A DNA stretch of 64,000 nucleotides from Intestinimonas butyriciproducens (lineage in GTDB: Bacteria; Bacillota; Clostridia; Oscillospirales; Oscillospiraceae), in contig NZ_CP011524.1 of the NCBI RefSeq assembly GCF_004154955.1, forward strand, positions 1,984,001 through 2,048,000, given 5' to 3'. Positions 1-64,000 of this stretch are shown in pieces. A program made the position numbers and the translations under genes. The notes beneath the pieces are model-generated. The model saw only the letters and a list, made by a program, of their open reading frames with translations. It was not told where the DNA came from and did not search any database. The first letter of the stretch is position 1, and every line of letters begins with the position of its first letter.

Positions 1-201
1 GCCGTTGGGCTTATGGAACACCCGCACACGTCCGTCTCCGGCTGCGTATCGGTCACAGAGCCCTCCGCTTCCGTCCGGGGAGCCGTCGTCAATGAGGAGC
101 AACTCCCAGTCCTGAAAAGTCTGTGCCAGTACGGACTCCACACATTTGGGGAGAACAGCTTCCGCCTTGTAGACGGGAACGATGATGGAAATGATGGGCA
201 T
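1..201 (-). CDS. Family 2 glycosyltransferase, N-terminal part (cut by window edge)
   Basis: The minus strand from 201 is open to the window edge and gives 67 residues beginning MPIISIIVPVYKAEAVLPKC, followed by a segment with LLIDDGSPDGSG. The VPVYK motif and the DDGS nucleotide-sugar-binding motif are characteristic of GT-A fold family 2 glycosyltransferases, which move sugars from NDP-sugars to cell-surface glycans. GAGGAGG lies eight bases before the ATG. The acceptor and product cannot be inferred from this fragment. Confidence 0.85.
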   Translation of the reverse strand, partial: MPIISIIVPVYKAEAVLPKCVESVLAQTFQDWELLLIDDGSPDGSGGLCDRYAAGDGRVRVFHKPNG

Positions 202-354
202 GAGGTTTCCTCCTCGCTTGCGCTCAATCCGAATCAGGACGCCGCAGCCGTTGCGTCCGTGTGCCGCGTCGATTGGTGATATTATATCGTTCTTTTCCCT
301 GAAATGCAACAGCAGCTTCCGGGCCGACCGCGGGCATCCCCCGCGTAAACGGCA

Positions 355-388
355 GAGAGCGGCTTCGGTCCGCACCAAAGCCGCTCTC
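355..388 (-). terminator. Hairpin downstream of the ABC operon
   Basis: An 11-bp perfect stem (GAGAGCGGCTT / AAGCCGCTCTC) with a 12-base loop lies just past the DUF4340 gene. No U-run follows on the minus strand, so it is a weak or partial terminator candidate. Confidence 0.45.
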
Positions 389-433
389 TCAGGATGATCC
401 GCGCCTATGCCTTCCGCCCGGCGCCGCGCGGGG

Positions 434-1843
434 TCAGTTCAAAACGATCTCATTGACAGCCTCTATCAAATCGACCACATCGGCTCTCGCCACCAGGGAC
501 ACCGGCGTCCCATCCACCACCGCAAGGCAGTTCGTTCCGTCGTACCGGTACAGCTCGATCCGGACTTCTGGGTAGTTTTCATTGTCCAGATGGACGGTCA
601 GGCCGATCTCCTTTTTCTGCGTTGGGCGTTCGTCTGTAAAGCTCTCGGCCTTGAGGGATTCCAGCGCGCTCTGGAGATCGCCGATCTCCAATTCCTCCCC
701 CAAATAGGAGTAGGTGTGGCCGTCTCCGCTCCCTTCGGCAGTTATGCTGTATGCGGCCCCCTCCAGGGAGATATCGAGCTGCATGACGTCAGAAAAGTCT
801 GCGGAGAGCACCTCAAGATGGCGGAGCGCGTCATAGGAGGCGTCCATCAGCGCCTTATATTCATTCGCTGTGATCCGGTAGACAATCCGGGAGTCTCCCA
901 CCCTTGCGTATGCCGTGATCTCCTCCTCGTCAGTACCTTCCTCCTGATCGGAGGCTTCTTCGGCGGCTTTTTGCTTCTCCGGGTCCCGGCTGATTTGGAG
1001 GGCAAAGGTCTGGGTGATCTCATTGCGCGCCTCGTCCTCATATGTGTAGTCCACCGTGACCGTGAGCTCCGGCGTATCCAGTCCGCAGGCCTCCAGCTCC
1101 TCCGCCGTGGCGTTGTAGGTCACATAATCGGTCAGGCTCAGTCCGCTGATTTTTTGCAGATAGGCATCTACTCTGGATGTATCAAGCGGCAGCAGGCTCC
1201 CCGCCCGTTCCGCAAAGTATACATCCTCCTCGCAGTAGGTGTTGCCGCTGTCCTCCTCATAGGTGATGCTGTACGATTCCGTACCGGCGAACCGGATCCC
1301 CGTCACTTTGTCAAAATCCGGCGTTTCATCGTGATCGATCATATCGCTGAGGCCGGCGTCAAAATAGTCCAGCGGATCATTCTGCACCAGATAGACGTTT
1401 CCGTCCCCAACGGAGACATACCGCTGCGAATCCATGCTGCTGTAATTGCCCAGCAGGATCTCCCAGGTCTCATCCGCCGTTGACAGGCGGATGGTGCAGA
1501 TCGGTTTATCCAGGCCATACTGACCGTAATCCTCCACGTCTTCGATGATAAAGGAAACGCCGAAAGCCCGAAACAGTTCCAATCTCTCCTGCATCTTTTC
1601 CTCATCCACCGGGAATGCCGCATCCCCGTCATAAAGCCATGTGTCCTCTTTGTGGAACGCGAGTGTTTCGGACCCGTATTCCCAGGACAGTGTCTGCACA
1701 GCGTCGCTGTCGATCTCCAAAACGATGGCATCGCTGTTCCGGATCACCTCCTTATGCTCCTCATACCGAATGACGCCGAATGTCGCGGCACAGGCCGCAA
1801 GCAGAAGTCCCAACAGTATCAAGAGCCTCCTAGACCGTTTCAC
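434..1843 (-). CDS. DUF4340 domain protein, putative lipoprotein of a gliding-type ABC operon
   Basis: This 469-residue protein starts with MKRSRRLLILLGLLLAAC, a signal segment ending in a lipobox-like LAAC (Cys18), so it is probably exported and lipid-anchored. The rest is soluble with repeated beta-type modules (for example WLYDGDAAFPVDEEKMQERL and SYSITYEEDSGNTY) typical of DUF4340. DUF4340 proteins are regularly encoded after GldG-like proteins and ABC-2 permeases; the substrate is unknown. Its start overlaps the upstream gene by 14 bases, so the four genes form a tightly coupled operon. The family call is fairly safe; the role is not established. Confidence 0.8.
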   Translation of the reverse strand: MKRSRRLLILLGLLLAACAATFGVIRYEEHKEVIRNSDAIVLEIDSDAVQTLSWEYGSETLAFHKEDTWLYDGDAAFPVDEEKMQERLELFRAFGVSFIIEDVEDYGQYGLDKPICTIRLSTADETWEILLGNYSSMDSQRYVSVGDGNVYLVQNDPLDYFDAGLSDMIDHDETPDFDKVTGIRFAGTESYSITYEEDSGNTYCEEDVYFAERAGSLLPLDTSRVDAYLQKISGLSLTDYVTYNATAEELEACGLDTPELTVTVDYTYEDEARNEITQTFALQISRDPEKQKAAEEASDQEEGTDEEEITAYARVGDSRIVYRITANEYKALMDASYDALRHLEVLSADFSDVMQLDISLEGAAYSITAEGSGDGHTYSYLGEELEIGDLQSALESLKAESFTDERPTQKKEIGLTVHLDNENYPEVRIELYRYDGTNCLAVVDGTPVSLVARADVVDLIEAVNEIVLN

Positions 1844-3287
1844 TCTGCATCCTCCTTCTCCTCAAAATCACGCCCATCCCAATCCCCAGATACAGGAGCG
1901 GGAACACACCGATCATCGCCACCTTCAAAAGGGAAGCCGTGGAATCCCGAATGGTCAGATAGTTATAGTTCAAGGATTTGCTGCGGATCGCCATCGCGTC
2001 GCTTTCGCCGACGAGGGAGGCGAGGGCATTCATGGTCAGGTCCACGTTTGCGCCGGAGGAATATGCATTGTACATATCCTCCAGGAAGCTGGAAGAGGAA
2101 AACCAGACCATGCCTCCTCCGCCGTCACAAGAGACAGATACGGCGACTGTAAACGGGCCGTCTATGTCGCCCTCTTCCTTTTCATACGTTGTAATGTCAT
2201 ACCCGTCCACCTTGCTGAACGAGGCGTCGGAAGTGGTGAGCAGTTCCGTTACAGTCGCGCCGACGGCAGAGCCGCTTACCGTCAGCGCCTGGGAGATGGG
2301 CATGATGGGATAATAGTGCTCCTCAATCAGCGAGTCCGTGATCTCGCTGCTGGACATATCCGGCAGGAGCACATAGGGCAACTGGAAAGCATAGTGCTCC
2401 CGGTCCGCCTCCACGACGACCCCCTCCTCTGTGCTTACGCCGTAATCCGCCAGAAGGCTGTAGAGATTTTCCAGAACCCCGCTTTCCGTGGGTCCGGCCA
2501 TGACCAGCAATTTCCCACCGCCCGTCACATAATCGGCCAGCAGCTCCTTTTCCTCTGCGGAAATGTCGCTCTCCGGTCCATAAATTACTACGCAGTCGGC
2601 TTCCTCCGGCACTCCGTCCGCCGTCAGCAGCGAGAATGTGCTGCACTCCATGTTTTCCTTTTCGATCTGCTCACGGAAGGAAGCGGGAAGCTCCGCCTCC
2701 CCATGCCCTTCCAACAGGTACAGTTGGGGCTGCTCCTCGTTCACCACATAATCGATCGCGGAGGTGATGGACCCCTCTCCATCAAAGGAAGTATTATAGG
2801 AGTAGGAATACAGGTCCGCTTCCTGGAGGTAGATGTCATCGTATCCGATGAACCGGCTGCGTTCTCCGCACTCCACGACGAGGCTGTTGTTCGAAACGGT
2901 CTCATCCGTATATTGCTCGGCAAAGGTGGGGAAAACATCCGGATTCTTTTTGACGATTTCAATATGGTCAGAGAGGCTTTCATACTTGCTCAGCAGGTTC
3001 TCGATCACCTCATCCTCTTTGCCGGACTGTACGATCCAGTAGATCGTCACGTCCTCTTCCAGTGCGTTCACCACCACCTTTGTGTTGCTGGTGATGGAGT
3101 AGAGCTTTGAAGCGCTGATGTCATACTTGGTCATGGATGTGGGCAGAGCGGAGGCGAAAATATTCACCACAATCAGGAGAGCCAGCATGATGGCGGTGAT
3201 CACGAGGGAATAGCCGCCCCCCCGAAAGGCAATTGTATGCTCTCTCGCCGGCTCTGAGGAGGAACTGCGTTTCAGATCTCTTCTCAT
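1830..3287 (-). CDS. GldG-like ABC-associated membrane protein
   Basis: The 485-residue protein has one N-terminal membrane segment (ITAIMLALLIVVNIFASALP), a large extracytoplasmic region and a C-terminal membrane helix (VAMIGVFPLLYLGIGMGVIL) followed by RRRRR-type positive residues. The segment around YDISASKLYSITSNTKVVV matches the GldG family (ABC_transp_aux), auxiliary subunits of ABC-2 exporters related to gliding transporters. AGGAGG eight bases upstream supports the ATG at 3287, and the preceding stop and this start overlap as TGATG. Function beyond membership in this transporter is unknown. Confidence 0.8.
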   Translation of the reverse strand: MRRDLKRSSSSEPAREHTIAFRGGGYSLVITAIMLALLIVVNIFASALPTSMTKYDISASKLYSITSNTKVVVNALEEDVTIYWIVQSGKEDEVIENLLSKYESLSDHIEIVKKNPDVFPTFAEQYTDETVSNNSLVVECGERSRFIGYDDIYLQEADLYSYSYNTSFDGEGSITSAIDYVVNEEQPQLYLLEGHGEAELPASFREQIEKENMECSTFSLLTADGVPEEADCVVIYGPESDISAEEKELLADYVTGGGKLLVMAGPTESGVLENLYSLLADYGVSTEEGVVVEADREHYAFQLPYVLLPDMSSSEITDSLIEEHYYPIMPISQALTVSGSAVGATVTELLTTSDASFSKVDGYDITTYEKEEGDIDGPFTVAVSVSCDGGGGMVWFSSSSFLEDMYNAYSSGANVDLTMNALASLVGESDAMAIRSKSLNYNYLTIRDSTASLLKVAMIGVFPLLYLGIGMGVILRRRRMQSETV

Positions 3288-4150
3288 CAATTATACCTCC
3301 TCTTCTCCAGCGACTGCACGGAAAGGAACAGGAAAAAGGCGATCACGCTCATATCATATACGATCGCCGTCAGATCAAAGGCGCCGTTTACAAATGTATT
3401 GAGTCGTGCAAACAGAGACAGTTTTTCCATGAGGTCCGGCAGCAGGCCCTCCAGAGCCGCCCCATCCAGCACATTCACAAGGATGAGCACGGCGGCCAAA
3501 GCAAAGCAGCAGCCACAGGCCAGGTTTTCATTTTTGGTCAGGTACCAGATCACGGCGCCCAGGGCAAGAATGAGGACGCCGAAGGCGATCACGGTCCCCA
3601 TGGCCGTAGACGAGACATGCTCCGACAGCCTGACACTGTAATAATTCAAGAGGATCACCGCAATACCGATACCAGCCGCAAATCCCTGGTTGTCCGTCAG
3701 AGATGAAAGGAATATGCCCAGTGCGATCAGCGCGGCGCCCATCATAAAAAATGCGAAAATGGATCCGTATGAGGTTGCCAGATACACCTCGCCGAACTGT
3801 GCGAAGATCAGCGGATAAAAGGAAATGATACACAGCGGGATCAGGTAGATCACCAGAAGCGCCAGGTATTTCCCCACGATCACCTGAACGGTGGTGATCG
3901 GGAGGGAATACAACAGTTGATCGGTCTTCTGCCTGCGCTCCTCCGCAATGACACGCATCGTCAGAATGGGTACGATGACCGCAAGGACTATGCTGCAGAA
4001 GCTGAGGACAAACTCAAAATTGCTGACGGCGGCCTGGATATTGTAGAGCACAGCGCCGATGCCCACGAACACCAGCAGGAGCGCACCGAAAAGATAGGCG
4101 GTCAAAGAGTGGAAATAGGACCGCAGTTCGTGCTTCAAAACGGCAATCAT
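3287..4150 (-). CDS. ABC-2 type permease (GldF-like)
   Basis: The 287-residue, strongly hydrophobic protein has about six membrane helices and begins MIAVLKHELRSYFHSLTAYL, the usual start of ABC-2 permeases. The segment MRVIAEERRQKTDQLLYSLP is the amphipathic coupling region typical of this family. It overlaps the ATPase gene by ATGA, indicating translational coupling. With the ATPase, GldG-like and DUF4340 proteins it should form one exporter complex in the cytoplasmic membrane; the substrate is unknown. Confidence 0.85.
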   Translation of the reverse strand: MIAVLKHELRSYFHSLTAYLFGALLLVFVGIGAVLYNIQAAVSNFEFVLSFCSIVLAVIVPILTMRVIAEERRQKTDQLLYSLPITTVQVIVGKYLALLVIYLIPLCIISFYPLIFAQFGEVYLATSYGSIFAFFMMGAALIALGIFLSSLTDNQGFAAGIGIAVILLNYYSVRLSEHVSSTAMGTVIAFGVLILALGAVIWYLTKNENLACGCCFALAAVLILVNVLDGAALEGLLPDLMEKLSLFARLNTFVNGAFDLTAIVYDMSVIAFFLFLSVQSLEKRRYN

Positions 4151-5154
4151 TGCTCAGCCTCCTCGCTTTCTCCACATTCGGCGTCCGTTCCGGCATCTGA
4201 CGCCGGGGCGCCCTGCCGGGCATTGTCCGTCAGTTCCAGGAAAATGTCCTCCAGATTTGCCTTTTTCAAGGTCATTTCCAGCAGGGCCTTTTTCTGTTCC
4301 GCGAATGCGAAAAATACCGCGCGGGATACCTCATAAATATCATCGTGTTCTGTTTTCAACCGGGCCATGACGTTGCCTGCGGCCTCCCGCTCGAGGTCCA
4401 GCCCCGTTATCCGGCCGACGCCGGAAAGGATATCCCTCACCTCCTGTTCGGTCGCCTCTGCGGTCAATGTGATCTCACTGGGCGCCAGCAGCCGCCGTTC
4501 CAGGTTGCCGGGCTCGTCAAAAGCCACCAGCTTTCCCTTTGCAATGATGAGGATCTGGTCGCAGATCATCTGGACCTCGGAGAGAATGTGGGAGCTGAAA
4601 ACGACCGTGTGTTCCTGTCCAAGCTCCCTGATAAGATCGCGTATTTCGATGATCTGGATGGGGTCCAGCCCGACGGTCGGCTCATCGAGGATAATGACCT
4701 TCGGGTTTCCGAGCAACGCCTGGGCGATTCCGAGCCGCTGCTTATAGCCCTTGGAAAGGGCTGAAATCCGCCGGTTTTTTACCCCATCGATCCTTGTCTG
4801 TCCCACTACCCGGGTGATTTGCCGGTCGAGCTCTGCGCCGTGCAGGCCCTTTGCCTCCCCTACAAACCGCAGATACTCCAGTGGGGTCTCATTCATGTAG
4901 AGCGGGGGCTGCTCCGGGAGATAGCCGATGCGCTTTTTGGCCTTTTCCGCCTCTTCAAAAATATCATATCCATCGATCCTGACATGCCCCTCCGTCGCGG
5001 ACAGGCACCCGGTCATAATATTCATAGTGGTGGACTTTCCCGCGCCGTTCGGTCCCAGGAAGCCGTAAACATGGCCCTCCTCGATCTCAAAGGAAAGGTC
5101 ATCGACCGCCATGAAATCGCCGTAGTATTTTGTCAAGTGCTCAACTGTTATCAT
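4147..5154 (-). CDS. ABC transporter ATP-binding protein
   Basis: The 335-residue protein begins MITVEHLTKYYGDFMAVDDL and contains Walker A (GPNGAGKST), Q-loop, a signature region (ALSKGYKQRLGIAQAL), Walker B (VIILDEPTVGLDP) and the switch histidine (VFSSHILSEV). A C-terminal DUF4162-like tail follows. The ATG at 5154 is chosen because GAGGAGG lies six bases upstream; longer upstream reading lacks a good start. It heads the minus-strand operon and energises the GldF-like permease. Confidence 0.92.
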   Translation of the reverse strand: MITVEHLTKYYGDFMAVDDLSFEIEEGHVYGFLGPNGAGKSTTMNIMTGCLSATEGHVRIDGYDIFEEAEKAKKRIGYLPEQPPLYMNETPLEYLRFVGEAKGLHGAELDRQITRVVGQTRIDGVKNRRISALSKGYKQRLGIAQALLGNPKVIILDEPTVGLDPIQIIEIRDLIRELGQEHTVVFSSHILSEVQMICDQILIIAKGKLVAFDEPGNLERRLLAPSEITLTAEATEQEVRDILSGVGRITGLDLEREAAGNVMARLKTEHDDIYEVSRAVFFAFAEQKKALLEMTLKKANLEDIFLELTDNARQGAPASDAGTDAECGESEEAEQ

Positions 5155-5338
5155 AGTCTGCCTCCTCGAACCTATGTTGGCCATCCCGCCGTCCGTCCCC
5201 GCCTGAAAAAGGCCGGCGCACCCGGACAGCGTTTTTCCCTTCCGCCGGTCCCATTGCCCGCGCGCAAACAAGGGCCAGTTCTATTGTAATCTCTTGCGCT
5301 GAAACGACGCTGAAGCCTTTTGTAAAAATTTTTTGAAC

Positions 5339-5372
5339 AAAAAAGGCGGAGAGGCACCTTCTCCTCTCCGCC
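5339..5372 (-). terminator. Rho-independent terminator after the histidine kinase
   Basis: A 10-bp stem (GGCGGAGAGG / CCTCTCCGCC) followed by TTTTTTG on the minus strand separates the two-component operon from the ABC operon. Confidence 0.85.
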
Positions 5373-5386
5373 CCCGAAAACGGACG

Positions 5387-6595
5387 CTAAACGCAGGGTA
5401 GTTCCACAAAAAAGCTGTTGACCCCGTCCTCACTCTCCGCCCAAATGCTCCCTCTATGCTGCACCACAATATTCTCCGCGATGGAGAGGCCCAGACCAAA
5501 GCTCCCGTCCCTGCTTCGGGCCCTATCCACGCGGTAAAACCGTTTGAATATGTTTTTAATATCTTCCGGCGGGATGCGCTCTCCCTGGTTTTTTACAACC
5601 AGTCTGCAGCGCCGGTTCCCCTGCTTTTGGAGCGTCACCCAGGCAGTCCCGCCGGGAGAGGAATACTTCAGCGCGTTGTCCAGCAAAATGTCCATCAGCC
5701 GCTGCAGCAGTGCCGTTTCCCCGGAAACAGAAATATCCCGGTCGATCCGGACGTCCAGGCGCAGCCCCTTTTCAAAAAAGGCTGGCTCAAAAGGGAGCAC
5801 GGCATTGGCGGCCAATCTGCTGAAATCCACAGTACCGACGGTGGGCCTCGATTCGGCGTTGTCCGTCCTGGCCAGCTCCAGCAACTGTTCAATCAGCTCC
5901 CGCATCTGCCGGGACATCACCAGAATGTGGGATAAAAATTGGGCTTTATATGCCTCGCTGTATTCCGGGTCGCTCATGAGTTCTGCGTTTGTCATAATGA
6001 CCGTCAGGGGCGTTTTCAGTTCGTGCGACGCATCCGCCACGAACTGACGCTGCTGCTTCCATGCCAGCTCCACCGGCCTTACCGCCCATCCGGAGAGAAG
6101 GATGCTTATGGCCAGAAACACCCCAAACCCGAGCCCTCCAAGAAAAAGACAGGTTTTCGTCAAATGGTCCAGCGTGGCGACCTCGCTGGAGATATCCGTA
6201 AATACCAGGCATTGGTCGATCGGCGTACCGACCCGGTAATACCGCAGATGGTACCCCTCGATCACGCCGAACGCCTTGGGGGAAGCAAACGCCATATCGA
6301 TCAGATCGCTCAGAAATGCATCGTTGGACAAGTCATAATAGCCTCCGCTGGTCGCTATCAGCTCTCCCCGTGGACTCACCTGGAGTATAAAGTACGGTAG
6401 GCGCACTTCCCCTCCGGACTCATTGGGGATACCGGGGTGAAAGGGCTGGCTGGCAACGTTCTGCATCATGGCAATGCTCTCGGTTTCTAGATTCGCCCGC
6501 GTAAAATAGAACACAAGCCCCAAGATCACACCGAGCATGATGGTGACAATACTCATGTTGATCATCACAAATTTAAATCGCAGTTTTCGGATCAT
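5387..6595 (-). CDS. Sensor histidine kinase
   Basis: The 402-residue protein has two membrane helices (about residues 8-30 and 150-175) around an extracytoplasmic sensor of about 120 residues, then a kinase core. The H-box is FVADASHELKTPLTV, the N-box LLDNALKYSS, and the G-boxes include GLGLSIAENIV. It lies one base after the response-regulator stop, and the start MIRKLRFKF at 6595 fits the spacing. The stimulus is unknown; the ABC operon next to it is a plausible but unproven target, although a terminator separates them. Confidence 0.92.
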   Translation of the reverse strand: MIRKLRFKFVMINMSIVTIMLGVILGLVFYFTRANLETESIAMMQNVASQPFHPGIPNESGGEVRLPYFILQVSPRGELIATSGGYYDLSNDAFLSDLIDMAFASPKAFGVIEGYHLRYYRVGTPIDQCLVFTDISSEVATLDHLTKTCLFLGGLGFGVFLAISILLSGWAVRPVELAWKQQRQFVADASHELKTPLTVIMTNAELMSDPEYSEAYKAQFLSHILVMSRQMRELIEQLLELARTDNAESRPTVGTVDFSRLAANAVLPFEPAFFEKGLRLDVRIDRDISVSGETALLQRLMDILLDNALKYSSPGGTAWVTLQKQGNRRCRLVVKNQGERIPPEDIKNIFKRFYRVDRARSRDGSFGLGLSIAENIVVQHRGSIWAESEDGVNSFFVELPCV

Positions 6596-6596
6596 G

Positions 6597-7265
6597 CTAC
6601 TCCGCCTCCAAATGGTAGCCCAGTCTGCGGATCGCTGCAATTCGGATGTTCGAACCGATGCTGGCGAGCTTTTTTCTCAGGAACCCAATGTAGACCTCCA
6701 CATGGTTTTCTACCGCTTCGGAGTCGAAGCCCCACACCCTAGCGAGGATTACTTCCTTTGACAGGTTCCTCCCGCCCGCCTGCAGCAGAAACCGCATGAC
6801 GTCGAATTCCTTGGCCGAAAGACGGACTCTGTTTTCTCCGCAGATCAGCATGGCGGAAGAGAGATCCAGCGAGGTGTTCCCAAACCTGACCTCGTCCACC
6901 TGCGCCCCCTGCCTGCGCAGCAACGCGTTGATGCAGGCCAGGAGTTCCCTCGCATCGAAAGGTTTTGTGAGATAGTAGTCCGCGCCGGCGTTCAGCCCTG
7001 TTATGCGGTCCTCCAGCTCTGATTTGGCGGTCAGCATCAGGATCATGGACCCCAAATGCTTCATGCGGACCCTCCTGGCCACTTCGAATCCGTCCACGCT
7101 CGGCATCATAACATCCAGAATCAGCAAATCGTAGACGCCCAGCTCTGCGTATTGCCTTCCCGTCTCTCCGTCATAGGCGACCTCCACATCGAATCCCTTT
7201 TTCTGCAAAAGAGTACGGATGGAGTCTGCCAGCAGCTTTTCATCCTCAACAATCAATATCTTCAC
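6597..7265 (-). CDS. OmpR-family response regulator
   Basis: The 222-residue protein starts at a GTG (KILIVEDEKLLADSIRTL) preceded by GGAGGTG. The receiver domain has the acidic pair in VEDE, the phosphoacceptor Asp in LLILDVMMPSVDG and the conserved Lys in YYLTKPFDARE. The C-terminal winged helix (LSAKEFDVMRFLL, then GFDSEAVENHVEVYIGFLRKKL) is OmpR/PhoB-type. It is co-transcribed with the kinase. Confidence 0.93.
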   Translation of the reverse strand: MKILIVEDEKLLADSIRTLLQKKGFDVEVAYDGETGRQYAELGVYDLLILDVMMPSVDGFEVARRVRMKHLGSMILMLTAKSELEDRITGLNAGADYYLTKPFDARELLACINALLRRQGAQVDEVRFGNTSLDLSSAMLICGENRVRLSAKEFDVMRFLLQAGGRNLSKEVILARVWGFDSEAVENHVEVYIGFLRKKLASIGSNIRIAAIRRLGYHLEAE

Positions 7266-7365
7266 GTCCGCACACCTCCGGGATGTTCCACGTTTATCAT
7301 ACACCCAAACCCTGAAATAAAGCTGAAGGTTTTACAGAAAGCCCGGCAGTTCCGACCGAACTGAG

Positions 7366-7404
7366 AAAAACGGCGTGACATGCGCTGCATGTCACGCCGT
7401 TTTT
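7366..7404 (-). terminator. Terminator of metK (bidirectional shape)
   Basis: An 18-bp perfect inverted repeat (7366-7383 and 7387-7404) with a 3-base loop is flanked by A5 and T5 runs. It lies between metK and the response-regulator start. Confidence 0.9.
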
Positions 7405-7468
7405 CTTTTCGTATCCCAACGCACCGGCTCTCTGCCCCGCGTCCGGCGGTCAGACCTCCGGCACCGGC

Positions 7469-8653
7469 TTACAGATACTGCTTGAGCAGCTCCGCCCGGT
7501 CAGTCTTTTCCCAGGGCAGGTCCACATCGGTACGGCCGAAATGGCCATAGGCAGCGGTCTGCTCATAGATGGGGCGACGCAGGTCCAGATCCCGGATGAT
7601 GGCGGCCGGGCGCAGGTCGAAGTGCCGGTTGATGATTTCTGCCAGCCGCTCGTCGGGCAGCCTGCCGGTACCATAGGTGTCCACCAGCACGGAGACCGGA
7701 TGGGCCACGCCGATGGCATAGGCCAGTTCGATCTGGCACTTGCGGGCAAGGCCCGCCGCCACCAGGTTCTTGGCCGCATACCGGGCCATATAGGCGGCGG
7801 AGCGGTCCACCTTGGTGGGGTCCTTGCCGGAGAAACAGCCGCCGCCGTGGCTGGCGGAGCCGCCGTAAGTATCCACGATGATCTTCCGCCCGGTGAGGCC
7901 GGTGTCCCCCACAGGGCCGCCGACCACAAAGCGCCCGGTCGGGTTTACATAAATTTTAGTGTCCTTGTCGATGTACTGCGCGGGGATGATGGGCTTGATG
8001 ATGGTCTCCATCACCGCCTCCCGCAAGTCCTTCAGGGCGATGTCCGGGTCGTGCTGGGTGGAGACCACAATGGCGGGGCAGCGCAGGACACGACCCTCCG
8101 CGTCGTACTCCACGGTGACCTGGCTCTTGCCGTCGGGGCGCAGCCAGGTGAGCTCCCCGCTCTTGCGGGCCTGGGCCAGGCGGCGGGAGAGGCGGTGGGC
8201 CATGGAGATGGGCGCGGGCATGAGTTCAGCGGTCTCGTCGCAGGCGTAGCCGAACATCATTCCCTGGTCGCCGGCACCCACCAGGTCCAGCGGGTCGCTG
8301 TCGCCGCCCTGCTGGACCTCGAAGGACTGATTGACGCCCATGGCGATGTCGGGAGACTGCTCGTCGATGGCTGTCATGACGGCGCAGGAGCGGTAGTCAA
8401 AACCGTAGGCCGGATCGGTGTAGCCGATCCGCTGCACGGTTCTGCGGGCAATGGCCGGGATATCGGTATAGTGGGAGGTGGTGATCTCTCCCATGACCAC
8501 GATCATGCCAGTGGTGGTGAAGGTCTCACAGGCCACATGGGCGGTGGGGTCGCTTGCCAGGATATCGTCCAGGACCGCGTCGGAGATCTGGTCGCATACC
8601 TTGTCTGGATGTCCTTCGGTGACGGACTCGGAGGTGAATACACGGTGACTCAT
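7469..8653 (-). CDS. metK: S-adenosylmethionine synthetase
   Basis: The 394-residue protein makes S-adenosylmethionine from methionine and ATP. It begins [18 protein letters not shown] and shows the family motifs [28 protein letters not shown] and [19 protein letters not shown]. The length is usual for bacterial MetK. The start at 8653 is preceded by AAGGAAAGG. A SAM-I riboswitch and intrinsic terminator lie in the leader, so expression should fall when SAM is abundant. Confidence 0.98.
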
Positions 8654-8693
8654 ACTGATACCTTTCCTTTCTTTCTGTCCGGGACGGGAGGCA

Positions 8694-8725
8694 TAAAAAA
8701 TGCGCTCCACATCCAACGGAGCGCA
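8694..8725 (-). terminator. Riboswitch expression-platform terminator
   Basis: Stem TGCGCTCC / GGAGCGCA followed on the minus strand by ATTTTTT lies between the SAM aptamer and metK. It is the likely off-state terminator of the riboswitch. Confidence 0.9.
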
Positions 8726-8736
8726 CGAAGTTTTGT

Positions 8737-8836
8737 TTCCTCATCTTTCGATCACTGCCGCCGGATTTGGCACCTTGCGCTTCACCGCAGGTTGCCGGGC
8801 TTCATCGGGCCGTTCCCTCCGCCACTCTTGATAAGG
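8737..8836 (-). promoter_or_regulatory. SAM-I (S-box) riboswitch
   Basis: On the minus strand the conserved S-box blocks appear in order: CTTATCAAGAG, GGAGGGA, GGCCCGATGAAGCCCGGCAA, AAGGTGCCAA and the closing GATGAG. P1 pairs CTTATC with GATGAG. The position, 80 bases before metK and followed by a terminator, fits SAM-dependent premature termination. Confidence 0.95.
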
Positions 8837-8854
8837 CTATTTGATTGTATTTCT

Positions 8855-8884
8855 ATTATAAGCGACAGCCCCGGGGTCTGTCAA
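8855..8884 (-). promoter_or_regulatory. metK promoter
   Basis: Consensus sigma-A promoter on the minus strand: TTGACA (8879-8884), an 18-base spacer and TATAAT (8855-8860), about 20 bases before the riboswitch. Confidence 0.88.
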
Positions 8885-9026
8885 GGGGGACGACCTCCTC
8901 GCTCTTTTCCCAGATTTCCCAAACTGGGAAAGGACGCATTTGGAAAGTTTACAAAAACTTATAGACTTCCCGCAGAAAACCGGGTAAAATATCTCACACA
9001 CTAACTGATGTAAGGAGGCTGCGGCC

Positions 9027-9884
9027 TTGCACTCCATTACCGACTGGCTCGACCGGTTCTGCTACAAACACCCGCGTTTGGGGATTCCCAATCTGATGAT
9101 GTACATCGTCATCGGCAATATCGCCGTCTATCTGCTGGACAATTTCAGCGGCGGCGCCTGTTCCGCCATGCTGGCCTTTATCCCGGCCGGTATCCTTCGC
9201 GGCCAGCTCTGGCGGCTCGTCACCTTTATTTTCGTCCCCGCCTCCGGCTATAACCTGATCTTTTTCGCCCTCTTCCTCTACATGTATTATTTCATCGGCA
9301 ACATGCTTGAGCGTGAGTGGGGTTCGGTCAAGTTCACTGTGTACTACGGCATCGGCGTGCTGGCCAATGTCGTTGTGGGGTTGGTGCTCTCTGTGCTGTA
9401 TGGTGCCAACTACGCCTGGTCCGTGGTCAGTGTGGACTACCTCAATATGTCCCTCTTCTTTGCCTTTGCCGCCCTGTACCCCGACCTCCAGTTTCTGCTC
9501 TTCTTCATCATCCCGGTGAAGGCCAAATGGCTGGCCTGGATCGACGCGGCTTTTTTTGCGCTGTCCATCGCCACCAGCCTCCTGAACCTCAGTTGGACCG
9601 GCGTGGTGCTGCCCCTGGTGGCCATCGCCAATTTTCTTCTTTTCTTCTGGGAGGACGCCGCCCGCATCTTTGGCCGGGTCAGGCACCAGCATTCCCGCCA
9701 GACCATCAATTTTAAAAAGGCCACGCGGGATGTAAAAAAAGAAAAGGGATATCTTCATAAATGCGCCGTCTGCGGCATCACCGACGCGGACGACCCCGAC
9801 ATGGAGTTCCGTTACTGCTCCAAGTGCAACGGCTACTATTGCTACTGCATGAACCATATCAATAACCACGTGCACATTCAATAA
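9027..9884 (+). CDS. Rhomboid-like membrane protein without catalytic serine, with C-terminal zinc-ribbon
   Basis: The 285-residue protein starts at TTG, eight bases after AAGGAGG. Residues about 20-210 contain six hydrophobic helices in a rhomboid-like arrangement, with the L1-type region GILRGQLWRLVTFIFVP. The GxSG catalytic motif of rhomboid proteases is not visible; the corresponding helix reads VYYGIGVLANVVVGLVLSVL. The tail carries two CxxC pairs (KCAVCG and YCSKCNGYYCYC), probably binding a metal ion. It is therefore probably a pseudoprotease; the function is unknown. It precedes cdd by 21 bases on the same strand. Confidence 0.75.
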   Translation: MHSITDWLDRFCYKHPRLGIPNLMMYIVIGNIAVYLLDNFSGGACSAMLAFIPAGILRGQLWRLVTFIFVPASGYNLIFFALFLYMYYFIGNMLEREWGSVKFTVYYGIGVLANVVVGLVLSVLYGANYAWSVVSVDYLNMSLFFAFAALYPDLQFLLFFIIPVKAKWLAWIDAAFFALSIATSLLNLSWTGVVLPLVAIANFLLFFWEDAARIFGRVRHQHSRQTINFKKATRDVKKEKGYLHKCAVCGITDADDPDMEFRYCSKCNGYYCYCMNHINNHVHIQ

Positions 9885-9905
9885 AATAAAAGGGAGGCTC
9901 TTGCG

Positions 9906-10301
9906 ATGACGGAGCGCGAACTGGTGGACAAGGCCATCTCCATGTTTCCATATTCCTATGTACCCTATTCCCACTTCCCTGTGGGCGCGGCTCTGGAGTG
10001 CGCGGATGGCTCTGTATTCACCGGATGCAATGTGGAGAATTCCGCTTACGGCGATACCATATGTGCCGAGCGCACCGCTGTGGTCAAAGCGGTGAGTGAA
10101 GGCCATCGGGACGATTTCGTCCGCATCGCCATCGCCGGAAATTCCAAGGACTACTGCTGGCCCTGCGGTTCCTGCCGTCAGGTGCTGTTTGAATTCGCGC
10201 CCGATCTGGAGGTCCTCATCGCAAAAGAGGGCGGCGACTATGTGAAGCTGTCCCTTCAGGCCCTATTGGCCCACGGTTTCGGCCCCAAGGCACTCTTATA
10301 A
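9906..10301 (+). CDS. cdd: Cytidine deaminase
   Basis: The 131-residue protein deaminates cytidine and deoxycytidine in pyrimidine salvage. It shows the substrate motif GCNVENSAYG, the catalytic CAE (ICAERTAVVKA) and the zinc ligands PCGSCRQVLFEF. The length is normal for the homotetrameric type. GGGAGG precedes the ATG. Confidence 0.97.
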   Translation: MTERELVDKAISMFPYSYVPYSHFPVGAALECADGSVFTGCNVENSAYGDTICAERTAVVKAVSEGHRDDFVRIAIAGNSKDYCWPCGSCRQVLFEFAPDLEVLIAKEGGDYVKLSLQALLAHGFGPKALL

Positions 10302-10376
10302 TCTTATTTTTTGTATAGTGCCTCCTCATGTTGGTTATCCTATGGCTGGAAACCCAAAATGAGGAGGTATTCTTCC

Positions 10377-10589
10377 ATGATCATGGATAAGATCGCCCTG
10401 GTCCTGGCCATTATCGGCGGACTCAACTGGGGCAGCATCGGCATCTTTGGCTTTGATATCGTGGCCTTCCTGTTCGGCGGGTCTAGCAGCGCCATCAGCC
10501 GCGTGATCTATACCCTGGTGGGTCTCGCCGCTATCTGGTGCATCTCTCTGCTTTTCCGCGATACTGCAGCGGCAGACGAGCGGGCCTGA
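10377..10589 (+). CDS. DUF378 family small membrane protein
   Basis: The 70-residue protein has two membrane helices. The motif LVLAIIGGLNWGSIGIFGFD is the hallmark of DUF378. The ATG at 10377 is nine bases after GAGGAGG. The function of the family is unknown. Confidence 0.88.
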   Translation: MIMDKIALVLAIIGGLNWGSIGIFGFDIVAFLFGGSSSAISRVIYTLVGLAAIWCISLLFRDTAAADERA

Positions 10590-10596
10590 GGCTAAG

Positions 10597-10632
10597 AAAT
10601 CCCCGCACTCTTCCTGGAGTGCGGGGATTTTT
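10597..10632 (+). terminator. Terminator after the DUF378 gene
   Basis: Stem ATCCCCGCACTC / GAGTGCGGGGAT with a 6-base loop, followed by TTTTT. Confidence 0.9.
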
Positions 10633-10740
10633 GCATGTCGCAAGATCCCTCGGTGCCTTTTGATCCGCTGCGCAGATGGGCCGTTCGCGTACCAATCCCC
10701 CCCATCCGCTGTCTGCCAGAGACGGTTTTTCCGTTTTCTC

Positions 10741-10793
10741 TTGACAAACACACCCCGGGGGGGTATTATAATACCACACCCCCGAGGGGTATT
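10741..10793 (+). promoter_or_regulatory. csoR-copA promoter with two CsoR-like operators
   Basis: TTGACA (10741-10746), a 17-base spacer and TATTAT (10764-10769). Two GC-rich inverted repeats of the CsoR type lie at 10749-10766, inside the spacer, and at 10776-10793, ACACCCCCGAGGGGTATT. Placement over the promoter predicts repression by apo-CsoR and release by Cu(I). Confidence 0.8.
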
Positions 10794-10833
10794 GTTTTAC
10801 GCCTCTCACTTTGTAAGGAGGGATTGCCCTGTG

Positions 10834-11094
10834 ATGGCAGACCAGAAAAAGGTCCTGCGCCTCCTCAAGACCGCCCGCGGTCAGATGGACGGCATCATCA
10901 AAATGGTGGAGGAGGACCGCTATTGCATCGATATCTCCACCCAGGTCATGGCCGCCGAGGCCATGTTGAACCGGGTCAATCAGGAGATCCTGACCGCCCA
11001 CCTGAAGCATTGTGTCAATACCGCGCACACTCAGGAGGAGCGTGAGAAAAAGATCGATGAATTGGTGGACATGCTGGGCAAAATATTGAAGTGA
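10834..11094 (+). CDS. csoR: CsoR-family copper-sensing repressor
   Basis: The 86-residue, all-helical protein has the CsoR/RcnR fold with the Cu(I) ligand pattern Cys (RYCIDISTQ), then His and Cys (TAHLKHC). It should repress its own operon and copA until Cu(I) binds. The ATG at 10834 directly follows an in-frame GTG at 10831, which has the better spacing (8) from AAGGAGG; either may be used. The copA gene follows 29 bases later. Confidence 0.9.
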   Translation: MADQKKVLRLLKTARGQMDGIIKMVEEDRYCIDISTQVMAAEAMLNRVNQEILTAHLKHCVNTAHTQEEREKKIDELVDMLGKILK

Positions 11095-11123
11095 TCACTT
11101 ACACTCTTGCGAGGTAACCATCT

Positions 11124-13661
11124 ATGAAACAGAAATTCAATGTCACCGGTATGACCTGCTCGGCCTGCTCGGCCCATGTGACCAAGGCAGTGGAGAAGCT
11201 CCCGGGCGTGTCCTCCGTCAATGTCAACCTGTTGGGCGGGTCCATGCTGGTGGAGTATGACCCGGGCGCTGAGAGTCCGGAATCCATCATTGCCGCGGTG
11301 GATGATGCGGGCTACGGGGCCGCGCTCCCCGCCTCCAAGGGCGGCGCCAAGGCGGATGCCGCTCCCGCGGTCGACATAGAGGCCGAACTGCTGGGGATGA
11401 AGCGCCGATTTGTGATCTCCCTGTGCTTTCTCCTCCCTCTCTTTTATATCGCCATGGGGCACATGATGGGGTGGCCCCTCCCGCATTTCTTTCACGATAG
11501 CCGAAACGCCCTCAGCTTCGCTCTGATCCAGTTCCTGCTGGTACTGCCCATCATGTATGTCAACGATAAATACTATAAAGTGGGCTTCAAGACCCTGCTC
11601 CACGGCTCCCCCAATATGGATTCCCTCATTGCGCTGGGCTCCCTGGCCGCCGTGGTCTACGGTGTGGCCGCCCTCTTCCAGATCAGCTACGGCATGGGGC
11701 ACGGAGACGCCGAGCGGGTGTCCAAGTGGTCTATGGACCTCTATTTTGAGTCCGCGGGCATGATCCTCACCCTCATCACTCTGGGCAAATATCTGGAGAC
11801 CCGTTCCAAGGGGAAGACCAGCGAGGCCATCAGCCGGCTGATGGATCTGGCCCCCAAGACCGCGACCGTCCTTCGGGATGGCGCCGAGGTGGAGATTCCG
11901 GTGGAGGATGTGGCTGTGGGGGACCTCATCTTGGTCAGGCCCGGCGCCTCCATCCCCGTGGACGGCGAGGTGACGGAAGGGACCTCTTCGGTGGACGAGT
12001 CCGCCCTCACCGGCGAATCCATCCCCGTGGAAAAAGGGCCTGGAGACCGGGTCGTGGCAGCTTCCATCAACAAGTCGGGCTCCTTCACCTTTCGCGCCAC
12101 CCGGGTGGGGGACGACACCACTCTGGCCCAGATGATTGCTCTGGTGGACGAGGCCGCCTCTTCCAAGGCCCCCATTGCCCAGCTGGCGGATCAGGTTGCC
12201 GGCATTTTTGTCCCCACTGTCATCGGCATTGCCCTGGTCACCGCCGCCGTATGGCTGGTCCTGGGCTACGGCGTGGAGCACGCCCTGACCGCCAGCGTGG
12301 CCGTGCTGGTCATCTCCTGTCCCTGTGCACTGGGACTCGCCACCCCTGTGGCGATCATGGTCGGCACAGGAAAGGGCGCGGAAAACGGTATCCTGATCAA
12401 GTCCGCAGAGGCACTGGAGACCCTGCACACCGTCTCCACGGTGGTGCTGGACAAGACCGGCACCGTCACGGAGGGGCGGCCCAGGGTCACCGACCTCTAC
12501 CCCGGAGAGGGCATCACAACAGAGGAGCTGCTCTGCGTGGCCGCTTCCCTGGAGAAGCCCTCAGAACACCCTCTGGCCGAGGCCATTGTCCGCGAAGCTG
12601 AGGAGCGCAAGATCCCCCTTGTCCCGGTCCGGGACTTCGAAGCCGTCCACGGCCGCGGCGTCCGGGCTGAAGTCCAGAGCTCCCATTATCTGGCCGGCAA
12701 CCGTGCCATGATGGAGGAGAGCGGAATTGATCTGGGCGCGGAACACCTGATGGCCGATGGCCTGGCTGAAAACGGCAAGACCCCCCTCTACTTTGCACAG
12801 GACGGCAGGCTCATCGGCCTCATCGCCGTGGCGGACACGGTAAAGCCCTCCAGCGCCGAGGCCATGCGCGGCTTCCGCGCGCTGGGGATCGACGTGGTCA
12901 TGCTCACCGGCGACAACCAGCGCACCGCCGACGCCATTGGCCGGGAGCTGGGCGTCACCAAGGTCATCGCCGAGGTCCTTCCCCAGGACAAGGAGGCTGT
13001 CATCGCCTCTCTTCAAACCGAAGGCCGGCGGGTGGCCATGGTGGGAGACGGCATCAACGATGCCCCGGCTCTGGCCCGATCCGACGTGGGGCTGGCTATC
13101 GGCGCAGGGACTGACGTAGCCATCGAGTCGGCGGACATCGTACTCATGAAAAGTGATCTTCTGGACGCCGTAACGGCGGTGGAGCTCTCCAAGGCCACCA
13201 TCCGGAATGTGAAGCAGAACCTCTTCTGGGCCTTTATCTACAACATCATCGGGATCCCCCTGGCCGCCGGCGTGTGGTTCCCCCTCACCGGCTGGCAGCT
13301 CAACCCCATGTTCGCCGCCGCGGCCATGAGCCTTTCTTCGGTGAGCGTGGTCTCCAACGCCCTGCGTCTCAAGCTCTTCAAGCCCCGGCGTTCCCATCCG
13401 GCAGAGTCTGTTCCCACAGGGGCGGATGGCCATATCGATATGAAAAAGGAAGTGTGTCAAATGGAAAAGAAACTCACCATCGACGGCATGATGTGCCAGC
13501 ACTGCGTCGCCCACGTCTCCAAGGCTCTGAACAGCCTGCCCGGCGTCACAGCCAACGTGGACCTGGACACCAAGACCGCTACCGTCTCCGGCACCGCCTC
13601 TGACGAGGCACTGAAGAAGGCGGTGGAGGAGGCCGGATACTCCGTGGTATCCATCTCCTGA
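11124..13661 (+). CDS. copA: Cu(I)-exporting P1B ATPase with fused C-terminal CopZ-like domain
   Basis: The 845-residue protein begins with a heavy-metal-associated domain ([11 protein letters not shown]). The P-type core has TGES, the membrane metal site [11 protein letters not shown], the phosphorylated Asp in DKTGTVTEG, the SEHP motif and [11 protein letters not shown] second HMA domain ([15 protein letters not shown], about residues 785-840) is fused to the C-terminus after a hydrophilic linker; this domain is normally the separate chaperone CopZ. It exports Cu(I) across the cytoplasmic membrane. An internal ATG at 13461 with AGGAAG eight bases before it could also release a free CopZ-like peptide of 66 residues. 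Confidence 0.95.
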
Positions 13662-13676
13662 GTCCATATCCCCGCA

Positions 13677-13718
13677 AAACAGCGCACCCCCGGAGTTTCC
13701 TCCGGGGGTGCGCTGTTT
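13677..13718. terminator. Bidirectional terminator between copA and the GGDEF gene
   Basis: A 19-bp perfect stem (13677-13695 with 13700-13718) with a 4-base loop sits between convergent genes and can serve both. Confidence 0.88.
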
Positions 13719-13721
13719 GCT

Positions 13722-14840
13722 CTATGCCTGATAGAAGCAGATGGAGCCCCGGGCCTTCTTCGCCTGGTACAGGGCCGTGTCCGCCCGGCGCAGCAGCTCC
13801 GCCGGGCCCACGCCCGGCTGGTGGACCGCCACGCCGAAGCTGATGGTCACCTGCTCCAGCTCCCGGCTGAGCGTCGCCTCAGAAAAGCTGTGCTGGATAT
13901 CCTGACAGGCCTCGCAGAGCTGCGACTTTGTCCGGCTCCGGAATAAAATGCAGAACTCGTCCCCGCCAAAGCGGTAGGCCGCGCCGAGCCTTGTCTTTTG
14001 CAGCACGTTTCCCAATTCCCGCAGATACCGGTCTCCCTGCATGTGCCCCTGAGTATCGTTGACCTCCTTGAAATTGTCCAGGTCCAGAATGGCCATACTG
14101 TATTCCGGCTCCGGCCCCTCCCCCGCCAGCGTGTCCATCATCTGCTGGAACGCCTGTCGGTTCCCAACGCCGGTCAGAGAATCCGTCAGCGCCTCTACCT
14201 GGAAATGCTGCTTCTCCAGCTCACGCTGGATGCTGATCCGATTCTTTTCCTGTTCAATGGAGATCATCACCATGCAGCCTACATAGACCGCCGCTAAAAT
14301 CACCAGGGAGAGCGTAAAGTCCATGTTCTGCTCTGCGGTGCCCAGCTTGGAACTTGCTTCCGGGTCCCAGTGGAAGAGCAGGTCGGAGAGCGTTTTGCAC
14401 AGAATGCAGCCTGCCGCCGTCATAGTGGTCAGCACCCGATCTCCATAGGCCGTTGTCAGCACGATGGGGACTCCGAAGGCCATACAGAGGGATGGGAAAA
14501 TATTGTGTACCGTATAGGTCACACAGCAGATGAATACCAGCGCCATTGAGACCGTATATATTTTTGCCCTGAGTGGGAGCCGGGAACGCTTAACCCACAG
14601 CGCCGCCACTACGGCCAGCAGATTCAGGCCGGAAGGCGCCAGCATATATTTCCCTATGTATAAGCTCCGGGAGGCCGTCATTCCTCCCATCCACCGTAGG
14701 GCAAAGTAGACCACCGCCTCCATCAGACAGATGAAGGCCGCCAGCCCCGCTCCCGCCCTGAAGTGGGCGTTCAGCCATTTGGCGTTGATCCGGTCATATT
14801 CTCTGCGGAGCATATCCTGCCCGCCGCTTCTATCGCCCAT
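13722..14840 (-). CDS. Membrane-bound diguanylate cyclase
   Basis: The protein (372 residues from this start) has about six to seven N-terminal membrane helices, a short coiled segment (EQEKNRISIQRELEKQHFQV) and a C-terminal GGDEF domain with RFGGDEFCILFR and ALTDSLTGVGNR. The intact GGDEF predicts synthesis of cyclic di-GMP. No PAS or EAL domain is present. Start choice is uncertain: ATGs occur at 14840 and 14813, and the frame is open to 14900. An 11-C tract (14849-14859) lies nine bases upstream of the 14840 start. Confidence 0.88.
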   Translation of the reverse strand: MGDRSGGQDMLRREYDRINAKWLNAHFRAGAGLAAFICLMEAVVYFALRWMGGMTASRSLYIGKYMLAPSGLNLLAVVAALWVKRSRLPLRAKIYTVSMALVFICCVTYTVHNIFPSLCMAFGVPIVLTTAYGDRVLTTMTAAGCILCKTLSDLLFHWDPEASSKLGTAEQNMDFTLSLVILAAVYVGCMVMISIEQEKNRISIQRELEKQHFQVEALTDSLTGVGNRQAFQQMMDTLAGEGPEPEYSMAILDLDNFKEVNDTQGHMQGDRYLRELGNVLQKTRLGAAYRFGGDEFCILFRSRTKSQLCEACQDIQHSFSEATLSRELEQVTISFGVAVHQPGVGPAELLRRADTALYQAKKARGSICFYQA

Positions 14841-14848
14841 GCAGGAAT

Positions 14849-14859
14849 CCCCCCCCCCC
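14849..14859. repeat. Poly-C tract (11 C) before the diguanylate cyclase start
   Basis: A run of 11 cytosines on the plus strand (G on the coding strand) lies at the ribosome-binding position of the GGDEF gene and inside the frame if the upstream start at 14900 is used. Confidence 0.9.
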
Positions 14860-14928
14860 GGGTTTTCCGTTATTGTACCAGATATCTCTCCGCATGTCAC
14901 GAAAAACGTATCTCCTCCTCTTTCTCCA

Positions 14929-14958
14929 TTGACGGGGCGCGCCCATTTGGGATATGAT
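14929..14958 (+). promoter_or_regulatory. Promoter of the amidohydrolase gene
   Basis: TTGACG (14929-14934), an 18-base spacer, TATGAT (14953-14958); AAGGAGG follows nine bases before the ATG at 15000. Confidence 0.7.
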
Positions 14959-14999
14959 GGAGATAATATCTATAAAGGGTACCGAAGGAGGTCGTTCTT

Positions 15000-16352
15000 A
15001 TGCCCACCCTGCTTATCAAAAATGCCCGGTATATCGTCTCCTGCGACGACAAGGACACTCTGTATGAACGCACAAATCTCTATATCAAGGACGGCGTTAT
15101 CGCCTCAATCGGCCGTGACTACCACACTGCGGACCAGATCATCGACGCCTCCTCCATGGTGGTCTACCCCGGCCTCATCAACACCCATCACCACCTCTAC
15201 CAAATCTTCTCCCGCAACCTGCCGGAGGTGCAGAAGATGGAGCTGTTTCCCTGGCTGGTCACCCTGTACGAGGTCTGGAAGGGGCTCGACGAGGAGGTGG
15301 TCGCCTACTCCACCCTCACGGGCCTGGGCGAGCTCCTGAAAACCGGATGCACCACCTGTTTCGACCATCATTATGTCTTTCCCCGCGGAGCAGGCGATCT
15401 CATCGCCGCTCAGTTCCGGGCCGCGGCTCAGGTCGGGATGCGCTTCGTGGCCTCCCGCGGCTCCATGGATCTCTCTCAGAAGGATGGGGGCCTTCCCCCC
15501 GATTCGGTAGTGCAGACCATCGACGAGATCATGGCCGATTCCGAACGGCTGGTCCGGGTATGGCATGACCCTTCGCCTTTTTCCATGCGCCAGGTGGCCC
15601 TGGCCCCGTGTTCTCCCTTTTCGGTGAGCGGCGACCTGCTCCGGGAATCCGCCAAGCTGGCCCGGACCCTGGGTGTGCGCCTTCACACCCACGTAGCCGA
15701 GACCAGGGACGAGGAGCAGTTTACGCTGGAGAAATTCGGTCTCCGCCCCATAGCCTACATGCAGTCTCTGGGCTGGACCGGGCCGGACGTCTGGTATGCC
15801 CACGGCATCCACTTCAACGACGACGAGCTGCGCATCCTGGCGGAGACGGGCACCGGCGTGGCCCACTGTCCCGCGTCCAATATGAAGCTCTCCTCCGGCG
15901 TATGCCGGGTGCCGGAGCTGCTCCGGCTGGACATCCCGGTGGGGCTGGCCGTGGATGGCGCGGCCTCCAACGACGGCTCCAGTCTGCTGGAGGAAATGCG
16001 CGTGTGTTATCTGCTCCACCGGCTCCACGCCAGCGCCGCCGCCCCCACAGGCTACGATGTGCTGAAGCTTGCCACCCGAGGCTCCGCCCGGCTGCTGGGT
16101 CGGGACGACATCGGCTGCCTCGCCGCCGGAAAGGCAGCTGACCTCTTCCTGATCGATCTCAACCGCCTGAGCCTGGTGGGCGCGCAGTTTGATCCCATGT
16201 CCATGCTGGGCACCGTGGGCTTCAAGGGCGACGTGGACTACACCATCGTAAACGGCGTTCCCGTCGTCCAGCATGGGGAGCTCACCACCATCGATGAGCG
16301 GGAGACCGCCTATGAGGCAAACCGGGTGGTCGCGCGCTATCTGGGCCGCTGA
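15000..16352 (+). CDS. Amidohydrolase, probably 8-oxoguanine deaminase type
   Basis: The 450-residue protein belongs to the TRZ/ATZ amidohydrolases. The metal ligands are visible: THHH in NTHHHLYQIF, HTHVAE, and the Asp in VDGAASNDGSSL. The motif FDHHYVFP and the overall length resemble the 8-oxoguanine deaminase / hydroxyatrazine hydrolase subgroup, which deaminates oxidised guanine or related ring compounds. The substrate is inferred from resemblance only. It stands alone, between its own promoter and a strong terminator. Confidence 0.75.
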   Translation: MPTLLIKNARYIVSCDDKDTLYERTNLYIKDGVIASIGRDYHTADQIIDASSMVVYPGLINTHHHLYQIFSRNLPEVQKMELFPWLVTLYEVWKGLDEEVVAYSTLTGLGELLKTGCTTCFDHHYVFPRGAGDLIAAQFRAAAQVGMRFVASRGSMDLSQKDGGLPPDSVVQTIDEIMADSERLVRVWHDPSPFSMRQVALAPCSPFSVSGDLLRESAKLARTLGVRLHTHVAETRDEEQFTLEKFGLRPIAYMQSLGWTGPDVWYAHGIHFNDDELRILAETGTGVAHCPASNMKLSSGVCRVPELLRLDIPVGLAVDGAASNDGSSLLEEMRVCYLLHRLHASAAAPTGYDVLKLATRGSARLLGRDDIGCLAAGKAADLFLIDLNRLSLVGAQFDPMSMLGTVGFKGDVDYTIVNGVPVVQHGELTTIDERETAYEANRVVARYLGR

Positions 16353-16400
16353 GGAAAGGAGGGGGCGTCCGCACAGTTGTGCGGACGCCCCCTCCTTTCC
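16353..16400 (+). terminator. Strong terminator after the amidohydrolase
   Basis: A 23-bp near-perfect stem (16353-16375 / 16378-16400) followed by a T-rich tail; it also faces the convergent coaX gene. Confidence 0.88.
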
Positions 16401-16441
16401 TTTCCCGGCGTGCAGTACCCCCGTGGCAGAGGTACGGTGCG

Positions 16442-17227
16442 TCAGGTCTGTCCGGCCGCGCTTCCCCGTATACCCCGGTAGATCAGATGCAGCCCCCGCA
16501 GCAGCAAATGTTCGTCACGGAACACCGCTCGCCGGCAGTAGGGGCAGACCAGGCCGCTCAACCCGCCTGTGACCACCGCGGTCACAGGCTGTCCAAGCAG
16601 CTCCTCCACCCGCGCCGTCAGGCCGTCGATCTGGGCCGCAGCGCCGTAAATCGCCCCGCTCTGCATGCAGGATACCGCATCGGTGCCCAGCAGGGTGGCC
16701 GGCGCCTCCAAAGGGATGGGCGGAAGCTGGGAGGCCCGGGCGGCCAAGGCTTCTACAGAGAGTCCCAGTCCGGGCAGGATCATCCCGCCCAGAAACGCTC
16801 CCTCCCGGTCCAATACGGATAATGTGGTGGCCGTCCCCAGATCAAAGACGGCCAGGGGCGGCGCATAGCGCGCCAAGGCGGATACCGCATCCACCACCCT
16901 GTCATTGCCCAGCGTCCGTCGGTCATAGCCCGCCAGGACGAGTCCGACGTCCAGCTCCGCATCAACCGTCCGCACAGGGCGGCGCGTCACCTCCCGCAGG
17001 GCGCTTCGAAGGCGCTCCGTCAGTTCCGGCACCACGGAGCAAAGCGCGCTTCCTGCTATCTTGTCTGCCGTCAGTCCCCTCTCCCGGAGGAGCTTGCCCA
17101 GCGCCTCACGCCATGCGGTCCCGTCCCACTCCCGGCTGCTGGGCAGGCGGTCCACGAAGGAGGGCTCCTCTCCCGCAAAGCCGCCCACGACTACATTCGT
17201 GTTCCCAATATCAACGGTCAGAATCAT
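16442..17227 (-). CDS. coaX: Type III pantothenate kinase
   Basis: The 261-residue protein phosphorylates pantothenate, the first step of CoA synthesis. The start MILTVDIGNTNVVVGGF has the family phosphate-binding motif, and FDLGTATTLSVLD is the second ASKHA motif. The pantothenate-binding region lies around YDRRTLGNDRVVDAV. It follows the pantothenate transporter gene by four bases, coupling uptake and phosphorylation. Confidence 0.95.
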   Translation of the reverse strand: MILTVDIGNTNVVVGGFAGEEPSFVDRLPSSREWDGTAWREALGKLLRERGLTADKIAGSALCSVVPELTERLRSALREVTRRPVRTVDAELDVGLVLAGYDRRTLGNDRVVDAVSALARYAPPLAVFDLGTATTLSVLDREGAFLGGMILPGLGLSVEALAARASQLPPIPLEAPATLLGTDAVSCMQSGAIYGAAAQIDGLTARVEELLGQPVTAVVTGGLSGLVCPYCRRAVFRDEHLLLRGLHLIYRGIRGSAAGQT

Positions 17228-17231
17228 AGGC

Positions 17232-17927
17232 TCAGGCAGGCTGGCCGGCGGAGGGCGCCGGCGTCGTCTTGTCCAGGTGAAGGGCCTGGGCCAGGGGCAA
17301 CGCCACCGCAGGCGTGATGACCGCCGCCACAATGGCCTCCGGTATCCCGTTGCCGGCCACGATCCCCAGAATGATCCCCAGGACCGCGTCTACGGGCACA
17401 CCGTTCATGGCGGCGTAAGCCTGGCGGAATGCCAGGAAGATCATGCCCATGACCAACGCCGTATTGGTAAAGGCGCCGATCACGGCGGACACCGCCATAC
17501 CCCCCGCCCTGACCCCCGCGTTCCCGCGGGAGAACACCAATCTGACCAGCCGGTACATCATCCAGGGGGTCACGCCCACCAGGATGCGGGGCACAAAGCA
17601 GATGACCAGCGCCCATAAGCTGCCGCGGTCTGTGCCGGGCACAGGGATGAAGGGTGAAAAGGCAAAGGAGAGGGCGCTGGGCATCATCGTATTCTTGATC
17701 AGACTGGTCAGCCCAAATATGCCGCCGAGGAACGCCCCCTTCTTCGGCCCCAGCAGAATGGAGCCGATGATGACCGGCACATGGAGAATGGTGGCCTTGA
17801 TGAGGGGCAGATCGATGAGTCCGATGGGCGTGAACGCCAGGAGAAAAATGATGGCCGAGAACATGGCGAGCAGTACAAGGCCATAGACCTGGCTGCTCCT
17901 GCTGGTCCGATTCTGCGCGTTTTTCAC
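17232..17927 (-). CDS. panT: ECF transporter S component, pantothenate-type
   Basis: The 231-residue protein has about five to six membrane helices and the ECF S-component hallmarks (LLAMFSAIIFLLAFTPIGLI, then GSILLGPKKGAFLGGIFG). The GTG at 17927 is chosen because GGAGG stands 10 bases upstream. The pantothenate assignment rests on its operon with coaX and divergence from coaBC; sequence alone shows only the S-component fold. The shared ECF energising module is not in this window. Confidence 0.8.
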   Translation of the reverse strand: MKNAQNRTSRSSQVYGLVLLAMFSAIIFLLAFTPIGLIDLPLIKATILHVPVIIGSILLGPKKGAFLGGIFGLTSLIKNTMMPSALSFAFSPFIPVPGTDRGSLWALVICFVPRILVGVTPWMMYRLVRLVFSRGNAGVRAGGMAVSAVIGAFTNTALVMGMIFLAFRQAYAAMNGVPVDAVLGIILGIVAGNGIPEAIVAAVITPAVALPLAQALHLDKTTPAPSAGQPA

Positions 17928-18066
17928 TTTTTCATTACCTCCTGCTGCCGTTCCCTCTCGGGGATACAGCGCATCAAAATAGGTGGCCTCCGCCCCGCAT
18001 CCGCCACGGGAGCCTGCCGTCCCACACACGAGTACAGCGGCTCCGGACCGGGCTTTGACGGCGTCT

Positions 18067-18144
18067 ATTATAGAGGATCGGCCGGAAAATCTCAATACTA
18101 TTTTCCCGCTTTTTATTTACAGCATCCCCCAACTCTGATATACT
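18067..18144. promoter_or_regulatory. Divergent promoters between the panT-type gene and coaBC
   Basis: Minus strand: TTGAGA (18090-18095), 17 bases, TATAAT (18067-18072). Plus strand: TTTACA (18116-18121), 17 bases, TATACT (18139-18144). The minus-strand transcript has a leader of about 130 bases in which I recognise no known riboswitch. Confidence 0.75.
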
Positions 18145-18180
18145 TTCTCCCAGAATTTTAAGAAAACGGGGGGCTTTGTT

Positions 18181-19389
18181 ATGCTGAAGGGAAAAACAGT
18201 ACTTTTGGGCGTGACCGGCGGGATCGCCTGCTATAAGGCGGCGGAGCTGGCCTCCGCCCTGGTTAAGCAGCACTGCAGCGTCCATGTGCTGATGACCGCC
18301 CACGCCACGGAGTTCATCACACCCCTCACGTTTGAATCGCTCACCGGAAACCGGTCCGTTGTGGACACCTTTGACCGAAATTATCCCCATCAGGTGGAGC
18401 ACATCGCTCTGGCGGATCAGGCCGATCTGGTGGTCATCGCTCCGGCCACGGCAAATGTGCTTGCCAAGCTGGCCCACGGTCTGGCGGACGATATGCTGAC
18501 CACCACGGTACTGGCCTGCGACTGCCCCAAGCTGGCCGCGCCGGCCATGAACACACGCATGTACGAAAATCCGGTGACGCAGGACAACCTGGACCTGCTG
18601 CGGCGCTACGGCTGGGAGATCATGGAACCTGCCAGCGGGCGGCTGGCCTGCGGCGCTGTGGGGCGGGGCAAGCTACCCGACCCGCAGGTCATGCTGGAAT
18701 CCGTTCTCCACGCCCTGTCCCACGAAAAGGACATGTGCGGGCTCCGGGTACTGGTCACCGCAGGGCCCACCCGGGAGGCGCTGGACCCCGTACGCTACCT
18801 CACCAACCACTCCACGGGACGGATGGGCTATGCCGTCGCCAGAGCCGCCGCCGCCCGCGGCGCCTCCGTGACCCTCGTCACCGGGCCCACGGAGCTCCCG
18901 CGCCCGGCCTATATGGAGGTCGTGGAGGTGACCTCCGCCCGAGAGATGTTCCAGGCGGTGACCGCCCTCTCGGCCTCCATGGATCTCATTATAAAGGCCG
19001 CCGCTGTGGCGGATTACCGTCCTCGCAGCGTAGCCGCGGACAAGATCAAAAAATCCGCCGAAGCGCGGGACCTCTCCCTGCCGCTGGAGCGCACCGACGA
19101 TATTTTGGGCTGGCTCGGCGAGCACCGCCGTCCCGGACAGCTCCTGTGCGGCTTCTCTATGGAGACCCGCGACCTCCTTGAAAATTCCCGGAAGAAGCTG
19201 GCGAAAAAGCACCTGGATCTGATCGCCGCCAACAACCTCAGGGAGGAGGGCGCGGGGTTTGGAACCGCCACCAACCTGCTCACCCTCATCACCGCGGAGC
19301 GGGAGATTCCCCTCCCGCTTCTCTCCAAGGACGAGGCCGCCCACAGGCTGCTGGACGAGCTTCTGGCCCTGAGGAGCACCCGGACTTAG
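18181..19389 (+). CDS. coaBC: Bifunctional phosphopantothenoylcysteine decarboxylase/synthetase
   Basis: The 402-residue protein catalyses steps two and three of CoA synthesis from 4'-phosphopantothenate. The N-terminal CoaC flavoprotein half begins GKTVLLGVTGGIACYKAAEL and has the PAMNTRMYENP motif. The CoaB half starts near LRVLVTAGPTREALDPVRYL and contains KIKKSAEARDLSLPLERTDD. The length is standard. Divergence from the pantothenate uptake/kinase genes makes a compact CoA supply cluster. Confidence 0.97.
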   Translation: MLKGKTVLLGVTGGIACYKAAELASALVKQHCSVHVLMTAHATEFITPLTFESLTGNRSVVDTFDRNYPHQVEHIALADQADLVVIAPATANVLAKLAHGLADDMLTTTVLACDCPKLAAPAMNTRMYENPVTQDNLDLLRRYGWEIMEPASGRLACGAVGRGKLPDPQVMLESVLHALSHEKDMCGLRVLVTAGPTREALDPVRYLTNHSTGRMGYAVARAAAARGASVTLVTGPTELPRPAYMEVVEVTSAREMFQAVTALSASMDLIIKAAAVADYRPRSVAADKIKKSAEARDLSLPLERTDDILGWLGEHRRPGQLLCGFSMETRDLLENSRKKLAKKHLDLIAANNLREEGAGFGTATNLLTLITAEREIPLPLLSKDEAAHRLLDELLALRSTRT

Positions 19390-19567
19390 CCCCGGTCACC
19401 AGCCCCAGCGTCAGGACGTTCTCCCGGCCTTTCCACGGGATCCGCTCTCAAGTCCGCAGGCTTTTGTTCCTCTTTTTTGTGTAATATCCTCGTTGCAATT
19501 CTGTACCGCCGTGGTAAAATGGGTGTTTGTCGATTGATTGCAAGACAGCAGGATAGGAGGAACTTTC

Positions 19568-20929
19568 ATGCTGGAACAGGTTGCAGTTCAGACGGACGTC
19601 CGCCCACCGCTTTTTTCCGGCAGTGCGCTGCGGCGGCTGATCATCCCTCTTGTCATTGAACAGTTTCTGGCCATGACCATCGGTATGGCCGACACGATGA
19701 TGGTGACCTCGGTGGGCGAACACGCCGTCTCTGGCGTGTCCCTAGTGGACAACATCAGCATCCTGCTCATCAATATTTTCTCCGCCCTGGCCACCGGCGG
19801 CGCGGTGGTGGCCGCGCAATACCTGGGGTCCCGGGATGAGCCCAACGCCTGCGCTGCCGCCAAGCAGCTTTTTTATGCCATTGCGGCTCTCTCCACTGCT
19901 ATGATGGCCGTCTGCCTCCTTTTCCGCGAACCCATCCTGCGGCTGGTCTTCGGAACGCTGGATGACGACGTGATGACCGCCGCCATGACCTACTTTCTTC
20001 TCACCGCCATCTCTTATCCCTTCCTCGCCGTCTACAACGCCGGGGCCGCCCTGTTCCGTTCCATGGGCAACAGCAAGGTCTCCATGTTCGCCTCCCTCCT
20101 CATGAATATCGTCAACATCGGTCTCAACGCCGCGCTCATCTACGGTGTGGGCATCGGTGTGGCGGGCGCCGGTTTTGGCACCCTGGCCTCCCGCCTGGTG
20201 GGCGCGCTTCTCATGACCTGGCTCATTTGCCAGCCCCACAACCCCATCCATATCTCCGGACTGTTCCGCCCGGAATTTCAGAATCAGTTGGTCAAAAAGA
20301 TTCTCCGCATCGGCGTCCCCAACGGCATGGAAAATGGTATGTTCCAGGTCGGGAAGCTGATGGTGCTGGGGCTGGTCACTCCCCTGGGCACTTCCGCCAC
20401 CGCTGCCAACGCCATTGCCAACAGCGTGGCCGCCATGGTCAATGTCCCGGGCAACGCCGTGTCCCTGTCTTTGATCACTGTGGTCGGCCAGTGTATGGGG
20501 GCGGGCGACTCCAGGCAGGCCGTGGGCTATACCAGGAAGCTCATGACCATCGTCTATCTGTCCATGGGCGCGCTGAGCCTGTCCCTCTTCTTTGCCGCAG
20601 GCCCGGTGGTGTCCTTTTTCGGGCTTACGCCTGCCGCCGCCCGGATGGCCGTGGAGGTCCTCCGCTGGTGCTCGGTCTTCACCGCTGTTTTCTGGCCTAT
20701 GTCCTTTGTTCTGCCCAACGCCCTCCGCGCCGCCGGAGACGCCAGATTCACCATGATCGTCTCCATGTTCTCCATGTGGGTGTTCCGGGTGGGTTTTTCC
20801 TATCTGTTGGTGCCCTATATTGGTCTGCTGGGTGTGTGGATCGCCATGTTCATCGACTGGGTCCTCCGCACCGCCGTGTTTCTTTTCCGCTTCCTCCGTG
20901 GGCGCTGGAAGACCAAAACCGTGATTTAA
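19568..20929 (+). CDS. MATE family efflux transporter
   Basis: The 453-residue protein has twelve predicted helices in two similar halves. Motifs include ADTMMVTSVGEHAVSGVSLV in helix 2 and GMENGMFQVGKLMVLGLVT at the start of the second half. It should export drugs or metabolites using a cation gradient. The ATG at 19568 is eight bases after AGGAGG. A putative promoter TTGCAA-16-TAAAAT lies at 19493-19520. Confidence 0.93.
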   Translation: MLEQVAVQTDVRPPLFSGSALRRLIIPLVIEQFLAMTIGMADTMMVTSVGEHAVSGVSLVDNISILLINIFSALATGGAVVAAQYLGSRDEPNACAAAKQLFYAIAALSTAMMAVCLLFREPILRLVFGTLDDDVMTAAMTYFLLTAISYPFLAVYNAGAALFRSMGNSKVSMFASLLMNIVNIGLNAALIYGVGIGVAGAGFGTLASRLVGALLMTWLICQPHNPIHISGLFRPEFQNQLVKKILRIGVPNGMENGMFQVGKLMVLGLVTPLGTSATAANAIANSVAAMVNVPGNAVSLSLITVVGQCMGAGDSRQAVGYTRKLMTIVYLSMGALSLSLFFAAGPVVSFFGLTPAAARMAVEVLRWCSVFTAVFWPMSFVLPNALRAAGDARFTMIVSMFSMWVFRVGFSYLLVPYIGLLGVWIAMFIDWVLRTAVFLFRFLRGRWKTKTVI

Positions 20930-20940
20930 GCGCACGCTCT

Positions 20941-20976
20941 AAAAACGGGACCGGCCACTGCCGGTCCCGTTTTTTC
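20941..20976 (+). terminator. Terminator after the MATE gene
   Basis: Stem AAAAACGGGACCGG / CCGGTCCCGTTTTT with a 6-base loop and a T run. Confidence 0.92.
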
Positions 20977-21087
20977 TCTCTGCCGCTTGCAATCCCCCGC
21001 CATATCTGCTACCCTTACGAGGTGTGGATTGGTTGAGCGGTCTCAGTGGGAAGAGATCGCGCCATCAAAGAGAAGGAGATTCGTCAC

Positions 21088-21438
21088 ATGCAGTATATGG
21101 ATTTCAGCCTCCTCCTGTACATCGGGATGTTGGCAATGGGCGTTCTCGTGGGCTCCCGCAAATCGGTGCGGAGCCGGGAACTTCCCTGGCTCGGAAGGGT
21201 GCAGTTTGTGGCCCTCATTGCTCTGATCGCCGTTCTCGGCGTGGAGATCGGTGCGGATGACAAGGTGATCTCCTCCCTGGGGGAGATCGGGCTCTCCGCC
21301 CTGATCATCACCGTTTTTGCCCTGGCCGGCTCTATCTTGTGTGTCTCTCTGGTCCGCCGACTCCTGAAGCTGGACCGGGAAGGCCGTACCGCCGCGCAGA
21401 AGCGGACCAACTGTGAACAGGAGGAGGGCAAGCTATGA
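21088..21438 (+). CDS. LysO-type transporter, small N-terminal-domain subunit
   Basis: The 116-residue protein has three membrane helices and the segment IGMLAMGVLVGSR, then RVQFVALIALIAVLGVEIGA, matching the N-terminal half of the LysO (YbjE) lysine exporter. The ATG at 21088 is nine bases after AAGGAG. It overlaps the next gene by ATGA, so the full transporter is probably assembled from two polypeptides. Confidence 0.8.
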   Translation: MQYMDFSLLLYIGMLAMGVLVGSRKSVRSRELPWLGRVQFVALIALIAVLGVEIGADDKVISSLGEIGLSALIITVFALAGSILCVSLVRRLLKLDREGRTAAQKRTNCEQEEGKL

Positions 21439-22028
21439 CTAAGTGGATCATCGGCGCCGTTGTCGGCGGCATTCTGGCCGGGTACTTCTTTGTTCCCGAG
21501 GCCCTGGCCGCCCACTGTGGCACCTTTATTACCGTGGGACTCTGTCTGATCCTCTTTCTGGTGGGTGTGGACATGGGGAGGCAGGGCAACGTCTGGCGGG
21601 ATATCAGGGCCGCCGGCTTTAAGGTCCTTCTGATCCCTGTCGCTGTAGCCGTGGGGACCATCGGCTTTGCCGCCGTAAGCAGCCTTTTCCTGCCCCTCAC
21701 CGCCCAGGAGGCCATGGCCGCCAGCGCCGGTTTCGGCTGGTATTCCCTGGCCCCCATGCTCCTCTCCTCCTATTCGGCCACCCTCTCCGCCGTGGCTTTT
21801 CTCTCCAATGTCATGCGGGAGGTGGGTTCCATCCTTCTCATTCCCATCGTTGCCCAGCGCCTGGGCTTCATTGAATGTGTCGCCCTGCCCGGCGCCGCGG
21901 CGATGGACACCGTTCTGCCCGTTGTGGTGGGTTCCACTCACGAGCGTATCACCATCTACTCCTTTGTCTCCGGCGTCATTCTCTCCTTTGCCGTACCAGT
22001 GCTTGTCCCTCTGATCATGCAGCTTTGA
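21435..22028 (+). CDS. LysO-type transporter, C-terminal-domain subunit
   Basis: The 197-residue protein has about five to six helices. The motif SAGFGWYSLAPMLLSSYSAT and the later LPGAAAMDTVLPVVVG belong to the core half of LysO. Lysine export is known for fused LysO of Enterobacteria; a split version with the same substrate is inferred. No lysine riboswitch is visible upstream of the pair. Confidence 0.8.
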   Translation: MTKWIIGAVVGGILAGYFFVPEALAAHCGTFITVGLCLILFLVGVDMGRQGNVWRDIRAAGFKVLLIPVAVAVGTIGFAAVSSLFLPLTAQEAMAASAGFGWYSLAPMLLSSYSATLSAVAFLSNVMREVGSILLIPIVAQRLGFIECVALPGAAAMDTVLPVVVGSTHERITIYSFVSGVILSFAVPVLVPLIMQL

Positions 22029-22131
22029 CGTGTGAAAATCGTTCCGTCGCGGCAGAGGCATCCCTGGACCTCCGCAATAACGACACACAGGCCGAACGTT
22101 TTTGCCCCTCGCTTCGTGCGCATCCGATCTC

Positions 22132-22169
22132 AAAAAGAAACACCAACTGACAGGCTGGCGTTTCTTTTT
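22132..22169 (+). terminator. Hairpin with flanking A and T runs after the LysO genes
   Basis: AAAAAGAAAC...GTTTCTTTTT with an interior CCA/TGG pair; a plausible terminator for the LysO pair. Confidence 0.6.
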
Positions 22170-22300
22170 GTTCTTAACGGGCCAATCGCTGTTCTCCAGC
22201 CGTGAAAAATCGCTGCTGAAGGCAAGCCTTGTCAAATGCGCCCCCGGCAGAATGGCCGATACCAGAGGAGGCGTAAGGATGCCTTTCATGGAGAGAGAAA

Positions 22301-22336
22301 AGCTCGTTTCAAGCGATATATCGCTTGAAACGAGCT
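22301..22336. repeat. 36-bp perfect palindrome
   Basis: AGCTCGTTTCAAGCGATA (22301-22318) is followed directly by its exact reverse complement (22319-22336), with no spacer. No T run follows, so it is not an ordinary terminator. The whole stretch 22029-22430 holds no convincing gene. Confidence 0.9.
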
Positions 22337-22430
22337 GGAAGAGCGGCCGCAAAGTCAAAGCCTAAGGGAGCGGGTTCGACTTTGACCACAGGAAAAGGGA
22401 GCGGGCCGATGCGTTCTTTTTGTTCCGAGG

Positions 22431-22469
22431 ATAAAAAGACGTCGGAGCAAAGCGGAGTTTGCCCCGACG
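22431..22469 (-). terminator. Native terminator of the interrupted tRNA-Thr gene
   Basis: On the minus strand CGTCGGGGCAAA...TTTGCTCCGACG is followed by TCTTTTT, directly after the tRNA 3' half. Confidence 0.8.
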
Positions 22470-22519
22470 TGGAGCTACTGGTCAGATTTGAACTGACGAC
22501 CTGCGCATTACGAGTGCGC
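22470..22519 (-). pseudogene. 3' half of host tRNA-Thr(CGU), cut by the prophage
   Basis: On the minus strand this gives anticodon loop CTCGTAA, the 3' anticodon stem TGCGC, a T-arm GTCAG-TTCAAAT-CTGAC, the acceptor strand CAGTAGC and TCCA. The 5' half is missing here and is found at 50115-50153. Joined, the two halves make a perfect cloverleaf. Confidence 0.92.
22506..22519. other. attL core
   Basis: CATTACGAGTGCGC, identical to 50115-50128; lies in the anticodon stem and loop of the interrupted tRNA-Thr. Confidence 0.9.
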
Positions 22520-22632
22520 CTAACTATGTTTTTTCTATATTCGTCTGTAGCCGCAAAGCCTTGTACTGCATAAGTTTTTCGGTTCCTCTGTTTCGCGTTG
22601 GCCCGCCGATTTATCTTAATTTTGATGCGCAC

Positions 22633-22653
22633 AAGCATCAAATAAGCACCAAA
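22633..22653. other. Putative integrase arm-type sites, left end
   Basis: AAGCATCAAA and AAGCACCAAA start 11 bp apart. The same pair, both AAGCACCAAA and with the same spacing, occurs at 50012-50032 near the other end. This is the pattern expected for tyrosine-integrase arm sites. Confidence 0.55.
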
Positions 22654-22700
22654 AAAACGGTCCCAAGGGCCCCCACGAGAACGAGGGAGTCTCTGGGACC
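22650..22700 (-). terminator. Terminator at the end of the late operon
   Basis: GGTCCCAGAG...TTGGGACC on the minus strand followed by GTTTTTTT. Confidence 0.75.
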
Positions 22701-22778
22701 CGCCCTTAACCCAGCTCACTCTTTTTTCTTCACCCCCGCCATCCATATAGATAATATAATTTTGTGCTCGCAAAGTAG

Positions 22779-22815
22779 CCCCCACCACCCCCTACTGGGG
22801 TGGCGGGGGCTTTCT
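22779..22815 (-). terminator. GC-rich hairpin after the lysis genes
   Basis: AGCCCCCGCCACCCC / GGGGTGGTGGGGGCT hairpin directly after the XhlA-like gene, without a clear T run. Confidence 0.6.
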
Positions 22816-22819
22816 TCGA

Positions 22820-23113
22820 CTATCTCACGATCTGTGCCGCAAGGAATCCCACAGCGCCCGAGACGGCCAGCCAAATGAGCTTGTCCACGATACCGTCCCA
22901 GCGCTTGGCGGGCCTCTCGGTGAGAGCCTTCACGTCGCTCTTAATCTCCTTCACGTCGGTCTCCACCGTCTCCTGCCGTGTCGCCAACACCTCCACGGAG
23001 GACACCAGCTTGTCCAGGTTGTCCTGTCGCTCCTCCACCTTGTCCAGCCGGTGGGTGTTCGATTTGCTCCGCTGATCAATTTCGGCCACCTTGACCGCGA
23101 TGTCCTCCGCCAT
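22820..23113 (-). CDS. XhlA-like phage lysis-associated protein
   Basis: The 97-residue protein has a long coiled coil (ALATRQETVETDVKEIKSD region) and one C-terminal membrane helix (LIWLAVSGAVGFLAAQIV). This topology is that of the XhlA/hemolysin-XhlA family which assists holin-endolysin lysis in PBSX-like phages. It is the last gene of the late operon, next to holin and amidase. Confidence 0.75.
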   Translation of the reverse strand: MAEDIAVKVAEIDQRSKSNTHRLDKVEERQDNLDKLVSSVEVLATRQETVETDVKEIKSDVKALTERPAKRWDGIVDKLIWLAVSGAVGFLAAQIVR

Positions 23114-23116
23114 GGC

Positions 23117-23365
23117 TTACTCCTCCCTGGCCCTGATTTCGTCCTTCAGGGCGTCCCCCGCAAGGGCGGCCTGTGTAAAGCTGTTGTTCTTCCACCACGC
23201 CGCCAGGGAGGCGGCTATGGTCCAGCCGGTGGCGATGAGGGTGTTGACGTCCTCGTCCGCGATGGGGATGGTCTGGACGCCCAGCATGCTCAGCACCTGG
23301 TTGACCAGGGCCAGCAGCAGTACAACGGTCCGGGCAATCGTGCCCGCGCTGATCTTGTTGGTCAT
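23117..23365 (-). CDS. Phage holin
   Basis: The 82-residue protein has two hydrophobic stretches (TIARTVVLLLALVNQVLSML and TLIATGWTIAASLAAWW) and a charged tail (ALKDEIRAREE), as in the phi-LC3 holin family, including the typical NQ and NN positions. GGAGAGGAG precedes the ATG at 23365. It should permeabilise the membrane so that the adjacent amidase reaches the wall. Confidence 0.85.
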   Translation of the reverse strand: MTNKISAGTIARTVVLLLALVNQVLSMLGVQTIPIADEDVNTLIATGWTIAASLAAWWKNNSFTQAALAGDALKDEIRAREE

Positions 23366-23381
23366 GATAAGTACTCCTCTC

Positions 23382-24185
23382 CTAATTTGCCGCGGCCAGC
23401 TTTTGCAGCAGGGCCGCCCCGTATTTGTACGCCTCCAGGTAGTCCATGGTCTCGTCGGCCAGCCCGAAGCGCGCCTGTACCGTCTGCCGGTTCGTCTTTG
23501 CACACGGCCCTCCCTCGCACAACACCAGGAATGCCTCCCAGGTCCCGCTTGTGTGCCGGATGGTGTACGGACAGTCCTTGCCGTTCCAGTGATTGTGCTG
23601 GACCACATGACCGATGGGGATACCATGCTCCTCCATCAGCAGCCGCACCAGCGAGGCCGCGTTTTCTCTGGCCTTGGCAAAGTCGCCGTCCGCGTTGACG
23701 CAGATTTCGACCCCAATGCTCCGGGCGTTGCCGGTCCCCTTGGAGCCGTCCCCCGCGTGGTAGGCCGTCTCGCCGTCGGACAGATGCTGCACAATAGCGT
23801 GGTCGTCCACCGTGTAGTGCCAGCTCACCAGAGCGGCCTCTCCGGCGGCGCTGTTCAGGTAGGAGGCATGGGCCGCCGCGTCGGCGCCCCTGGCCGCGTT
23901 GCCAGTCTCATGGATAGTAATGTAGCCGCACGGGTTGACGCCGCCCGGGCGGTTCTTCCGCCCGGCGTCGATGTACCGCGCCTGGATGCGCAGGCCGTTG
24001 TCTGTGACTCGCTGCGCGGCCTCCACAGCCTCCAGATAGTCCAGACTGACCCAGCCCTTCTCCGTCTGTCCCCAGCCGTCCCGTGTGGCCGTGACCGTCA
24101 CCACAGTGCCCTGCGCGTAAGCGCCGACCTTGGAATAGCCCGTTCCGGGGCCGCTGCGGATGTTCACGCCCACCGAGGGCGTCAC
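23382..24185 (-). CDS. N-acetylmuramoyl-L-alanine amidase (endolysin) with N-terminal SH3 domain
   Basis: The frame from GTG 24185 gives 267 residues. An SH3-type domain comes first (VNIRSGPGTGYSKVGAYAQG), then an amidase_2 catalytic domain with zinc ligands in ITIHETGN, the central WHYTVDD and QHNHWNGKDCPYTIR. It cleaves peptidoglycan during lysis. The start is uncertain: the frame stays open upstream (with KAISEAYQV before the GTG) and a good GGAGGAG lies 25 bases before, without an ATG. The original N-terminus may have been altered by the repeat-like insert at 24260-24345. Confidence 0.88.
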   Translation of the reverse strand: MTPSVGVNIRSGPGTGYSKVGAYAQGTVVTVTATRDGWGQTEKGWVSLDYLEAVEAAQRVTDNGLRIQARYIDAGRKNRPGGVNPCGYITIHETGNAARGADAAAHASYLNSAAGEAALVSWHYTVDDHAIVQHLSDGETAYHAGDGSKGTGNARSIGVEICVNADGDFAKARENAASLVRLLMEEHGIPIGHVVQHNHWNGKDCPYTIRHTSGTWEAFLVLCEGGPCAKTNRQTVQARFGLADETMDYLEAYKYGAALLQKLAAAN

Positions 24186-24199
24186 CTGGTATGCTTCGC

Positions 24200-24439
24200 T
24201 TATTGCCTTCTCCTCCTTGCCGTCCTCACCGACTTCGCATCCTTCGCTCCGCCCTCCCGGGCAGGTCTCATCCGCTCCGTCGTTCCTCCTCTCCCCATCC
24301 GACCCGCTGCCGTCGTGCTCGGATGGGGCCCTCCCTTGCGTTTGTAGACTAAAATCAGATTCTGGCTCGGGTCCCGGCCCTGCGCCATATCCCCAGTCGA
24401 TCTGTTGTAATAGTTCACCTTGCGTCCACCGTCGCCCAT
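24200..24439 (-). CDS. Small phage protein, C-terminus possibly altered
   Basis: The frame encodes 79 residues beginning MGDGGRKVNYYNRSTGDMAQ. The first 35 residues read like a normal phage protein. The remainder is arginine-rich and translated through a GC-rich hairpin segment (24284-24333) that resembles other spacer inserts in this prophage, so the true end may be lost. I recognise no family. Confidence 0.35.
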   Translation of the reverse strand: MGDGGRKVNYYNRSTGDMAQGRDPSQNLILVYKRKGGPHPSTTAAGRMGRGGTTERMRPAREGGAKDAKSVRTARRRRQ

Positions 24440-24463
24440 GATGAAATCAGATCATCCCAGGCT

Positions 24464-24544
24464 CTAAACGGTGTTCTGCGGCTCCACCTGATTGACTTCG
24501 GCGATGTCCATGATCTCGTTGATGTACTCGTACAGATGCTTCAT
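24464..24544 (-). CDS. Very small phage ORF
   Basis: A 26-residue frame (MKHLYEYINEIMDIAEVNQV then EPQNTV) is preceded by AAAGGA and sits between the XkdX-like gene and the next ORF in the same operon. No family is recognised. Confidence 0.45.
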   Translation of the reverse strand: MKHLYEYINEIMDIAEVNQVEPQNTV

Positions 24545-24575
24545 AATAATTTTCCTTTCCGGCCAAGTTGGCCTG

Positions 24576-24692
24576 TCACATATGGATAATCTCTTCCGCC
24601 TGATCGGCAGTGATCCACTTCGGGGCCATGAAGCACACCTGCTCCGCCGTCAGACGGCCCAGACGATACTGAATGCGGATAAACTCAACCAT
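24576..24692 (-). CDS. XkdX-family phage protein
   Basis: The 38-residue protein MVEFIRIQYRLGRLTAEQVC, ending PKWITADQAEEIIHM, fits the XkdX family encoded near the tail-fibre and lysis genes of PBSX-like phages. Its ATG overlaps the preceding stop (ATGGTTGA). The function is unknown. Confidence 0.75.
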   Translation of the reverse strand: MVEFIRIQYRLGRLTAEQVCFMAPKWITADQAEEIIHM

Positions 24693-24855
24693 CGCCTGTC
24701 CCTCCCATCATCAGCCCCAGCATGGCCGCCTCCAGCGCGGAGAGCCGTTCCGTCACTGTGGGCGAGATGGGGGGCTGGGCCTGTCCCATGGCCTCCAGCT
24801 CCGCGAGTTCTTCTGCTGTGGCGTCGCGGTAGATGCCGTTATCATAAACCCTCAC
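24685..24855 (-). CDS. Small phage protein upstream of the XkdX-like gene
   Basis: A GTG start preceded by GGAGG gives 56 residues (VRVYDNGIYRDATAEELAEL onward, with an LSALEAAMLGLMMG helix near the end). Similar short proteins often precede XkdX in clostridial phages. It overlaps both neighbours tightly, supporting it as a real gene of the operon. The role is unknown. Confidence 0.65.
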   Translation of the reverse strand: MRVYDNGIYRDATAEELAELEAMGQAQPPISPTVTERLSALEAAMLGLMMGGTGDG

Positions 24856-24866
24856 GTGCTTCCCTC

Positions 24867-26159
24867 CTATCTTGCCAAAATGCGAACTTTTACCGTGCCG
24901 GTTATGTCTGCTGCATTAAAATCCATGCGTAACTGCCCTGTAGGAACTCCTATTTTCCCGTACCGGGTTCCTCCGTTGGTTGGCCCCAGGTGTGCCCCAA
25001 ACAGAATATCAGTTGTGGCAGTTGACAAATATTCCGCAAAAGACCCGTCGCCAAATAATGTAACGTGGAATAGATATTGCTTCATAGTGTTCGCAGGAAC
25101 AACCCCCGGATAAAAAGCGACTTGTATCCCATCCACCGTAATGCTGGATGGCTGGTATTGTTTCGTATTAGCTGGGCATTCCACTGCGCACATCATCTCT
25201 TTGTATGTGCTCAACTGATGGGTTAGCGTAAGTTGGACACTTCCTACCCCGGCAGAATCGAGCACGATCCCATCATTGCGCAAGAGCTCTGTCCACTCTC
25301 CGCCCCCACCCGGCGCGCTCACCTTGCCCCACGCTCCGTCCACCACGCCCGCATACATGCCGTTGTCCTCTGCGGTCACCGTGGGGAGGCCGACGCCATC
25401 CGCACCTGCGGGACCCTGCGGGCCGGTGTCTCCGGTGTCACCTTTGGGCCCTTGCGGGCCTTGTGGCCCCGTCTCGCCCTGGATGCCCTGTAGACCCTGC
25501 TCTCCTGGATCTCCCTTCTCTCCCTGGGGACCGGCGGGACCGATAGGTCCCTGTTCTCCTCTGGGACCGGTCGCCGATACGCCGGTATCCACGCCGCCGA
25601 CGACCCAATTCCCATCGGGCCCAATGTTGGGGGCCGCCCCGCCGGAGTAGACACCGGTATCCTGATACGCCCCGCTCTCCAGGTCCCACACCATCCACGT
25701 CTGATCCCCGGACAGCTTGGGCGGGTGGACCGCCGCCGCTTCCGCCCGGTCTGCGGCGGCCACTGCGTCGGCCTTGGCCTGCGTGACCCTGGCCTCCATC
25801 TGGGCAAGCTCCGAGGGCTCGACGCTCGGAAATGCCTCCGCAGCGTTGATGCTCCCGCTCACCAGCAGTTCAAACTGGTTGCTGTGGGCCACCGTATCCC
25901 CTTTGAGCCCCCGGAGCTGACAGCGGTACAGCCCGTCGGAGGCCAGGATATCCCGCGTGAGGTCCACCCACAGCACGTCCCCGGTCCGCTCCAGGTCCAC
26001 CACGTTCTTTACCTTCCCCAGAGCCATATCCAGCTTCACCGCCCACCCCGCGTCCAGGTCCGCGGCGATCTCCAGCCGCCGGTGCAGGTGGTCCGACTCG
26101 TAGCCGATCACACGATCTCCCAGATCCAGACTCACCCACCAGTTATCAAGCCTAATCAT
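24867..26159 (-). CDS. Phage tail fibre / baseplate protein with collagen-like repeat
   Basis: The 430-residue protein has an N-terminal baseplate-type domain, a helix rich in Ala ([20 protein letters not shown]), then about 20 Gly-X-Y triplets ([20 protein letters not shown] and onward, residues about 198-260), and a beta-rich C-terminal domain with notably lower GC. Collagen-like stalks form trimers and carry receptor-binding tips, so host recognition is the likely role. The ATG overlaps the stop of the preceding small gene (TGATG). Confidence 0.8.
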
Positions 26160-26266
26160 GCCTGCGCCTCCTCCAGCAGCGCCCGGACCTCTGCGCGCCA
26201 GCGCAGGGGCACGTCGTCGATGGTCTTTAAGCCCTTGCGGATCATGTCAACGTACAGCTTAGACAC
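26156..26266 (-). CDS. CD1375-family small phage protein
   Basis: From a GTG with GGGAGG upstream, 36 residues: [20 protein letters not shown], ending [15 protein letters not shown]. The pattern matches the CD1375 family found beside tail-fibre genes in clostridial phages. The function is unknown. Confidence 0.72.
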
Positions 26267-26642
26267 TTGTCTCACCTCCCAGCAGCGCCTCGGCAAGCTC
26301 CGCGATGGCGAGCTGCGCTGCAGTGTTGTTGTCCTCGACCACCTGTGCCAGCTCCGCCACGGCAAGCTGGGTCTGGGTGAGCGCGTCCGGCTCCGGCTCG
26401 GGCTCAGGGGTGGGCTCCGGGACGGGGAGCTGTGTCAGGCAGATCGATCCGCCCGTCTGTCCCACCCGCAGCCAGTCGGCCACGGTATAGGAGGCCAGCA
26501 GGAAAGGCCCGTCCTCCAGCTCGGTCCACACCTCCAGGCTCTCTCCCAGTTCCACCGGCTCCGCCGTCTCCAGACATACCATCTGTGCGCCAGGGACAAA
26601 GGACAGCAGTTCCGCCTCCTGGCCATTGGTTTTTAAGATCAT
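26259..26642 (-). CDS. Phage structural-region protein with Pro-Glu linker
   Basis: The 127-residue protein has a beta-rich N-terminal part, a PEPTPEPEPEPD linker and a helical tail with repeated LAxAELAxx units (LAVAELAQVV, LAIAELAEAL). It lies in the fibre region and overlaps the next gene. No family is recognised with confidence. Confidence 0.65.
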   Translation of the reverse strand: MILKTNGQEAELLSFVPGAQMVCLETAEPVELGESLEVWTELEDGPFLLASYTVADWLRVGQTGGSICLTQLPVPEPTPEPEPEPDALTQTQLAVAELAQVVEDNNTAAQLAIAELAEALLGGETSV

Positions 26643-26654
26643 GCTCCACCCTCC

Positions 26655-27089
26655 TCAGTTAAAAACATAAAATTTAGCCGCCGTCCCATCGATGCCATAG
26701 GGAACGCGAGAACCGTTGCTATAGGTGTGCCTCACCAAAAGCGTATCAAAGGTGACGGAAAAGAAACTTCCCGTGTATCCAGTGCTTGCCGCATTGGATT
26801 TGGTTACATTCAGCCCTGATGCATAAAATTGTGCTGATGTAGCTGAATCTGTTACTCCCGCCGCAGCTCCAAAAACTGTGATGTAATAGTCAGTTGACTC
26901 GCATGCCATCATCAATATTGGGCTCCCGATAAGCAGGGATTTCAATTCCGCCGCAGTAATTCCGCTGAACGTAAAGTCTCTAAAAGATGTGGAGGTGCAG
27001 GTCGCGTCGATTACCTTTCGAAGTTTCTTCCCGCTGCACAGCTTGGTCGACAAATTGTCACCCATCACCGGCAAAATACAATCGCTCAT
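26655..27089 (-). CDS. Hypothetical phage tail-region protein
   Basis: The 144-residue protein (start MSDCILPVMGDNLSTKLCSG, GGAGG upstream) is rich in Thr, Ser and Tyr and appears beta-stranded, as in fibre tips. Its GC content is lower than that of its neighbours. A receptor or fibre accessory role is inferred from position only. Confidence 0.6.
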   Translation of the reverse strand: MSDCILPVMGDNLSTKLCSGKKLRKVIDATCTSTSFRDFTFSGITAAELKSLLIGSPILMMACESTDYYITVFGAAAGVTDSATSAQFYASGLNVTKSNAASTGYTGSFFSVTFDTLLVRHTYSNGSRVPYGIDGTAAKFYVFN

Positions 27090-27102
27090 ACCCCCACCCT
27101 CC

Positions 27103-27969
27103 TCACACCGTGCCCACGAGCTGGATCGGTATATTGACGGACGGAGCTGCGCCGTCGGTCCTGGTGTAGACCCGGATTTTGCCAGCCATAGTCTCGATCC
27201 TGCGAATGTTGTTGGCGAACTCCTCCACCATAAGCTCCGAGGCGACGACATCAGAGGTCTGCACCACGCCCACGCAGGGAGTCATGGCCGCCGTAATACC
27301 AGATACTGTGACGTCCTTGTAGTACCCGCCCCCGGATACCTCCGTCCATGTTCCGGTGGGGATCGTCGCCGTATACCGGTACTTCACCGCCGCCCCGATG
27401 TCCGCCGGGGTGGGCTTGCTCCCCTCATGATACACGGCATAATCCGTGCCGCCCAACTTGATCCGCAGCCGCTGCTGGCCCCCTTGTATCTTTAGCGTGG
27501 CCTCAGAGCCGTCAGCGCCATAGTCTGTCAGATATAGCCCATCGTCTACAGTGCCCTCTACATTTGCGTTTTTCATCAGGCAGCCTGACAGGCGGTTTGA
27601 CGAGTCTCCAGTCCTTAAGACCACGCTTGCTATGGTTTTGGCAATATCAAGGTTTCCCGTCAGCGTTCCGCCCGACAGGGGGAGCGCCCCCACCTGGGCC
27701 GCCGTCACCCCATGGGGGTTGTTGGTGTTGGCGATGTGCGCGCTGGTTGCCGTTCCGTCCGCCTTGGCGTTCCAGGCCGTCCGCTCCGCCGCGCTGACGT
27801 GCTTCACCCCGTCCGCTTCGTGCGCCGCCAGCGCCGCCCCCTCCGCCTTGCTCTCCTCCAGGTCCTTCAGCGCCGCGTCGACGGCGTCCATATTGGCGTT
27901 GAGCGCGTCGATCCTGGCATAGTCGCTGCCGCCCGGCTTATTGAGGCCATAATTCGTTGTCTGCTCCAT
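27103..27969 (-). CDS. Phage tail fibre protein
   Basis: The 288-residue protein begins MEQTTNYGLNKPGGSDYARI, a pattern of clostridial tail-fibre N-termini, and contains the segment NNPHGVTAAQVGALPLSGGT common in fibre shafts. The ATG at 27969 follows GGAGG and the stop of the upstream gene by one base. It lies directly after the baseplate genes, as expected for a fibre. Confidence 0.78.
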   Translation of the reverse strand: MEQTTNYGLNKPGGSDYARIDALNANMDAVDAALKDLEESKAEGAALAAHEADGVKHVSAAERTAWNAKADGTATSAHIANTNNPHGVTAAQVGALPLSGGTLTGNLDIAKTIASVVLRTGDSSNRLSGCLMKNANVEGTVDDGLYLTDYGADGSEATLKIQGGQQRLRIKLGGTDYAVYHEGSKPTPADIGAAVKYRYTATIPTGTWTEVSGGGYYKDVTVSGITAAMTPCVGVVQTSDVVASELMVEEFANNIRRIETMAGKIRVYTRTDGAAPSVNIPIQLVGTV

Positions 27970-27970
27970 C

Positions 27971-28504
27971 TCAGAGCTCACCTCCTAAAATCTCATCCCA
28001 GGTCCGGCTCTCCAGCTCTCCCCAGGTCTTCTCCTCCAGCTCTCCCCAAGTCCGGTAGAGGATGATGTAGTCGTATGCCAGGTGCGCGGGCTTGATCTCC
28101 TCCAGGGCCGCCGACAGGTCGTCCAGGTTGGGCGGCACCCCGATGCTGCTCAGGAACCGGATGTCGAAACGGTATGCCTCCGGCTGCTCCTCCACCGCCA
28201 CCTGGCCGTTGTAAAAGCTCTCGGCCACGTTCTGGATCATGGCCACGGTGGTGGTGCCCTGCCCCCGCAGCTTGGAGAGGATGCGGGTCCGCCGGTAGGC
28301 GTCGGGGCGGGACACGTCCACATCCAGCCCCAGGGACGCCTCCCAGCAGGACAGTCCCCAGGTGGCCTTGTTAACGTCCAGTTGATCGATGAGCCCGTTC
28401 TCCGCCGTCCACAGGGCCTCGGTCTGCTGCTCCAGCGCCCCCTGGAGGGCCGCGATCTGGGGCGAGGCGGCGTAGAAGTCCGGCAGATAGCCAATCAGTT
28501 TCAC
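27971..28504 (-). CDS. YmfQ/DUF2313-like baseplate protein
   Basis: The 177-residue protein begins MKLIGYLPDFYAASPQIAAL and contains GLDVDVSRPDAYRRTRILSK, which fits the Mu gp48/YmfQ family acting with the baseplate J protein. The C-terminus ends in three similar TWGELE/TWDEI units, which is unusual. The ATG overlaps the stop of the baseplate J gene. Confidence 0.82.
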   Translation of the reverse strand: MKLIGYLPDFYAASPQIAALQGALEQQTEALWTAENGLIDQLDVNKATWGLSCWEASLGLDVDVSRPDAYRRTRILSKLRGQGTTTVAMIQNVAESFYNGQVAVEEQPEAYRFDIRFLSSIGVPPNLDDLSAALEEIKPAHLAYDYIILYRTWGELEEKTWGELESRTWDEILGGEL

Positions 28505-29544
28505 GTCAGCGTCACCGTCCCCTTCACAGGCACCTGCTCATCCCCGATGCTCACGTTGCCCGTGCCGCCGTTGATCGTCAGCGCCGTAAAATCGGACACT
28601 CCCTGGATGCTCAGCAGCAGATAGGCCACCTGGTTATACCGCAGGGTGGAGGCCGAGAAGGCCAGCTCCATGAGATAGGTGTCCAGCGCCGCCTCGAACT
28701 CCGTCTTAACCTGGCTGAGGGGGGCGCTCCCATCCAGCGTCACCGCCGCCGTCACGTTGATGCTCAGCGGCGCGGCCGCCGCCACCGTCACCGTGGCCCC
28801 GATGGGCCGGTTCGCCTCGATGTGGGCCTGTACCGCCGCCACGATCTCCGCCGAGGCGGGCTCCATGCCGCCGTCCACCAGCACCACCTTGACCGTCCCC
28901 GCGCCGTTCCACAGGGGGAATACCCTCGCGGCGCCCACGCCCGCCACCTCCAGCGCCCACTGCTCGTAGTGGTAGGCGTTTCCGGAGGTGGCCGGGCGGC
29001 TCAGGTAGGCGTGGATGCGCTCATAGAGGGCCCCGTCGCTCTCCGGGTCCGTGCCGCCGGCGGCGGGGCCGTTGGTCCAGGAGGACAGCCCCGGCAGCGT
29101 CGCCGCCATCTGGGACAGCTCCCCCGCCTCCACGTTGTACGCGCCGCCCACCTCCGCCGCCTCCGCCGTGCCTGCGTCGCCGCTCCCGGTGAGGACCACC
29201 GCCTCCGTCAGGGCGAACTCCAGCCCGCCCGGCGTGACGAACACCGTTCCCGCCGGTACCGTCGCCCCCGCCGTGCCGGTGAGGGTCATGGTACACCGTG
29301 CTTTGGCGCCCGGCCTCCGGGTGATGCCGTACTTGGCCCCCTCCAGGTCCAGGTAGCCCCCCGAGCTCTCGTCCACGAAGGCGATGGACACCACCGCGTT
29401 CATCGCCTGGTAGACCTTCCAGATCTCCAGCGCGGCGGGCCCCGCCATGGAGTCCAGAAAGCTCCCCTCACGGGTCTCCAGGCTCTCTCCGGCCTCCGCC
29501 AGGATGGCCGCCTTGATGCTCTCAGGTGTGATATCTTCAAACAC
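28501..29544 (-). CDS. Baseplate J / gp47-like protein (XkdT type)
   Basis: The 347-residue protein starts from GTG (FEDITPESIKAAILAEAG) with GGGGAGG upstream. Family features include REGSFLDSMAGPAALEIWKV, the DLEGAKYGITRRPGAKA region, GTDPESDGALYERIHAYLSR and PATSGNAYHYEQWALEVAGV. It forms the wedge of a contractile-tail baseplate. Confidence 0.92.
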   Translation of the reverse strand: MFEDITPESIKAAILAEAGESLETREGSFLDSMAGPAALEIWKVYQAMNAVVSIAFVDESSGGYLDLEGAKYGITRRPGAKARCTMTLTGTAGATVPAGTVFVTPGGLEFALTEAVVLTGSGDAGTAEAAEVGGAYNVEAGELSQMAATLPGLSSWTNGPAAGGTDPESDGALYERIHAYLSRPATSGNAYHYEQWALEVAGVGAARVFPLWNGAGTVKVVLVDGGMEPASAEIVAAVQAHIEANRPIGATVTVAAAAPLSINVTAAVTLDGSAPLSQVKTEFEAALDTYLMELAFSASTLRYNQVAYLLLSIQGVSDFTALTINGGTGNVSIGDEQVPVKGTVTLT

Positions 29545-29555
29545 GCGTATTCGCC

Positions 29556-29700
29556 TCCCCGCACGGCTCCCGCCGTGCGGGGGCCCCATCCTCCTTTGAC
29601 CTGCTCGGGCGGAGTGAATCCGCCCTGCGCCAAGATTTTGCCGTAGGCAAAATGCTTGTGCGCGCTCTAAGCGCGTCCCGGCTTTGCCGGTGCCTTTCGT
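29556..29700 (-). repeat. Hairpin-rich spacer between baseplate genes
   Basis: This non-coding stretch of about 145 bases breaks the otherwise overlapping operon. It contains CCCCGCACGG/CCGTGCGGGG (29566-29591) and ATTTTGCC-GTA-GGCAAAAT (29634-29652) hairpins. It resembles the spacers at 24260-24345 and 30420-30505. Confidence 0.55.
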
Positions 29701-30117
29701 TCATAGCCTTACCTCTCCATAAATGGTCCGCACCGTGCAGGAGATGGACAGCCGCCCGTCGTCGAAGTCCACGCCCACGTTCTCCACGGCGCTGATGTAG
29801 GGGTTGATCTCCAGGGCCTCCCGCACGTACCGCTGGGCCTCGGACTGCTTCAGCGCCTCGGTGTACGGCTGTCCCATCAGGTTCTCCAGCTCCGTCCCGT
29901 AGGCCCGGGAGTAAATCTCATGCCGGAACCGGGTGGTGTGCAGGGCCAGCCAGGCCCAGACCCGTACCGCCTCCGCGCCCTCCACCGTCTCCGGTTCTCC
30001 GTTGCGGAACACGGGCCGGTTCCCGTCGTAGTCCCATTTGACCTCCCGGCACAGCGGAAGCGCCGTCCCGGTCTGCACCGCCTCCGGCTGCACCACGGGG
30101 AACAATGTCGTGCTCAT
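29701..30117 (-). CDS. DUF2634 family phage protein (XkdS type)
   Basis: The 138-residue protein has the baseplate-associated signature RFRHEIYSRAYGTELENLMG and EALEINPYISAVENVGVDFD, as in the gp25-like/XkdS group. It overlaps the DUF2577 gene by four bases in PBSX order. Confidence 0.88.
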   Translation of the reverse strand: MSTTLFPVVQPEAVQTGTALPLCREVKWDYDGNRPVFRNGEPETVEGAEAVRVWAWLALHTTRFRHEIYSRAYGTELENLMGQPYTEALKQSEAQRYVREALEINPYISAVENVGVDFDDGRLSISCTVRTIYGEVRL

Positions 30118-30389
30118 ACGCTCACCGCCTTGCACAGAATGATATACCGCTGGTTCTCCTCAATGGGCAGAAGCACCACCTGGTCCCCCGCCGCCAGACC
30201 ATAGGGCAGCAGTCCCGGCGACGAGAGCAGGTCTTCCCGCTCCTGGGACGTCCCCCCGGCGATCACCCGGTGGGGCCGGGTCGGGTGGTCCTGGTCCGGC
30301 CAGGACGCCACCGTCCCCAGGCACAGCGACCCCTCCTCCGCCCCGGGCGTAAAGATTCGCGCCAGCCGCTGATAAGGATTTTCTTCCAC
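30114..30389 (-). CDS. DUF2577 family phage protein (XkdR type)
   Basis: From the GTG at 30389 (VEENPYQRLARIFTPGAEEG) the protein has 91 residues, the usual DUF2577 size, ending in an OB/SH3-like segment (GDQVVLLPIEENQRYIILCK). The longer upstream frame runs through a GC-rich spacer and lacks a better start. Confidence 0.8.
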   Translation of the reverse strand: MEENPYQRLARIFTPGAEEGSLCLGTVASWPDQDHPTRPHRVIAGGTSQEREDLLSSPGLLPYGLAAGDQVVLLPIEENQRYIILCKAVSV

Positions 30390-30427
30390 GTCCTCGCAAA
30401 CTCCTCTCCGCTTCGCCCGCCTTCCGG

Positions 30428-30505
30428 CGAGCATCCGCTCCACTCCGTTGCTCGTCCTCTCCCCACAAAGCCTCGCGGCTTTGCGGGGACCCCTTCTGTT
30501 GCATC
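30428..30505 (-). repeat. Hairpin-containing spacer between the hub and DUF2577 genes
   Basis: CATCCGCTCC, CTCGTCCTCTCCCC, a hairpin (CAAAGC/GCTTTG) and GGGGACCCCTT. A similar order (CATCCGCTCC, CCTCTCCCC, hairpin, GGGGCCCTCCCTT) is found at 24271-24338. Confidence 0.5.
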
Positions 30506-30555
30506 TCAGGGCCCGTGTTGGGCGCCTTTCCCTGCCTGTCACGCTGTGCGCCCTC

Positions 30556-31557
30556 TCAGGCGTCCGGCAGCCGTCCCGCCTCCTGCTCGTCCATGATGCT
30601 GCGGAAATTCAGCACCAGCTTGGCGGTGTAGGTCCCGCCCTTCCAGGTGTGAGTGTCGCTGTCGATCCAGCACAGGCCGTACAGCCCCGTCACCGGCTCC
30701 TGGAGCACCGCGCACTCCCCGGCGATGAGCGCCGGGTTCCCCCGCACCTGCGCCGTGATCTTCTGCGCCGGGGCGTTGTCCTCCAGCAGCTTCCTTGCCT
30801 CCGCCGCCGCGTCCTTCCCGCTGCGCTCCGTCACCATCTGCTGGAACAGGCCGTACCGCGCGATGGACGCCCCGTCCTCCACAGGGCTCCCCTTGGCCGT
30901 GCCGTCCCTGCTCAGGATCTGCACCCGGTTCACCAGGCTCTCCACGCTGTCCGTGGCCGTCAGGCTGATGAGGTTGGACCCCGGCCGCAGCGCCAGGGTC
31001 CGCTCCCCCTGCTTTTTTTCGATCACCTCCAGCGCCTCGCCCCGGAACCGCACCATATACCGCCCCCCGGTGGCGGCTGACGCCTGGGTGTACGCCGTCT
31101 GGATGATCTGGTACAGGCTCACCCCGGGAAAATTCCGGCTGATCGCCGTCCCCGTCCGGGCCAGGCTCCCCACCGTCAGCCCGAAGTCCGCCGCCACCCG
31201 CCCCGTGATGCCCTCAGGGGTCTGGCCCCGGAAGCGGTACGCCCCCTGGTTCCGCTTTAAGTACAGCCCCCGGTCCGCACAGGACACCTCCACCGTGTTG
31301 GACAGCGTGTCCCGCTGCCGGGAGAACACAAAGCCGTCGAAGAGCAGCGTCTCCCCCCGGTAGAACTGTACCCGGCTCCCGGGAGGGCAGTCCACTGCGG
31401 GTAGGCGCTTGTCCTCCGGGCACACCAGCAGCGGGAAGTCCAGCGTCCGCGCCGCCTGGTCGTAGCTCCCGCCCCACGTAACGCTCCGGCACAGCGCCGC
31501 CGCCTCCCGGGTCCCTCCCTCCGGCGGGGTGATCAGCAGCTTCAGCTTTTCCTCCAT
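30556..31557 (-). CDS. Phage tail hub protein (XkdQ/YqbQ type)
   Basis: The 333-residue protein has the YqbQ pattern: CADRGLYLKRNQGAYRFRGQ, then PEGITGRVAADFGLTVG, and QIIQTAYTQASAATGGRYMV. These proteins form the hub at the tail tip and are related to gpD of phage P2. Its position between the LysM protein and DUF2577 is the PBSX order. Confidence 0.9.
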   Translation of the reverse strand: MEEKLKLLITPPEGGTREAAALCRSVTWGGSYDQAARTLDFPLLVCPEDKRLPAVDCPPGSRVQFYRGETLLFDGFVFSRQRDTLSNTVEVSCADRGLYLKRNQGAYRFRGQTPEGITGRVAADFGLTVGSLARTGTAISRNFPGVSLYQIIQTAYTQASAATGGRYMVRFRGEALEVIEKKQGERTLALRPGSNLISLTATDSVESLVNRVQILSRDGTAKGSPVEDGASIARYGLFQQMVTERSGKDAAAEARKLLEDNAPAQKITAQVRGNPALIAGECAVLQEPVTGLYGLCWIDSDTHTWKGGTYTAKLVLNFRSIMDEQEAGRLPDA

Positions 31558-31567
31558 GACGGCCTCC

Positions 31568-32161
31568 TCACATGATCTCCAGCAGCTTGTCCCGGGAGAG
31601 GTTCAGATAGGATTTGCCCGTCTCCGGGTCCCGCCCATATACCGTGGCCGCCGCCGCTTTCTGGGACCGGGAGGGCGTCGCCGCCGCCGGCAGCTCCTCC
31701 CGGGCGGGCAGCTTGAGCACCTGACCGGGGTGGATGAGGTTGGGGTTGGCGATCCCGTTGGCCGCCGCCAGGCGCCCGTACAGCGACGCGTCGCCGTAGA
31801 ACCTCCGGCAGATGGCCGACAGCGTGTCCCCCGCCGCCACCGTGTACGTCTCCGACCGCTCCGGCTCCGCCTCCACCGTCCGCGCCCCGTTCCCCGTCCG
31901 GCGGCTTTCCGTCGTCTCCGCCGCCAGCGCGCGGTAGCCCCGCAGCGGGATCGTGCAGTAGAGGTCCCCCGTCCCGTCCTGCTCCCGGTATCGGATCGGG
32001 TCCAGCAGCACCGCCGGGCCCGGCAGGTTCACGTCCCCCGCCTCCTGCATCGTCAGGCTGGCCGCCTTCCGCCCGTGCTCGACGTCATAGCTCCCGGGCG
32101 TCACCGGCAGCACCAGCTCACGCCCCGTCTCCGTGTCCTTGAAGATAAATTGCCGCGCCAT
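31568..32161 (-). CDS. LysM-domain phage tail protein (XkdP type)
   Basis: The 197-residue protein starts MARQFIFKDTETGRELVLPV. A LysM domain is visible (ETYTVAAGDTLSAICRRFYG, then NLIHPGQVLKLP). XkdP-type proteins link tape measure and hub. The ATG at 32161 follows the tape-measure stop by two bases. Confidence 0.9.
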   Translation of the reverse strand: MARQFIFKDTETGRELVLPVTPGSYDVEHGRKAASLTMQEAGDVNLPGPAVLLDPIRYREQDGTGDLYCTIPLRGYRALAAETTESRRTGNGARTVEAEPERSETYTVAAGDTLSAICRRFYGDASLYGRLAAANGIANPNLIHPGQVLKLPAREELPAAATPSRSQKAAAATVYGRDPETGKSYLNLSRDKLLEIM

Positions 32162-32163
32162 CC

Positions 32164-32931
32164 CTATACCCCCAGTTCCACAGCACGTACCACCTCTGAC
32201 GCCACCCGCCGGGCCACACGGTCCTCCAGGTCCTTGTCCGAGCCGTAAAAGCTGTTTCCCGTCACCGTCACCTGCACCCGGGGACCAGCCCCCTGATCCG
32301 CCGCGCGGGCCTGGGATGCCGTCAGCACACGTTCCCCCTGGTGCAGCAGTGCAGGAAAGTTGTCGTAGGGCACATAGTCCAGCCCCCAAGCGTGGGGGCT
32401 CCAGTTCGCAGGGTCCACGTCGAAGGGCCCGTTGTATCCCGGTCCGGTGAAGCGGTCCACAGACTCCCGGATGCCCGCCGCCTGCTCCTGAAGGTCAAGG
32501 GAGTCGATATACGCGCCTCCCGCCCCCACAGACAGCTCCTGCTGCTTCTCGTAATCCCCCAGGTAGGCCGCCTCGCCCAGCGCCAGCGTGTTCTCCCGGA
32601 TGGCTGAGATCAGCTCCAGCTCCACGTCCCTGACCTCCTGCATTTCGCCGCTGGCGTCGAACGCCCCCTCCGCCAGGGCCTCCGCCTGACTTTTGAGGGA
32701 GTCCGCCTTTTCGCCCAGCGTGATCTTTTCCTCCTCGCTCGCGTCCTGGAACGCCGCCGCCAGCGCGGTGTACTCCTCGTGCAGCCGGGCCAGCGTCTCC
32801 GCCTGTTCCCCCTTGTACAGGCTTCCCCCCTTTCCGGTCAGCAGCGTGGTCATCGCCTCCCGCAGATATTGCTCCTTCAGGTTCTCCTGGGCGGCCTCTC
32901 CCGCGCCGATCATGGCGTTAAGGCCGGACAT
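32164..32931 (-). pseudogene. Tape-measure protein, C-terminal remnant
   Basis: This 255-residue frame ends with the tape-measure signature GLDYVPYDNFPALLHQGERV followed by LTASQARA, and has long helices before it. Tape-measure proteins of contractile phages usually exceed 700 residues, so most of the gene is missing. The upstream start belongs to a 30-residue fragment in another frame (32918-33010). Whether an ATG at 32931 is used is unclear. Confidence 0.8.
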
Positions 32932-33010
32932 TTGTTTTGGTTCCGATGCTGGTCAGCGTCGAGGACAGTTGCTCGTATGCGGACGTTAACATGCCCACTT
33001 CTTCCGCCAT
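32918..33010 (-). pseudogene. Tape-measure N-terminal fragment C
   Basis: A 30-residue frame MAEEVGMLTSAYEQLSSTLT, preceded by AGGAGG, stops after GTKTNVRP and overlaps the C-terminal remnant in a different frame. It seems to be the most recent tape-measure start, disrupted by deletion or frameshift. Confidence 0.6.
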
Positions 33011-33024
33011 GTGACCACCTCCTG

Positions 33025-33053
33025 TTGACTTTAGATCCGGCATTCTATATACT
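33025..33053 (+). promoter_or_regulatory. Promoter of plus-strand cassette 1
   Basis: TTGACT (33025-33030), a 17-base spacer, TATACT (33048-33053). The same boxes and spacing recur at 34116-34144. Confidence 0.75.
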
Positions 33054-33080
33054 GATATTGAAAGGCGGGGTGTTTTTAAA

Positions 33081-33218
33081 ATGAATTGGAAAGACCGGTT
33101 GAAAGCGGATTTTGTCGATTACTTTGGAGACTTCTCGGGTAAAATGCTGCTTGTTGCTATAATTGTTGGTGCAATTGTCGCCTTACTTATTATATCCTCG
33201 GTTATGTCCATGAAATAA
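33081..33218 (+). CDS. Small membrane protein, prophage cassette 1
   Basis: A 45-residue protein begins MNWKDRLKADFVDYFGDFSG and continues with one membrane helix (MLLVAIIVGAIVALLIISSV). It is transcribed against the late operon from its own promoter and has a purine-rich AAAGGCGGGG ribosome site. Such independently expressed prophage genes (morons) often alter the host or exclude other phages. No family is recognised. Confidence 0.6.
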   Translation: MNWKDRLKADFVDYFGDFSGKMLLVAIIVGAIVALLIISSVMSMK

Positions 33219-33295
33219 ACATGTTCATGCGCCATGCTCTTGATGGCCGAGGAGTAGCTGTCCTGCGCCGAAATCGCAATCGATACGTCCGGCAT
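33119..33295 (-). pseudogene. Tape-measure N-terminal fragment B
   Basis: MPDVSIAISAQDSYSSAIKS is a typical tape-measure start with GGAGG upstream. After about 22 residues the frame runs into antisense of cassette 1 and ends at 33119. Only about 33230-33295 is phage-like. Confidence 0.65.
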
Positions 33296-33309
33296 GGTAT
33301 CACCTCCGC

Positions 33310-33337
33310 CTGACAGTCTTTGAAACCGTGATATACT
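33310..33337 (+). promoter_or_regulatory. Promoter of plus-strand cassettes 2-4
   Basis: CTGACA (33310-33315), 16 bases, TATACT (33332-33337), directly upstream of the next small membrane-protein gene. Confidence 0.6.
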
Positions 33338-33364
33338 GTTTGTGAAGAAAGGTGGGGGGCTCGA

Positions 33365-33550
33365 ATGGGGCTGTTTCTATGTACCATAATGGCGGTCTTG
33401 AGTCTTGGCGGCGGCATCCTTCTGTTTTCTGGGATAGGTTATCTTCATACTGATAAGCATTCCGCCGCCCCGTACTATATCCTCATCGGGTTTGGCCTCC
33501 TCATGCTGGGTTTTGGTTTCCCTCTACTGTTTATGGTCAACTGGCTATAA
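33365..33550 (+). CDS. Small membrane protein, prophage cassette 2
   Basis: The 61-residue protein has two membrane helices (LCTIMAVLSLGGGILLFSGI and YYILIGFGLLMLGFGFPLLF) joined by a short polar loop. AGGTGGGGGG precedes the ATG. It lies among degraded tape-measure pieces on the opposite strand. No family is recognised. Confidence 0.6.
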   Translation: MGLFLCTIMAVLSLGGGILLFSGIGYLHTDKHSAAPYYILIGFGLLMLGFGFPLLFMVNWL

Positions 33551-33564
33551 AAGGGAGTGGTTTT

Positions 33565-33681
33565 ATGAAAAATTACGATCCCGATCCTGAACAAGTGCAA
33601 AAGAACTTTAAAATTTTGATGGCTATTTCTATAGGGTTTATTCTTCTTTGTGGACTCGCTTGTTGTACTTCGACGTGGTGA
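33565..33681 (+). CDS. Small membrane protein with MxNYDP start, cassette 3
   Basis: The 38-residue protein MKNYDPDPEQVQKNFKILMA continues with a membrane helix ending LLCGLACC. The ribosome site GGGAG lies 8-9 bases upstream. Its N-terminus resembles that of the next gene (MRNYDPERERKRLF), indicating tandem paralogues. No known family is recognised. Confidence 0.55.
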   Translation: MKNYDPDPEQVQKNFKILMAISIGFILLCGLACCTSTW

Positions 33682-33731
33682 TTTTGTCGCCCTCCGGGAT
33701 GCTATACTGACTATAAAAGGGGGGCGATTTT

Positions 33732-33836
33732 ATGAGAAATTACGATCCGGAACGAGAGCGAAAGCGTTTGTTTATCGTACTTGGCCTTGTCATTATGTTC
33801 TTGGCTTTCGGCTTCCTTGGCACCATAGGACGATGA
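33732..33836 (+). CDS. Small membrane protein with MxNYDP start, cassette 4
   Basis: A 34-residue protein, MRNYDPERERKRLFIVLGLV then a membrane helix ending FLGTIGR. A TATACT box at 33703-33708 and GGGGGG precede it, and a strong terminator follows. It is a paralogue of the preceding gene in its first seven residues and overall plan (charged head, one helix). Confidence 0.55.
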   Translation: MRNYDPERERKRLFIVLGLVIMFLAFGFLGTIGR

Positions 33837-33849
33837 CAACGAACCCCCG

Positions 33850-33933
33850 CCGCCCTTCGGGGCGGCTTTTTTACGCTCATTTTGATCTCTGCCCCGCCTG
33901 TCACGCTGCGGATTGGGCGCATGGCCGGTAATC
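33850..33933 (+). repeat. Repeat R1 copy 1 with terminator
   Basis: It begins with a terminator hairpin (CCGCCCTTCGGGGCGG then TTTTTT, 33850-33872), continues CGCTCATTTTGATCTCTGC, then CCTGTCACGCTGCGG and GGGCGCATGGCCGGT (to 33929). Shared blocks recur at 34432-34620 and 35588-35711. Confidence 0.8.
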
Positions 33934-34101
33934 TACCGTCTCCTTGGACAGCTTGTCCTGTATCTTGCTGTAGGCCTGTGTAGTCTGCTCCAGCTCCTGG
34001 AGCTCCTTGCTGAACGCCTTTGTCTTCGTCCCGATGCCGCTCAGGGGGCCGGACACCTTGTCGACCAGCGACATATAAATGTTGATGCTTTCTTCCGGCA
34101 T
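33901..34101 (-). pseudogene. Tape-measure N-terminal fragment A
   Basis: MPEESINIYMSLVDKVSGPL, then GIGTKTKAFSKELQELEQTT, is a clear tape-measure N-terminus of about 57 residues. The frame then enters repeat R1 copy 1 antisense and stops at 33901. It lies just after the tail chaperone, the proper place for the tape-measure gene. Confidence 0.75.
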
Positions 34102-34115
34102 ACAGTCACCCCCAG

Positions 34116-34144
34116 TTGACTTCTAAACTAAATATTGGTATACT
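34116..34144 (+). promoter_or_regulatory. Promoter of plus-strand cassette 5
   Basis: TTGACT (34116-34121), 17 bases, TATACT (34139-34144), 15 bases right of tape-measure fragment A's start. Confidence 0.75.
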
Positions 34145-34169
34145 TTATAATCAGAAAGGTCGTGGTGAT

Positions 34170-34424
34170 ATGCTTCTGATCCAGTTCATCCTTGTCCTCT
34201 TTGTCGTTGCCATGGGCGTATTGGGAACGATCCTGCTCTCCAATTGGAAATGGTTTAAACGCATCAGTCGCTATGTTGCTTTATATATTTGGCTCACTGC
34301 CGTTAGCTTTCTGATGCTGGGGTTCATGGAAACTGTCTCCGGCGGCGCGGGTTACATTTCTGTGCTGGGAGTAGTCTTCCTTATCTGGGCCGTTTGGTCC
34401 AGTTTTCCGCTCAAAGATGAATGA
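34170..34424 (+). CDS. Small membrane protein, prophage cassette 5
   Basis: The 84-residue protein has three membrane helices (LLIQFILVLFVVAMGVLGTI, then YVALYIWLTAVSFLMLGFM, then ISVLGVVFLIWAVW). Its own promoter lies 25 bases upstream and a terminator follows. The GC content is lower than in neighbouring phage genes. No family is recognised; expression in the lysogen is inferred from the promoter. Confidence 0.6.
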   Translation: MLLIQFILVLFVVAMGVLGTILLSNWKWFKRISRYVALYIWLTAVSFLMLGFMETVSGGAGYISVLGVVFLIWAVWSSFPLKDE

Positions 34425-34431
34425 CCTCTCC

Positions 34432-34620
34432 GCCGCCCTTCGGGGCGGCTTTTTTGCGCTCATTTTGATCTCTGCTCCGCCTATCCTCGCGCTTCCACCT
34501 GTCACGCTGCGGATTGGGCACATAGCCGGTCGAATAAGCACGGACTCCGCGAAAAATGCCGCTCAGGGCCAAGGCCCTTCGCCTGTTTTTTCGTCTGCGT
34601 CCTGACTTATTCTCCCTATG
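34432..34620 (+). repeat. Repeat R1 copy 2 with terminator
   Basis: The same terminator and CGCTCATTTTGATCTCTGC block as copy 1 (34432-34476), then TGTCACGCTGCGG (34500-34512), GGGCACATAGCCGGTCGAAT, GCGAAAAATGCC, a hairpin (GGGCC-AA-GGCCC) and CTGTTTTTTCGTCTGCG. It ends close to the frameshifted chaperone stop. Confidence 0.8.
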
Positions 34621-34623
34621 CGC

Positions 34624-35159
34624 CTATCCTCGCGCTTCCACCTCATAGGACGCCAGTGCCCAGATGAGGTCCCGCTCCCCGGGGGATTTCCGGTAGTAGT
34701 CCCCCGGGGCCCACCCCTTCACATGGAAGAGGTAGTAGACGAGACCCAGCTCCGCGTCGCTGCCGTCCTCTAGGCGTTTTTTACTTCTTCAATGGTCGCC
34801 GTCCGGTATCCGCACAGCCGCTCCACCGCACGGCTCAGGTCCTCGATCTCACCCGGCAGCAGCAGCGCCTTCACCGTCTCCGCCGGCGTGGCTCCGCCGA
34901 ATTTGGCCTGGAGCGCAGGGTCCTTCAGGTCCGGTGAGACCACCCCCGAGAGCACGATATGTACGCTCAGATCCTCCGACATGCTCTCCTTCAGCTCGCT
35001 CACCTTCCCGTAGGGCAGCGCCCGCAGCTCGAATACCACGTCATCCCCCAGCAGCTCGCTCAGCCGCTTCACACGGTACCGCGCCGTGGGCAGGCTTTTC
35101 CGCACATTGGGCGTCTCCGGCTTCAAGAGGAGGTCCAGAACGCTTGTTTTCTCGCTCAT
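34624..35159 (-). CDS. Tail assembly chaperone, -1 frameshift product (gpGT-like)
   Basis: The short chaperone ends ...GTA AAA AAC GCC TAG. The heptamer A-AAA-AAC (34782-34776) allows a -1 slip. After it the -1 frame stays open for 50 codons, giving RLEDGSDAELGLVYYLFHVK and later PGERDLIWALASYE, and stops at 34624. The fused product would have about 178 residues. This layout is well known for the tail chaperone genes between tube and tape measure. Confidence 0.8.
34770..35159 (-). CDS. Tail assembly chaperone, short form (XkdN type)
   Basis: The 129-residue protein (MSEKTSVLDLLLKPETPNVR) belongs to the XkdN group of tail chaperones, with VFELRALPYGKVSELKESMS typical of it. AAGGAGAAG precedes the ATG. 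It should chaperone the tape-measure protein during tail assembly together with the frameshift form. Confidence 0.85.
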   Translation of the reverse strand: MSEKTSVLDLLLKPETPNVRKSLPTARYRVKRLSELLGDDVVFELRALPYGKVSELKESMSEDLSVHIVLSGVVSPDLKDPALQAKFGGATPAETVKALLLPGEIEDLSRAVERLCGYRTATIEEVKNA

Positions 35160-35206
35160 TTTCTTCTCCTTCCCGGGGGATGCGAAAGGCCCCCGCTCTG
35201 TCGTTC

Positions 35207-35335
35207 TTGACAAAGCGGGGGCCGCACGGTATAATGACGATAAAGAGGGCGCTGTCGCAAGACGGTTAGCCCCTAAAAGTTACCAGCTTAAACTAAGCTA
35301 GCCGTTCGGGTCCAGCCGAGCGGCTAGCACGCTTT
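35207..35335 (+). ncRNA. Candidate antitoxin RNA of type I system 1, with promoter
   Basis: TTGACA (35207-35212), 17 bases, TATAAT (35230-35235). The transcript would begin near 35242 with GAGGGCGCTGTCGCAAGACGG, similar to the RNA at 47944. It runs to a hairpin GCTAGCCGTTCGG/CCGAGCGGCTAGC (35298-35328) that overlaps the 3' end of the opposed toxin frame. Confidence 0.65.
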
Positions 35336-35407
35336 TATGGAGAGTATGTAGGCCAAGAGGCCAAGACATACGCAAACCCTCAGAAATTGCTTTCCTCGGT
35401 GCCCCAC
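35324..35407 (-). CDS. Candidate type I toxin peptide, system 1
   Basis: A GTG-started 27-residue frame contains a membrane segment (FLRVCVCLGLLAYILSIKAC) after a basic head (MGHRGKQ). GGGAGGTG lies eight bases upstream and can pair with CTTCCC in a leader hairpin, as in type I toxins. Its stop sits in the hairpin of the convergent RNA. Length and layout match the holin-like toxin at 48125-48208, but the sequence differs and I know no family for it. Confidence 0.55.
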   Translation of the reverse strand: MGHRGKQFLRVCVCLGLLAYILSIKAC

Positions 35408-35587
35408 AATCGCATCACCTCCCTTCCCAGGGAAGTGGCTAACCGCCATTTATGCAACAGCGCCGCAGTCATTCTACCATAAGCGCCGCGCTTTGTCCAC
35501 CGCCGCCTTCACGGGGCGGCCTTTTCGTTTCCGGGTCTGTCACGCTCCGGTCCATCCACGCTGCTCCCGGGCGCTCCGCGCTTCTCT

Positions 35588-35711
35588 CCTGTCACGCTCC
35601 GGGCTGGGCGCATGGCCGGTCGAATAAGCCATCGCTCCGCGAAAAATGCCGTTGGCCTTCGGCCAACCTGTTTTTTCGTCTGCGCTTGTCTTATCCTCCC
35701 TATGCGCCTGC
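35588..35711 (+). repeat. Repeat R1 copy 3
   Basis: CCTGTCACGCTCCGGGCTGG, CATGGCCGGTCGAATAAGC, GCTCCGCGAAAAATGCCG, a hairpin TTGGCC-TTC-GGCCAA, CTGTTTTTTCGTCTGCG and CTCCCTATGCGCCT. The blocks match copy 2, while the hairpin arms differ in sequence but still pair. Confidence 0.8.
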
Positions 35712-35727
35712 CCTCCGCGCTTCTCCA

Positions 35728-36156
35728 TTACACCCCGATCTCGTCCAGGAACTCATAGTCGGTAAAGGTGAAGGGGCACTCCACCTTGCCCACGCTCTTG
35801 GCCTCCCAGTCGGCCAGGGTGAGGTCGTCGAAGCTGACGTTGCTCAGGACCACCCGCTCCGCCCCGTAGGCGTCCGGGTCCTTCAGCTTGCTCACGATGG
35901 TAAAGCGCACGTCCTTTCCGTTCCGGATGTTCTCCCCGATGGCCAGCGCCATCCGGGAGGTCACCTTGTGCATCCGCAGGGACCCCGTACACTCAATGCT
36001 TGTCACCTTTTTGTCGCTGGCCATCTGCCCGCACAGGGCGATGTCCTCCTTGTTGAAGCTCACCTTGGCCTGGAGCCCGTAGCACTCGGACACCTTGTCT
36101 CCGTCCAGCCACACCTCGCCCCAGGTCCCCGAAATCACTCGCTTTGCCGAATCCAT
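35728..36156 (-). CDS. Phage tail tube protein (XkdM type)
   Basis: The 142-residue protein (MDSAKRVISGTWGEVWLDGD) has the XkdM/tube pattern with SFNKEDIALCGQMASDKKVT and GSLRMHKVTSRMALAIGENI. It forms the inner tube of the contractile tail, normally directly after the sheath. The sheath gene here is separated from it by the toxin-antitoxin cassette at 36195-36824. Confidence 0.92.
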   Translation of the reverse strand: MDSAKRVISGTWGEVWLDGDKVSECYGLQAKVSFNKEDIALCGQMASDKKVTSIECTGSLRMHKVTSRMALAIGENIRNGKDVRFTIVSKLKDPDAYGAERVVLSNVSFDDLTLADWEAKSVGKVECPFTFTDYEFLDEIGV

Positions 36157-36194
36157 GTTCCTTCTCCCTTCTTGTCGTTTTTTACAAATCCCTC

Positions 36195-36223
36195 TTGACA
36201 TTTAGTACTAAATATGATACTAT
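36195..36223 (+). promoter_or_regulatory. Promoter and operator of the RelE/ParE-type toxin-antitoxin pair
   Basis: TTGACA (36195-36200), 17 bases, TACTAT (36218-36223). The 12-bp palindrome TTTAGTACTAAA (36201-36212) lies in the spacer, suiting autoregulation by the antitoxin. Confidence 0.65.
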
Positions 36224-36246
36224 ATATTTGTCAGGAGGGCGTACAA

Positions 36247-36492
36247 ATGGAAATCAAACTAAAAAAGCAGCCGCAAAAGTATCTCTCCAGCGTGGACGAA
36301 CCCACCAGGCAAAAATTGTACAAAGCCCTTGACCGGCTTTCCCGCTTGGAAGGCGATATTGTACGGCTGGGCGGCACGCAGAATCGTTACCGCTATAAAA
36401 TCCCACACTACCGCATCATATTTGAGTGGGTAAAAGGTGAGATTATCATTACGGTTCTTGAAATCAACACCAGAACAAACATCAAGTACTGA
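36247..36492 (+). CDS. RelE/ParE-family toxin
   Basis: The 81-residue protein MEIKLKKQPQKYLSSVDEPT has the RelE fold pattern: RQKLYKALDRLSRLEGDIVR, then YRYKIPHYRIIFEWVKGEII, and the terminal INTRTNIKY. The paired basic and aromatic residues suggest mRNA interferase activity at the ribosome. AGGAGGG precedes it. It precedes its antitoxin by 13 bases on the plus strand, against the late operon. Confidence 0.82.
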   Translation: MEIKLKKQPQKYLSSVDEPTRQKLYKALDRLSRLEGDIVRLGGTQNRYRYKIPHYRIIFEWVKGEIIITVLEINTRTNIKY

Positions 36493-36505
36493 GGAGGTAT
36501 CCCCC

Positions 36506-36790
36506 ATGAAAAAAGAATTGACCGCCGCTGAAATTGAGAAGCGGTTTGCAGAGATCAACGCCGCAAAGCCGGAAGAGCTGTCTCCCGCAGACGCCGCAAG
36601 TCTCGCAAAAGCCGAGGCGATGGATGATGGTACTGCGGTCTCTCTTGCCGAGCTGAAACAAGCCCTTGAAGAATACAGCGGTAAATTGGTATTGCGCATA
36701 CCTCGAAGCCTGCATAAGGCCCTTAAGGATGCAGCGGAGATCGAGGGCGTGAGCCTGAACCAATATATGATCTATAAACTATCCCGCTGA
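36506..36790 (+). CDS. Antitoxin with C-terminal ribbon-helix-helix (HicB-like)
   Basis: The 94-residue protein has a helical N-terminus rich in Ala and Glu (AEIEKRFAEINAAKPEELSP) that should wrap the toxin. A C-terminal RHH domain (LVLRIPRSLHKALKDAAEIE, then GVSLNQYMIYKLSR) is as in HicB/Arc-type DNA-binding antitoxins. GAGGAGG precedes the ATG. Confidence 0.8.
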   Translation: MKKELTAAEIEKRFAEINAAKPEELSPADAASLAKAEAMDDGTAVSLAELKQALEEYSGKLVLRIPRSLHKALKDAAEIEGVSLNQYMIYKLSR

Positions 36791-36801
36791 CCTGCCGGCC
36801 C

Positions 36802-36830
36802 GCCGCCCCCTGCCCGGGGGCGGCTTTTTT
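36802..36830 (+). terminator. Terminator of the toxin-antitoxin cassette
   Basis: GCCGCCCCC / GGGGGCGGC stem followed by TTTTTT, abutting the sheath gene end. Confidence 0.9.
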
Positions 36831-36847
36831 GCGGCTTTGCGGTCTCC

Positions 36848-37915
36848 TCAGATTGTGATATTGAGGCTGATATCCTCAATGGCGTCGAGGATCTTGATGG
36901 ACGCCTCCAAAAACACCTTGTCGGCGGTGTTGGCCTCCTTGATCTCCTGCTGGCTCATCTTGGAGGTGTCCGTGCCCACAGACTGGAGGTATGCCTCCTG
37001 AGCCGCCAGGTCGATCCCCACCGAGGAGCTCCCCGCCTGGAGGATGCCGGACTGCTCCAGCCCCACCAGGTAGCCCTTGATGGCCGTCACCAGCAGGCAC
37101 TTGTTGTCGTAGCTGTTGGCGTACTTGCCGATGTAAGCGTCCTGGGCCGTGGTCCGGATGTCGGTCTGGATCATATCCATGACCTCCACCATCTTGATCT
37201 TCTTCCAGGCGTCCCCCTTGTCCTGGGTGGTGGTCTGGAGGGAGTTCACCCCGCGGGCCACCTTCACCTTCTCCCCGTCGTGGAAGAGGATGAACTTGCC
37301 TGCGTCCACCGCGGCGTCCATGGCCGCGCGGGTCAGCCGCCCCACGTCGCTCACCTCGGGGAGAGGGGCGTAGGTGCAGGAGATGGTCATGGGTGTCCCG
37401 GCGATGAGCCCCGCGATCCGGGAACAGTATTCCGCCGTGGTGAACTCGCTCGTGCCCACCAGGATATCCCCGGTGGCGAAGTTGACCACCGCCTCGCTGT
37501 CCGCCGCCTTGTTGGGCAGCACCGCCTTGCAGATGGCCGCGTCGCTGCTCCTCCGGCCGGCGATCCAGGCGGCGATGGCCGTGGCCTCGGTCTCCGTGCA
37601 GTCGGGGGGCCCCACCAGATAGTCAAAGGTCTGGGTGGCCAGCCACGTCAGGGCGTCGGTCAGCGCCTCCGCCGCTGCGGGCAGCACGTAGACCAGCACC
37701 TGCCGGGGCGGATTCACATACCCCGTAAAGGCCCGCTGGATGTATGCCTGGTTGTCCGTCCCCAGGGTGGCCGGGATCTGGCTGGCGTTGGTGTAGGCGT
37801 GGCCGCCGTTCTCCTTGGCGTCCTTGATGATGAGCGCCACCACCCCCTTCTCCGAGCGCTCGATGGCGCTCGCCGCTGTGGATTTGAATGCGATGTTGAT
37901 GCTGGGAAGTCCCAT
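36848..37915 (-). CDS. Contractile tail sheath protein (XkdK type)
   Basis: The 355-residue protein has the sheath signatures: MGLPSINIAFKSTAASAIER at the start, the GILQAGSSSVGIDLAAQEAY region and a C-terminal KVFLEASIKILDAIEDISLN. It forms the contractile outer layer of the tail, so this is a myovirus-type prophage. Confidence 0.93.
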   Translation of the reverse strand: MGLPSINIAFKSTAASAIERSEKGVVALIIKDAKENGGHAYTNASQIPATLGTDNQAYIQRAFTGYVNPPRQVLVYVLPAAAEALTDALTWLATQTFDYLVGPPDCTETEATAIAAWIAGRRSSDAAICKAVLPNKAADSEAVVNFATGDILVGTSEFTTAEYCSRIAGLIAGTPMTISCTYAPLPEVSDVGRLTRAAMDAAVDAGKFILFHDGEKVKVARGVNSLQTTTQDKGDAWKKIKMVEVMDMIQTDIRTTAQDAYIGKYANSYDNKCLLVTAIKGYLVGLEQSGILQAGSSSVGIDLAAQEAYLQSVGTDTSKMSQQEIKEANTADKVFLEASIKILDAIEDISLNITI

Positions 37916-37916
37916 T

Positions 37917-38366
37917 TCAATTCCCCTCCTTGATTTTTGTCTGTATTTCGCCCATCAGGGGCCACTCGTCCCCGCCCGGGCGGTCGTCCTGGTACTGAAA
38001 CGTAATGCTGGTCTCCGCGTAGTCGAATTGGCAGTTCCCCTTGTTGGCCGTCACGTGGAGGAACCGGTCCTCCACCTGGAGTCCGTCCACCGCGAAGAGC
38101 TCCTGTACCGCCCCCATCCGGGTCATCAGGTCCGGCACGTGGCTGTTGTAGTAGTCGTCCGCCTCCACAAAGGCGGTGACCACCACCGTGGCCTTGACCT
38201 CCAGGCAGCCGCACGAGGCGTCCAGCATCTCCACCGGCCCCAGCTCCACCAGGAAGGACGGCCGCGCAAAGTCCACCGGTACCCGCTCCATATAGACCGT
38301 ATTCCCTGGATACCGCTCCTCCACCAGCCCCTTTACCGCCTCCGTAATCGCCAGAAATGAAAGCAT
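37917..38366 (-). CDS. Phage tail terminator-like protein
   Basis: The 149-residue protein (MLSFLAITEAVKGLVEERYP) lies immediately before the sheath gene, where tail terminator proteins of the XkdJ/YqbJ group are found. CQFDYAETSITFQYQDDRP supports the group. AGGAGGG precedes the ATG at 38366. Confidence 0.75.
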   Translation of the reverse strand: MLSFLAITEAVKGLVEERYPGNTVYMERVPVDFARPSFLVELGPVEMLDASCGCLEVKATVVVTAFVEADDYYNSHVPDLMTRMGAVQELFAVDGLQVEDRFLHVTANKGNCQFDYAETSITFQYQDDRPGGDEWPLMGEIQTKIKEGN

Positions 38367-38367
38367 G

Positions 38368-38835
38368 CTATCCCTCCTGTAATTTGGCCTGTATCTTCTT
38401 TGCAAACCGCTCCGCGGCCTGGTAGGCGATCTCCTCCGCCCGCTGCCGTGCCGCGAGATAGGCCCCTTTCCCGGCCACCCGGTCCGCCACCAGCTTTTTC
38501 CCCAGGGCGGGAACATACCGGCCCTTTTCCTGCTTGTGTCCGTTTTCGATTGAGTTGGTGACGTATCCCACGGCGTAGGGCTCGCCGGAGCCTCCGTCCC
38601 GGGTGAAGGTCTCCTTTTTGGGGCGGACTGCGGCGTAGCCGCCGCCGGAGCCCACCACGGCCTCCTGCCAGCCCGCCGCCTCGCCGTTTCCCAGGCCCCG
38701 CTGGACCTCCACCAGGACGGCCCGGCCCATCTCCTCGTACATCTCCCGCCGCCATTCCGGGTACTCCCGCAGCAGGTCGTTGAAGTCCGCCGCCAGCCGC
38801 TCCAGCGCGTTCCGGTCCAGATATGCCGTCTGCAT
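38368..38835 (-). CDS. HK97 gp10-like minor structural protein
   Basis: The 155-residue protein is helical at the ends with a central GYAAVRPKKETFTRDGGSGE segment. The pattern ENGHKQEKGRYVPALGKKLV is typical of HK97 gp10-like proteins (XkdI/YqbI group) between connector and sheath genes. Its start overlaps the previous stop; a GTG one codon upstream is possible. Confidence 0.78.
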   Translation of the reverse strand: MQTAYLDRNALERLAADFNDLLREYPEWRREMYEEMGRAVLVEVQRGLGNGEAAGWQEAVVGSGGGYAAVRPKKETFTRDGGSGEPYAVGYVTNSIENGHKQEKGRYVPALGKKLVADRVAGKGAYLAARQRAEEIAYQAAERFAKKIQAKLQEG

Positions 38836-39392
38836 CACTTGTCCCCCTTTCGCAGGATCTCGTACTCATTCTTCCAGCCGTCCAGCGTGTGGGCCACCTG
38901 CACCACATACCGCGTGCCGCCTGCCTCCACCAGGCCCTTGGGCTCGATCTCCACCGCCTTGGGCGTCACCAGCACGTAGCACACGGTGGTGGTGGCCATG
39001 GGGTGGTCCTGCTCGTGGCGCAGGTACTTCTCGACGAGTACGCCGGGGAATGTTGGGCCGTTCTCTCCCCGGTGGACGTTGCCTCTGCACGCCGCCGGCT
39101 CTACCAGCGCGGCCTGGACGTCCAGCCACCCGGGGATGTTCTCCACGATGGAGGTCAAAAACAGATGCTGTCCCTTCCAGCGCAAGGCGTTGTGGAGGGT
39201 GAGGTTCTGCCGCCGCAGGACCAGGCGCACGTCCCGGGCCCCAATCCCCACCTTGGAAAAGAGGTTCGTCCGGTCCGTCAGCTCCGCTCCCGCCCAGGTC
39301 CGCCGCACGCTCTCCCACGCCCAGCCTCCCTCCACCGCGGCCAGCTCCAGCACCTCCACCCGCTCCCGCAGGGCGCTTGCTCCGTAAATCAT
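38835..39392 (-). CDS. Phage head closure / stopper-like protein
   Basis: The 185-residue protein begins MIYGASALRERVEVLELAAV. Its position after the gp6-like connector and before the gp10-like gene, together with RRTWAGAELTDRTNLFSKVG, suits the head-tail stopper family (SPP1 gp16/YqbH-type). Family assignment is mainly by position. Confidence 0.65.
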   Translation of the reverse strand: MIYGASALRERVEVLELAAVEGGWAWESVRRTWAGAELTDRTNLFSKVGIGARDVRLVLRRQNLTLHNALRWKGQHLFLTSIVENIPGWLDVQAALVEPAACRGNVHRGENGPTFPGVLVEKYLRHEQDHPMATTTVCYVLVTPKAVEIEPKGLVEAGGTRYVVQVAHTLDGWKNEYEILRKGDK

Positions 39393-39401
39393 GCCCTCAC
39401 C

Positions 39402-39686
39402 TCACAGCAGATTGACCGCGTGCGCGCCCAGGATCTGCGCCACCACGGGATTTTCTGCAATGATCGTGCCGGTAATAGCGGTGGTCCTCCGGTCGTAGAG
39501 GTCCGCGCACACCGCCAGCGCCGCGATGCTCAGATCGGCGTGTCCGTCCGCCTCCTCCGCGCTCAGTCCCGTATAGTCCAGCACATAGCGCCGCGCGGCG
39601 TCTAGGATGTGCGGGAGAAGGGGCTCGTCCCCCTCCTCCCGCACATACTCCGCCACGTCGCTCACCAGGATTTCAGAGAGCTTCAT
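39402..39686 (-). CDS. Head-tail connector protein (gp6-like)
   Basis: The 94-residue helical protein MKLSEILVSDVAEYVREEGD, with ILDAARRYVLDYTGLSAEEA and DLYDRRTTAI, fits the phage gp6-like connector (DNA packaging) family. It follows the capsid gene by 15 bases. Confidence 0.85.
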   Translation of the reverse strand: MKLSEILVSDVAEYVREEGDEPLLPHILDAARRYVLDYTGLSAEEADGHADLSIAALAVCADLYDRRTTAITGTIIAENPVVAQILGAHAVNLL

Positions 39687-39701
39687 GGCTCAAATCCCCC
39701 T

Positions 39702-40700
39702 TTAAGACGCCTTCATGGTCAGCACGGCCAGCTTCTGGTGATCGGTCACTCTGGAGTCAAATTCAAACCAGGAGACCACGCCGATCGCGTGCTGCGTCGC
39801 GTACTTCTCCCGGAGCACCTGGATGGAGATGTTCTCCCTGAAGTTGACGGACAGGCCGGAGTAATCTCCGTACAGCACCGCCTTGGCGCCGGCGGCCATG
39901 GCCGGCATGTTGTCGGACAAGTACACGGGCTTGCCCAGCAGCCGGTAGGGGAAGGACCCGGTCACGTCGTCCTGGAGCAGATAACGGTTGTTTCCGTCCT
40001 TCAATTTCTTGATGGTTGTGAAGGTGTCGGGGTGCATGGTCCAGCAGGCGTTGCCCTGGTGGGCCTGCTTGATCTTGGCCTGGAGCTCGATGAGCTCGTC
40101 GGCGGTAACGGCGGCGGCCCCGGCGGCGGTCAGACCCGTGGTGGTGTTCAGGGCGCCCTGGGCGGCGCTGGAGCCGGTACCGCACAGCAGCTGGCCCTCG
40201 ATCCACACGGCGATCTCCTCCGCCATCTGCTCCACGATAAAGTTCACCACGGAGAAGGCCCCGTTGTTCTCCACGCTCTGACCAATGAGTGTCAGTGCGC
40301 CCGCCAGATAGCCGCCCAGGTCCACACTGGTGAACTTGCCGGAGTCGGCGGTGATTTCGGTGAACTCGGTCTGATAGCCCACCGCGATATCATGGCTGGT
40401 GTTTGCCTTGCCCCATACGGGCACCTTCAGCGTGCCTTTTACGTTGTACACTGTGGCCCCCGCCAGAATGGGGCAGCGGTCCTTGACCGCCTTGATGATC
40501 CGCTCTGCGATGCTGGTGGGGATGATGGCCCCGTTGTTGGCCATGGTCATGTTGTTGTCCCCAAACGGCGGCCCAACTTGAATCCCCATGGCAACCGTGG
40601 AGTATTCATCTTTGGTGATCCGCTGTTCGCCGTACAGAGCATTTAATATGTCAAGCGCATTTTTCTTTATATCCGTATGATGCACAGCCTCTTCGTTCAT
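39702..40700 (-). CDS. HK97-type major capsid protein, N-terminus replaced or truncated
   Basis: From about residue 50 the sequence is a standard HK97-fold capsid domain (MANNGAIIPTSIAERIIKAV, then GTLKVPVWGKANTS, QMAEEIAVWIEGQLLCG). The usual N-terminal scaffold/arm region of about 100 residues is missing. It is replaced by HHTDIKKNALDILNALYGEQ and RITKDEYSTVAMGIQVG, which do not look like a capsid. The gene lies directly behind early genes; terminase, portal and protease genes that should precede it are absent. An internal deletion joining an early gene in frame to the capsid gene is the simplest reading. Confidence 0.85.
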   Translation of the reverse strand: MNEEAVHHTDIKKNALDILNALYGEQRITKDEYSTVAMGIQVGPPFGDNNMTMANNGAIIPTSIAERIIKAVKDRCPILAGATVYNVKGTLKVPVWGKANTSHDIAVGYQTEFTEITADSGKFTSVDLGGYLAGALTLIGQSVENNGAFSVVNFIVEQMAEEIAVWIEGQLLCGTGSSAAQGALNTTTGLTAAGAAAVTADELIELQAKIKQAHQGNACWTMHPDTFTTIKKLKDGNNRYLLQDDVTGSFPYRLLGKPVYLSDNMPAMAAGAKAVLYGDYSGLSVNFRENISIQVLREKYATQHAIGVVSWFEFDSRVTDHQKLAVLTMKAS

Positions 40701-40731
40701 CTACGTAGCTCAGCTCCTTGTTAATTCCTTT

Positions 40732-40968
40732 TTAATAGCTATATCTTGACGCATACACCCTAGTGGGCCGTGTTGGCGCAGGGTTGCGGCTTATCAGGTG
40801 GCACCGCAATGCTGAAACGACCAACTCAGCATCCACCTCTGGGCTACGCTTAAGGTGATGCAATGAGCTTGTAACTGATCCTACGGGCACATTACATATG
40901 TCCGCGATTTCCTGTACCGAATGCCCCAATTGCAGGAGCATATAGTATCTTGTCTGGCGCAGCGTCAT
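40732..40968 (-). CDS. Small helix-turn-helix phage protein
   Basis: The 78-residue protein MTLRQTRYYMLLQLGHSVQE, followed by IADICNVPVGSVTSSLHHLK, contains a clear helix-turn-helix of the sigma-region-4/LuxR kind. It may be a late-gene activator or part of a lost regulatory gene. The start overlaps the stop of the upstream gene. Confidence 0.6.
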   Translation of the reverse strand: MTLRQTRYYMLLQLGHSVQEIADICNVPVGSVTSSLHHLKRSPEVDAELVVSALRCHLISRNPAPTRPTRVYASRYSY

Positions 40969-41492
40969 ACTGTTGCCTCCATCCAAGGCATCACATCTCC
41001 TCCGATAGAGGGAGTGTGGTCCAATCTGTCCGGAAAGCTCTCAGGAGCGCGCTCCCACAGTAATTTCCCTGCCCTGCTCCATGAGCCGAAGATTACGCCG
41101 AATATCCTCAGCGCCGGCATAGCGCAGTTCATGCGGAGCTTGTCCCTCCCCTCCCACAGGTGCTTATAACGGGTCCCTACCATCTGCCAATGTCCCCACA
41201 CGCCGCAGTAAGCCTTGCACATGACCCTAGGGCCCGGGGCCCCCGGAAAGGCAGCATAGCAGAGACAAAGGTCTTCCGAGTCGTCCCCGTCCTTGCTTTT
41301 GTACCGGGGGGCGGGATATTTAGTGAAGTCCACAGCGACCCAACCACCATCCTGAACTCCTGCCCCCTCTAGGCACTCCCCCACCACTGGGAAAATCGCC
41401 TGGGCGCCCTGAAGCATAGCCGATTCTATCTCTCGCAGCGTGGCTACTCTCCCCCGTTCCCGAGGGGGTAAAATCACGTTATGTAGGTTCAT
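40965..41492 (-). CDS. Hypothetical phage early protein
   Basis: The 175-residue protein (start MNLHNVILPPRERGRVATLR) has several Cys and Trp residues (EDLCLCYAAFPG, MCKAYCGVWGHWQMVGTRYK). GGGAGGGAG precedes it, and it overlaps both neighbours by four bases in the early operon. No family is recognised. Confidence 0.6.
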   Translation of the reverse strand: MNLHNVILPPRERGRVATLREIESAMLQGAQAIFPVVGECLEGAGVQDGGWVAVDFTKYPAPRYKSKDGDDSEDLCLCYAAFPGAPGPRVMCKAYCGVWGHWQMVGTRYKHLWEGRDKLRMNCAMPALRIFGVIFGSWSRAGKLLWERAPESFPDRLDHTPSIGGDVMPWMEATV

Positions 41493-41803
41493 ACGCTCAC
41501 TCCCTCCCGTTCCCGGCGCCCCCGCTCCCAGGCGTAGACCGTCCACCAGCGGGCACTTTTGTAGAACCTCCAGAGCACCGGATCATCTTCACTGGCGGAA
41601 ATGCGGTTATCCAACCATTCAAGGCTTTCCCGCAGTCCCTCTTGATTCCCCGCACGCCCTTCCTCGAAGGAAAGGTTGCAGCCGGGTACCCATGCGGCTA
41701 AAGCTTCCCGCGCATTTGCGCCCAGCTTCCCGCCTGTTCCCTCCTCCTGAAAGGCTATAAACGCCTCCGCCGTCAGCGGAAAGGCCAGCTCTTCTAATTT
41801 CAT
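41489..41803 (-). CDS. Hypothetical phage early protein
   Basis: The 104-residue protein MKLEELAFPLTAEAFIAFQE ends in a basic region (WERGRREREG). It overlaps its neighbours by four bases, showing translational coupling. No family is recognised. Confidence 0.6.
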   Translation of the reverse strand: MKLEELAFPLTAEAFIAFQEEGTGGKLGANAREALAAWVPGCNLSFEEGRAGNQEGLRESLEWLDNRISASEDDPVLWRFYKSARWWTVYAWERGRREREGVSV

Positions 41804-42009
41804 ACCCTCACCTCTCTTTCCCGCGCGGCACGTCGCTCCCCTTTGGCCCGCCCGTACTCAAACGCCAGGCATAGCGCGCCATATAGGTCAGTCCTGGAAA
41901 TCTCGCGCAGCGCCGTAAGGTCTCCGACCGTTATATGATAAGGATCGGCCGTCGAATGTTCAGCGCTGGTGAGTTTAATATAATGGTGCATTTTTTCTAT
42001 GTGGTTCAT
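41800..42009 (-). CDS. Small phage early protein
   Basis: The 69-residue protein MNHIEKMHHYIKLTSAEHST has ITVGDLTALREISRTDLYGA and a basic tail. Proteins with this layout occur in clostridial phage early regions. The function is unknown. Confidence 0.6.
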   Translation of the reverse strand: MNHIEKMHHYIKLTSAEHSTADPYHITVGDLTALREISRTDLYGALCLAFEYGRAKGERRAAREREVRV

Positions 42010-42025
42010 ACTTGCTTTTCCCTCC

Positions 42026-42277
42026 TCATTCCGTTAAAATAGGAGGCGGATATGGAGTCCTTCTTATCCGCCTTGGCCGTTTCGGTGTCAGCAGCACCGG
42101 AGCGGCTTTCTTTTTGCGGTGTCGGTTGGACAGCCACACCAGCACTCCAGCGACGGCCACGGCCATCCCGGCGATAAGAAGGAAGTCCAGGGGCCCCAGG
42201 GTGCCCATGAGCCCGTCGGCCAGCAGCGCCACGGCCAGGAGGATCGCGGTAGCGGTGCCCTGCAGCGCGTTCCTCAT
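42026..42277 (-). CDS. Small phage membrane protein
   Basis: The 83-residue protein has two membrane helices (TAILLAVALLADGLMGTLGP and LLIAGMAVAVAGVLVWLS) and a strongly basic tail (RHRKKKAAP...KRPRRIRR). Its ATG overlaps the upstream stop (ATGA). The function is unknown. Confidence 0.65.
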   Translation of the reverse strand: MRNALQGTATAILLAVALLADGLMGTLGPLDFLLIAGMAVAVAGVLVWLSNRHRKKKAAPVLLTPKRPRRIRRTPYPPPILTE

Positions 42278-42540
42278 ACAGTCACCCTCCTGATCTGACC
42301 GGGCTGCTCTATGGCCTGGGTGGCCGGGTGGGGGTCTCCGGCGGCAATGTATGCCATAACGGCGTCGGCGTCCACCAGCTTCTTGCGCCCCACCGGGGTT
42401 ACGGGGACCTTGCCGGTTTTGATCAGGTTCCGGATGTAATGCAGGGTCACCTCGGTGTGCGGGTCCTGTTCCTTGATGACGTTCAACACCCCCGCCGCCG
42501 TTCTCATTCTGCGCAAGGGCGCGTCAATCCCTTTTCCCAT
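42274..42540 (-). CDS. Helix-turn-helix protein (excisionase/MerR-like)
   Basis: The 88-residue protein has a winged-helix pattern: EVTLHYIRNLIKTGKVPVTP, then VGRKKLVDADAVMAYIA, in which a short DNA-binding helix is followed by the R/K-KLVD turn of MerR/Xis-like proteins. AGGAGA precedes the ATG at 42540. It may act as excisionase or regulator. Confidence 0.65.
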   Translation of the reverse strand: MGKGIDAPLRRMRTAAGVLNVIKEQDPHTEVTLHYIRNLIKTGKVPVTPVGRKKLVDADAVMAYIAAGDPHPATQAIEQPGQIRRVTV

Positions 42541-43369
42541 CAATGGTCTCCTCATTCACGGCGATGCCGTACTTCACGCACATTTCTTTGACTACAGCGA
42601 TATAGATCTCTATGAGCTTCGCGTCATCCGCGATGACGTCTACCTTAGTGAGCTTGTCCCTTCGGGATTTGCAGACCCCCTCGTCCGCCATGCGGCGGCG
42701 CTTGTTGGTCAGCCGGGTCTCCAGCGACACCCGTGCCCGTTCGTCCACCAGCTTAAAGATTTCCGCCTGAACGTCCCGGATGTACTCGTTCCCGCCCAGC
42801 GCCCGTGCAATCCGGGCGATCAGGCTCCGCGCATCTGGCCGCCACGAATTAGGCGAAAGGGCTACCACGTCCCGGATATCATCCACCTTCTGGTTGACGG
42901 CCTCGATAGCCTTATCCTGCTCCCTCTGCTTCAGCTCAAGGTTGATGAGAACGCGGAGAGTCGGGGACAGCGCGTCTAAATCGGGGACGGCGCTCACAGG
43001 CAGGAATGCCGCCGCCAACACGTCCTTAGCGCGAAGCTGGTACTGCTCCAAATTGGCGGCCAGCTCGGGGGTTTCCGCTTCCATCGTCGGCGTGATTCCG
43101 ATCTTCGCCAGCCAGAGAGGGACGAAGTCCAGTTTGAGGCAAAGGACTTCCTGATTCCCACCACGGGTAGGGAGGACCAAATTTGATCCCCCTTTAGAGA
43201 GCACCTTATCGGCCTGGATATTAGCAATCTGCCGCTTCCTCTGTCCCTCGCTTAGTCCCAAGCCGTCGCACATCCAGCGAACACCGGCCCAGATTTGGCC
43301 GTCGTTGTCTCTGGCGGCCATCAGCTCCGTGCCCATGAAGGGTACAGTCTTGATTTCGAGTTCGTTCAT
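42524..43369 (-). CDS. Phage antirepressor (P22_AR_N domain)
   Basis: The 281-residue protein begins MNELEIKTVPFMGTELMAAR, followed by DNDGQIWAGVRWMCDGLGLS and IGITPTMEAETPELAANLEQ; together these are the P22 antirepressor N-terminal domain. A coiled segment and a C-terminal domain follow (AIAVNEETIDGKRD end). It should counter the CI-type repressor on induction. A remnant of a second antirepressor lies at 45322-45391. Confidence 0.88.
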   Translation of the reverse strand: MNELEIKTVPFMGTELMAARDNDGQIWAGVRWMCDGLGLSEGQRKRQIANIQADKVLSKGGSNLVLPTRGGNQEVLCLKLDFVPLWLAKIGITPTMEAETPELAANLEQYQLRAKDVLAAAFLPVSAVPDLDALSPTLRVLINLELKQREQDKAIEAVNQKVDDIRDVVALSPNSWRPDARSLIARIARALGGNEYIRDVQAEIFKLVDERARVSLETRLTNKRRRMADEGVCKSRRDKLTKVDVIADDAKLIEIYIAVVKEMCVKYGIAVNEETIDGKRD

Positions 43370-43396
43370 GTTGTCTCCTTTCTGCAATAGTCCGGT

Positions 43397-43636
43397 CTAT
43401 TGGACAGGTTGTGTGGTATCCTGTGCCTGCTCAGGCAGGTCCAGAATTTCGCGGATAGCTTGGACGATTTTGGGGGTAGCGAGCTGACCAGTCTGGATCT
43501 TGCACATGTACGACCGGTCAAAATATAGGCCCGTTACCGATGCCACCTGTTCAATCAGCCACGCTTGAGTGTGGTTAATGTCTATAAGGCGCTTTTTTAT
43601 TTCCTTCCCAAATGGTGTCAGTGCGGCACTTTCCAC
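43397..43636 (-). CDS. Cro-like DNA-binding protein
   Basis: The 79-residue protein starts at GTG with GGAGGTG seven bases upstream. IKKRLIDINHTQAWLIEQVA, then SYMCKIQTGQLATPKIVQAI, is a helix-turn-helix of the XRE/Cro kind. It is divergent from the CI-like repressor and shares the operators at 43669-43790. Confidence 0.75.
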   Translation of the reverse strand: MESAALTPFGKEIKKRLIDINHTQAWLIEQVASVTGLYFDRSYMCKIQTGQLATPKIVQAIREILDLPEQAQDTTQPVQ

Positions 43637-43661
43637 GGATTCACCTCCCTTCATTTTGGGA

Positions 43662-43790
43662 TTGACAATTACGCGTATGTGTAATATAGTGTGTCTACAA
43701 GGAACATCATATTACGCTTTCGCGGCCCATGACTGCATTGTATTCTGCTTTCGCGTAAAAGTCAAGGGGCCAAATTATGCTTACGCGTAA
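43662..43790. promoter_or_regulatory. Divergent promoters and operators of immunity region 1
   Basis: Plus strand: TTGACA (43662-43667), 17 bases, TATAGT (43685-43690). Minus strand: TTGACT (43760-43765), 17 bases, TACAAT (43737-43742). Operator-like copies of TTACGCGTAA occur at 43669-43677, 43712-43717 (half), 43751-43758 and 43781-43790 (full palindrome), two of them inside promoter spacers. Confidence 0.75.
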
Positions 43791-43822
43791 TTCGGCGAAG
43801 TGTACAAGAAAGGCTGATGAAT

Positions 43823-44242
43823 ATGTCTGATTTGTACAATCGTATTGCAGAGCTGTGCCAAAATTATGGCATCACAATTACGGCTATGTGCAGAGAGTCG
43901 GGAGCAAGCCGAGCCTCATTGTCCGATTTAAAGGTTGGAAGAAAGCAAAACCTGTCGACGGAAACGCTAGATAAGATTGCAGACTATTTTGGTACAACTG
44001 TCGATTATCTACTGGGCCGTACCGACGATGCTGAGAACAACGATCGCTTTGGGCTCGACATTTCAGATGATGAGATTCGTGAGCTTGAAGAAACAAAAAA
44101 AGCGCCCACCCCGGAGGGTGAGCGTCCAAAAAGCAAACTGCGGTCTATCGCGCGCCTAGAAGATTCCAAGATTACGCCCGAACAGGATGAACAGATTGCG
44201 GATTATATTGATTTTCTGCTTTCTAAGAAAAAGGAGCTATGA
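43823..44242 (+). CDS. CI-like XRE repressor
   Basis: The 139-residue protein has an N-terminal XRE domain (LCQNYGITITAMCRESGASR, then LSTETLDKIADYFGTTVDYL) and a charged tail. The ATG at 43823 has suitable spacing from AAAGG; the ATG at 43817 is too close. Coupled by ATGA to an ImmA-type protease gene, it is the likely repressor of immunity region 1. Confidence 0.88.
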   Translation: MSDLYNRIAELCQNYGITITAMCRESGASRASLSDLKVGRKQNLSTETLDKIADYFGTTVDYLLGRTDDAENNDRFGLDISDDEIRELEETKKAPTPEGERPKSKLRSIARLEDSKITPEQDEQIADYIDFLLSKKKEL

Positions 44243-45309
44243 GTGCAAATATTATTAAGTATCGCAAAGCGTTTGACACATCCCAAACCCTACTCGATAT
44301 AACCGGCACTGACGAATTTCCTCTTGATTTTGATGTCTTATTTTCTAAGAAAAAAGGTGCCCAAATCCTTGTTTCCAGCCTTAAGGATTACAATACGTGG
44401 ATCTCCTCAAAAAATTTGCAAAAGTGGGTGCCCCTATTTATTGCGGATGCAAAGTGTTTTTACTATTCAGATAGAGATACGTACATGATAATCTATAATG
44501 AGTGTCGGCCCGAAGCTAGGATACGGTTTTCCTTGGCGCACGAGTTAGGTCATATTGTTCTGGAACATCTGAATGATGAGCGTACAGAACTTTCCAGAGG
44601 GGGCGTTGATGACCCTACCTACTATGCTATGGAGGGGGCTGCAAACACATTTGCAGGGAATTTACTTGCGCCGCCCATACTTATTGACGACTTTCTCTCC
44701 GGATCAAAATTTGATGTTGAGCGCATTTCTACCCGCTTTAACATTTCGCCAAGTGCTACAAAAGCCTATAGAGCAGAGGATTATAAATACTGGAAATCAT
44801 TAACTCCGAGCAAGCATGAAAAGGCCATCTTGAAAAGGTGTCATTCGGCATTACATAAGCACATTTGCATTGACTGCGGCGCAACCTTTGAAATTGAAGG
44901 TTCTCTGTTTTGCCCGATTTGCGGTGCAAGTTCATCGAGTTTGTACTATCGAGGAAAGGATAGTGTTGATGTGATATACCCTGGAGTAGAGCTCAATAAA
45001 AGCGGGCAGGCTAAACAATGCGTGCAATGTAAAAATGAAGAACACTTAGAGAAGTCTACATACTGTATGATATGCGGAAAAACTATTGTTAATCAGTGTA
45101 CATATGCAATCGCCAACAATGTGCCTTGCGAGTATAATCCATGCTCACACGATGAGCCGCTTCCGGGGAATGCCCGATTCTGTCCCTATTGTGGGAGTGA
45201 AACTACCTTCCTCAAGGACGGGGTGCTCCGCCCTTGGGATGCGCCTCAAAAGCCACGTCTATTTGCTGCCCTTGACAGCGAGGAGGACGACAGTCCTCTT
45301 CCTTTTTAG
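44239..45309 (+). CDS. ImmA/IrrE metallopeptidase fused to zinc-ribbon repeats
   Basis: The 356-residue protein has an ImmA/IrrE domain with zinc motif AHELGHIVLEH. From about residue 205 it carries several CxxC-type ribbons: CIDCG/CPICG, CVQCK, CMICG and CPYCG. ImmA-type proteases cleave the partner repressor during induction. The C-terminal zinc-ribbon array is not part of the usual ImmA and may bind nucleic acid or sense stress. GC content is markedly lower than in the host genes. Confidence 0.85.
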   Translation: MSANIIKYRKAFDTSQTLLDITGTDEFPLDFDVLFSKKKGAQILVSSLKDYNTWISSKNLQKWVPLFIADAKCFYYSDRDTYMIIYNECRPEARIRFSLAHELGHIVLEHLNDERTELSRGGVDDPTYYAMEGAANTFAGNLLAPPILIDDFLSGSKFDVERISTRFNISPSATKAYRAEDYKYWKSLTPSKHEKAILKRCHSALHKHICIDCGATFEIEGSLFCPICGASSSSLYYRGKDSVDVIYPGVELNKSGQAKQCVQCKNEEHLEKSTYCMICGKTIVNQCTYAIANNVPCEYNPCSHDEPLPGNARFCPYCGSETTFLKDGVLRPWDAPQKPRLFAALDSEEDDSPLPF

Positions 45310-45321
45310 CAAGATACACCA

Positions 45322-45391
45322 CCGAGTGGCATACGCCGCCATGAGGTCTGTGCCCAGGAAGGGCACCCGTTTGATTTCGAGTTTGTTTTCC
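45322..45391 (-). pseudogene. Remnant of a second antirepressor gene
   Basis: The minus strand reads NKLEIKRVPFLGTDLMAAYA, matching the antirepressor start at 43369 (NELEIKTVPFMGTELMAAR), with AAAGGAG before it. The start codon is lost and the frame continues without similarity into the 3' end of the ImmA gene. Confidence 0.7.
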
Positions 45392-45412
45392 CTTTTGATC
45401 TCCTTTCTAAAC

Positions 45413-45553
45413 TTACTCCTCGACCAGCTGCTTCAGCGCCGCTTGCAGCCTGGTCTCTACGCTCTTTGGCTCGTAATGACCGTTAAGCACCCCACTCAAA
45501 TACTTAGGATTCCACCCCACGGCTTTGGCCAGTTGCTTAGATGAACAGGACAA
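45413..45553 (-). CDS. Small HTH-like ORF, start uncertain
   Basis: A frame of 46 residues, KQLAKAVGWNPKYLSGVLNG then HYEPKSVETRLQAALKQLVE, has the pattern of a helix-turn-helix. The only starts are a TTG with a poorly spaced GGAGG, or an out-of-frame ATG at 45569, so it may be frameshifted. Confidence 0.4.
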   Translation of the reverse strand: MSCSSKQLAKAVGWNPKYLSGVLNGHYEPKSVETRLQAALKQLVEE

Positions 45554-45565
45554 CCTCCAACCAGC

Positions 45566-45691
45566 TCATGCTACATCCTCCTTGCGTACAAACTTGATCT
45601 TGATGTCCACATCGTACTTTTCCGACAGAATCTCCGAGAGCACCGCCGCCAGGCGTTCAACATTCAAGTGGTTCGTCTGCTCGTGTTCCAC
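45566..45691 (-). CDS. Small phage protein of immunity region 2
   Basis: A GTG start with AAGGAGGTG upstream encodes 41 residues (VEHEQTNHLNVERLAAVLSE, then a charged beta-like tail KYDVDIKIKFVRKEDV). No family is recognised. Confidence 0.5.
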   Translation of the reverse strand: MEHEQTNHLNVERLAAVLSEILSEKYDVDIKIKFVRKEDVA

Positions 45692-45732
45692 TCAAATCAC
45701 CTCCTTCCTATCTAGCTGGCGTTGAGGTCATA

Positions 45733-46380
45733 TCAACTCGCCGCCAGCCTCTGCTGGAGCAGCATCCGCTTAATTTGCTGGTAATCCATCCGCATCTCCA
45801 CCAGTACGCCTATCTGCTTCGTGATGCGCACAACGTTGTCCATCTCTTCCGCAGTTAGATAATCGGCGGCCACCGAACCTTTCGGGGCGTTCCGCGCTTT
45901 GCGAAGCTGGGCGGCGCTCATCCCGAAGGCCGCGCGATACGCGAGGTCGGTATAGTGCTTGTACCACATCCCCTTGTGAGGGCTTTCCGGGATGCAGTCC
46001 CTGATTGCGTCCGTCAGGTCTCTCCGGGTCGGGAGCATCTTTGCCCGGTTGACCTGCCGACTGACCAATTCTCTCCGCATTGCGTAGAACTGCCTGACCA
46101 ATTCCTTTTTGAAGGCCACTACGGTAGGCGTGTTCTTGAGCAGTGTCATCAGGAAGGTGGCTTGCTCTTCGTTCAGCTTGACAATCTCCTCTGGGCGACC
46201 CCCGGAGCTTTCTGTCTCATATGCGCCCAAAAGTCCAAACTCCAAAAATGTGGATTCGTGTTTCCGGATAGCGTCTTTAACGCGGCGGTGGTTCATACCG
46301 GTTACTTCCGCAATCACCTTTGATGTGGTGAAGGGTATCGCGTCTAGTCTGTTTGGGTCCAAAAAGACTAAGTCGTTCAT
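45733..46380 (-). CDS. Rha-family phage regulatory protein
   Basis: The 215-residue protein has the Phage_pRha pattern: FTTSKVIAEVTGMNHRRVKD, then PEEIVKLNEEQATFLMTLLK and AFKKELVRQFYAM. Rha-type proteins interfere with or control phage growth. It is the second gene after the Cro-like gene of immunity region 2. Confidence 0.85.
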   Translation of the reverse strand: MNDLVFLDPNRLDAIPFTTSKVIAEVTGMNHRRVKDAIRKHESTFLEFGLLGAYETESSGGRPEEIVKLNEEQATFLMTLLKNTPTVVAFKKELVRQFYAMRRELVSRQVNRAKMLPTRRDLTDAIRDCIPESPHKGMWYKHYTDLAYRAAFGMSAAQLRKARNAPKGSVAADYLTAEEMDNVVRITKQIGVLVEMRMDYQQIKRMLLQQRLAAS

Positions 46381-46401
46381 TGTGACTCCCTTCTGGTTGA
46401 T

Positions 46402-46632
46402 TTATCTCATTTCATTTGGTACGTATCGTGTACCTTCTTCGGCAAAAAAAATTTCAATAGGATTGTCAATTCCGAGCAATAGAATCATTTTCGATATTTC
46501 ATCGCTATCAAATATGCCCTTTTTCATTTTTGAATAGAAGGTCTTTTCAGTCATTCCAAGTTGTTTTGCAACCCTTCTTTGTGATAAACCGCGCTCTGCA
46601 ATAAGACCACGCAACCTGCTCGTTGCAACCAT
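46402..46632 (-). CDS. Cro-like XRE protein of immunity region 2
   Basis: The 76-residue protein MVATSRLRGLIAERGLSQRR, then VAKQLGMTEKTFYSKMKKGI, is a compact XRE domain (DUF739-like). GGAGGTG precedes the ATG at 46632. Its promoter overlaps operators facing the divergent repressor. Confidence 0.82.
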   Translation of the reverse strand: MVATSRLRGLIAERGLSQRRVAKQLGMTEKTFYSKMKKGIFDSDEISKMILLLGIDNPIEIFFAEEGTRYVPNEMR

Positions 46633-46659
46633 CGTAATCACCTCCACCTAGTACGCCTT

Positions 46660-46757
46660 ACGTACCAAGTATACCAAAACGTTCTGGTACGTGTCAAGCG
46701 ATTTTTGAAGATAATTAAAATATTTTTTGTTGCACATTACGCAATTTGTGTTATAAT
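46660..46757. promoter_or_regulatory. Divergent promoters and operators of immunity region 2
   Basis: Minus strand: TTGACA (46692-46697), 18 bases, TATACT (46668-46673). Plus strand: TTGCAC (46730-46735), 16 bases, TATAAT (46752-46757). An inverted repeat ACGTACCA (46660-46667) / TGGTACGT (46685-46692) straddles the minus-strand -10. A further TGGTACGT lies inside the Cro-like gene near 46417. Confidence 0.78.
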
Positions 46758-46787
46758 GAACGCACAAATGATTGGAGTGTGAACGTG

Positions 46788-47273
46788 ATGAGCGTCGGCC
46801 AAAACATAAAACAGCGAAGGCGAATGCTAGATATGACGCTAGAAGACGTCGCAAAAGATGTCGGTGTTAGTCGGCAAACGCTCAGCCGATATGAAACAGG
46901 TGTGATAGGAAATATCCCGTCGGATAAGATTGAATTGCTCGCTAAATCGCTTCGTACAACACCTGCCTATCTTATGGGGTGGGAAGACGAAAAGGGCGTT
47001 ACGGACATTGGGCTAGTAGCTATTGAAATTGCCAAAAAATATGGGTTGGATGCATCTGTAGTTTATGACGCAATGGACAATCTGGATCGCTTGCTTCCGA
47101 TTGACGAGCAAGCGATCATTGCCGAGGTAAAAAGAATGAGGCCCACCCCCGTTTCCGAGAGTGGGCCTATTGATCCGCGCGATAAAAAGTTTCTTGAGTT
47201 GTTCAGCCAGTTAACGCCAGACCAGAAAGAGTTGGTCCTCGCCCAGCTAAGAGTCCTAAAAGAGCGTCAATGA
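46788..47273 (+). CDS. XRE-family repressor of immunity region 2
   Basis: The 161-residue protein has an N-terminal HTH (MSVGQNIKQRRRMLDMTLED, VGVSRQTLSRYETGVIGNIP, PAYLMGWED) and a helical tail ending LELFSQLTPDQKELVLAQLR. It lacks an S24 peptidase domain, so RecA-type self-cleavage is not expected. The operator motif differs from that of immunity region 1. Confidence 0.85.
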   Translation: MSVGQNIKQRRRMLDMTLEDVAKDVGVSRQTLSRYETGVIGNIPSDKIELLAKSLRTTPAYLMGWEDEKGVTDIGLVAIEIAKKYGLDASVVYDAMDNLDRLLPIDEQAIIAEVKRMRPTPVSESGPIDPRDKKFLELFSQLTPDQKELVLAQLRVLKERQ

Positions 47274-47379
47274 TTTCATCTTTATTTCCATCACTTAACT
47301 GACTAAAAAGCTGCGCAGCTTCTTTGTCAATGCCTTGGAGCACCTCGCTCTTTGGGGTTTGATTTATGGTACTGGTCAT
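47203..47379 (-). CDS. Small ORF overlapping the repressor 3' end
   Basis: The 58-residue frame starts MTSTINQTPKSEVLQGIDKE with GGGAGGAG upstream. It then reads LFSQLSDGNKDEIIDALLGL, resembling the repressor's own C-terminal LFSQLTPDQKELVLAQLRVL. Its last 71 bases are antisense to the repressor gene. It may be a convergent regulator or partner; the function is unknown. Confidence 0.45.
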   Translation of the reverse strand: MTSTINQTPKSEVLQGIDKEAAQLFSQLSDGNKDEIIDALLGLLAGRGPTLSGLALTG

Positions 47380-47883
47380 AGACGCTCCTCCCTTTATCCT
47401 CTGTTCTAATTTATTATATCGAAAATCCGGGTTCTGCGCAATTCTTTTGCTCACACAATATTACTGTGTACAGCCCGTATTAGTCGCGCTCAAACTATAT
47501 CTTGGCCATGGCCCATTATACCGGGAATCCCAACATAAGCCCAATAGAGCGCGCCCACGTAGCTTGCGCCTCAAATTCCTAAGCGCCGTCGAGTACAATT
47601 TATAGTAATATTTAGCGGAATTATTTCTTTTCACTTCATTTTAAATTAGCAATGCAACTAAAACTTTGCGGGCAAAGGTGTACGCTCTTTTCTGGCGGTA
47701 TATGTCGCCATGAGGACCGGCTAAGAGATTGCCACACACGCTGTAGTGTTCCGTGGTACCAAAGTGCCCGTCATCCATCACAGGCGGGGCCCTTGGTCTG
47801 TTTGATTATCCGGCAGATTTGGCGCTATCTGGTGGCTCAACCCTGAGAGGTGCGCTTCAGATCAGAGCGGAGGTGTCATAATG
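47380..47883. other. Intergenic stretch without recognised genes
   Basis: About 500 bases between immunity region 2 and the type I toxin locus. Base composition is mixed and I see no supported ORF, known RNA or repeat, apart from a TGGCGGTATATGTCGCCA inverted pattern near 47693-47710. Confidence 0.5.
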
Positions 47884-47908
47884 CAAAAAAGCCGCCCGAA
47901 GGCGGCTC

Positions 47909-48136
47909 TTGACAATCTCATATCTGGCGGTTATACTGAAATCAGAAAGAGGGCGCTACCGGCAGACGGTCAGCCCCTCGCTGTGTTACAAGAAGTAACC
48001 GCTGAGCTGGGGAGCTTGTGGGCGGTTACTTCGAAAAAAGTATAAGGCGGCGCTACCGGCAGACGGTCAGCCCCTTATGCTTGAGCTACAAGAAGTAACC
48101 GCGCAGTTGGGGAACTGGGGGCGGTTACTTCTTTTT
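47909..48136 (+). ncRNA. Antitoxin RNA locus of type I system 2, tandemly duplicated
   Basis: Promoter TTGACA (47909-47914), 17 bases, TATACT (47932-47937). Two similar units of about 100 bases follow. Each has GCGCTACCGGCAGACGGTCA (from 47953 and 48051), ACAAGAAGTAACCGC and a hairpin closing GCGGTTACTTC. The second hairpin is followed by TTTTTT and overlaps the 3' end of the opposed toxin gene, the layout of ratA-like antitoxins. Confidence 0.75.
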
Positions 48137-48208
48137 TATCTGGAAAACCAGACCGATAATGCCGATGATGACAAGCGAGTAAGCAAAAAGCTCACTGTAT
48201 GTAACCAT
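48125..48208 (-). CDS. Putative holin-like toxin (TxpA/BsrG-type)
   Basis: The 27-residue peptide MVTYSELFAYSLVIIGIIGL ends VFQIKKK: a short head, one membrane helix and a lysine tail, as in the holin-like toxin family. GGGAGGTGAGG precedes the ATG and is sequestered by CCCCTCC upstream, a usual translation block of type I toxins. Antisense RNA from 47909 overlaps its 3' end. Confidence 0.85.
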   Translation of the reverse strand: MVTYSELFAYSLVIIGIIGLVFQIKKK

Positions 48209-48336
48209 GGCCTCACCTCCCCTCCTTTGCAGGAGGGGGCAAGAAGTCCCCTCCGGGATGGAGGGACCAACCGCCTACCGTTGCGGATAGCGCCGTCGCC
48301 AGAATATCACACTTTTTGACAGAGCGCAACAATAAA

Positions 48337-48372
48337 AAAGTCCTCCCGGCGCTACCAACACCGGAAGGACAG
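48337..48372 (-). terminator. Hairpin with T-run upstream of the integrase
   Basis: On the minus strand GTCCTTCCGG...CCGGGAGGACTTTTTTA. It may shield the toxin region from transcription out of the integrase side. Confidence 0.6.
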
Positions 48373-48463
48373 GCAAAATGACCCAGACCACTAAATCAAG
48401 GCCCCTTTGCGCCCTTTTATGATAGCATAAAAAGGGCCTGGGTGCAAGAAAAAGGAGGACCCA

Positions 48464-49885
48464 ATGGCTACGATAAAAAAACAGGGCAAAGGTTACAAGA
48501 TCACCGTTTCCCATGGCTATGACATCAACGGCAAGCAGTTACGTGAGCACATGACCTGGGTGCCGCCGGCCGGGATGACAGAGAAGCAGCTGGAGAAGGA
48601 GCTGCAGCGCCAGGCCGTACTCTTTGAGGACCAGGTGAAGCACAGCGCTACCCACGACGGCAACATCAAGCTGGTGGACTTCACCGCCCTGTTCCTGAAG
48701 GATTATGCCTATCCTACCCTGAAGGTCCGCACCGCCTACGGGTATGAGGAAAGAATGGCCCGGGTGAACCAGGCCTTGGGACATATCAAATTGAAGGACC
48801 TGAAGCCGGGCCATCTGGCGGCATTCTATGCCAACCTCCAGGAGGAGGGGATGCGCTGCCAGCGGCGGGCCCGCTGCAAGGTGGACTTCAAAGCCTGGAT
48901 GAAAGAGCGGCACACCACCATGGCCGCCTTGTCCCGGGACACCGGCGTGTCCATTTGGAGCTTTAAGCAGATGCGGGACGGCAACGTCATAGACCAGGCC
49001 AGCGCGGAGCGGATCGCTTCCGCCCTAGGGGAGAAATATGACCAGCTCTTTGAGCTTCAGCGGGATATGACCCCCTTGAAGCCGGGGACCATCCACACCT
49101 ATCACCGTATACTTTCGGCGGTCCTATACCGGGCCGTGAAGTGGGGGTATATCAAGAGCAATCCGGCATCCTGTATGGACCTGCCCAGCCTCAAAGACCG
49201 GAAAGCCAAATACCTGGATGAACCGGACGCCAGGCGGCTCCTGGAGCTGCTGCGGGATGAGCCCATCAGGTGGCGGGCCATCATCACCTTTGACCTGCTG
49301 TCCGGGCTCCGGCGCGGGGAACTGCTGGGGCTCCGCTGGGAGGACGTGAACCTGGACGCCCAGACCATCACGATCTCCCAGACCTCCAACTATATCCCAC
49401 CGAAGGGGGTATACACCGATAGCCCTAAGACGGCCACGTCCAACCGACCGCTGAAGCTGTCCCGCTCCGCCTTTCTGCTGCTCCTGGAGTATAAACAATG
49501 GCAGGATGCCCAGCGGGAGGCCCTGGGGGATGCCTGGATGGACGAGGACGGCCGGGTATTCACCCGGGACGACGGCAGACCCCTGTTCCCGGACAGCGTG
49601 TCCCAGTGGTTTACCAAATTCGTGAAGCGCACCGGCTTGCCGAAGGTCACCGTCCACTCCCTCCGGCACACCTACGCCAGCCTGATGATCGGGGACGGGA
49701 CGCCCCTGGTGGTCGTGTCCCACAAGCTGGGCCACGCTCAGCCTAGCACCACCTCCAACATCTACGCCCACGTGATCGCCTCCGCAGAGGAGCGAGCCAC
49801 CAACACCTTCAGCCGCTTTGATGACCTGGTGGTGCCAGGTGCAGAGCTGCCCAGGGATGAAAAGAAAAAAGCCGCCGGGGAATAA
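48464..49885 (+). CDS. int: Tyrosine site-specific integrase with inserted HTH
   Basis: The 473-residue protein has an N-terminal arm-binding domain (GKGYKITVSHGYDINGKQLR) and a core-binding domain (TAYGYEERMARVNQALGHIK). The catalytic domain shows Arg in SGLRRGELLGLRWED, HSLRHTYASLM, LGHAQPSTT and Tyr in NIYAHVI. Residues about 145-205 look like an XRE-type HTH (HTTMAALSRDTGVSIWSFKQ, ASAERIASALGEKYDQLFEL) inserted in the core-binding domain. AAGGAGG precedes the ATG. It is adjacent to attR and a tRNA-Thr gene. Confidence 0.93.
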   Translation: MATIKKQGKGYKITVSHGYDINGKQLREHMTWVPPAGMTEKQLEKELQRQAVLFEDQVKHSATHDGNIKLVDFTALFLKDYAYPTLKVRTAYGYEERMARVNQALGHIKLKDLKPGHLAAFYANLQEEGMRCQRRARCKVDFKAWMKERHTTMAALSRDTGVSIWSFKQMRDGNVIDQASAERIASALGEKYDQLFELQRDMTPLKPGTIHTYHRILSAVLYRAVKWGYIKSNPASCMDLPSLKDRKAKYLDEPDARRLLELLRDEPIRWRAIITFDLLSGLRRGELLGLRWEDVNLDAQTITISQTSNYIPPKGVYTDSPKTATSNRPLKLSRSAFLLLLEYKQWQDAQREALGDAWMDEDGRVFTRDDGRPLFPDSVSQWFTKFVKRTGLPKVTVHSLRHTYASLMIGDGTPLVVVSHKLGHAQPSTTSNIYAHVIASAEERATNTFSRFDDLVVPGAELPRDEKKKAAGE

Positions 49886-49903
49886 ATTCCCGGCGGCTTT
49901 TTC
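49871..49903. terminator. Bidirectional terminator between integrase and tRNA-Thr
   Basis: GCCGCCGGGGAA / TTCCCGGCGGC with A and T runs on the two sides; it overlaps the integrase stop codon. Confidence 0.85.
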
Positions 49904-49904
49904 G

Positions 49905-49979
49905 TGGAGCTGATGGTGGGAATCGAACCCACAACCCCGGCATTACGAGTGCCGTGCTCTACCTTTGAGCCACATCAGC
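49905..49979 (-). tRNA. tRNA-Thr (anticodon CGU), carried by the prophage
   Basis: On the minus strand: acceptor GCTGATG/CATCAGC, D-arm GCTCAAAGGTAGAGC, anticodon arm CGGCA-CTCGTAA-TGCCG, T-arm GTGGG-TTCGATT-CCCAC, then TCCA. All stems pair. The anticodon CGT is the same as in the host tRNA split by the element, so it probably replaces that function. It lies downstream of the intact host tRNA promoter at 50182-50210 with no obvious terminator between. Confidence 0.96.
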
Positions 49980-50011
49980 ATTTATATATTTTCGTGGAGT
50001 TTTGCGGAAAT

Positions 50012-50032
50012 AAGCACCAAACAAGCACCAAA
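50012..50032. other. Putative integrase arm-type sites, right end
   Basis: Two copies of AAGCACCAAA, 11 bp apart, matching the pair at 22633-22653. Confidence 0.55.
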
Positions 50033-50114
50033 ACTAGATTTTTGAGGGTGTGAGGGTGGAGGCGGCCCAGTAATTGCAAGGGCTGGCGGGTTTTCTACTC
50101 GGTCTTGACCTCAT

Positions 50115-50128
50115 CATTACGAGTGCGC
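50115..50128. other. attR core
   Basis: CATTACGAGTGCGC, identical to attL at 22506-22519. Confidence 0.9.
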
Positions 50129-50153
50129 TGCTCTACCCCTGAGCCACAGTAGC
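50115..50153 (-). pseudogene. 5' half of host tRNA-Thr(CGU)
   Basis: On the minus strand GCTACTG-TG-GCTCAGGGGTAGAGC-A-GCGCA-CTCGTAA, after which the sequence departs into prophage DNA that cannot close the anticodon stem. The complementary 3' half lies at 22470-22519. Confidence 0.92.
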
Positions 50154-50181
50154 AAATCAATCATAGACTTGACGGTAAATT

Positions 50182-50210
50182 ATGATAGCACATTTTTTTC
50201 GCGCCGTCAA
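50182..50210 (-). promoter_or_regulatory. Promoter of the interrupted host tRNA-Thr gene
   Basis: TTGACG (50205-50210), 17 bases, TATCAT (50182-50187) on the minus strand, about 30 bases before the tRNA 5' end. It now transcribes the 5' half and then the prophage tRNA-Thr. Confidence 0.78.
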
Positions 50211-50630
50211 TCACCAACCTTGTCTTTTCTTTGTTTGCTTTTATATTACCTTCTGTATATCCCTGTGCTTTCTCCTCTGTGCCAAAGCCGCTCTGCCTTC
50301 CCTGAGCGGACATGCCTGTCGTCCCTCCTGAAATTTCTATTTGGCATTTCATCAAAAAGATTGTTATTTCTCCGATTATAGCCGATATTTTTAACTTTTA
50401 ATTTTCTATTTTCATCCAGAATACACTTGTTCCATTTACATAATTTCAAGCAGTAATCTCATCTACAAAGAGTTATTCACATTATCCACAGGTTTATCCA
50501 CACCCACTCACCCCTTCTTTTTCAACAGCTTTTCCACTTTTCCACCGTTTTTTCCACAGGGCTCAATCTCTAATTCTCTTCTCTTTTAACCTCTCAATTT
50601 AGTATACATAATCTTTTTCCCTCCACCGAA
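50211..50630. other. AT-rich intergenic region with DnaA-box cluster
   Basis: This gene-free stretch is much richer in A+T than the surrounding DNA. Three DnaA boxes in the same orientation are packed at 50473-50481 (TTATTCACA), 50482-50490 and 50494-50502 (both TTATCCACA). A weaker TTTTCCACA lies at 50550-50558. Two short ORFs on the minus strand are not convincing. Confidence 0.7.
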
Positions 50631-50633
50631 GAC

Positions 50634-50672
50634 AAAAAAACGACGCATGGCCGTCACCCGACCGTGCGCCGC
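50634..50672 (-). terminator. Terminator of the second MATE gene
   Basis: An imperfect stem (GGCGCACGGTC...GGCCATGCGTC) followed on the minus strand by GTTTTTTTG. Confidence 0.7.
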
Positions 50673-50679
50673 CTGAGTC

Positions 50680-52008
50680 CTATTCCTCCAAAAGATGCTT
50701 CCGGCTCCAGGCCCGGCTGTTCCAACGGCTCAGAAACAGCACCGCCCGAATACACTCATCGATGGCCATTGCCGCCCAGAGCCCTGCCAGTCCCCACCCC
50801 AGGACCACCCCCAGAAGAACGCTGCCTCCCACACCCACCAGCCAAGCGTCAACGATACAGATGGTGATGGGGAAGCGGATATCGCCGCAGGCCTGAAGGG
50901 CCCGGCACATGACCATATTCACCGCGCGCCCCAACTCTAGAGGGATCTCAATGAGCATGATGGTCCCCGCCAGCGTCAGGACCTGCTCATCTTTTGTAAA
51001 AATGCCGTAAATGGGCCGTGCAAGCAGCCAGAGGACCACTGATAGGATACCCGACACCGCCACCGCTGCCAGTGCCGTGCGCTTTACGTTCCGGTCCGTC
51101 TCGGCAATCTCGCCTGCGCCCATGAGCCTCGCCACAACGACCTGGCAGGCCTGCGACAGAGCTGAGCCGAACAGATAGGTCACATTGGCAAACAAGTTGG
51201 CATAGACCCGCGTATTTACCACATATGCGGCAAAACGATTGCACACCGTCTGAATGCAGATCTGAGAACCATTATAGGAGACCGACTCCCCTCCTGTGGG
51301 CACGCCGATGGCCAGGAGCCGTTTAAGCTGGTCCCAGGGAAAGGGCCGGAGGCAACGCAGTGAGATGACTGGCCCAAAGGTTCTGCGGAAGAGCACGGCG
51401 ATGATGGCCGCACCCATGATCCGGGACAGACCGCTGGAGATGGCGGCACCCGCGATCCCCATGGCCGGAATGGGGCCCAGGCCGTTGATGAGCACATAGT
51501 TTCCGCCGATGTTCAGACAGTTCATCACCACGGAGATCACCATGGTCTCCTTCATCATCTGGCTGCTGCGGAAAAAGGCGGTAAATGTGAGGTAAACCGC
51601 CTGGAACATCATACCCAGCCCAATGAGGCGCATATAAAGGCATGTCTCTTCAAAAATCAGCGCATGGACGCCCATCAATCTGAAAATAGGTCCGCAGCCG
51701 AGGACCAGCACGGCGCTGACCAGAAGGCCGAATACCAGATTCATCAGGAGCGCCACCGTATAAGTCTGGTTCACCCGCTTGGTATCTTTGGCGCCGATGT
51801 ACTGGGAAATCAGGATCATAGCGGCTGTACAGACCACGGAAAATACCAGCAGTAGGAGGTTGGTGATCTGATTGGCGTTGCCGATGGCCCCTACGCCGTT
51901 GGGGTCCCGCCAGCCTACCATGATCTGGTCCGCGTTACCCACCAGCATCTGGAGCAGCAACTCCACAAAAATCGGCCAGGAGAGCTTCAGGATGTTGTTT
52001 CCCTTCAT
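50680..52008 (-). CDS. MATE family efflux transporter
   Basis: The 442-residue protein has twelve predicted helices with MLVGNADQIMVGWRDPNGVG in the first half and GGESVSYNGSQICIQTVCNR in the second. It differs clearly from the MATE protein at 19568-20929. The start MKGNNILKL at 52008 has GGAGG 11 bases upstream; ATG 52035 is an alternative. Confidence 0.93.
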   Translation of the reverse strand: MKGNNILKLSWPIFVELLLQMLVGNADQIMVGWRDPNGVGAIGNANQITNLLLLVFSVVCTAAMILISQYIGAKDTKRVNQTYTVALLMNLVFGLLVSAVLVLGCGPIFRLMGVHALIFEETCLYMRLIGLGMMFQAVYLTFTAFFRSSQMMKETMVISVVMNCLNIGGNYVLINGLGPIPAMGIAGAAISSGLSRIMGAAIIAVLFRRTFGPVISLRCLRPFPWDQLKRLLAIGVPTGGESVSYNGSQICIQTVCNRFAAYVVNTRVYANLFANVTYLFGSALSQACQVVVARLMGAGEIAETDRNVKRTALAAVAVSGILSVVLWLLARPIYGIFTKDEQVLTLAGTIMLIEIPLELGRAVNMVMCRALQACGDIRFPITICIVDAWLVGVGGSVLLGVVLGWGLAGLWAAMAIDECIRAVLFLSRWNSRAWSRKHLLEE

Positions 52009-52156
52009 TTTCAAGGCTTCCTCCGCATTCCACATAGTATACTTCCGCTGATTTACTATAGTGATTATAGCGGTTTGCTCCACGAATACAATTGGAAGAA
52101 ATGATGTGATTTTCAAAATGGTAGGACCTATCCTGCATAAAGTCCACAATAGAACA

Positions 52157-52183
52157 GGCGGCCCGTTCCATGAACGGGCCGCC
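52157..52183 (-). terminator. Terminator of the lysC operon
   Basis: Stem GGCGGCCCGTTC / GAACGGGCCGCC with a 4-base loop, between lysC and the MATE gene. Confidence 0.82.
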
Positions 52184-52200
52184 TTTGTCTTTCTGTTCCC

Positions 52201-53424
52201 CTACAGGCTTCCATATTCCTCAAAGAACCGGTCGTGTATGACCTGAACGGCATTGTCCGCGTCGCATTTATCTACCAGCACGGAGACCTTGATCTCACTG
52301 GTGGAGATCATATGGATATTGATTCCCGCGTTGTAAAGCGCCTCGAACATCAGGGAGGCCACGCCGGGATTATTGATCATGCCCGCGCCTACAATTGAGA
52401 CTTTGGCGATCTCATCCGTAACGTCGATGTGGTCAAAGCCCAGAATGTCCTTCATCTCACTCATGACCTGCCGGGCCTTATCCATATCCTCGTGCCCCAC
52501 CGTGAAGCTGATATCCTTGGTGTTGTTGCGTCCGATGGATTGGAGGATGATATCCACGTTGATCCCGTACTTTGCTAGCGTGGAGAAGATGCGGAAGGCG
52601 GTGCCCGGCTTATCCGGCAGGCCCACCAGGGCCAGGCGCGCGATGTTTTTGTCCTTGGCTACGCCGCTGACATAGGGCTTTTCCATGGTTTTTGCAACCT
52701 CCTTGACTTTCGTTCCGGGCTGTCCGGAAAAGCTGGAGAGGACCTCCAGATTGACATTATAGCGCTTGGCCATTTCCACGGAGCGGTTGTGCAGGACCTG
52801 AGCGCCCAAGGTGGCCAGTTCCAGCATCTCGTCATAGGTGATCTCGTCCAGCTTCCGGGCCCCCTTGACGGAGCGGGGATCGGCGGTGAACACGCCGTCC
52901 ACATCGGTGTAGATCTGACACAGGTCGGCATGCAGGGTGGCCGCCAGAGCCACCGCCGAGGTATCCGAACCCCCCCGCCCCAGTGTGGTAACGTCGCCAT
53001 ACTTGTTGATGCCCTGGAATCCGGTGACGATGACGATCTTCCGCTTGTCCAGCTCCGCCAAAATACGCTCGGTACGGACGTTCTTGATCCGGGCCGCGCC
53101 ATAGGCCGAGTTGGTTTTGAAGCCGGCCTGCCAGCCTGTCAGAGAGACCACCGGATACCCCATCGCCTCAATGGCCATGGCGCACAGGGCGCAGGAAATC
53201 TGCTCGCCGGTCGAGAGCAGCATGTCCATCTCCCGCTTGGAGGCCTTGGGATTGATCTCCCCTGCTTTGGCGATGAGGTCATCCGTAGTGTCTCCCTGTG
53301 CGGAGAGGACCACCACCAGGCTGTGTCCCCGGCGGTAGGTCTCCGTAATGATGCGGGCCACGTTGCGGATCCGGTCCGCATCCGCGACGGAGGTCCCGCC
53401 GAATTTCTGTACAATGAGTGACAT
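52201..53424 (-). CDS. lysC: Aspartate kinase
   Basis: The 407-residue protein phosphorylates aspartate, the first step to lysine, threonine and methionine. It begins MSLIVQKFGGTSVADADRIR and contains TTLGRGGSDTSAVALAATLH and the YTDVDGVFTADPR motif. Two C-terminal ACT domains (for example IARLALVGLPDKPGTAFRIF and KVSIVGAGMINNPGVASLMF) predict feedback control by lysine and/or threonine. It is the last gene of the ACT-hom-lysC operon, with a 101-base gap before it. Confidence 0.97.
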   Translation of the reverse strand: MSLIVQKFGGTSVADADRIRNVARIITETYRRGHSLVVVLSAQGDTTDDLIAKAGEINPKASKREMDMLLSTGEQISCALCAMAIEAMGYPVVSLTGWQAGFKTNSAYGAARIKNVRTERILAELDKRKIVIVTGFQGINKYGDVTTLGRGGSDTSAVALAATLHADLCQIYTDVDGVFTADPRSVKGARKLDEITYDEMLELATLGAQVLHNRSVEMAKRYNVNLEVLSSFSGQPGTKVKEVAKTMEKPYVSGVAKDKNIARLALVGLPDKPGTAFRIFSTLAKYGINVDIILQSIGRNNTKDISFTVGHEDMDKARQVMSEMKDILGFDHIDVTDEIAKVSIVGAGMINNPGVASLMFEALYNAGINIHMISTSEIKVSVLVDKCDADNAVQVIHDRFFEEYGSL

Positions 53425-53525
53425 GTATATGTACCCCCTAAGAGTTACGTGTAAAAGCCAGGTCCTCCCTCCTCGGAGGTATGCTCCGGGGAGGGAGCTG
53501 GAGAAGCCTATGCCATTCTATGCCC

Positions 53526-54737
53526 TCACTCCAGGACCCGGAACAGCGAGCCAAGCTCCATGCCGGAGAGGGCAGACATCAGCTCGCCCCGGGGCATGGC
53601 CCTGGTGAGGAAGGCCACCTCGTCCGCCGGCGCACCCGGCCGGGAGAGCAGCGCGGCATCCAGCCCGGCGGCGCGTACCTTTTCGGCGGTCCCGGCGCAG
53701 CGGACATACCACCGGAAGGGGACGCCCTCCGGCGACACCGTCACATCCTCTCCGCCGGGGCCCCACTCCACCCGCTTTCGGGAACGGATATGCCGGGCGG
53801 CGTCCATCACATCGGCCACAACGGCGGAAGCGGTGGGCAGTTTTCCCGCGCCCCGGCCATAGAACATCACGTCTCCGATGGCGTCCCCTTTGACCATAAT
53901 GGCGTTGAACACATCCTCCACCCCGGCCAAAGGCGCCTCCGCATCTATAAGATGAGGGGCCACATAGGCGCAGATCTTTCCGTCCAGCTCCTTTACCGCC
54001 CGTCCAAGCAGCTTGATCTTCCGGTTGCACGACTCAGCGTAGGCCACGTCGGCCAGCGTGACGCCGGTGATCCCCTCGGTGGGTACCTGCCGGGGGTACA
54101 CGTGACGGCCGAAGGCGATGGAGGCGAGAATACAGATCTTCCGGCAGGCGTCGTGCCCTTCCACGTCGGCAGTGGGGTCCTTTTCTGCATAACCGTTCTC
54201 CTGGGCCTCTTTCAGTGCGGCCTCAAAGGAGAGGCCCACGCGTATCATGCGGGTGAGGATATAATTTGTCGTGCCGTTCAGGATTCCGCAGATCTCTGTG
54301 AGCTCGTTGGCGGCCAGGCACTGAGAGAGGGGACGCAGAATAGGGATACCGCCGCCCACGCTCGCCTCAAACAGATAGCTCACGCCCATTTGAGACGCCA
54401 GTTGGATGAGCTCGTACCCGCGCTCGGCCACCAGCTCCTTATTGGAGGAAACCACGCTCTTCCCGGCCCGCAACGCCCGGCGCGTATAGTCCAGGGCCAC
54501 TGTGGCCCCACCGATGGTCTCCACAACGATATCTACCGACTTGTCGTTTTCAATGGTGGAAAAATCATGGATGATCTTGTCCTGAAAGGGGCTCTCCGGA
54601 AAGTCACGCACATCCAAAATATATTTCAGGCGGACGGGCGTCTCCACCTTTTGGTCGATATGTTCCCCATTTTTGGCCAGCACCTCGGCCACACCGGACC
54701 CCACCGTGCCAAAGCCCAGAATTGCAACATTTACCAT
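53526..54737 (-). CDS. hom: Homoserine dehydrogenase
   Basis: The 403-residue protein reduces aspartate semialdehyde to homoserine. The NAD(P) motif is VAILGFGTVGSGVAEVL, and the catalytic region has GILNGTTNYILTRM and PTADVEGHDACRKICILASI. The C-terminal part includes a short ACT-like domain (FRWYVRCAGTAEKVRAAGLD). The ATG at 54737 follows GAGGAG. Confidence 0.97.
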   Translation of the reverse strand: MVNVAILGFGTVGSGVAEVLAKNGEHIDQKVETPVRLKYILDVRDFPESPFQDKIIHDFSTIENDKSVDIVVETIGGATVALDYTRRALRAGKSVVSSNKELVAERGYELIQLASQMGVSYLFEASVGGGIPILRPLSQCLAANELTEICGILNGTTNYILTRMIRVGLSFEAALKEAQENGYAEKDPTADVEGHDACRKICILASIAFGRHVYPRQVPTEGITGVTLADVAYAESCNRKIKLLGRAVKELDGKICAYVAPHLIDAEAPLAGVEDVFNAIMVKGDAIGDVMFYGRGAGKLPTASAVVADVMDAARHIRSRKRVEWGPGGEDVTVSPEGVPFRWYVRCAGTAEKVRAAGLDAALLSRPGAPADEVAFLTRAMPRGELMSALSGMELGSLFRVLE

Positions 54738-54768
54738 ACCATCAAACTCTCCTCGCGTACTGAATTGC

Positions 54769-55209
54769 CTACCCGGCCAGAATCTCACATTTGAGGACGC
54801 CTCTGAGCGCCGTCGTACGAGAGAGCAGCTCCTCTACCGGGATATGGAGTCCCGAAGTCTCAGCCCCGATGGTTACCAGCGCGCAGCCGCTCACCGGAAT
54901 GCCCTGATTGATGGTGAGAATATTCGCGCCGGAGACGGCAAAGCTATTGAGGACTGACGAGAGGACGCCCGGCTCGTCCCTCAGCCGGGTCTGGAAGGTC
55001 ACGATGCGGCCATGGAGCATATCGTTGAAGGGTCGCACCGCATCCTTATATTTATAGAATGCGCTCCGGCTGATCCCGGTCATGCCCGTGGCCTGATGGA
55101 CCGTCTCCGCCTCTCCGGTCTCCAGCAATCGCTTGGCCTCCGCGACCTTTCTGAATATTTCCGGCAGTGCGTTGGCCTCTACAATAAAGTATTTCGGCGG
55201 GTTCGCCAT
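54769..55209 (-). CDS. ACT domain protein (UPF0735/PheB type)
   Basis: The 146-residue protein begins MANPPKYFIVEANALPEIFR and has an HTH-like segment (VHQATGMTGISRSAFYKYKD) followed by an ACT domain (EPGVLSSVLNSFAVSGANIL). UPF0735 proteins are often encoded before hom and are thought to sense amino acids. AGGGAGG precedes the ATG at 55209. Confidence 0.9.
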   Translation of the reverse strand: MANPPKYFIVEANALPEIFRKVAEAKRLLETGEAETVHQATGMTGISRSAFYKYKDAVRPFNDMLHGRIVTFQTRLRDEPGVLSSVLNSFAVSGANILTINQGIPVSGCALVTIGAETSGLHIPVEELLSRTTALRGVLKCEILAG

Positions 55210-55295
55210 TTCATACACCTCCCTGGTCCTGTCTCTTCATTCTAAGCGGGTACATTTGTCTTTGTTACAGAGTCATTTGTCCACGTGTGAAGTTT

Positions 55296-55324
55296 ATTTT
55301 AGCACAGTCCTCTGGCGGGTGCAA
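55296..55324 (-). promoter_or_regulatory. Promoter of the ACT-hom-lysC operon
   Basis: TTGCAC (55319-55324), 17 bases, TAAAAT (55296-55301) on the minus strand. No T-box motif is visible in the leader of about 80 bases. Confidence 0.7.
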
Positions 55325-55410
55325 GCCCGAATTCCGGGAACATACCACGATTTTTGACGCACTATGCCGGATTTTTCCGTCATAGTAACCATAATGTGAG
55401 GAGGTCCGTC

Positions 55411-56484
55411 ATGCCCGAGAATAAACATCTGAAATTTCTTCTCACAGTCGCCTACTTGGCGCTTGGAGGGGCCGCCCTATGGCTGGCGCTCCATTTCCTC
55501 CTTCCGTGGACACTCCCCTTCCTCCTCGCTCTGCTCCTCGCCGCCTTACTGGAACGCCCGGTGACTTTTTTTATGGACCGGCTGCGCCTGCCGCGCTGGG
55601 CGGCGGCGGCGCTGTGCACGGTTCTGTTGCTGCTCGCAGTGGGCGCCGTGCTCTTTTTGTGCGTCTGGCGGCTCTGGTATGAGGGCTCTCTCCTGCTTGG
55701 ACGCCTGCCCTCCCTGCTTTCCGCCCTGCCCTCCCTGGGCGCTCCGCTGGAGCGGTGGGCCTATCGCTTCATCATCGCCGCCCCGCCCCAAATGCAGGAA
55801 CCGCTGCGGGAGGCGCTGGAGACCCTGGCGGCGCAGAGCGCCGCGCTGCCCGACTGGCTCTACCGCACCTTGTCCACCTGGACGGTATCCGCACTTGCGG
55901 CCCTGCCGGATTGGGGACTTTTTCTTTTCACCACCGGTCTTGCCACCTATTTTACCTCCGCCGGACGGCCCGCGCTCCTCGCTTTTCTTCGCCGACAGGC
56001 GCCTCCCTCCTGGCGGCCTGCGCTCCGGACCGGGTGCCGCCGCTTCCGGGCAACCGCCGGCGGCTGGCTGAAAGCCCAGGGCATGCTGATGCTCATCACC
56101 TTCGGCGAACTGACCCTGGGTTTTTTGTTTCTCGGCGTGGATCTCTCCATCCTGCTGGCGGCCCTCACCGCGCTGGTGGATGCCCTGCCCGTATTCGGCA
56201 CCGGCACCGTGCTGATCCCCTGGGCCCTGCTGGAACTGCTTTCAGGCCGTTTTTCCATGGCGCTTGGGCTCTTCGTCCTCTACCTGATCGTGTCCCTGGT
56301 GCGCAGCCTGCTGGAGCCCAAGCTGGTGGGAGACCGCGTCGGCCTTCCCCCCCTGGCCGCGCTGCTGTGCATGTATGTGGGGTTCCGGGCCTTCGGTGTG
56401 GTCGGGATGGTGCTCTCCCCCCTGGCCGCCATCCTGATCAAGGAGGCCCACGACTGCGGTATCGTGCGGCTGTGGCGGGACTGA
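55411..56484 (+). CDS. AI-2E family / YtvI-like membrane protein
   Basis: The 357-residue protein has about seven to eight membrane helices and the family-typical C-terminal region LYLIVSLVRSLLEPKLVGDR followed by GLPPLAALLCMYVGFRAFGV. YtvI of Bacillus is a sporulation membrane protein of this family; other members are called AI-2 exporters. The substrate is unknown. GAGGAGG precedes the ATG at 55411. Confidence 0.85.
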   Translation: MPENKHLKFLLTVAYLALGGAALWLALHFLLPWTLPFLLALLLAALLERPVTFFMDRLRLPRWAAAALCTVLLLLAVGAVLFLCVWRLWYEGSLLLGRLPSLLSALPSLGAPLERWAYRFIIAAPPQMQEPLREALETLAAQSAALPDWLYRTLSTWTVSALAALPDWGLFLFTTGLATYFTSAGRPALLAFLRRQAPPSWRPALRTGCRRFRATAGGWLKAQGMLMLITFGELTLGFLFLGVDLSILLAALTALVDALPVFGTGTVLIPWALLELLSGRFSMALGLFVLYLIVSLVRSLLEPKLVGDRVGLPPLAALLCMYVGFRAFGVVGMVLSPLAAILIKEAHDCGIVRLWRD

Positions 56485-56655
56485 GTCCGCGGGGTGTGCC
56501 CTCCCTCCTCCGGATGCCGTCCCTTTTTTCATTGATTTTCTCCGAAAACCTCGGATTTCCCCCTTGCTTATCCCTGTACGATAGTCTATATTAGGATGGT
56601 GTAAAGACGGCCCGCCGTGAGCACCATGGGGCCGAGCAGAGAGGATGTACGCACC

Positions 56656-58047
56656 TTGAACATTATTATTGTCGGCGACGGCAAAGTCGGCTACACACTG
56701 GCTGAGCATCTCTCCCGTGAGGAGCACAATGTCACCATTGTGGACACCAGCGAGGAGGCCCTGCGCAAAGCCGACGAATCCTTGGACGTCATGTGCATCA
56801 AAGGAAACGGCGCTTCCATCACCGCACTCCGGGAGGCCGGCGCCGACACAGCCGATCTTCTCATCGCCGCCACCAGCATGGACGAGATCAACATGGTCTG
56901 CTGCCTCACCGCCAAGCGCCTGGGCACCCGTTTCACCATCGCGCGGGTCCGCAACGTCGAATATACGGTGGACGCCAGCGCCCTCAAGCACGATATGGGC
57001 ATCGACACCCTGATCAACCCAGAGAACGCCACCGCGGTGGAAATCGCCCGGCTGCTCCGGTTTCCCTCTGCCGCCAATATCGAGACCTTCTACCGCGGTC
57101 GCGTGGAGCTCATGAGCTTTCGGGCCCGGGAGGAGGATTTTTTCTTGGGCCAGCCCCTCTCCGCCCTCTCGCAGCAGGTGCGGAACCTCCCCATCCTTTT
57201 CTGCGCCGCGGAGCGGAATGGAGAGGTCATCATCCCGGACGGCTCCTTCGTCCCCCAGGCCGAGGACCGGATCTATGTGATCGGGGCCCCTCTCGGCGTA
57301 CATGAGTTCTTCAAGCTGATCGGCCGTTACGCCCCCCATATCCGCAATGTGTTCGTGGTGGGCGGCGGGCGCATCACCTACTATCTCTCCGCCATCCTGG
57401 AGCGCATGAATATGCACGTAAAGATCGTGGAGCTCAGCGAAGCGCGCTGCCGCCAGCTCTCCGAGATCCTTCCTCACAGCCTGATCATCTGCGGCGACGG
57501 CACCGACCAGGAACTCCTGGAATCGGAAAACCTGGAGGATGCCGACGCCTTTGTGGCCCTCACCGGGCGGGACGAGGACAACCTGATCATCTCCCTCTAC
57601 GCCATGCAGCGCAAGGTCGCCAAAGTCGTGGCCAAATGTAACCGGCAAAACTACACCGGCATCGTGCGGGATCTGGGCCTGGACAGCGTCATCTCCCCCA
57701 AGCTCTTTACCGCAAACCAGATCCTGCACATCGTCCGCGGGATGCAGAACAGCAAGGGCAGCGTTATGAGCACCCTCTACCGCATCGCGGACGGCGGTGC
57801 GGAGGCCGCTGAATTCGTGGTCAACGAGACTACCCGCCATCTGGGCACGCCGCTGAAGGACCTGAGGTTGAAAAAGGGGATTCTGGTCGCCGTCATCGTC
57901 CACCAGGGGCGTACCATCATTCCCGAGGGCTCCTCCACCATTGAGCTGGGCGACACTGTGATCATCATCTCCAGCAATCAGGGGATTCTGGACATCAACG
58001 ACATCTTCGATGACTCCATCCTTGACCTGGGGGCCGGAAATCAATGA
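56656..58047 (+). CDS. trkA: Trk potassium uptake regulatory protein TrkA
   Basis: The protein has two RCK_N/RCK_C halves. The first starts LNIIIVGDGKVGYTLAEHLS (NAD-binding GxGxxG type) and the second near VFVVGGGRITYYLSAILERM. It gates TrkH in response to nucleotides. The TTG at 56656 gives 463 residues and a normal TrkA N-terminus; upstream GTG 56617 and ATG 56626 have poorer ribosome sites. It overlaps trkH by four bases. Confidence 0.93.
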   Translation: MNIIIVGDGKVGYTLAEHLSREEHNVTIVDTSEEALRKADESLDVMCIKGNGASITALREAGADTADLLIAATSMDEINMVCCLTAKRLGTRFTIARVRNVEYTVDASALKHDMGIDTLINPENATAVEIARLLRFPSAANIETFYRGRVELMSFRAREEDFFLGQPLSALSQQVRNLPILFCAAERNGEVIIPDGSFVPQAEDRIYVIGAPLGVHEFFKLIGRYAPHIRNVFVVGGGRITYYLSAILERMNMHVKIVELSEARCRQLSEILPHSLIICGDGTDQELLESENLEDADAFVALTGRDEDNLIISLYAMQRKVAKVVAKCNRQNYTGIVRDLGLDSVISPKLFTANQILHIVRGMQNSKGSVMSTLYRIADGGAEAAEFVVNETTRHLGTPLKDLRLKKGILVAVIVHQGRTIIPEGSSTIELGDTVIIISSNQGILDINDIFDDSILDLGAGNQ

Positions 58048-59480
58048 ATTTTAAGCTGGTATTCAAGCTGGCGGGCAAAACCCTGCTGGTAGCCGCCGCC
58101 TGTATGGTCCTTCCTCTGCTGGTCACCCTGCTCTACCGGGAGGACCCCATGCCGTTCCTGTCTGCGATGGGCATTACCGCGCTGGCCGGTCTTCTTTTAT
58201 CTCTACTGAGGGCCGACACGCGTTTCAATTCCAGAGAGGGCTTCTTTTCGGCCGGACTCATCTGGCTTCTGGTGGGTTTTTTCGGGGCGCTTCCCTTCCA
58301 ATTCTCCGGCTATTTTCCCAGTTTTGTGGACTGCCTGTTCGAGTCCATCTCCGGCTTCACCACCACCGGAGCCTCTATCCTCACAGCTGTGGAGCCTCTT
58401 CCGAAGGGCATTCTCTTCTGGCGCTCCTTCATCCATTGGCTGGGCGGCATGGGGATCTTGGTCCTGACCATCGCCCTTCTCCCCTCCCTGGGCGCGCGCA
58501 CGCTTCATGTGATGAAGGCCGAGTCGCCCGGGCCCATCATCAGTAAATTGGTGCCCAAATCCTCTCAGTCCTCCAAGATCCTGTACGGCATCTATCTGGT
58601 CCTCACGGTGCTGGTGATCCTTGCCCTGCGGGCCGCCGGAATGGACTGGTTCGACTCGGTGACACATGCCTTTGCCACTGCCGGCACGGGCGGCTTCTCC
58701 ACCCGTAACCTGTCCGTCGGCGCCTACCAAAGCCCCGCAGTAGAGATCGTCCTCGGCATCGCTATGCTTCTCTTTTCCGTGAATTTTGCCCTCTACTTCC
58801 TGATCCTGTGCGGAAAATGGCGTCAGGCGCTCAGAAGCGATGAACTCCGTTTTTTTGCCAGCGTGGTGGGCGGTTCCGTTCTCCTCATCGCCTGCAATAT
58901 CCAGAGCATGTACGGCTCCTTTCTGACCTCCCTGCGCCACGCCTTCTTTCAGGTCTCCTCTATCATCTCCACCACCGGTTTCTCCAGCGTGGATTTCGAC
59001 CTCTGGCCGGAGTTCTCCCGGGCCCTGCTGGTGATCCTTATGTTCTGCGGGGCCTGCGCCGGCTCTACCGGCGGCGGCGTAAAGTGCTCCCGAGTCCTGC
59101 TTCTCCTTAAATGTATCGGGCGGGAGATCCGCCAGATCCTCCATCCCCGTTCCGTCAATGTGGTCCGCTTGGATGGCCGGGTCGTGGATGAAAAGATACT
59201 CCATACCGTGATGATCTTCCTGGGGTCCTATATGCTCATCACCTTCGGGGCCACGCTGCTCGTCGCCCTGGATAACTTCTCCTTTGGAACAACCTTTACG
59301 GCAGTGGTGGCCTGTATCGGCAACATCGGTCCCGGCCTGGAACTGGTCGGCCCCATGGGCAACTTCTCCATCTTTTCTCCTCTGACGAAGCTGGTCCTCT
59401 CTCTGTGCATGATCGTGGGGAGACTTGAGGTCTTTCCCATCCTGGTCCTCTTCAGTAAGAATGCCTGGCAGAGGGTGTAG
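58044..59480 (+). CDS. trkH: Trk potassium uptake channel protein TrkH
   Basis: The 478-residue membrane protein has the four P-loop selectivity segments, for example SGFTTTGASILTAVEPLPKG, then ATAGTGGFSTRNLSVGAYQS, SSIISTTGFSSVDFDLWPEF and ACIGNIGPGLELVGPMGNF. It imports K+ with TrkA as cytosolic regulator; translational coupling by ATGA supports the pairing. Confidence 0.95.
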   Translation: MNFKLVFKLAGKTLLVAAACMVLPLLVTLLYREDPMPFLSAMGITALAGLLLSLLRADTRFNSREGFFSAGLIWLLVGFFGALPFQFSGYFPSFVDCLFESISGFTTTGASILTAVEPLPKGILFWRSFIHWLGGMGILVLTIALLPSLGARTLHVMKAESPGPIISKLVPKSSQSSKILYGIYLVLTVLVILALRAAGMDWFDSVTHAFATAGTGGFSTRNLSVGAYQSPAVEIVLGIAMLLFSVNFALYFLILCGKWRQALRSDELRFFASVVGGSVLLIACNIQSMYGSFLTSLRHAFFQVSSIISTTGFSSVDFDLWPEFSRALLVILMFCGACAGSTGGGVKCSRVLLLLKCIGREIRQILHPRSVNVVRLDGRVVDEKILHTVMIFLGSYMLITFGATLLVALDNFSFGTTFTAVVACIGNIGPGLELVGPMGNFSIFSPLTKLVLSLCMIVGRLEVFPILVLFSKNAWQRV

Positions 59481-59497
59481 GCGTCTCCCCGCGATCC

Positions 59498-59542
59498 TGC
59501 GCTCCGCCGGACTCCTAGGAAGTCCGGCGGAGCGCATTTTTT
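59498..59542 (+). terminator. Terminator of trkAH
   Basis: A 16-bp stem (59498-59513 / 59521-59536), 7-base loop and TTTTTT. Confidence 0.93.
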
Positions 59543-59860
59543 GTGAAAAACAGAAAATTTTTTTCTTGACAACACCGCCCTCCGCCTGCGGGCACTTTTT
59601 TCTTTCGCCGCTCGTAAGTTTCTTTTCTTTTCATTTGAAGGGGTGTTATTTTCGTTTACTGTTTCGTTTTTCCATGTCATGGCAAGATTGCACGGAAAGA
59701 TCGACCGAAAACTTTTCATTTTCGTAGGAACTGTAAAACCGGCGTATTTGCAGGGAAAAGCGCGGTTGGGCACCTTGAAAATCCGCTTTGTTATGCTAAA
59801 ATTATAAACAAGAACTGCGTCGGGATCTGCCCGGCGCTTGTGCAAAAGGAGTGGGGAATT
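59543..59860 (+). promoter_or_regulatory. Upstream region of the pyrophosphatase gene
   Basis: This 318-base gap is AT-rich. A promoter candidate TTGAAA (59775-59780), 16 bases, TAAAAT (59797-59802) lies near its end. A second TTGACA at 59573 has no good -10. No known RNA element is recognised. Confidence 0.55.
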
Positions 59861-61987
59861 TTGACACCTGAAAATCTCTTCTGGATTGGCTTTGTGGGGG
59901 CCGTGCTGGCCATCGCATTTGCCTATGTCCAGAGCCGGAAGGTCATGACCTTCTCGGAGGGCAGCGATACCATGAAGAAGATCGCCGCCTCCATCCGGGA
60001 AGGCGCCAATGCCTACCTCCGGCGGCAGTACACCACCGTGGCAAAGGTCTTTGTCGTCGTTTTTGTCATCCTGCTGGTGATCGCTTTCGCCTCCAACGGC
60101 GAGATGCTCTCCAAATTCACGCCCTTCGCCTTCATCACCGGCGGGGTATGGTCCATGTTGGCCGGTTTTGTCGGCATGAAAATTGCCACCAATTCCAATG
60201 CCCGCACCGCGCAGGCCGCCTCCGAGAGCCTCAATAAGGGACTCCGCGTGGCCTTCTCCTCCGGCTCCGTCATGGGCTTTACCGTGGTGGGCCTGGGTAT
60301 GCTGGACATCTCCATCTGGTACTTTTTGCTTCACTATGCCTTCCACATCACCGATGCCACCACCCTTGCCAACATCATGGTCATGAACGGCATGGGCGCC
60401 TCTTTTATGGCTCTCTTCGCCCGTGTGGGCGGCGGCATCTACACCAAAGCCGCCGATGTGGGCGCCGATCTGGTGGGCAAGGTGGAGGCCGGAATCCCCG
60501 AGGACGACCCCCGCAACCCCGCCACCATTGCCGACAACGTGGGTGACAACGTGGGCGATGTGGCGGGTATGGGCGCCGACCTCTATGAGTCCTACGTCGG
60601 CTCCATTCTGGCCACCTTCGCGCTCTCCGCCGTGGCGGGTTATGGTTTTTCCGGTATGCTCCTGCCCGTGTGCCTGGCCGTGGAGGGCATCGTCTGCTCC
60701 ATCATTGGCTCCTTCTTTGTCAAGACCAAGGAGAACGCCGACCAGAAGTCTCTGCTGAAGAGCCTGCGCACCGGCACCTATCTGGCCGCCCTGCTCTCCG
60801 CCCTTGTCGCCGCGCCCCTTACATATACCATCGTGGGCAACTGGGGCGTCTATGTGGCGATTCTGGCCGGTCTGATCGGCGGCTGCGCCATCGGCTATTT
60901 CACCGAATACTACACCTCCGACACCTACGCGCCCACGCAGAAGCTGGCCGCCTCCTCTGAGACCGGCTCCGCCACCGTCATCATCGGCGGCATCTCCTTG
61001 GGGCTGAAGTCCACCGTAGCCTCCATCCTCATTGTCGCCGCCGCCGTTCTCATCAGCTACTTTGCCGCCGGCGGCTCTCTGAACGTCGTGGACGCCAGCG
61101 GTCTTTTCACCGCTGAGTTCAACAAGGGCCTCTACGGCATCGGCATCGCCGGCGTAGGCATGCTCTCTACCCTGGGCATCACGCTGGCCACCGACGCATA
61201 CGGCCCCGTGGCCGACAATGCCGGCGGCATCGCCGAGATGAGCGGCCTCCCCGCCGAGGTCCGCGAGCGCACCGACGCTCTGGACTCCCTAGGCAACACC
61301 ACTGCCGCCACCGGCAAGGGCTTCGCCATCGGCTCCGCCTCCCTCACCGCTCTGGCCCTCCTGGTCTCTTACGTGGACATCGTCCAGACCAAGACCGCCG
61401 AGGTCCTGAACTTCACCCTCACCAGCCCCACCGTGCTGGTCGGTATGTTCATCGGTGCCATGCTCACCTTTGTCTTCTCCGCATTCACCATGAGCGCCGT
61501 GCAGACCGCCGCGCAGTCCATCGTGGTGGAGGTCCGCCGCCAGTTCCGTGAGATTGCCGGCATCATGGAGGGCAAGTCCGATCCTGACTACGCGTCCTGT
61601 GTGGCCCTGTGCACCAAGGGCGCCCTCCACGAGATGGTGGCGCCCGCCTTGCTGGCCATTGTGGTGCCCATCCTCACCGGCCTGATCCTGGGGCCCACCG
61701 GCGTAGTGGGGCTTCTGGGCGGCGTGTCTGTCACCGGCTTCGCCATGGCCGTGTTTATGTCCAACGCCGGCGGCGCTTGGGACAATGCCAAAAAGTACAT
61801 CGAGTCCGGCCATCACGGCGGCAAGGGCTCCGACTGCCATAAAGCCGCCGTCGTGGGCGACACTGTGGGCGATCCGTTTAAGGATACCTCCGGTCCCTCC
61901 CTCAATATTCTCATCAAGCTGTGCTCCACCGTGTCCATCGTATTCTCCGGGCTCATCGTGGCTTTCAACCTGATGAATATGCTGTGA
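59861..61987 (+). CDS. hppA: Membrane-bound ion-translocating pyrophosphatase
   Basis: The 708-residue protein has about 16 membrane helices. The substrate-binding motif ADVGADLVGKVEAGIPEDDP and the following NPATIADNVGDNVGDVAG are diagnostic. The GNTTAATGKGF segment carries Ala where K+-independent enzymes have Lys, so it is of the K+-dependent class; whether it pumps H+ or Na+ is not settled here. It hydrolyses PPi to build an ion gradient. The TTG at 59861 is nine bases after AGGAG; GTG 59840 is an alternative. The K+ requirement is notable next to trkAH. Confidence 0.97.
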   Translation: MTPENLFWIGFVGAVLAIAFAYVQSRKVMTFSEGSDTMKKIAASIREGANAYLRRQYTTVAKVFVVVFVILLVIAFASNGEMLSKFTPFAFITGGVWSMLAGFVGMKIATNSNARTAQAASESLNKGLRVAFSSGSVMGFTVVGLGMLDISIWYFLLHYAFHITDATTLANIMVMNGMGASFMALFARVGGGIYTKAADVGADLVGKVEAGIPEDDPRNPATIADNVGDNVGDVAGMGADLYESYVGSILATFALSAVAGYGFSGMLLPVCLAVEGIVCSIIGSFFVKTKENADQKSLLKSLRTGTYLAALLSALVAAPLTYTIVGNWGVYVAILAGLIGGCAIGYFTEYYTSDTYAPTQKLAASSETGSATVIIGGISLGLKSTVASILIVAAAVLISYFAAGGSLNVVDASGLFTAEFNKGLYGIGIAGVGMLSTLGITLATDAYGPVADNAGGIAEMSGLPAEVRERTDALDSLGNTTAATGKGFAIGSASLTALALLVSYVDIVQTKTAEVLNFTLTSPTVLVGMFIGAMLTFVFSAFTMSAVQTAAQSIVVEVRRQFREIAGIMEGKSDPDYASCVALCTKGALHEMVAPALLAIVVPILTGLILGPTGVVGLLGGVSVTGFAMAVFMSNAGGAWDNAKKYIESGHHGGKGSDCHKAAVVGDTVGDPFKDTSGPSLNILIKLCSTVSIVFSGLIVAFNLMNML

Positions 61988-61998
61988 TCTGATCTCGG

Positions 61999-62032
61999 GC
62001 AGGGCGCGCCGACCGGCGCGCCCTGCTTTTTT
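61999..62032 (+). terminator. Terminator of hppA
   Basis: GCAGGGCGCGCC / GGCGCGCCCTGC stem, 4-base loop, TTTTTT. Confidence 0.95.
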
Positions 62033-62057
62033 ACTTTGATGCAGTCCCTCCCCGGGC

Positions 62058-62232
62058 TTGTCCTGCCTTGTGCTTTATGATATAATACATTTTATTCTTT
62101 ATGATCTTACCCTGGATATACAAAGGGCAGTGCGCCAGCCAGCAAGGCCGGTGGGGCACCTGGCGGCATTTCTCACGCAAAAGCCGCATTTGCTTTTGTA
62201 CACCAAGGGCCCCGATGGAGGTATCCAAAACT
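62058..62232 (+). promoter_or_regulatory. Promoter and leader of the hydratase gene
   Basis: TTGTCC (62058-62063), 17 bases, TATAAT (62081-62086). The leader of about 140 bases can fold GCGCCAG...CTGGCG (about 62132-62166). I recognise no known riboswitch. Confidence 0.6.
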
Positions 62233-64000
62233 ATGATCCAGATCACCAATTCCCCCGTACTTTATCAGGGCGGAGGCTTCATCCCCGCCCATCCCCGGCC
62301 TGCGGCGGAGCGGACCGGCACCATGGCCTCCGCCATCCTCAGGGCGCACAACACCTCCGGCGACCCGGAACGGTTGAAGATCAAATTCGACGCCATGGCC
62401 TCCCACGATATCACCTACGTGGGCATCATCCAGACGGCCAGGGCTTCCGGCCTCACCGCCTTTCCCCTGCCCTACGTGCTCACCAACTGTCACAATTCTC
62501 TGTGTGCCGTGGGCGGTACCATCAATGAGGACGACCATGTTTTCGGCCTCTCCGCCGCCAAGAAGTACGGCGGCGAATTTGTCCCCGCCCATCAGGCGGT
62601 CATTCACTCCTATATGCGGGAGCGGTACGCCGCCCCCGGACGGATGATCTTGGGCTCCGACTCCCACACCCGCTACGGTGCTTACGGTACCGTAGCCATC
62701 GGCGAGGGCGGCCCTGAGCTGGCCCGCCAGCTTCTGGAAAAGACCTACGATATCGCCTATCCCAAGGTCATCGCAGTCCATCTCACCGGCGCGCCTCGTC
62801 CCGGCACCGGTCCTCAGGACGTGGCGCTGGCCCTGATCGGCGCCACCTTCCGGGAGGGCATTGTCAAAAATGCCGTTCTGGAGTTCTTCGGCCCCGGTGT
62901 GGAGTGCCTCTCCATGGATTACCGCTCCGGCATCGACGTCATGACCACGGAGACAGCCTGCCTCTCCTCCGTTTGGTCCACCGATGATATCACCAGGGAG
63001 CACCTGGATATTCTGGGCCGTGGGGATCAATTCCAGTCGCAGGCTCCGGCGGAGGGTGCGTACTACGACGCCCTCATTGAAATTGACCTCTCCACTGTGG
63101 AGCCCATGATCGCGCTCCCCTTCCACCCCTCCAACGCCTATCCCATTCGGGAGTTCAAGGCCAATATGGCCGACCTTCTGCACCAGGTGGACCTGGACGC
63201 CGCGGAACAGCTCGGCATTCGGAACGCCGCCTCTCTCACCGCCAAAATCGTGAACGGCCAGTTCCATGTGGATCAGGGCGTCATCGCCGGCTGCTCCGGC
63301 GGCACCTATCAGAATCTGGTCCGGGCCGCGCAGATCCTGGACGGCCACTCCATCGGCGCGGATGCATTCTGGCTCTCCTGCTATCCCGGCTCCATGCCCA
63401 TCCATCTGGAGCTGACCAAAAACGGCTATATCGCCTCCCTGATGGCCTCCGGCGCCTCCATCCGCTCCTGCTTCTGCGGTCCCTGCTTCGGTGCGGGGGA
63501 TGTGCCCGCCAACGGTGCCTTCTCCATCCGCCACTCCACCCGCAACTTCCCCAACCGCGAGGGCAGCAAGCCGGGGGACGGCCAAATCTCCTATGTGGCC
63601 CTGATGGATGCCCGGAGCATCGCCGCCACCGCCCTGAACGGAGGTGTGCTCACCGGTGCGGACGAGCTTCCTGAAATCCCCATCGACCACGCCCGCGAGC
63701 CCTATCGCTATGACGACTCCGCCTATCGCTCCCGCGTCTACTACGGTGTGGGCAGGCCCGACCCGGATGCCGAGCTGGTCTTTGGCCCCAACATTGCCGA
63801 CTGGCCGGAGCAGGTGCCCCTGACCGAGGATCTGCTCCTGACGGTCTGTGCCGCCATCTACGACCCGGTGACCACCACCGATGAGCTCATCCCCTCCGGC
63901 GAGACCTCCTCCTATCGCTCCAACCCGCTTCGTCTGGCGGAGTTTGCCCTTTCCCGAAAGGACCCACAGTATGTGCCCCGGGCCAAGCAGATCCTTGCCG
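62233..64000 (+). CDS. Aconitase-family hydratase (cut by window edge)
   Basis: The frame from ATG 62233 is open to the window end (589 codons). It begins [20 protein letters not shown]. Aconitase-superfamily features include [20 protein letters not shown] and the cluster-ligand cysteines in [10 protein letters not shown] and [12 protein letters not shown]. The sequence resembles the YbhJ-like hydratase branch rather than canonical AcnA, so the substrate is uncertain. GGAGG lies 11 bases upstream. Confidence 0.85.

Follow-up and report, generated by a model that had tools for sequence, protein, structure and literature searches.

In the 64,000-nucleotide stretch of the Intestinimonas butyriciproducens chromosome analysed here (the window), a prophage occupies a tRNA-Thr(CGU) gene, the two halves of which stand at opposite ends of the element (Table 1). 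The 14-bp core CATTACGAGTGCGC, located in the anticodon arm of the host gene, occurs in two exact copies, with no third in the window, and the identity of the flanking sequence ends at either border of both copies; at up to two mismatches one extra copy is found (49941-49954), within the tRNA carried by the prophage, with 0.33 expected from shuffles. The initial annotation had proposed that the gene is split in its anticodon arm, that neither prophage end restores it and that the element brings a whole replacement with the identical anticodon, and all three proposals are borne out. Joining the flanks in silico at the core (50153-50115 with 22519-22470) gives a complete 75-nt tRNA-Thr(CGT) in ARAGORN, the joined halves having been assessed by this program, by RNAfold and by pair counts. 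ARAGORN finds no tRNA in the attL stretch, and in the attR stretch finds the prophage tRNA alone, the host half not being rebuilt; the carried tRNA is recognized both by ARAGORN and by RF00005. The hairpin 3' of the displaced half is presumably the terminator of the original host tRNA gene.

The prophage ORFs include matches to sheath, baseplate J, Gp48, major head protein, holin, endolysin and repressors; no terminase or portal match was found among the 35 scanned, and the prophage may be defective. The motif AAGCAYCAAA has four matches in the window, all within the two arm-type pairs, against an expectation of 0.29; a count of four was never reached in 100 shuffles. The core repeats enclose the prophage tRNA, which is located between one of these pairs and the integrase gene and is alike to the host tRNA-Thr(CGU) at 57 of 75 positions.

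Table 1. Features of the split tRNA-Thr(CGU) locus, with positions in the window.
Feature	Position	Strand	Remarks
Terminator-like hairpin 3' of displaced 3' half	22439..22470	-	terminator scan; -20.7 kcal/mol
3' half of host tRNA-Thr(CGU), attL side	22470..22519	-	completes tRNA with 5' half
14-bp core at 3' half	22506..22519		exact repeat
Prophage body	22520..50114		contractile-tail, head, lysis and regulatory genes
Second arm-type repeat pair	22633..22653	+	
Tyrosine integrase, convergent with tRNA	48464..49885	+	PF00589 E 1.8e-23; PHROG 1 integrase E 2.7e-63
Hairpin with T-run behind prophage tRNA, overlapping integrase gene end	49862..49904	-	-27 kcal/mol, z -5.69
Complete prophage tRNA-Thr(CGU)	49905..49979	-	ARAGORN; Rfam RF00005 72.2 bits
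Arm-type repeat pair AAGCACCAAA	50012..50032	+	starts 11 bp apart
14-bp core at 5' half	50115..50128		exact repeat
5' half of host tRNA-Thr(CGU), attR side	50115..50153	-	broken after anticodon loop; no tRNA by itself
Host tRNA promoter-like site TTGACG-17-TATCAT	50182..50210	-	10/12 consensus positions

The carried tRNA and its transcriptional setting

The genome, a single contig of 3,224,506 bases, gives 54 RF00005 hits, of which 53 were classed by ARAGORN on their stretches, the remaining one being the prophage tRNA. The threonine anticodons among them are GGT (one), TGT (two) and CGT (one), and a search for further tRNA-Thr(CGT) genes, proposed beforehand, leaves the prophage copy as the sole complete one; an independent tRNA-Thr(CGT) pattern run over the whole genome matches twice, at the displaced 3' half and at the prophage tRNA. 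A tRNA-Thr(UGU) may decode ACG by wobble. Because two tRNA-Thr(UGU) genes are present and may read this codon, the dependence of the host on the prophage tRNA may be partial, and given these two genes the CGU gene may be dispensable.

The distance from the broken 5' half to the prophage tRNA is 136 nt, with no promoter- or terminator-like site found in the gap, and the host promoter-like site stands upstream of both. The hairpin that follows the prophage tRNA was missed by a simple terminator scan. In the expected transcript the cloverleaf is present in the minimum-energy fold and absent from the centroid fold. Judged by its position, the prophage tRNA should be expressed from the host tRNA promoter. 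The initial annotation had placed the replacement behind that promoter, which is strengthened by the recurrence of the same placement in related and unrelated elements; its description as complementation in trans needs correction to cis, the replacement being part of the same transcription unit as the broken gene.

The same layout in other elements

Three further loci (L025, L027 and L041), with integrases 63, 56 and 66% identical to that of this prophage, respectively, have the layout described here. The 3' half was located for L027 (genome G111, same contig) and for L025 (G015, different contig), and in each of these genomes 56 of 76 positions are the same in the host tRNA and the element tRNA. 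A half followed by a whole tRNA is also found in elements whose integrase is unrelated or was not seen. In L233, L242 and L244, which were picked by a pattern that demands a tRNA near the half, the two genes stand at opposite ends of the element, the integrase beside the 3' half and the tRNA beside the 5' half; this gene order suggests that the location of the tRNA tracks the broken promoter side and not the integrase, and, within the limits of that selection, weakens the idea that the tRNA is placed there merely because it travels with the integrase. The integrase tree has 37 rows drawn from the best 30 loci per genome search, the partial or distant L029-L039, L081, L084, L100 and L103 being among those omitted.

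Across 18 half-plus-whole cases, the gap lacks a promoter-like site in 15 and a terminator-like site in all 18; in G391, G647 and G421 it holds a promoter-like site of its own. The 130 nt upstream of the half contain such a site in 11 of the 18 cases and lack one in seven, several of which are GC-rich viral contigs to which the consensus may not apply; in G015 a promoter-like site was seen by eye beyond 130 nt. At nine loci with both halves, 11 or 12 of the 12 stem positions pair when a 5' half is combined with the 3' half of its own locus, against an average of 9.0 in foreign pairs; the pairing of L242 and L244 is not independent evidence, as their 3' halves were chosen by acceptor complementarity. 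One foreign pair is perfect (the 5' half of G015 with the 3' half of G111), and the halves of L233 and L244 are interchangeable in stem pairing.

The pattern is matched in nine of 394 genomes of the order, from which G504 and G549 were dropped, the first part not being a tRNA half. Among 14 viral contigs, six have a half plus a whole tRNA, seven lack a half but have a core-like 7-mer and a whole tRNA, and L236 has no tRNA; a related integrase adjoins in only one of the seven (L241), and the remaining half-less contigs, which may be chance matches, were left out of the count. There L237 and L238 are a single sequence, and L239 appears closely related to L242. In L042, found through its integrase, the integrase lies beside a 3' half and the sole complete tRNA of the 16.7-kb record resembles tRNA-Lys by eye; this possibly fragmentary record does not tell whether a tRNA sits at the other end. 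Running the half-plus-whole pattern for two other isotypes gave, among 30 Thr-GGU contigs, one with a half and a whole tRNA (its halves stacked and identical), 15 with a whole tRNA but no half, one with both intact and 13 without tRNA; among 39 Lys-UUU contigs the corresponding numbers were none, 23, eight and eight. On these counts the layout is not equally common across isotypes, with the reservation that the half test was designed around Thr-CGU and may overlook halves of other isotypes.

Probable replacement of the target and competing explanations

These observations make it probable that the prophage uses a tRNA-dependent mode of integration in which the replacement tRNA is transcribed from the host tRNA promoter. 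The integrase would recombine attP with the single host tRNA-Thr(CGU) gene, in its anticodon arm, through a core too short to rebuild the gene, and the element tRNA, oriented as the target gene and lying between arm repeats and integrase, is followed by a hairpin terminator of its own. Once the element is integrated, a transcript from the host promoter would run through the dead 5' half and the spacer into the prophage tRNA, to be released by RNase P and the enzymes of 3' processing. On excision the host gene would become whole again; a cell that lost the prophage end carrying the tRNA in any other way would have no tRNA-Thr(CGU).

It is unlikely that the tRNA is kept mainly for ACG-rich phage genes during lytic growth, its adjacency to attR being incidental and the lysogen living on tRNA-Thr(UGU). 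ACG does account for 107 of 278 threonine codons in 13 prophage ORFs versus 42 of 291 in 10 flank ORFs (five of the latter counted without a family check), and the two tRNA-Thr(UGU) genes would allow such a lysogen; however, the target, the anticodon and the position behind the broken half recur together across different integrases, and a tRNA-Thr(CGT) gene is matched in 74 of 79 good neighbourhood genomes (completeness 90% or more, contamination 5% or less), with no match in five. A role in lytic translation and a role in replacement are in any case mutually compatible. There is still less chance that this tRNA does not belong to the present element and survives, between the half and the integrase, from an older integration or from the host: stacked halves do exist in relatives, but the tRNA lies within the core repeats and between arm repeats and integrase here as in L025, L027 and L041, and L241, whose integrase is 49% identical, has it in the same place though no host half precedes the core. 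Ordinary tRNA-gene integration with restoration of the target by the element, as in close integrase relatives that restore the tRNA or leave it intact (L118; L026 and L102 as judged from contig ends), is rejected for this locus with near certainty, since neither junction rebuilds the target.

Replacement from the host promoter may also have left traces over longer times. Some relatives retain a broken half beside a complete, foreign-looking tRNA; in G018 two stacked halves stand beside such a tRNA, and in G015 an additional tRNA-like remnant was recognized by eye. In decaying elements the tRNA could stay as a chromosomal gene beside a fossil half. There is perhaps an even chance that promoter-capturing mobile elements have repeatedly and successively replaced the tRNA-Thr(CGU) of the host order, each round leaving a 5'-half fossil and turning the element tRNA into the gene of the cell, which would in effect be phage-inherited, with tRNA-Thr(UGU) inherited vertically. 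The latter served as the control for vertical descent, tRNA-Thr(GGU) being a poor one, as most congeners gave partial or cross matches only.

Relation to known systems

The strategy, for which the initial annotation gave no name, has been described before as tRNA-dependent lysogeny in the actinobacteriophages Fionnbharth, Gabriela, Gaia and others (Guerrero-Bustamante and Hatfull 2024, PMC10865867). Several of its features are found here: a tyrosine integrase (PF00589), an attB overlapping a host tRNA gene, a short core, no rebuilt tRNA at attL or attR, a whole carried tRNA-Thr(CGT) and a host without a second copy of the disrupted tRNA (one among 54 hits). In the available text of that article, the phages share with this prophage the tyrosine integrase, the short core in a tRNA gene (8-17 bp there, 14 here), the target that is not rebuilt, the arm-type sites, a phage tRNA of the isotype of the target yet unlike that of the host, and related integrases that either rebuild the target or do not. 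The Fionnbharth tRNA is encoded in a separate region and has a promoter of its own, shown by reporter activity from the 136 bp upstream, whereas the tRNA of the present prophage follows the broken half immediately and no promoter was found in the interval. The phages of that article target Lys, Ile2 and Leu tRNAs; Thr-CGT is listed in its Table 2 only as a rebuilt target. The requirement of the phage tRNA for lysogeny, putative here, was demonstrated there.

Rhizobial prophages with a replacement tRNA-Leu have also been described, vTRX32-1 (PMC8631192) and the Lo5R7ANS-like prophages of S. meliloti (PMC11476347). They likewise break the target mid-gene by a short core and carry a whole isoacceptor, and diversification of tRNA genes by such prophages has already been suggested (PMC11476347); the hosts and the isotype differ, and the accessible portions of these reports do not mention a host promoter, stacked halves or retention after loss of the element. 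Canonical islands and prophages of the Islander type (PMC4383910) share the tyrosine integrase, the tRNA target and the displaced fragment that marks the far end but, in the text available, restore the target by their own sequence, which this prophage does not. What is apparently new is the placement behind the host promoter, together with the signs of repeated replacement of tRNA-Thr(CGU) in the host order.

The locus extends tRNA-dependent lysogeny to the Oscillospiraceae and their neighbours and suggests that the problem of expression could be solved simply, by parking the replacement behind the tRNA promoter of the host itself. An element that carries a whole tRNA needs to match its target over a few bases only, and may therefore use the same site in several species. 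The fossil halves, if truly such, would be readable layers of phage turnover at a single locus, and they make it testable whether a gene of the translation machinery has been repeatedly overwritten by mobile elements.

The split threonine tRNA gene and its replacement

The initial annotation read the prophage as splitting a host tRNA-Thr(CGU) gene at a shared 14-bp core, and this reading was borne out. The core occurs in two exact copies (22506-22519 and 50115-50128), with no further exact copy in the window, and in silico junction of the two flanks gives the claimed cloverleaf, a 75-nt tRNA-Thr(CGT). As also claimed, neither end restores the gene: no tRNA is predicted in the attL stretch, and the sole one predicted in the attR stretch is the prophage's own. 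The latter is complete and different, scoring 72.2 bits against Rfam tRNA and being identical to the rebuilt host tRNA at 57 of 75 positions. A check of the genome (a single contig of 3,224,506 bases with 54 tRNA hits) for other CGU threonine tRNAs returned none besides the prophage copy, the remaining threonine tRNAs being one GGU and two UGU. The proposed placement downstream of the host promoter agrees with the positions of the features, a promoter-like site preceding the broken half.

Features of the integrated element, in minus-strand order (window coordinates)
Feature	Position	Strand	Remarks
Host promoter-like site	50210-50182	-	first in order
5' half of host tRNA gene	50153-50115	-	next after promoter-like site
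Gap	136 nt, after TCGTAAT		contains one pair of arm-type repeats
Prophage tRNA	49905-49979	-	3' of gap
Hairpin terminator	directly past prophage tRNA	-	-27 kcal/mol
Integrase gene			convergent with prophage tRNA; end of gene overlaps hairpin
Far end of element			second repeat pair, core, 3' half, terminator-like hairpin (-20.7 kcal/mol)

The window has no arm-type repeats (AAGCAYCAAA) besides these four, against 0.29 expected, and their starts lie 11 bp apart within each pair. The gap, when scanned, showed neither a promoter- nor a terminator-like site. The minimum-energy fold of the transcript expected from this arrangement has a cloverleaf at the prophage tRNA and none at the broken half; the centroid fold lacks this feature, and the folding is equalled by 6 of 100 shuffles.

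The prophage (22520-50114) carries head, sheath, baseplate, lysis and regulator genes, and none of its 35 scanned ORFs matched a terminase or portal; it may be defective or tail-like. At the expected tape-measure site (32900-34150), several similar short starts broken by small inserts were seen by eye, which resembles a tape-measure region that has decayed or is recombining, and a protein with collagen-like repeats (PF01391) is encoded close to the tail genes (24867-26159). The window also holds an ordinary SAM riboswitch (8738-8837, 81.8 bits). ACG accounts for 107 of 278 threonine codons in 13 prophage ORFs versus 42 of 291 in 10 flank ORFs, and because of this richness the prophage tRNA may additionally serve the phage in lytic growth.

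Recurrence within and outside the integrase clade

Integrase relatives were drawn from genome contigs, viral contigs, 300 family genomes and 394 order genomes. The post-integration layout of a broken 5' half followed by a complete element tRNA-Thr(CGU) was found in the window and at three further loci, L025 (probably genome G015), L027 (probably genome G111) and L041 (from IMG/VR), whose integrases are 63%, 56% and 66% identical to the window's, respectively. In all three, the 5' half is broken immediately 3' of TTCGTAAT, and short repeat pairs occupy the gap before the complete tRNA. Scoring placed a promoter-like site no more than 130 nt ahead of the half in L027 and L041; in L025 one lies, by eye, further upstream, ahead of an extra tRNA-like remnant. 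In G111 the repeat pairs have a spacing of 11 bp at each end; in G015 the spacing is 11 bp at one and 22 bp at the other, where a variant repeat copy seems to lie between the two. The 3' half is on the same contig in G111 and on another contig in G015.

A 37-integrase tree places that of the window within a 14-member clade (support 100/99). Twelve of the members have, either next to the integrase or at the opposite end, a threonine tRNA or half of one; L028 and L078 show none, and the 5'-half side was unreadable in L040 and L042. Members with the whole-tRNA layout occupy two places (L027 with L241; L074 with L025 and L041), interspersed with others in which the tRNA is restored or an intact one lies alongside (L118, L026, L102, L043 and L077), a topology which implies that the trait has been gained or lost more than once.

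A search pattern consisting of a CGU anticodon loop with a further tRNA-Thr(CGU) arm 111-171 nt downstream hit 9 of the 394 order genomes, and its reversed control none. When each match was read, seven had a broken 5' part and a complete tRNA (the window's genome G000, G013, G300, G391, G647, G421 and G617); G504 and G549 lacked this combination and were dropped. Further half-plus-whole cases were met by other routes (G003, G015, G018, G067 and G111). Since some sequence past the loop still fits a tRNA in G391, G617, G647, G300 and G003, their breakpoint may lie further 3'. Among 14 matching IMG/VR contigs, six are half plus whole: L232 (the record of L041), L233, L239, L240, L242 and L244. 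In L233, L242 and L244 a match to a tyrosine integrase, at just 24-27% identity, is situated at the 3'-half end, and the tRNA at the opposite, 5'-half end.

Both halves are available at nine loci. Each 5' half there matches its own 3' half at 11 or 12 of the 12 stem positions, and foreign half pairs do so at a mean of 9.0 (n=72, one perfect); the own-partner total was reached by 0 of 20,000 permutations, the 3' half having been chosen by acceptor complementarity in L242 and L244. The gap has no promoter-like site in 15 of 18 half-plus-whole cases (the exceptions being G391, G647 and G421) and no terminator-like site in any of the 18 scanned; in 11 a promoter-like site precedes the half by at most 130 nt. 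On the viral contig L279 (12922-13089), tandem identical 5' halves of tRNA-Thr(GGU) precede a complete copy.

Putative fossil halves and possible turnover of threonine tRNA genes

In G003 and G013 a complete tRNA of another type adjoins the broken half. The window's integrase was unmatched in the approximately 1.3-1.6 kb past the tRNA, and the pattern search found no 3' half in either genome, G003 being an 82%-complete draft. In G018 two successive 5' halves, both broken after TTCGTAAT, precede a complete tRNA, and no 3' half was found. G003 and G002, both of the window's genus, share the MatE gene that lies upstream (76 and 77% identical); the order in G003 is promoter, broken half of one type and complete tRNA of another, and in G002 the promoter is followed solely by that complete type. 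The G013 tRNA is 97% like that of the viral record L241, which is consistent with a phage origin, either direction of transfer being possible.

In the genus comparison, which includes many drafts, 8 of the 11 genomes (counting the window's) have an identical tRNA-Thr(UGU), two have one of 97% identity, and G001 gave no full-length match. The ten tRNA-Thr(CGU) sequences from nine genomes, rebuilt host gene included, comprise 7 forms, with pairwise identities that average 0.81 and go down to 0.67. G009 has two, one of them situated among coding sequence and perhaps itself part of an element.

A letter-identical 76-nt tRNA-Thr(CGU) was observed in G002, G003, G006, G010, G300 (another genus) and G052 and G341 (another family) (loci L184, L181, L182, L189, L227, L157 and L158), with different flanks among G006, G010 and G300. 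Directly 3' of the foreign tRNA-Thr(CGU) of G003 (L182) are a VbhA-like antitoxin and a Fic gene (PF18495, PF02661), and similar-looking remnants were seen by eye in G013 (L199) and G002 (L181); these may mark where a single kind of element, now lost, ended. G549 has six tRNA-Thr(CGU) pattern matches (L256, L263, L265 and other places), at least one being a 3' half without a 5' part, possibly an array of elements at a single site.

Known systems and proposed mechanism

tRNA-dependent lysogeny was defined as a class in 2024 (PMC10865867). In its available text, that report includes related integrases that do or do not rebuild the target tRNA, a feature shared with the relatives described here, and suggests use beyond Actinobacteria, citing prophage Lj965; the same text mentions neither host promoter nor remnant. 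The available parts of two reports on rhizobial prophages already present replacement tRNA-Leu genes and the idea that replacement tRNAs diversify tRNA genes (PMC8631192, PMC11476347), and those of PMC12429752, PMC13015707 and PMC10688831 contain no additional case of the whole-tRNA layout. In a literature search that covered few subscription papers, and so gives weak support for absence, no account was encountered of any of three features: a replacement tRNA behind a host tRNA promoter, stacked halves, and such tRNA replacement in Oscillospiraceae. These appear new within a known class.

Direct reading of the sequence shows that the gene is split and not rebuilt and that a whole replacement is carried; the uniqueness and position of this replacement, and the recurrence of the layout, are seen in the same way. 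The host promoter would transcribe the prophage tRNA, which would be released by processing of the transcript; excision would restore the host gene, and the prophage tRNA could be retained after the element decays. The second tRNA-Thr(TGT) of the genome (L024, G000:C1:1663744-1663815) has the lowest score of the 54 hits (43.8 bits) and may be a weak copy or one of foreign origin; this bears on how far UGU can replace CGU. The host would be partly or fully dependent on the prophage tRNA.
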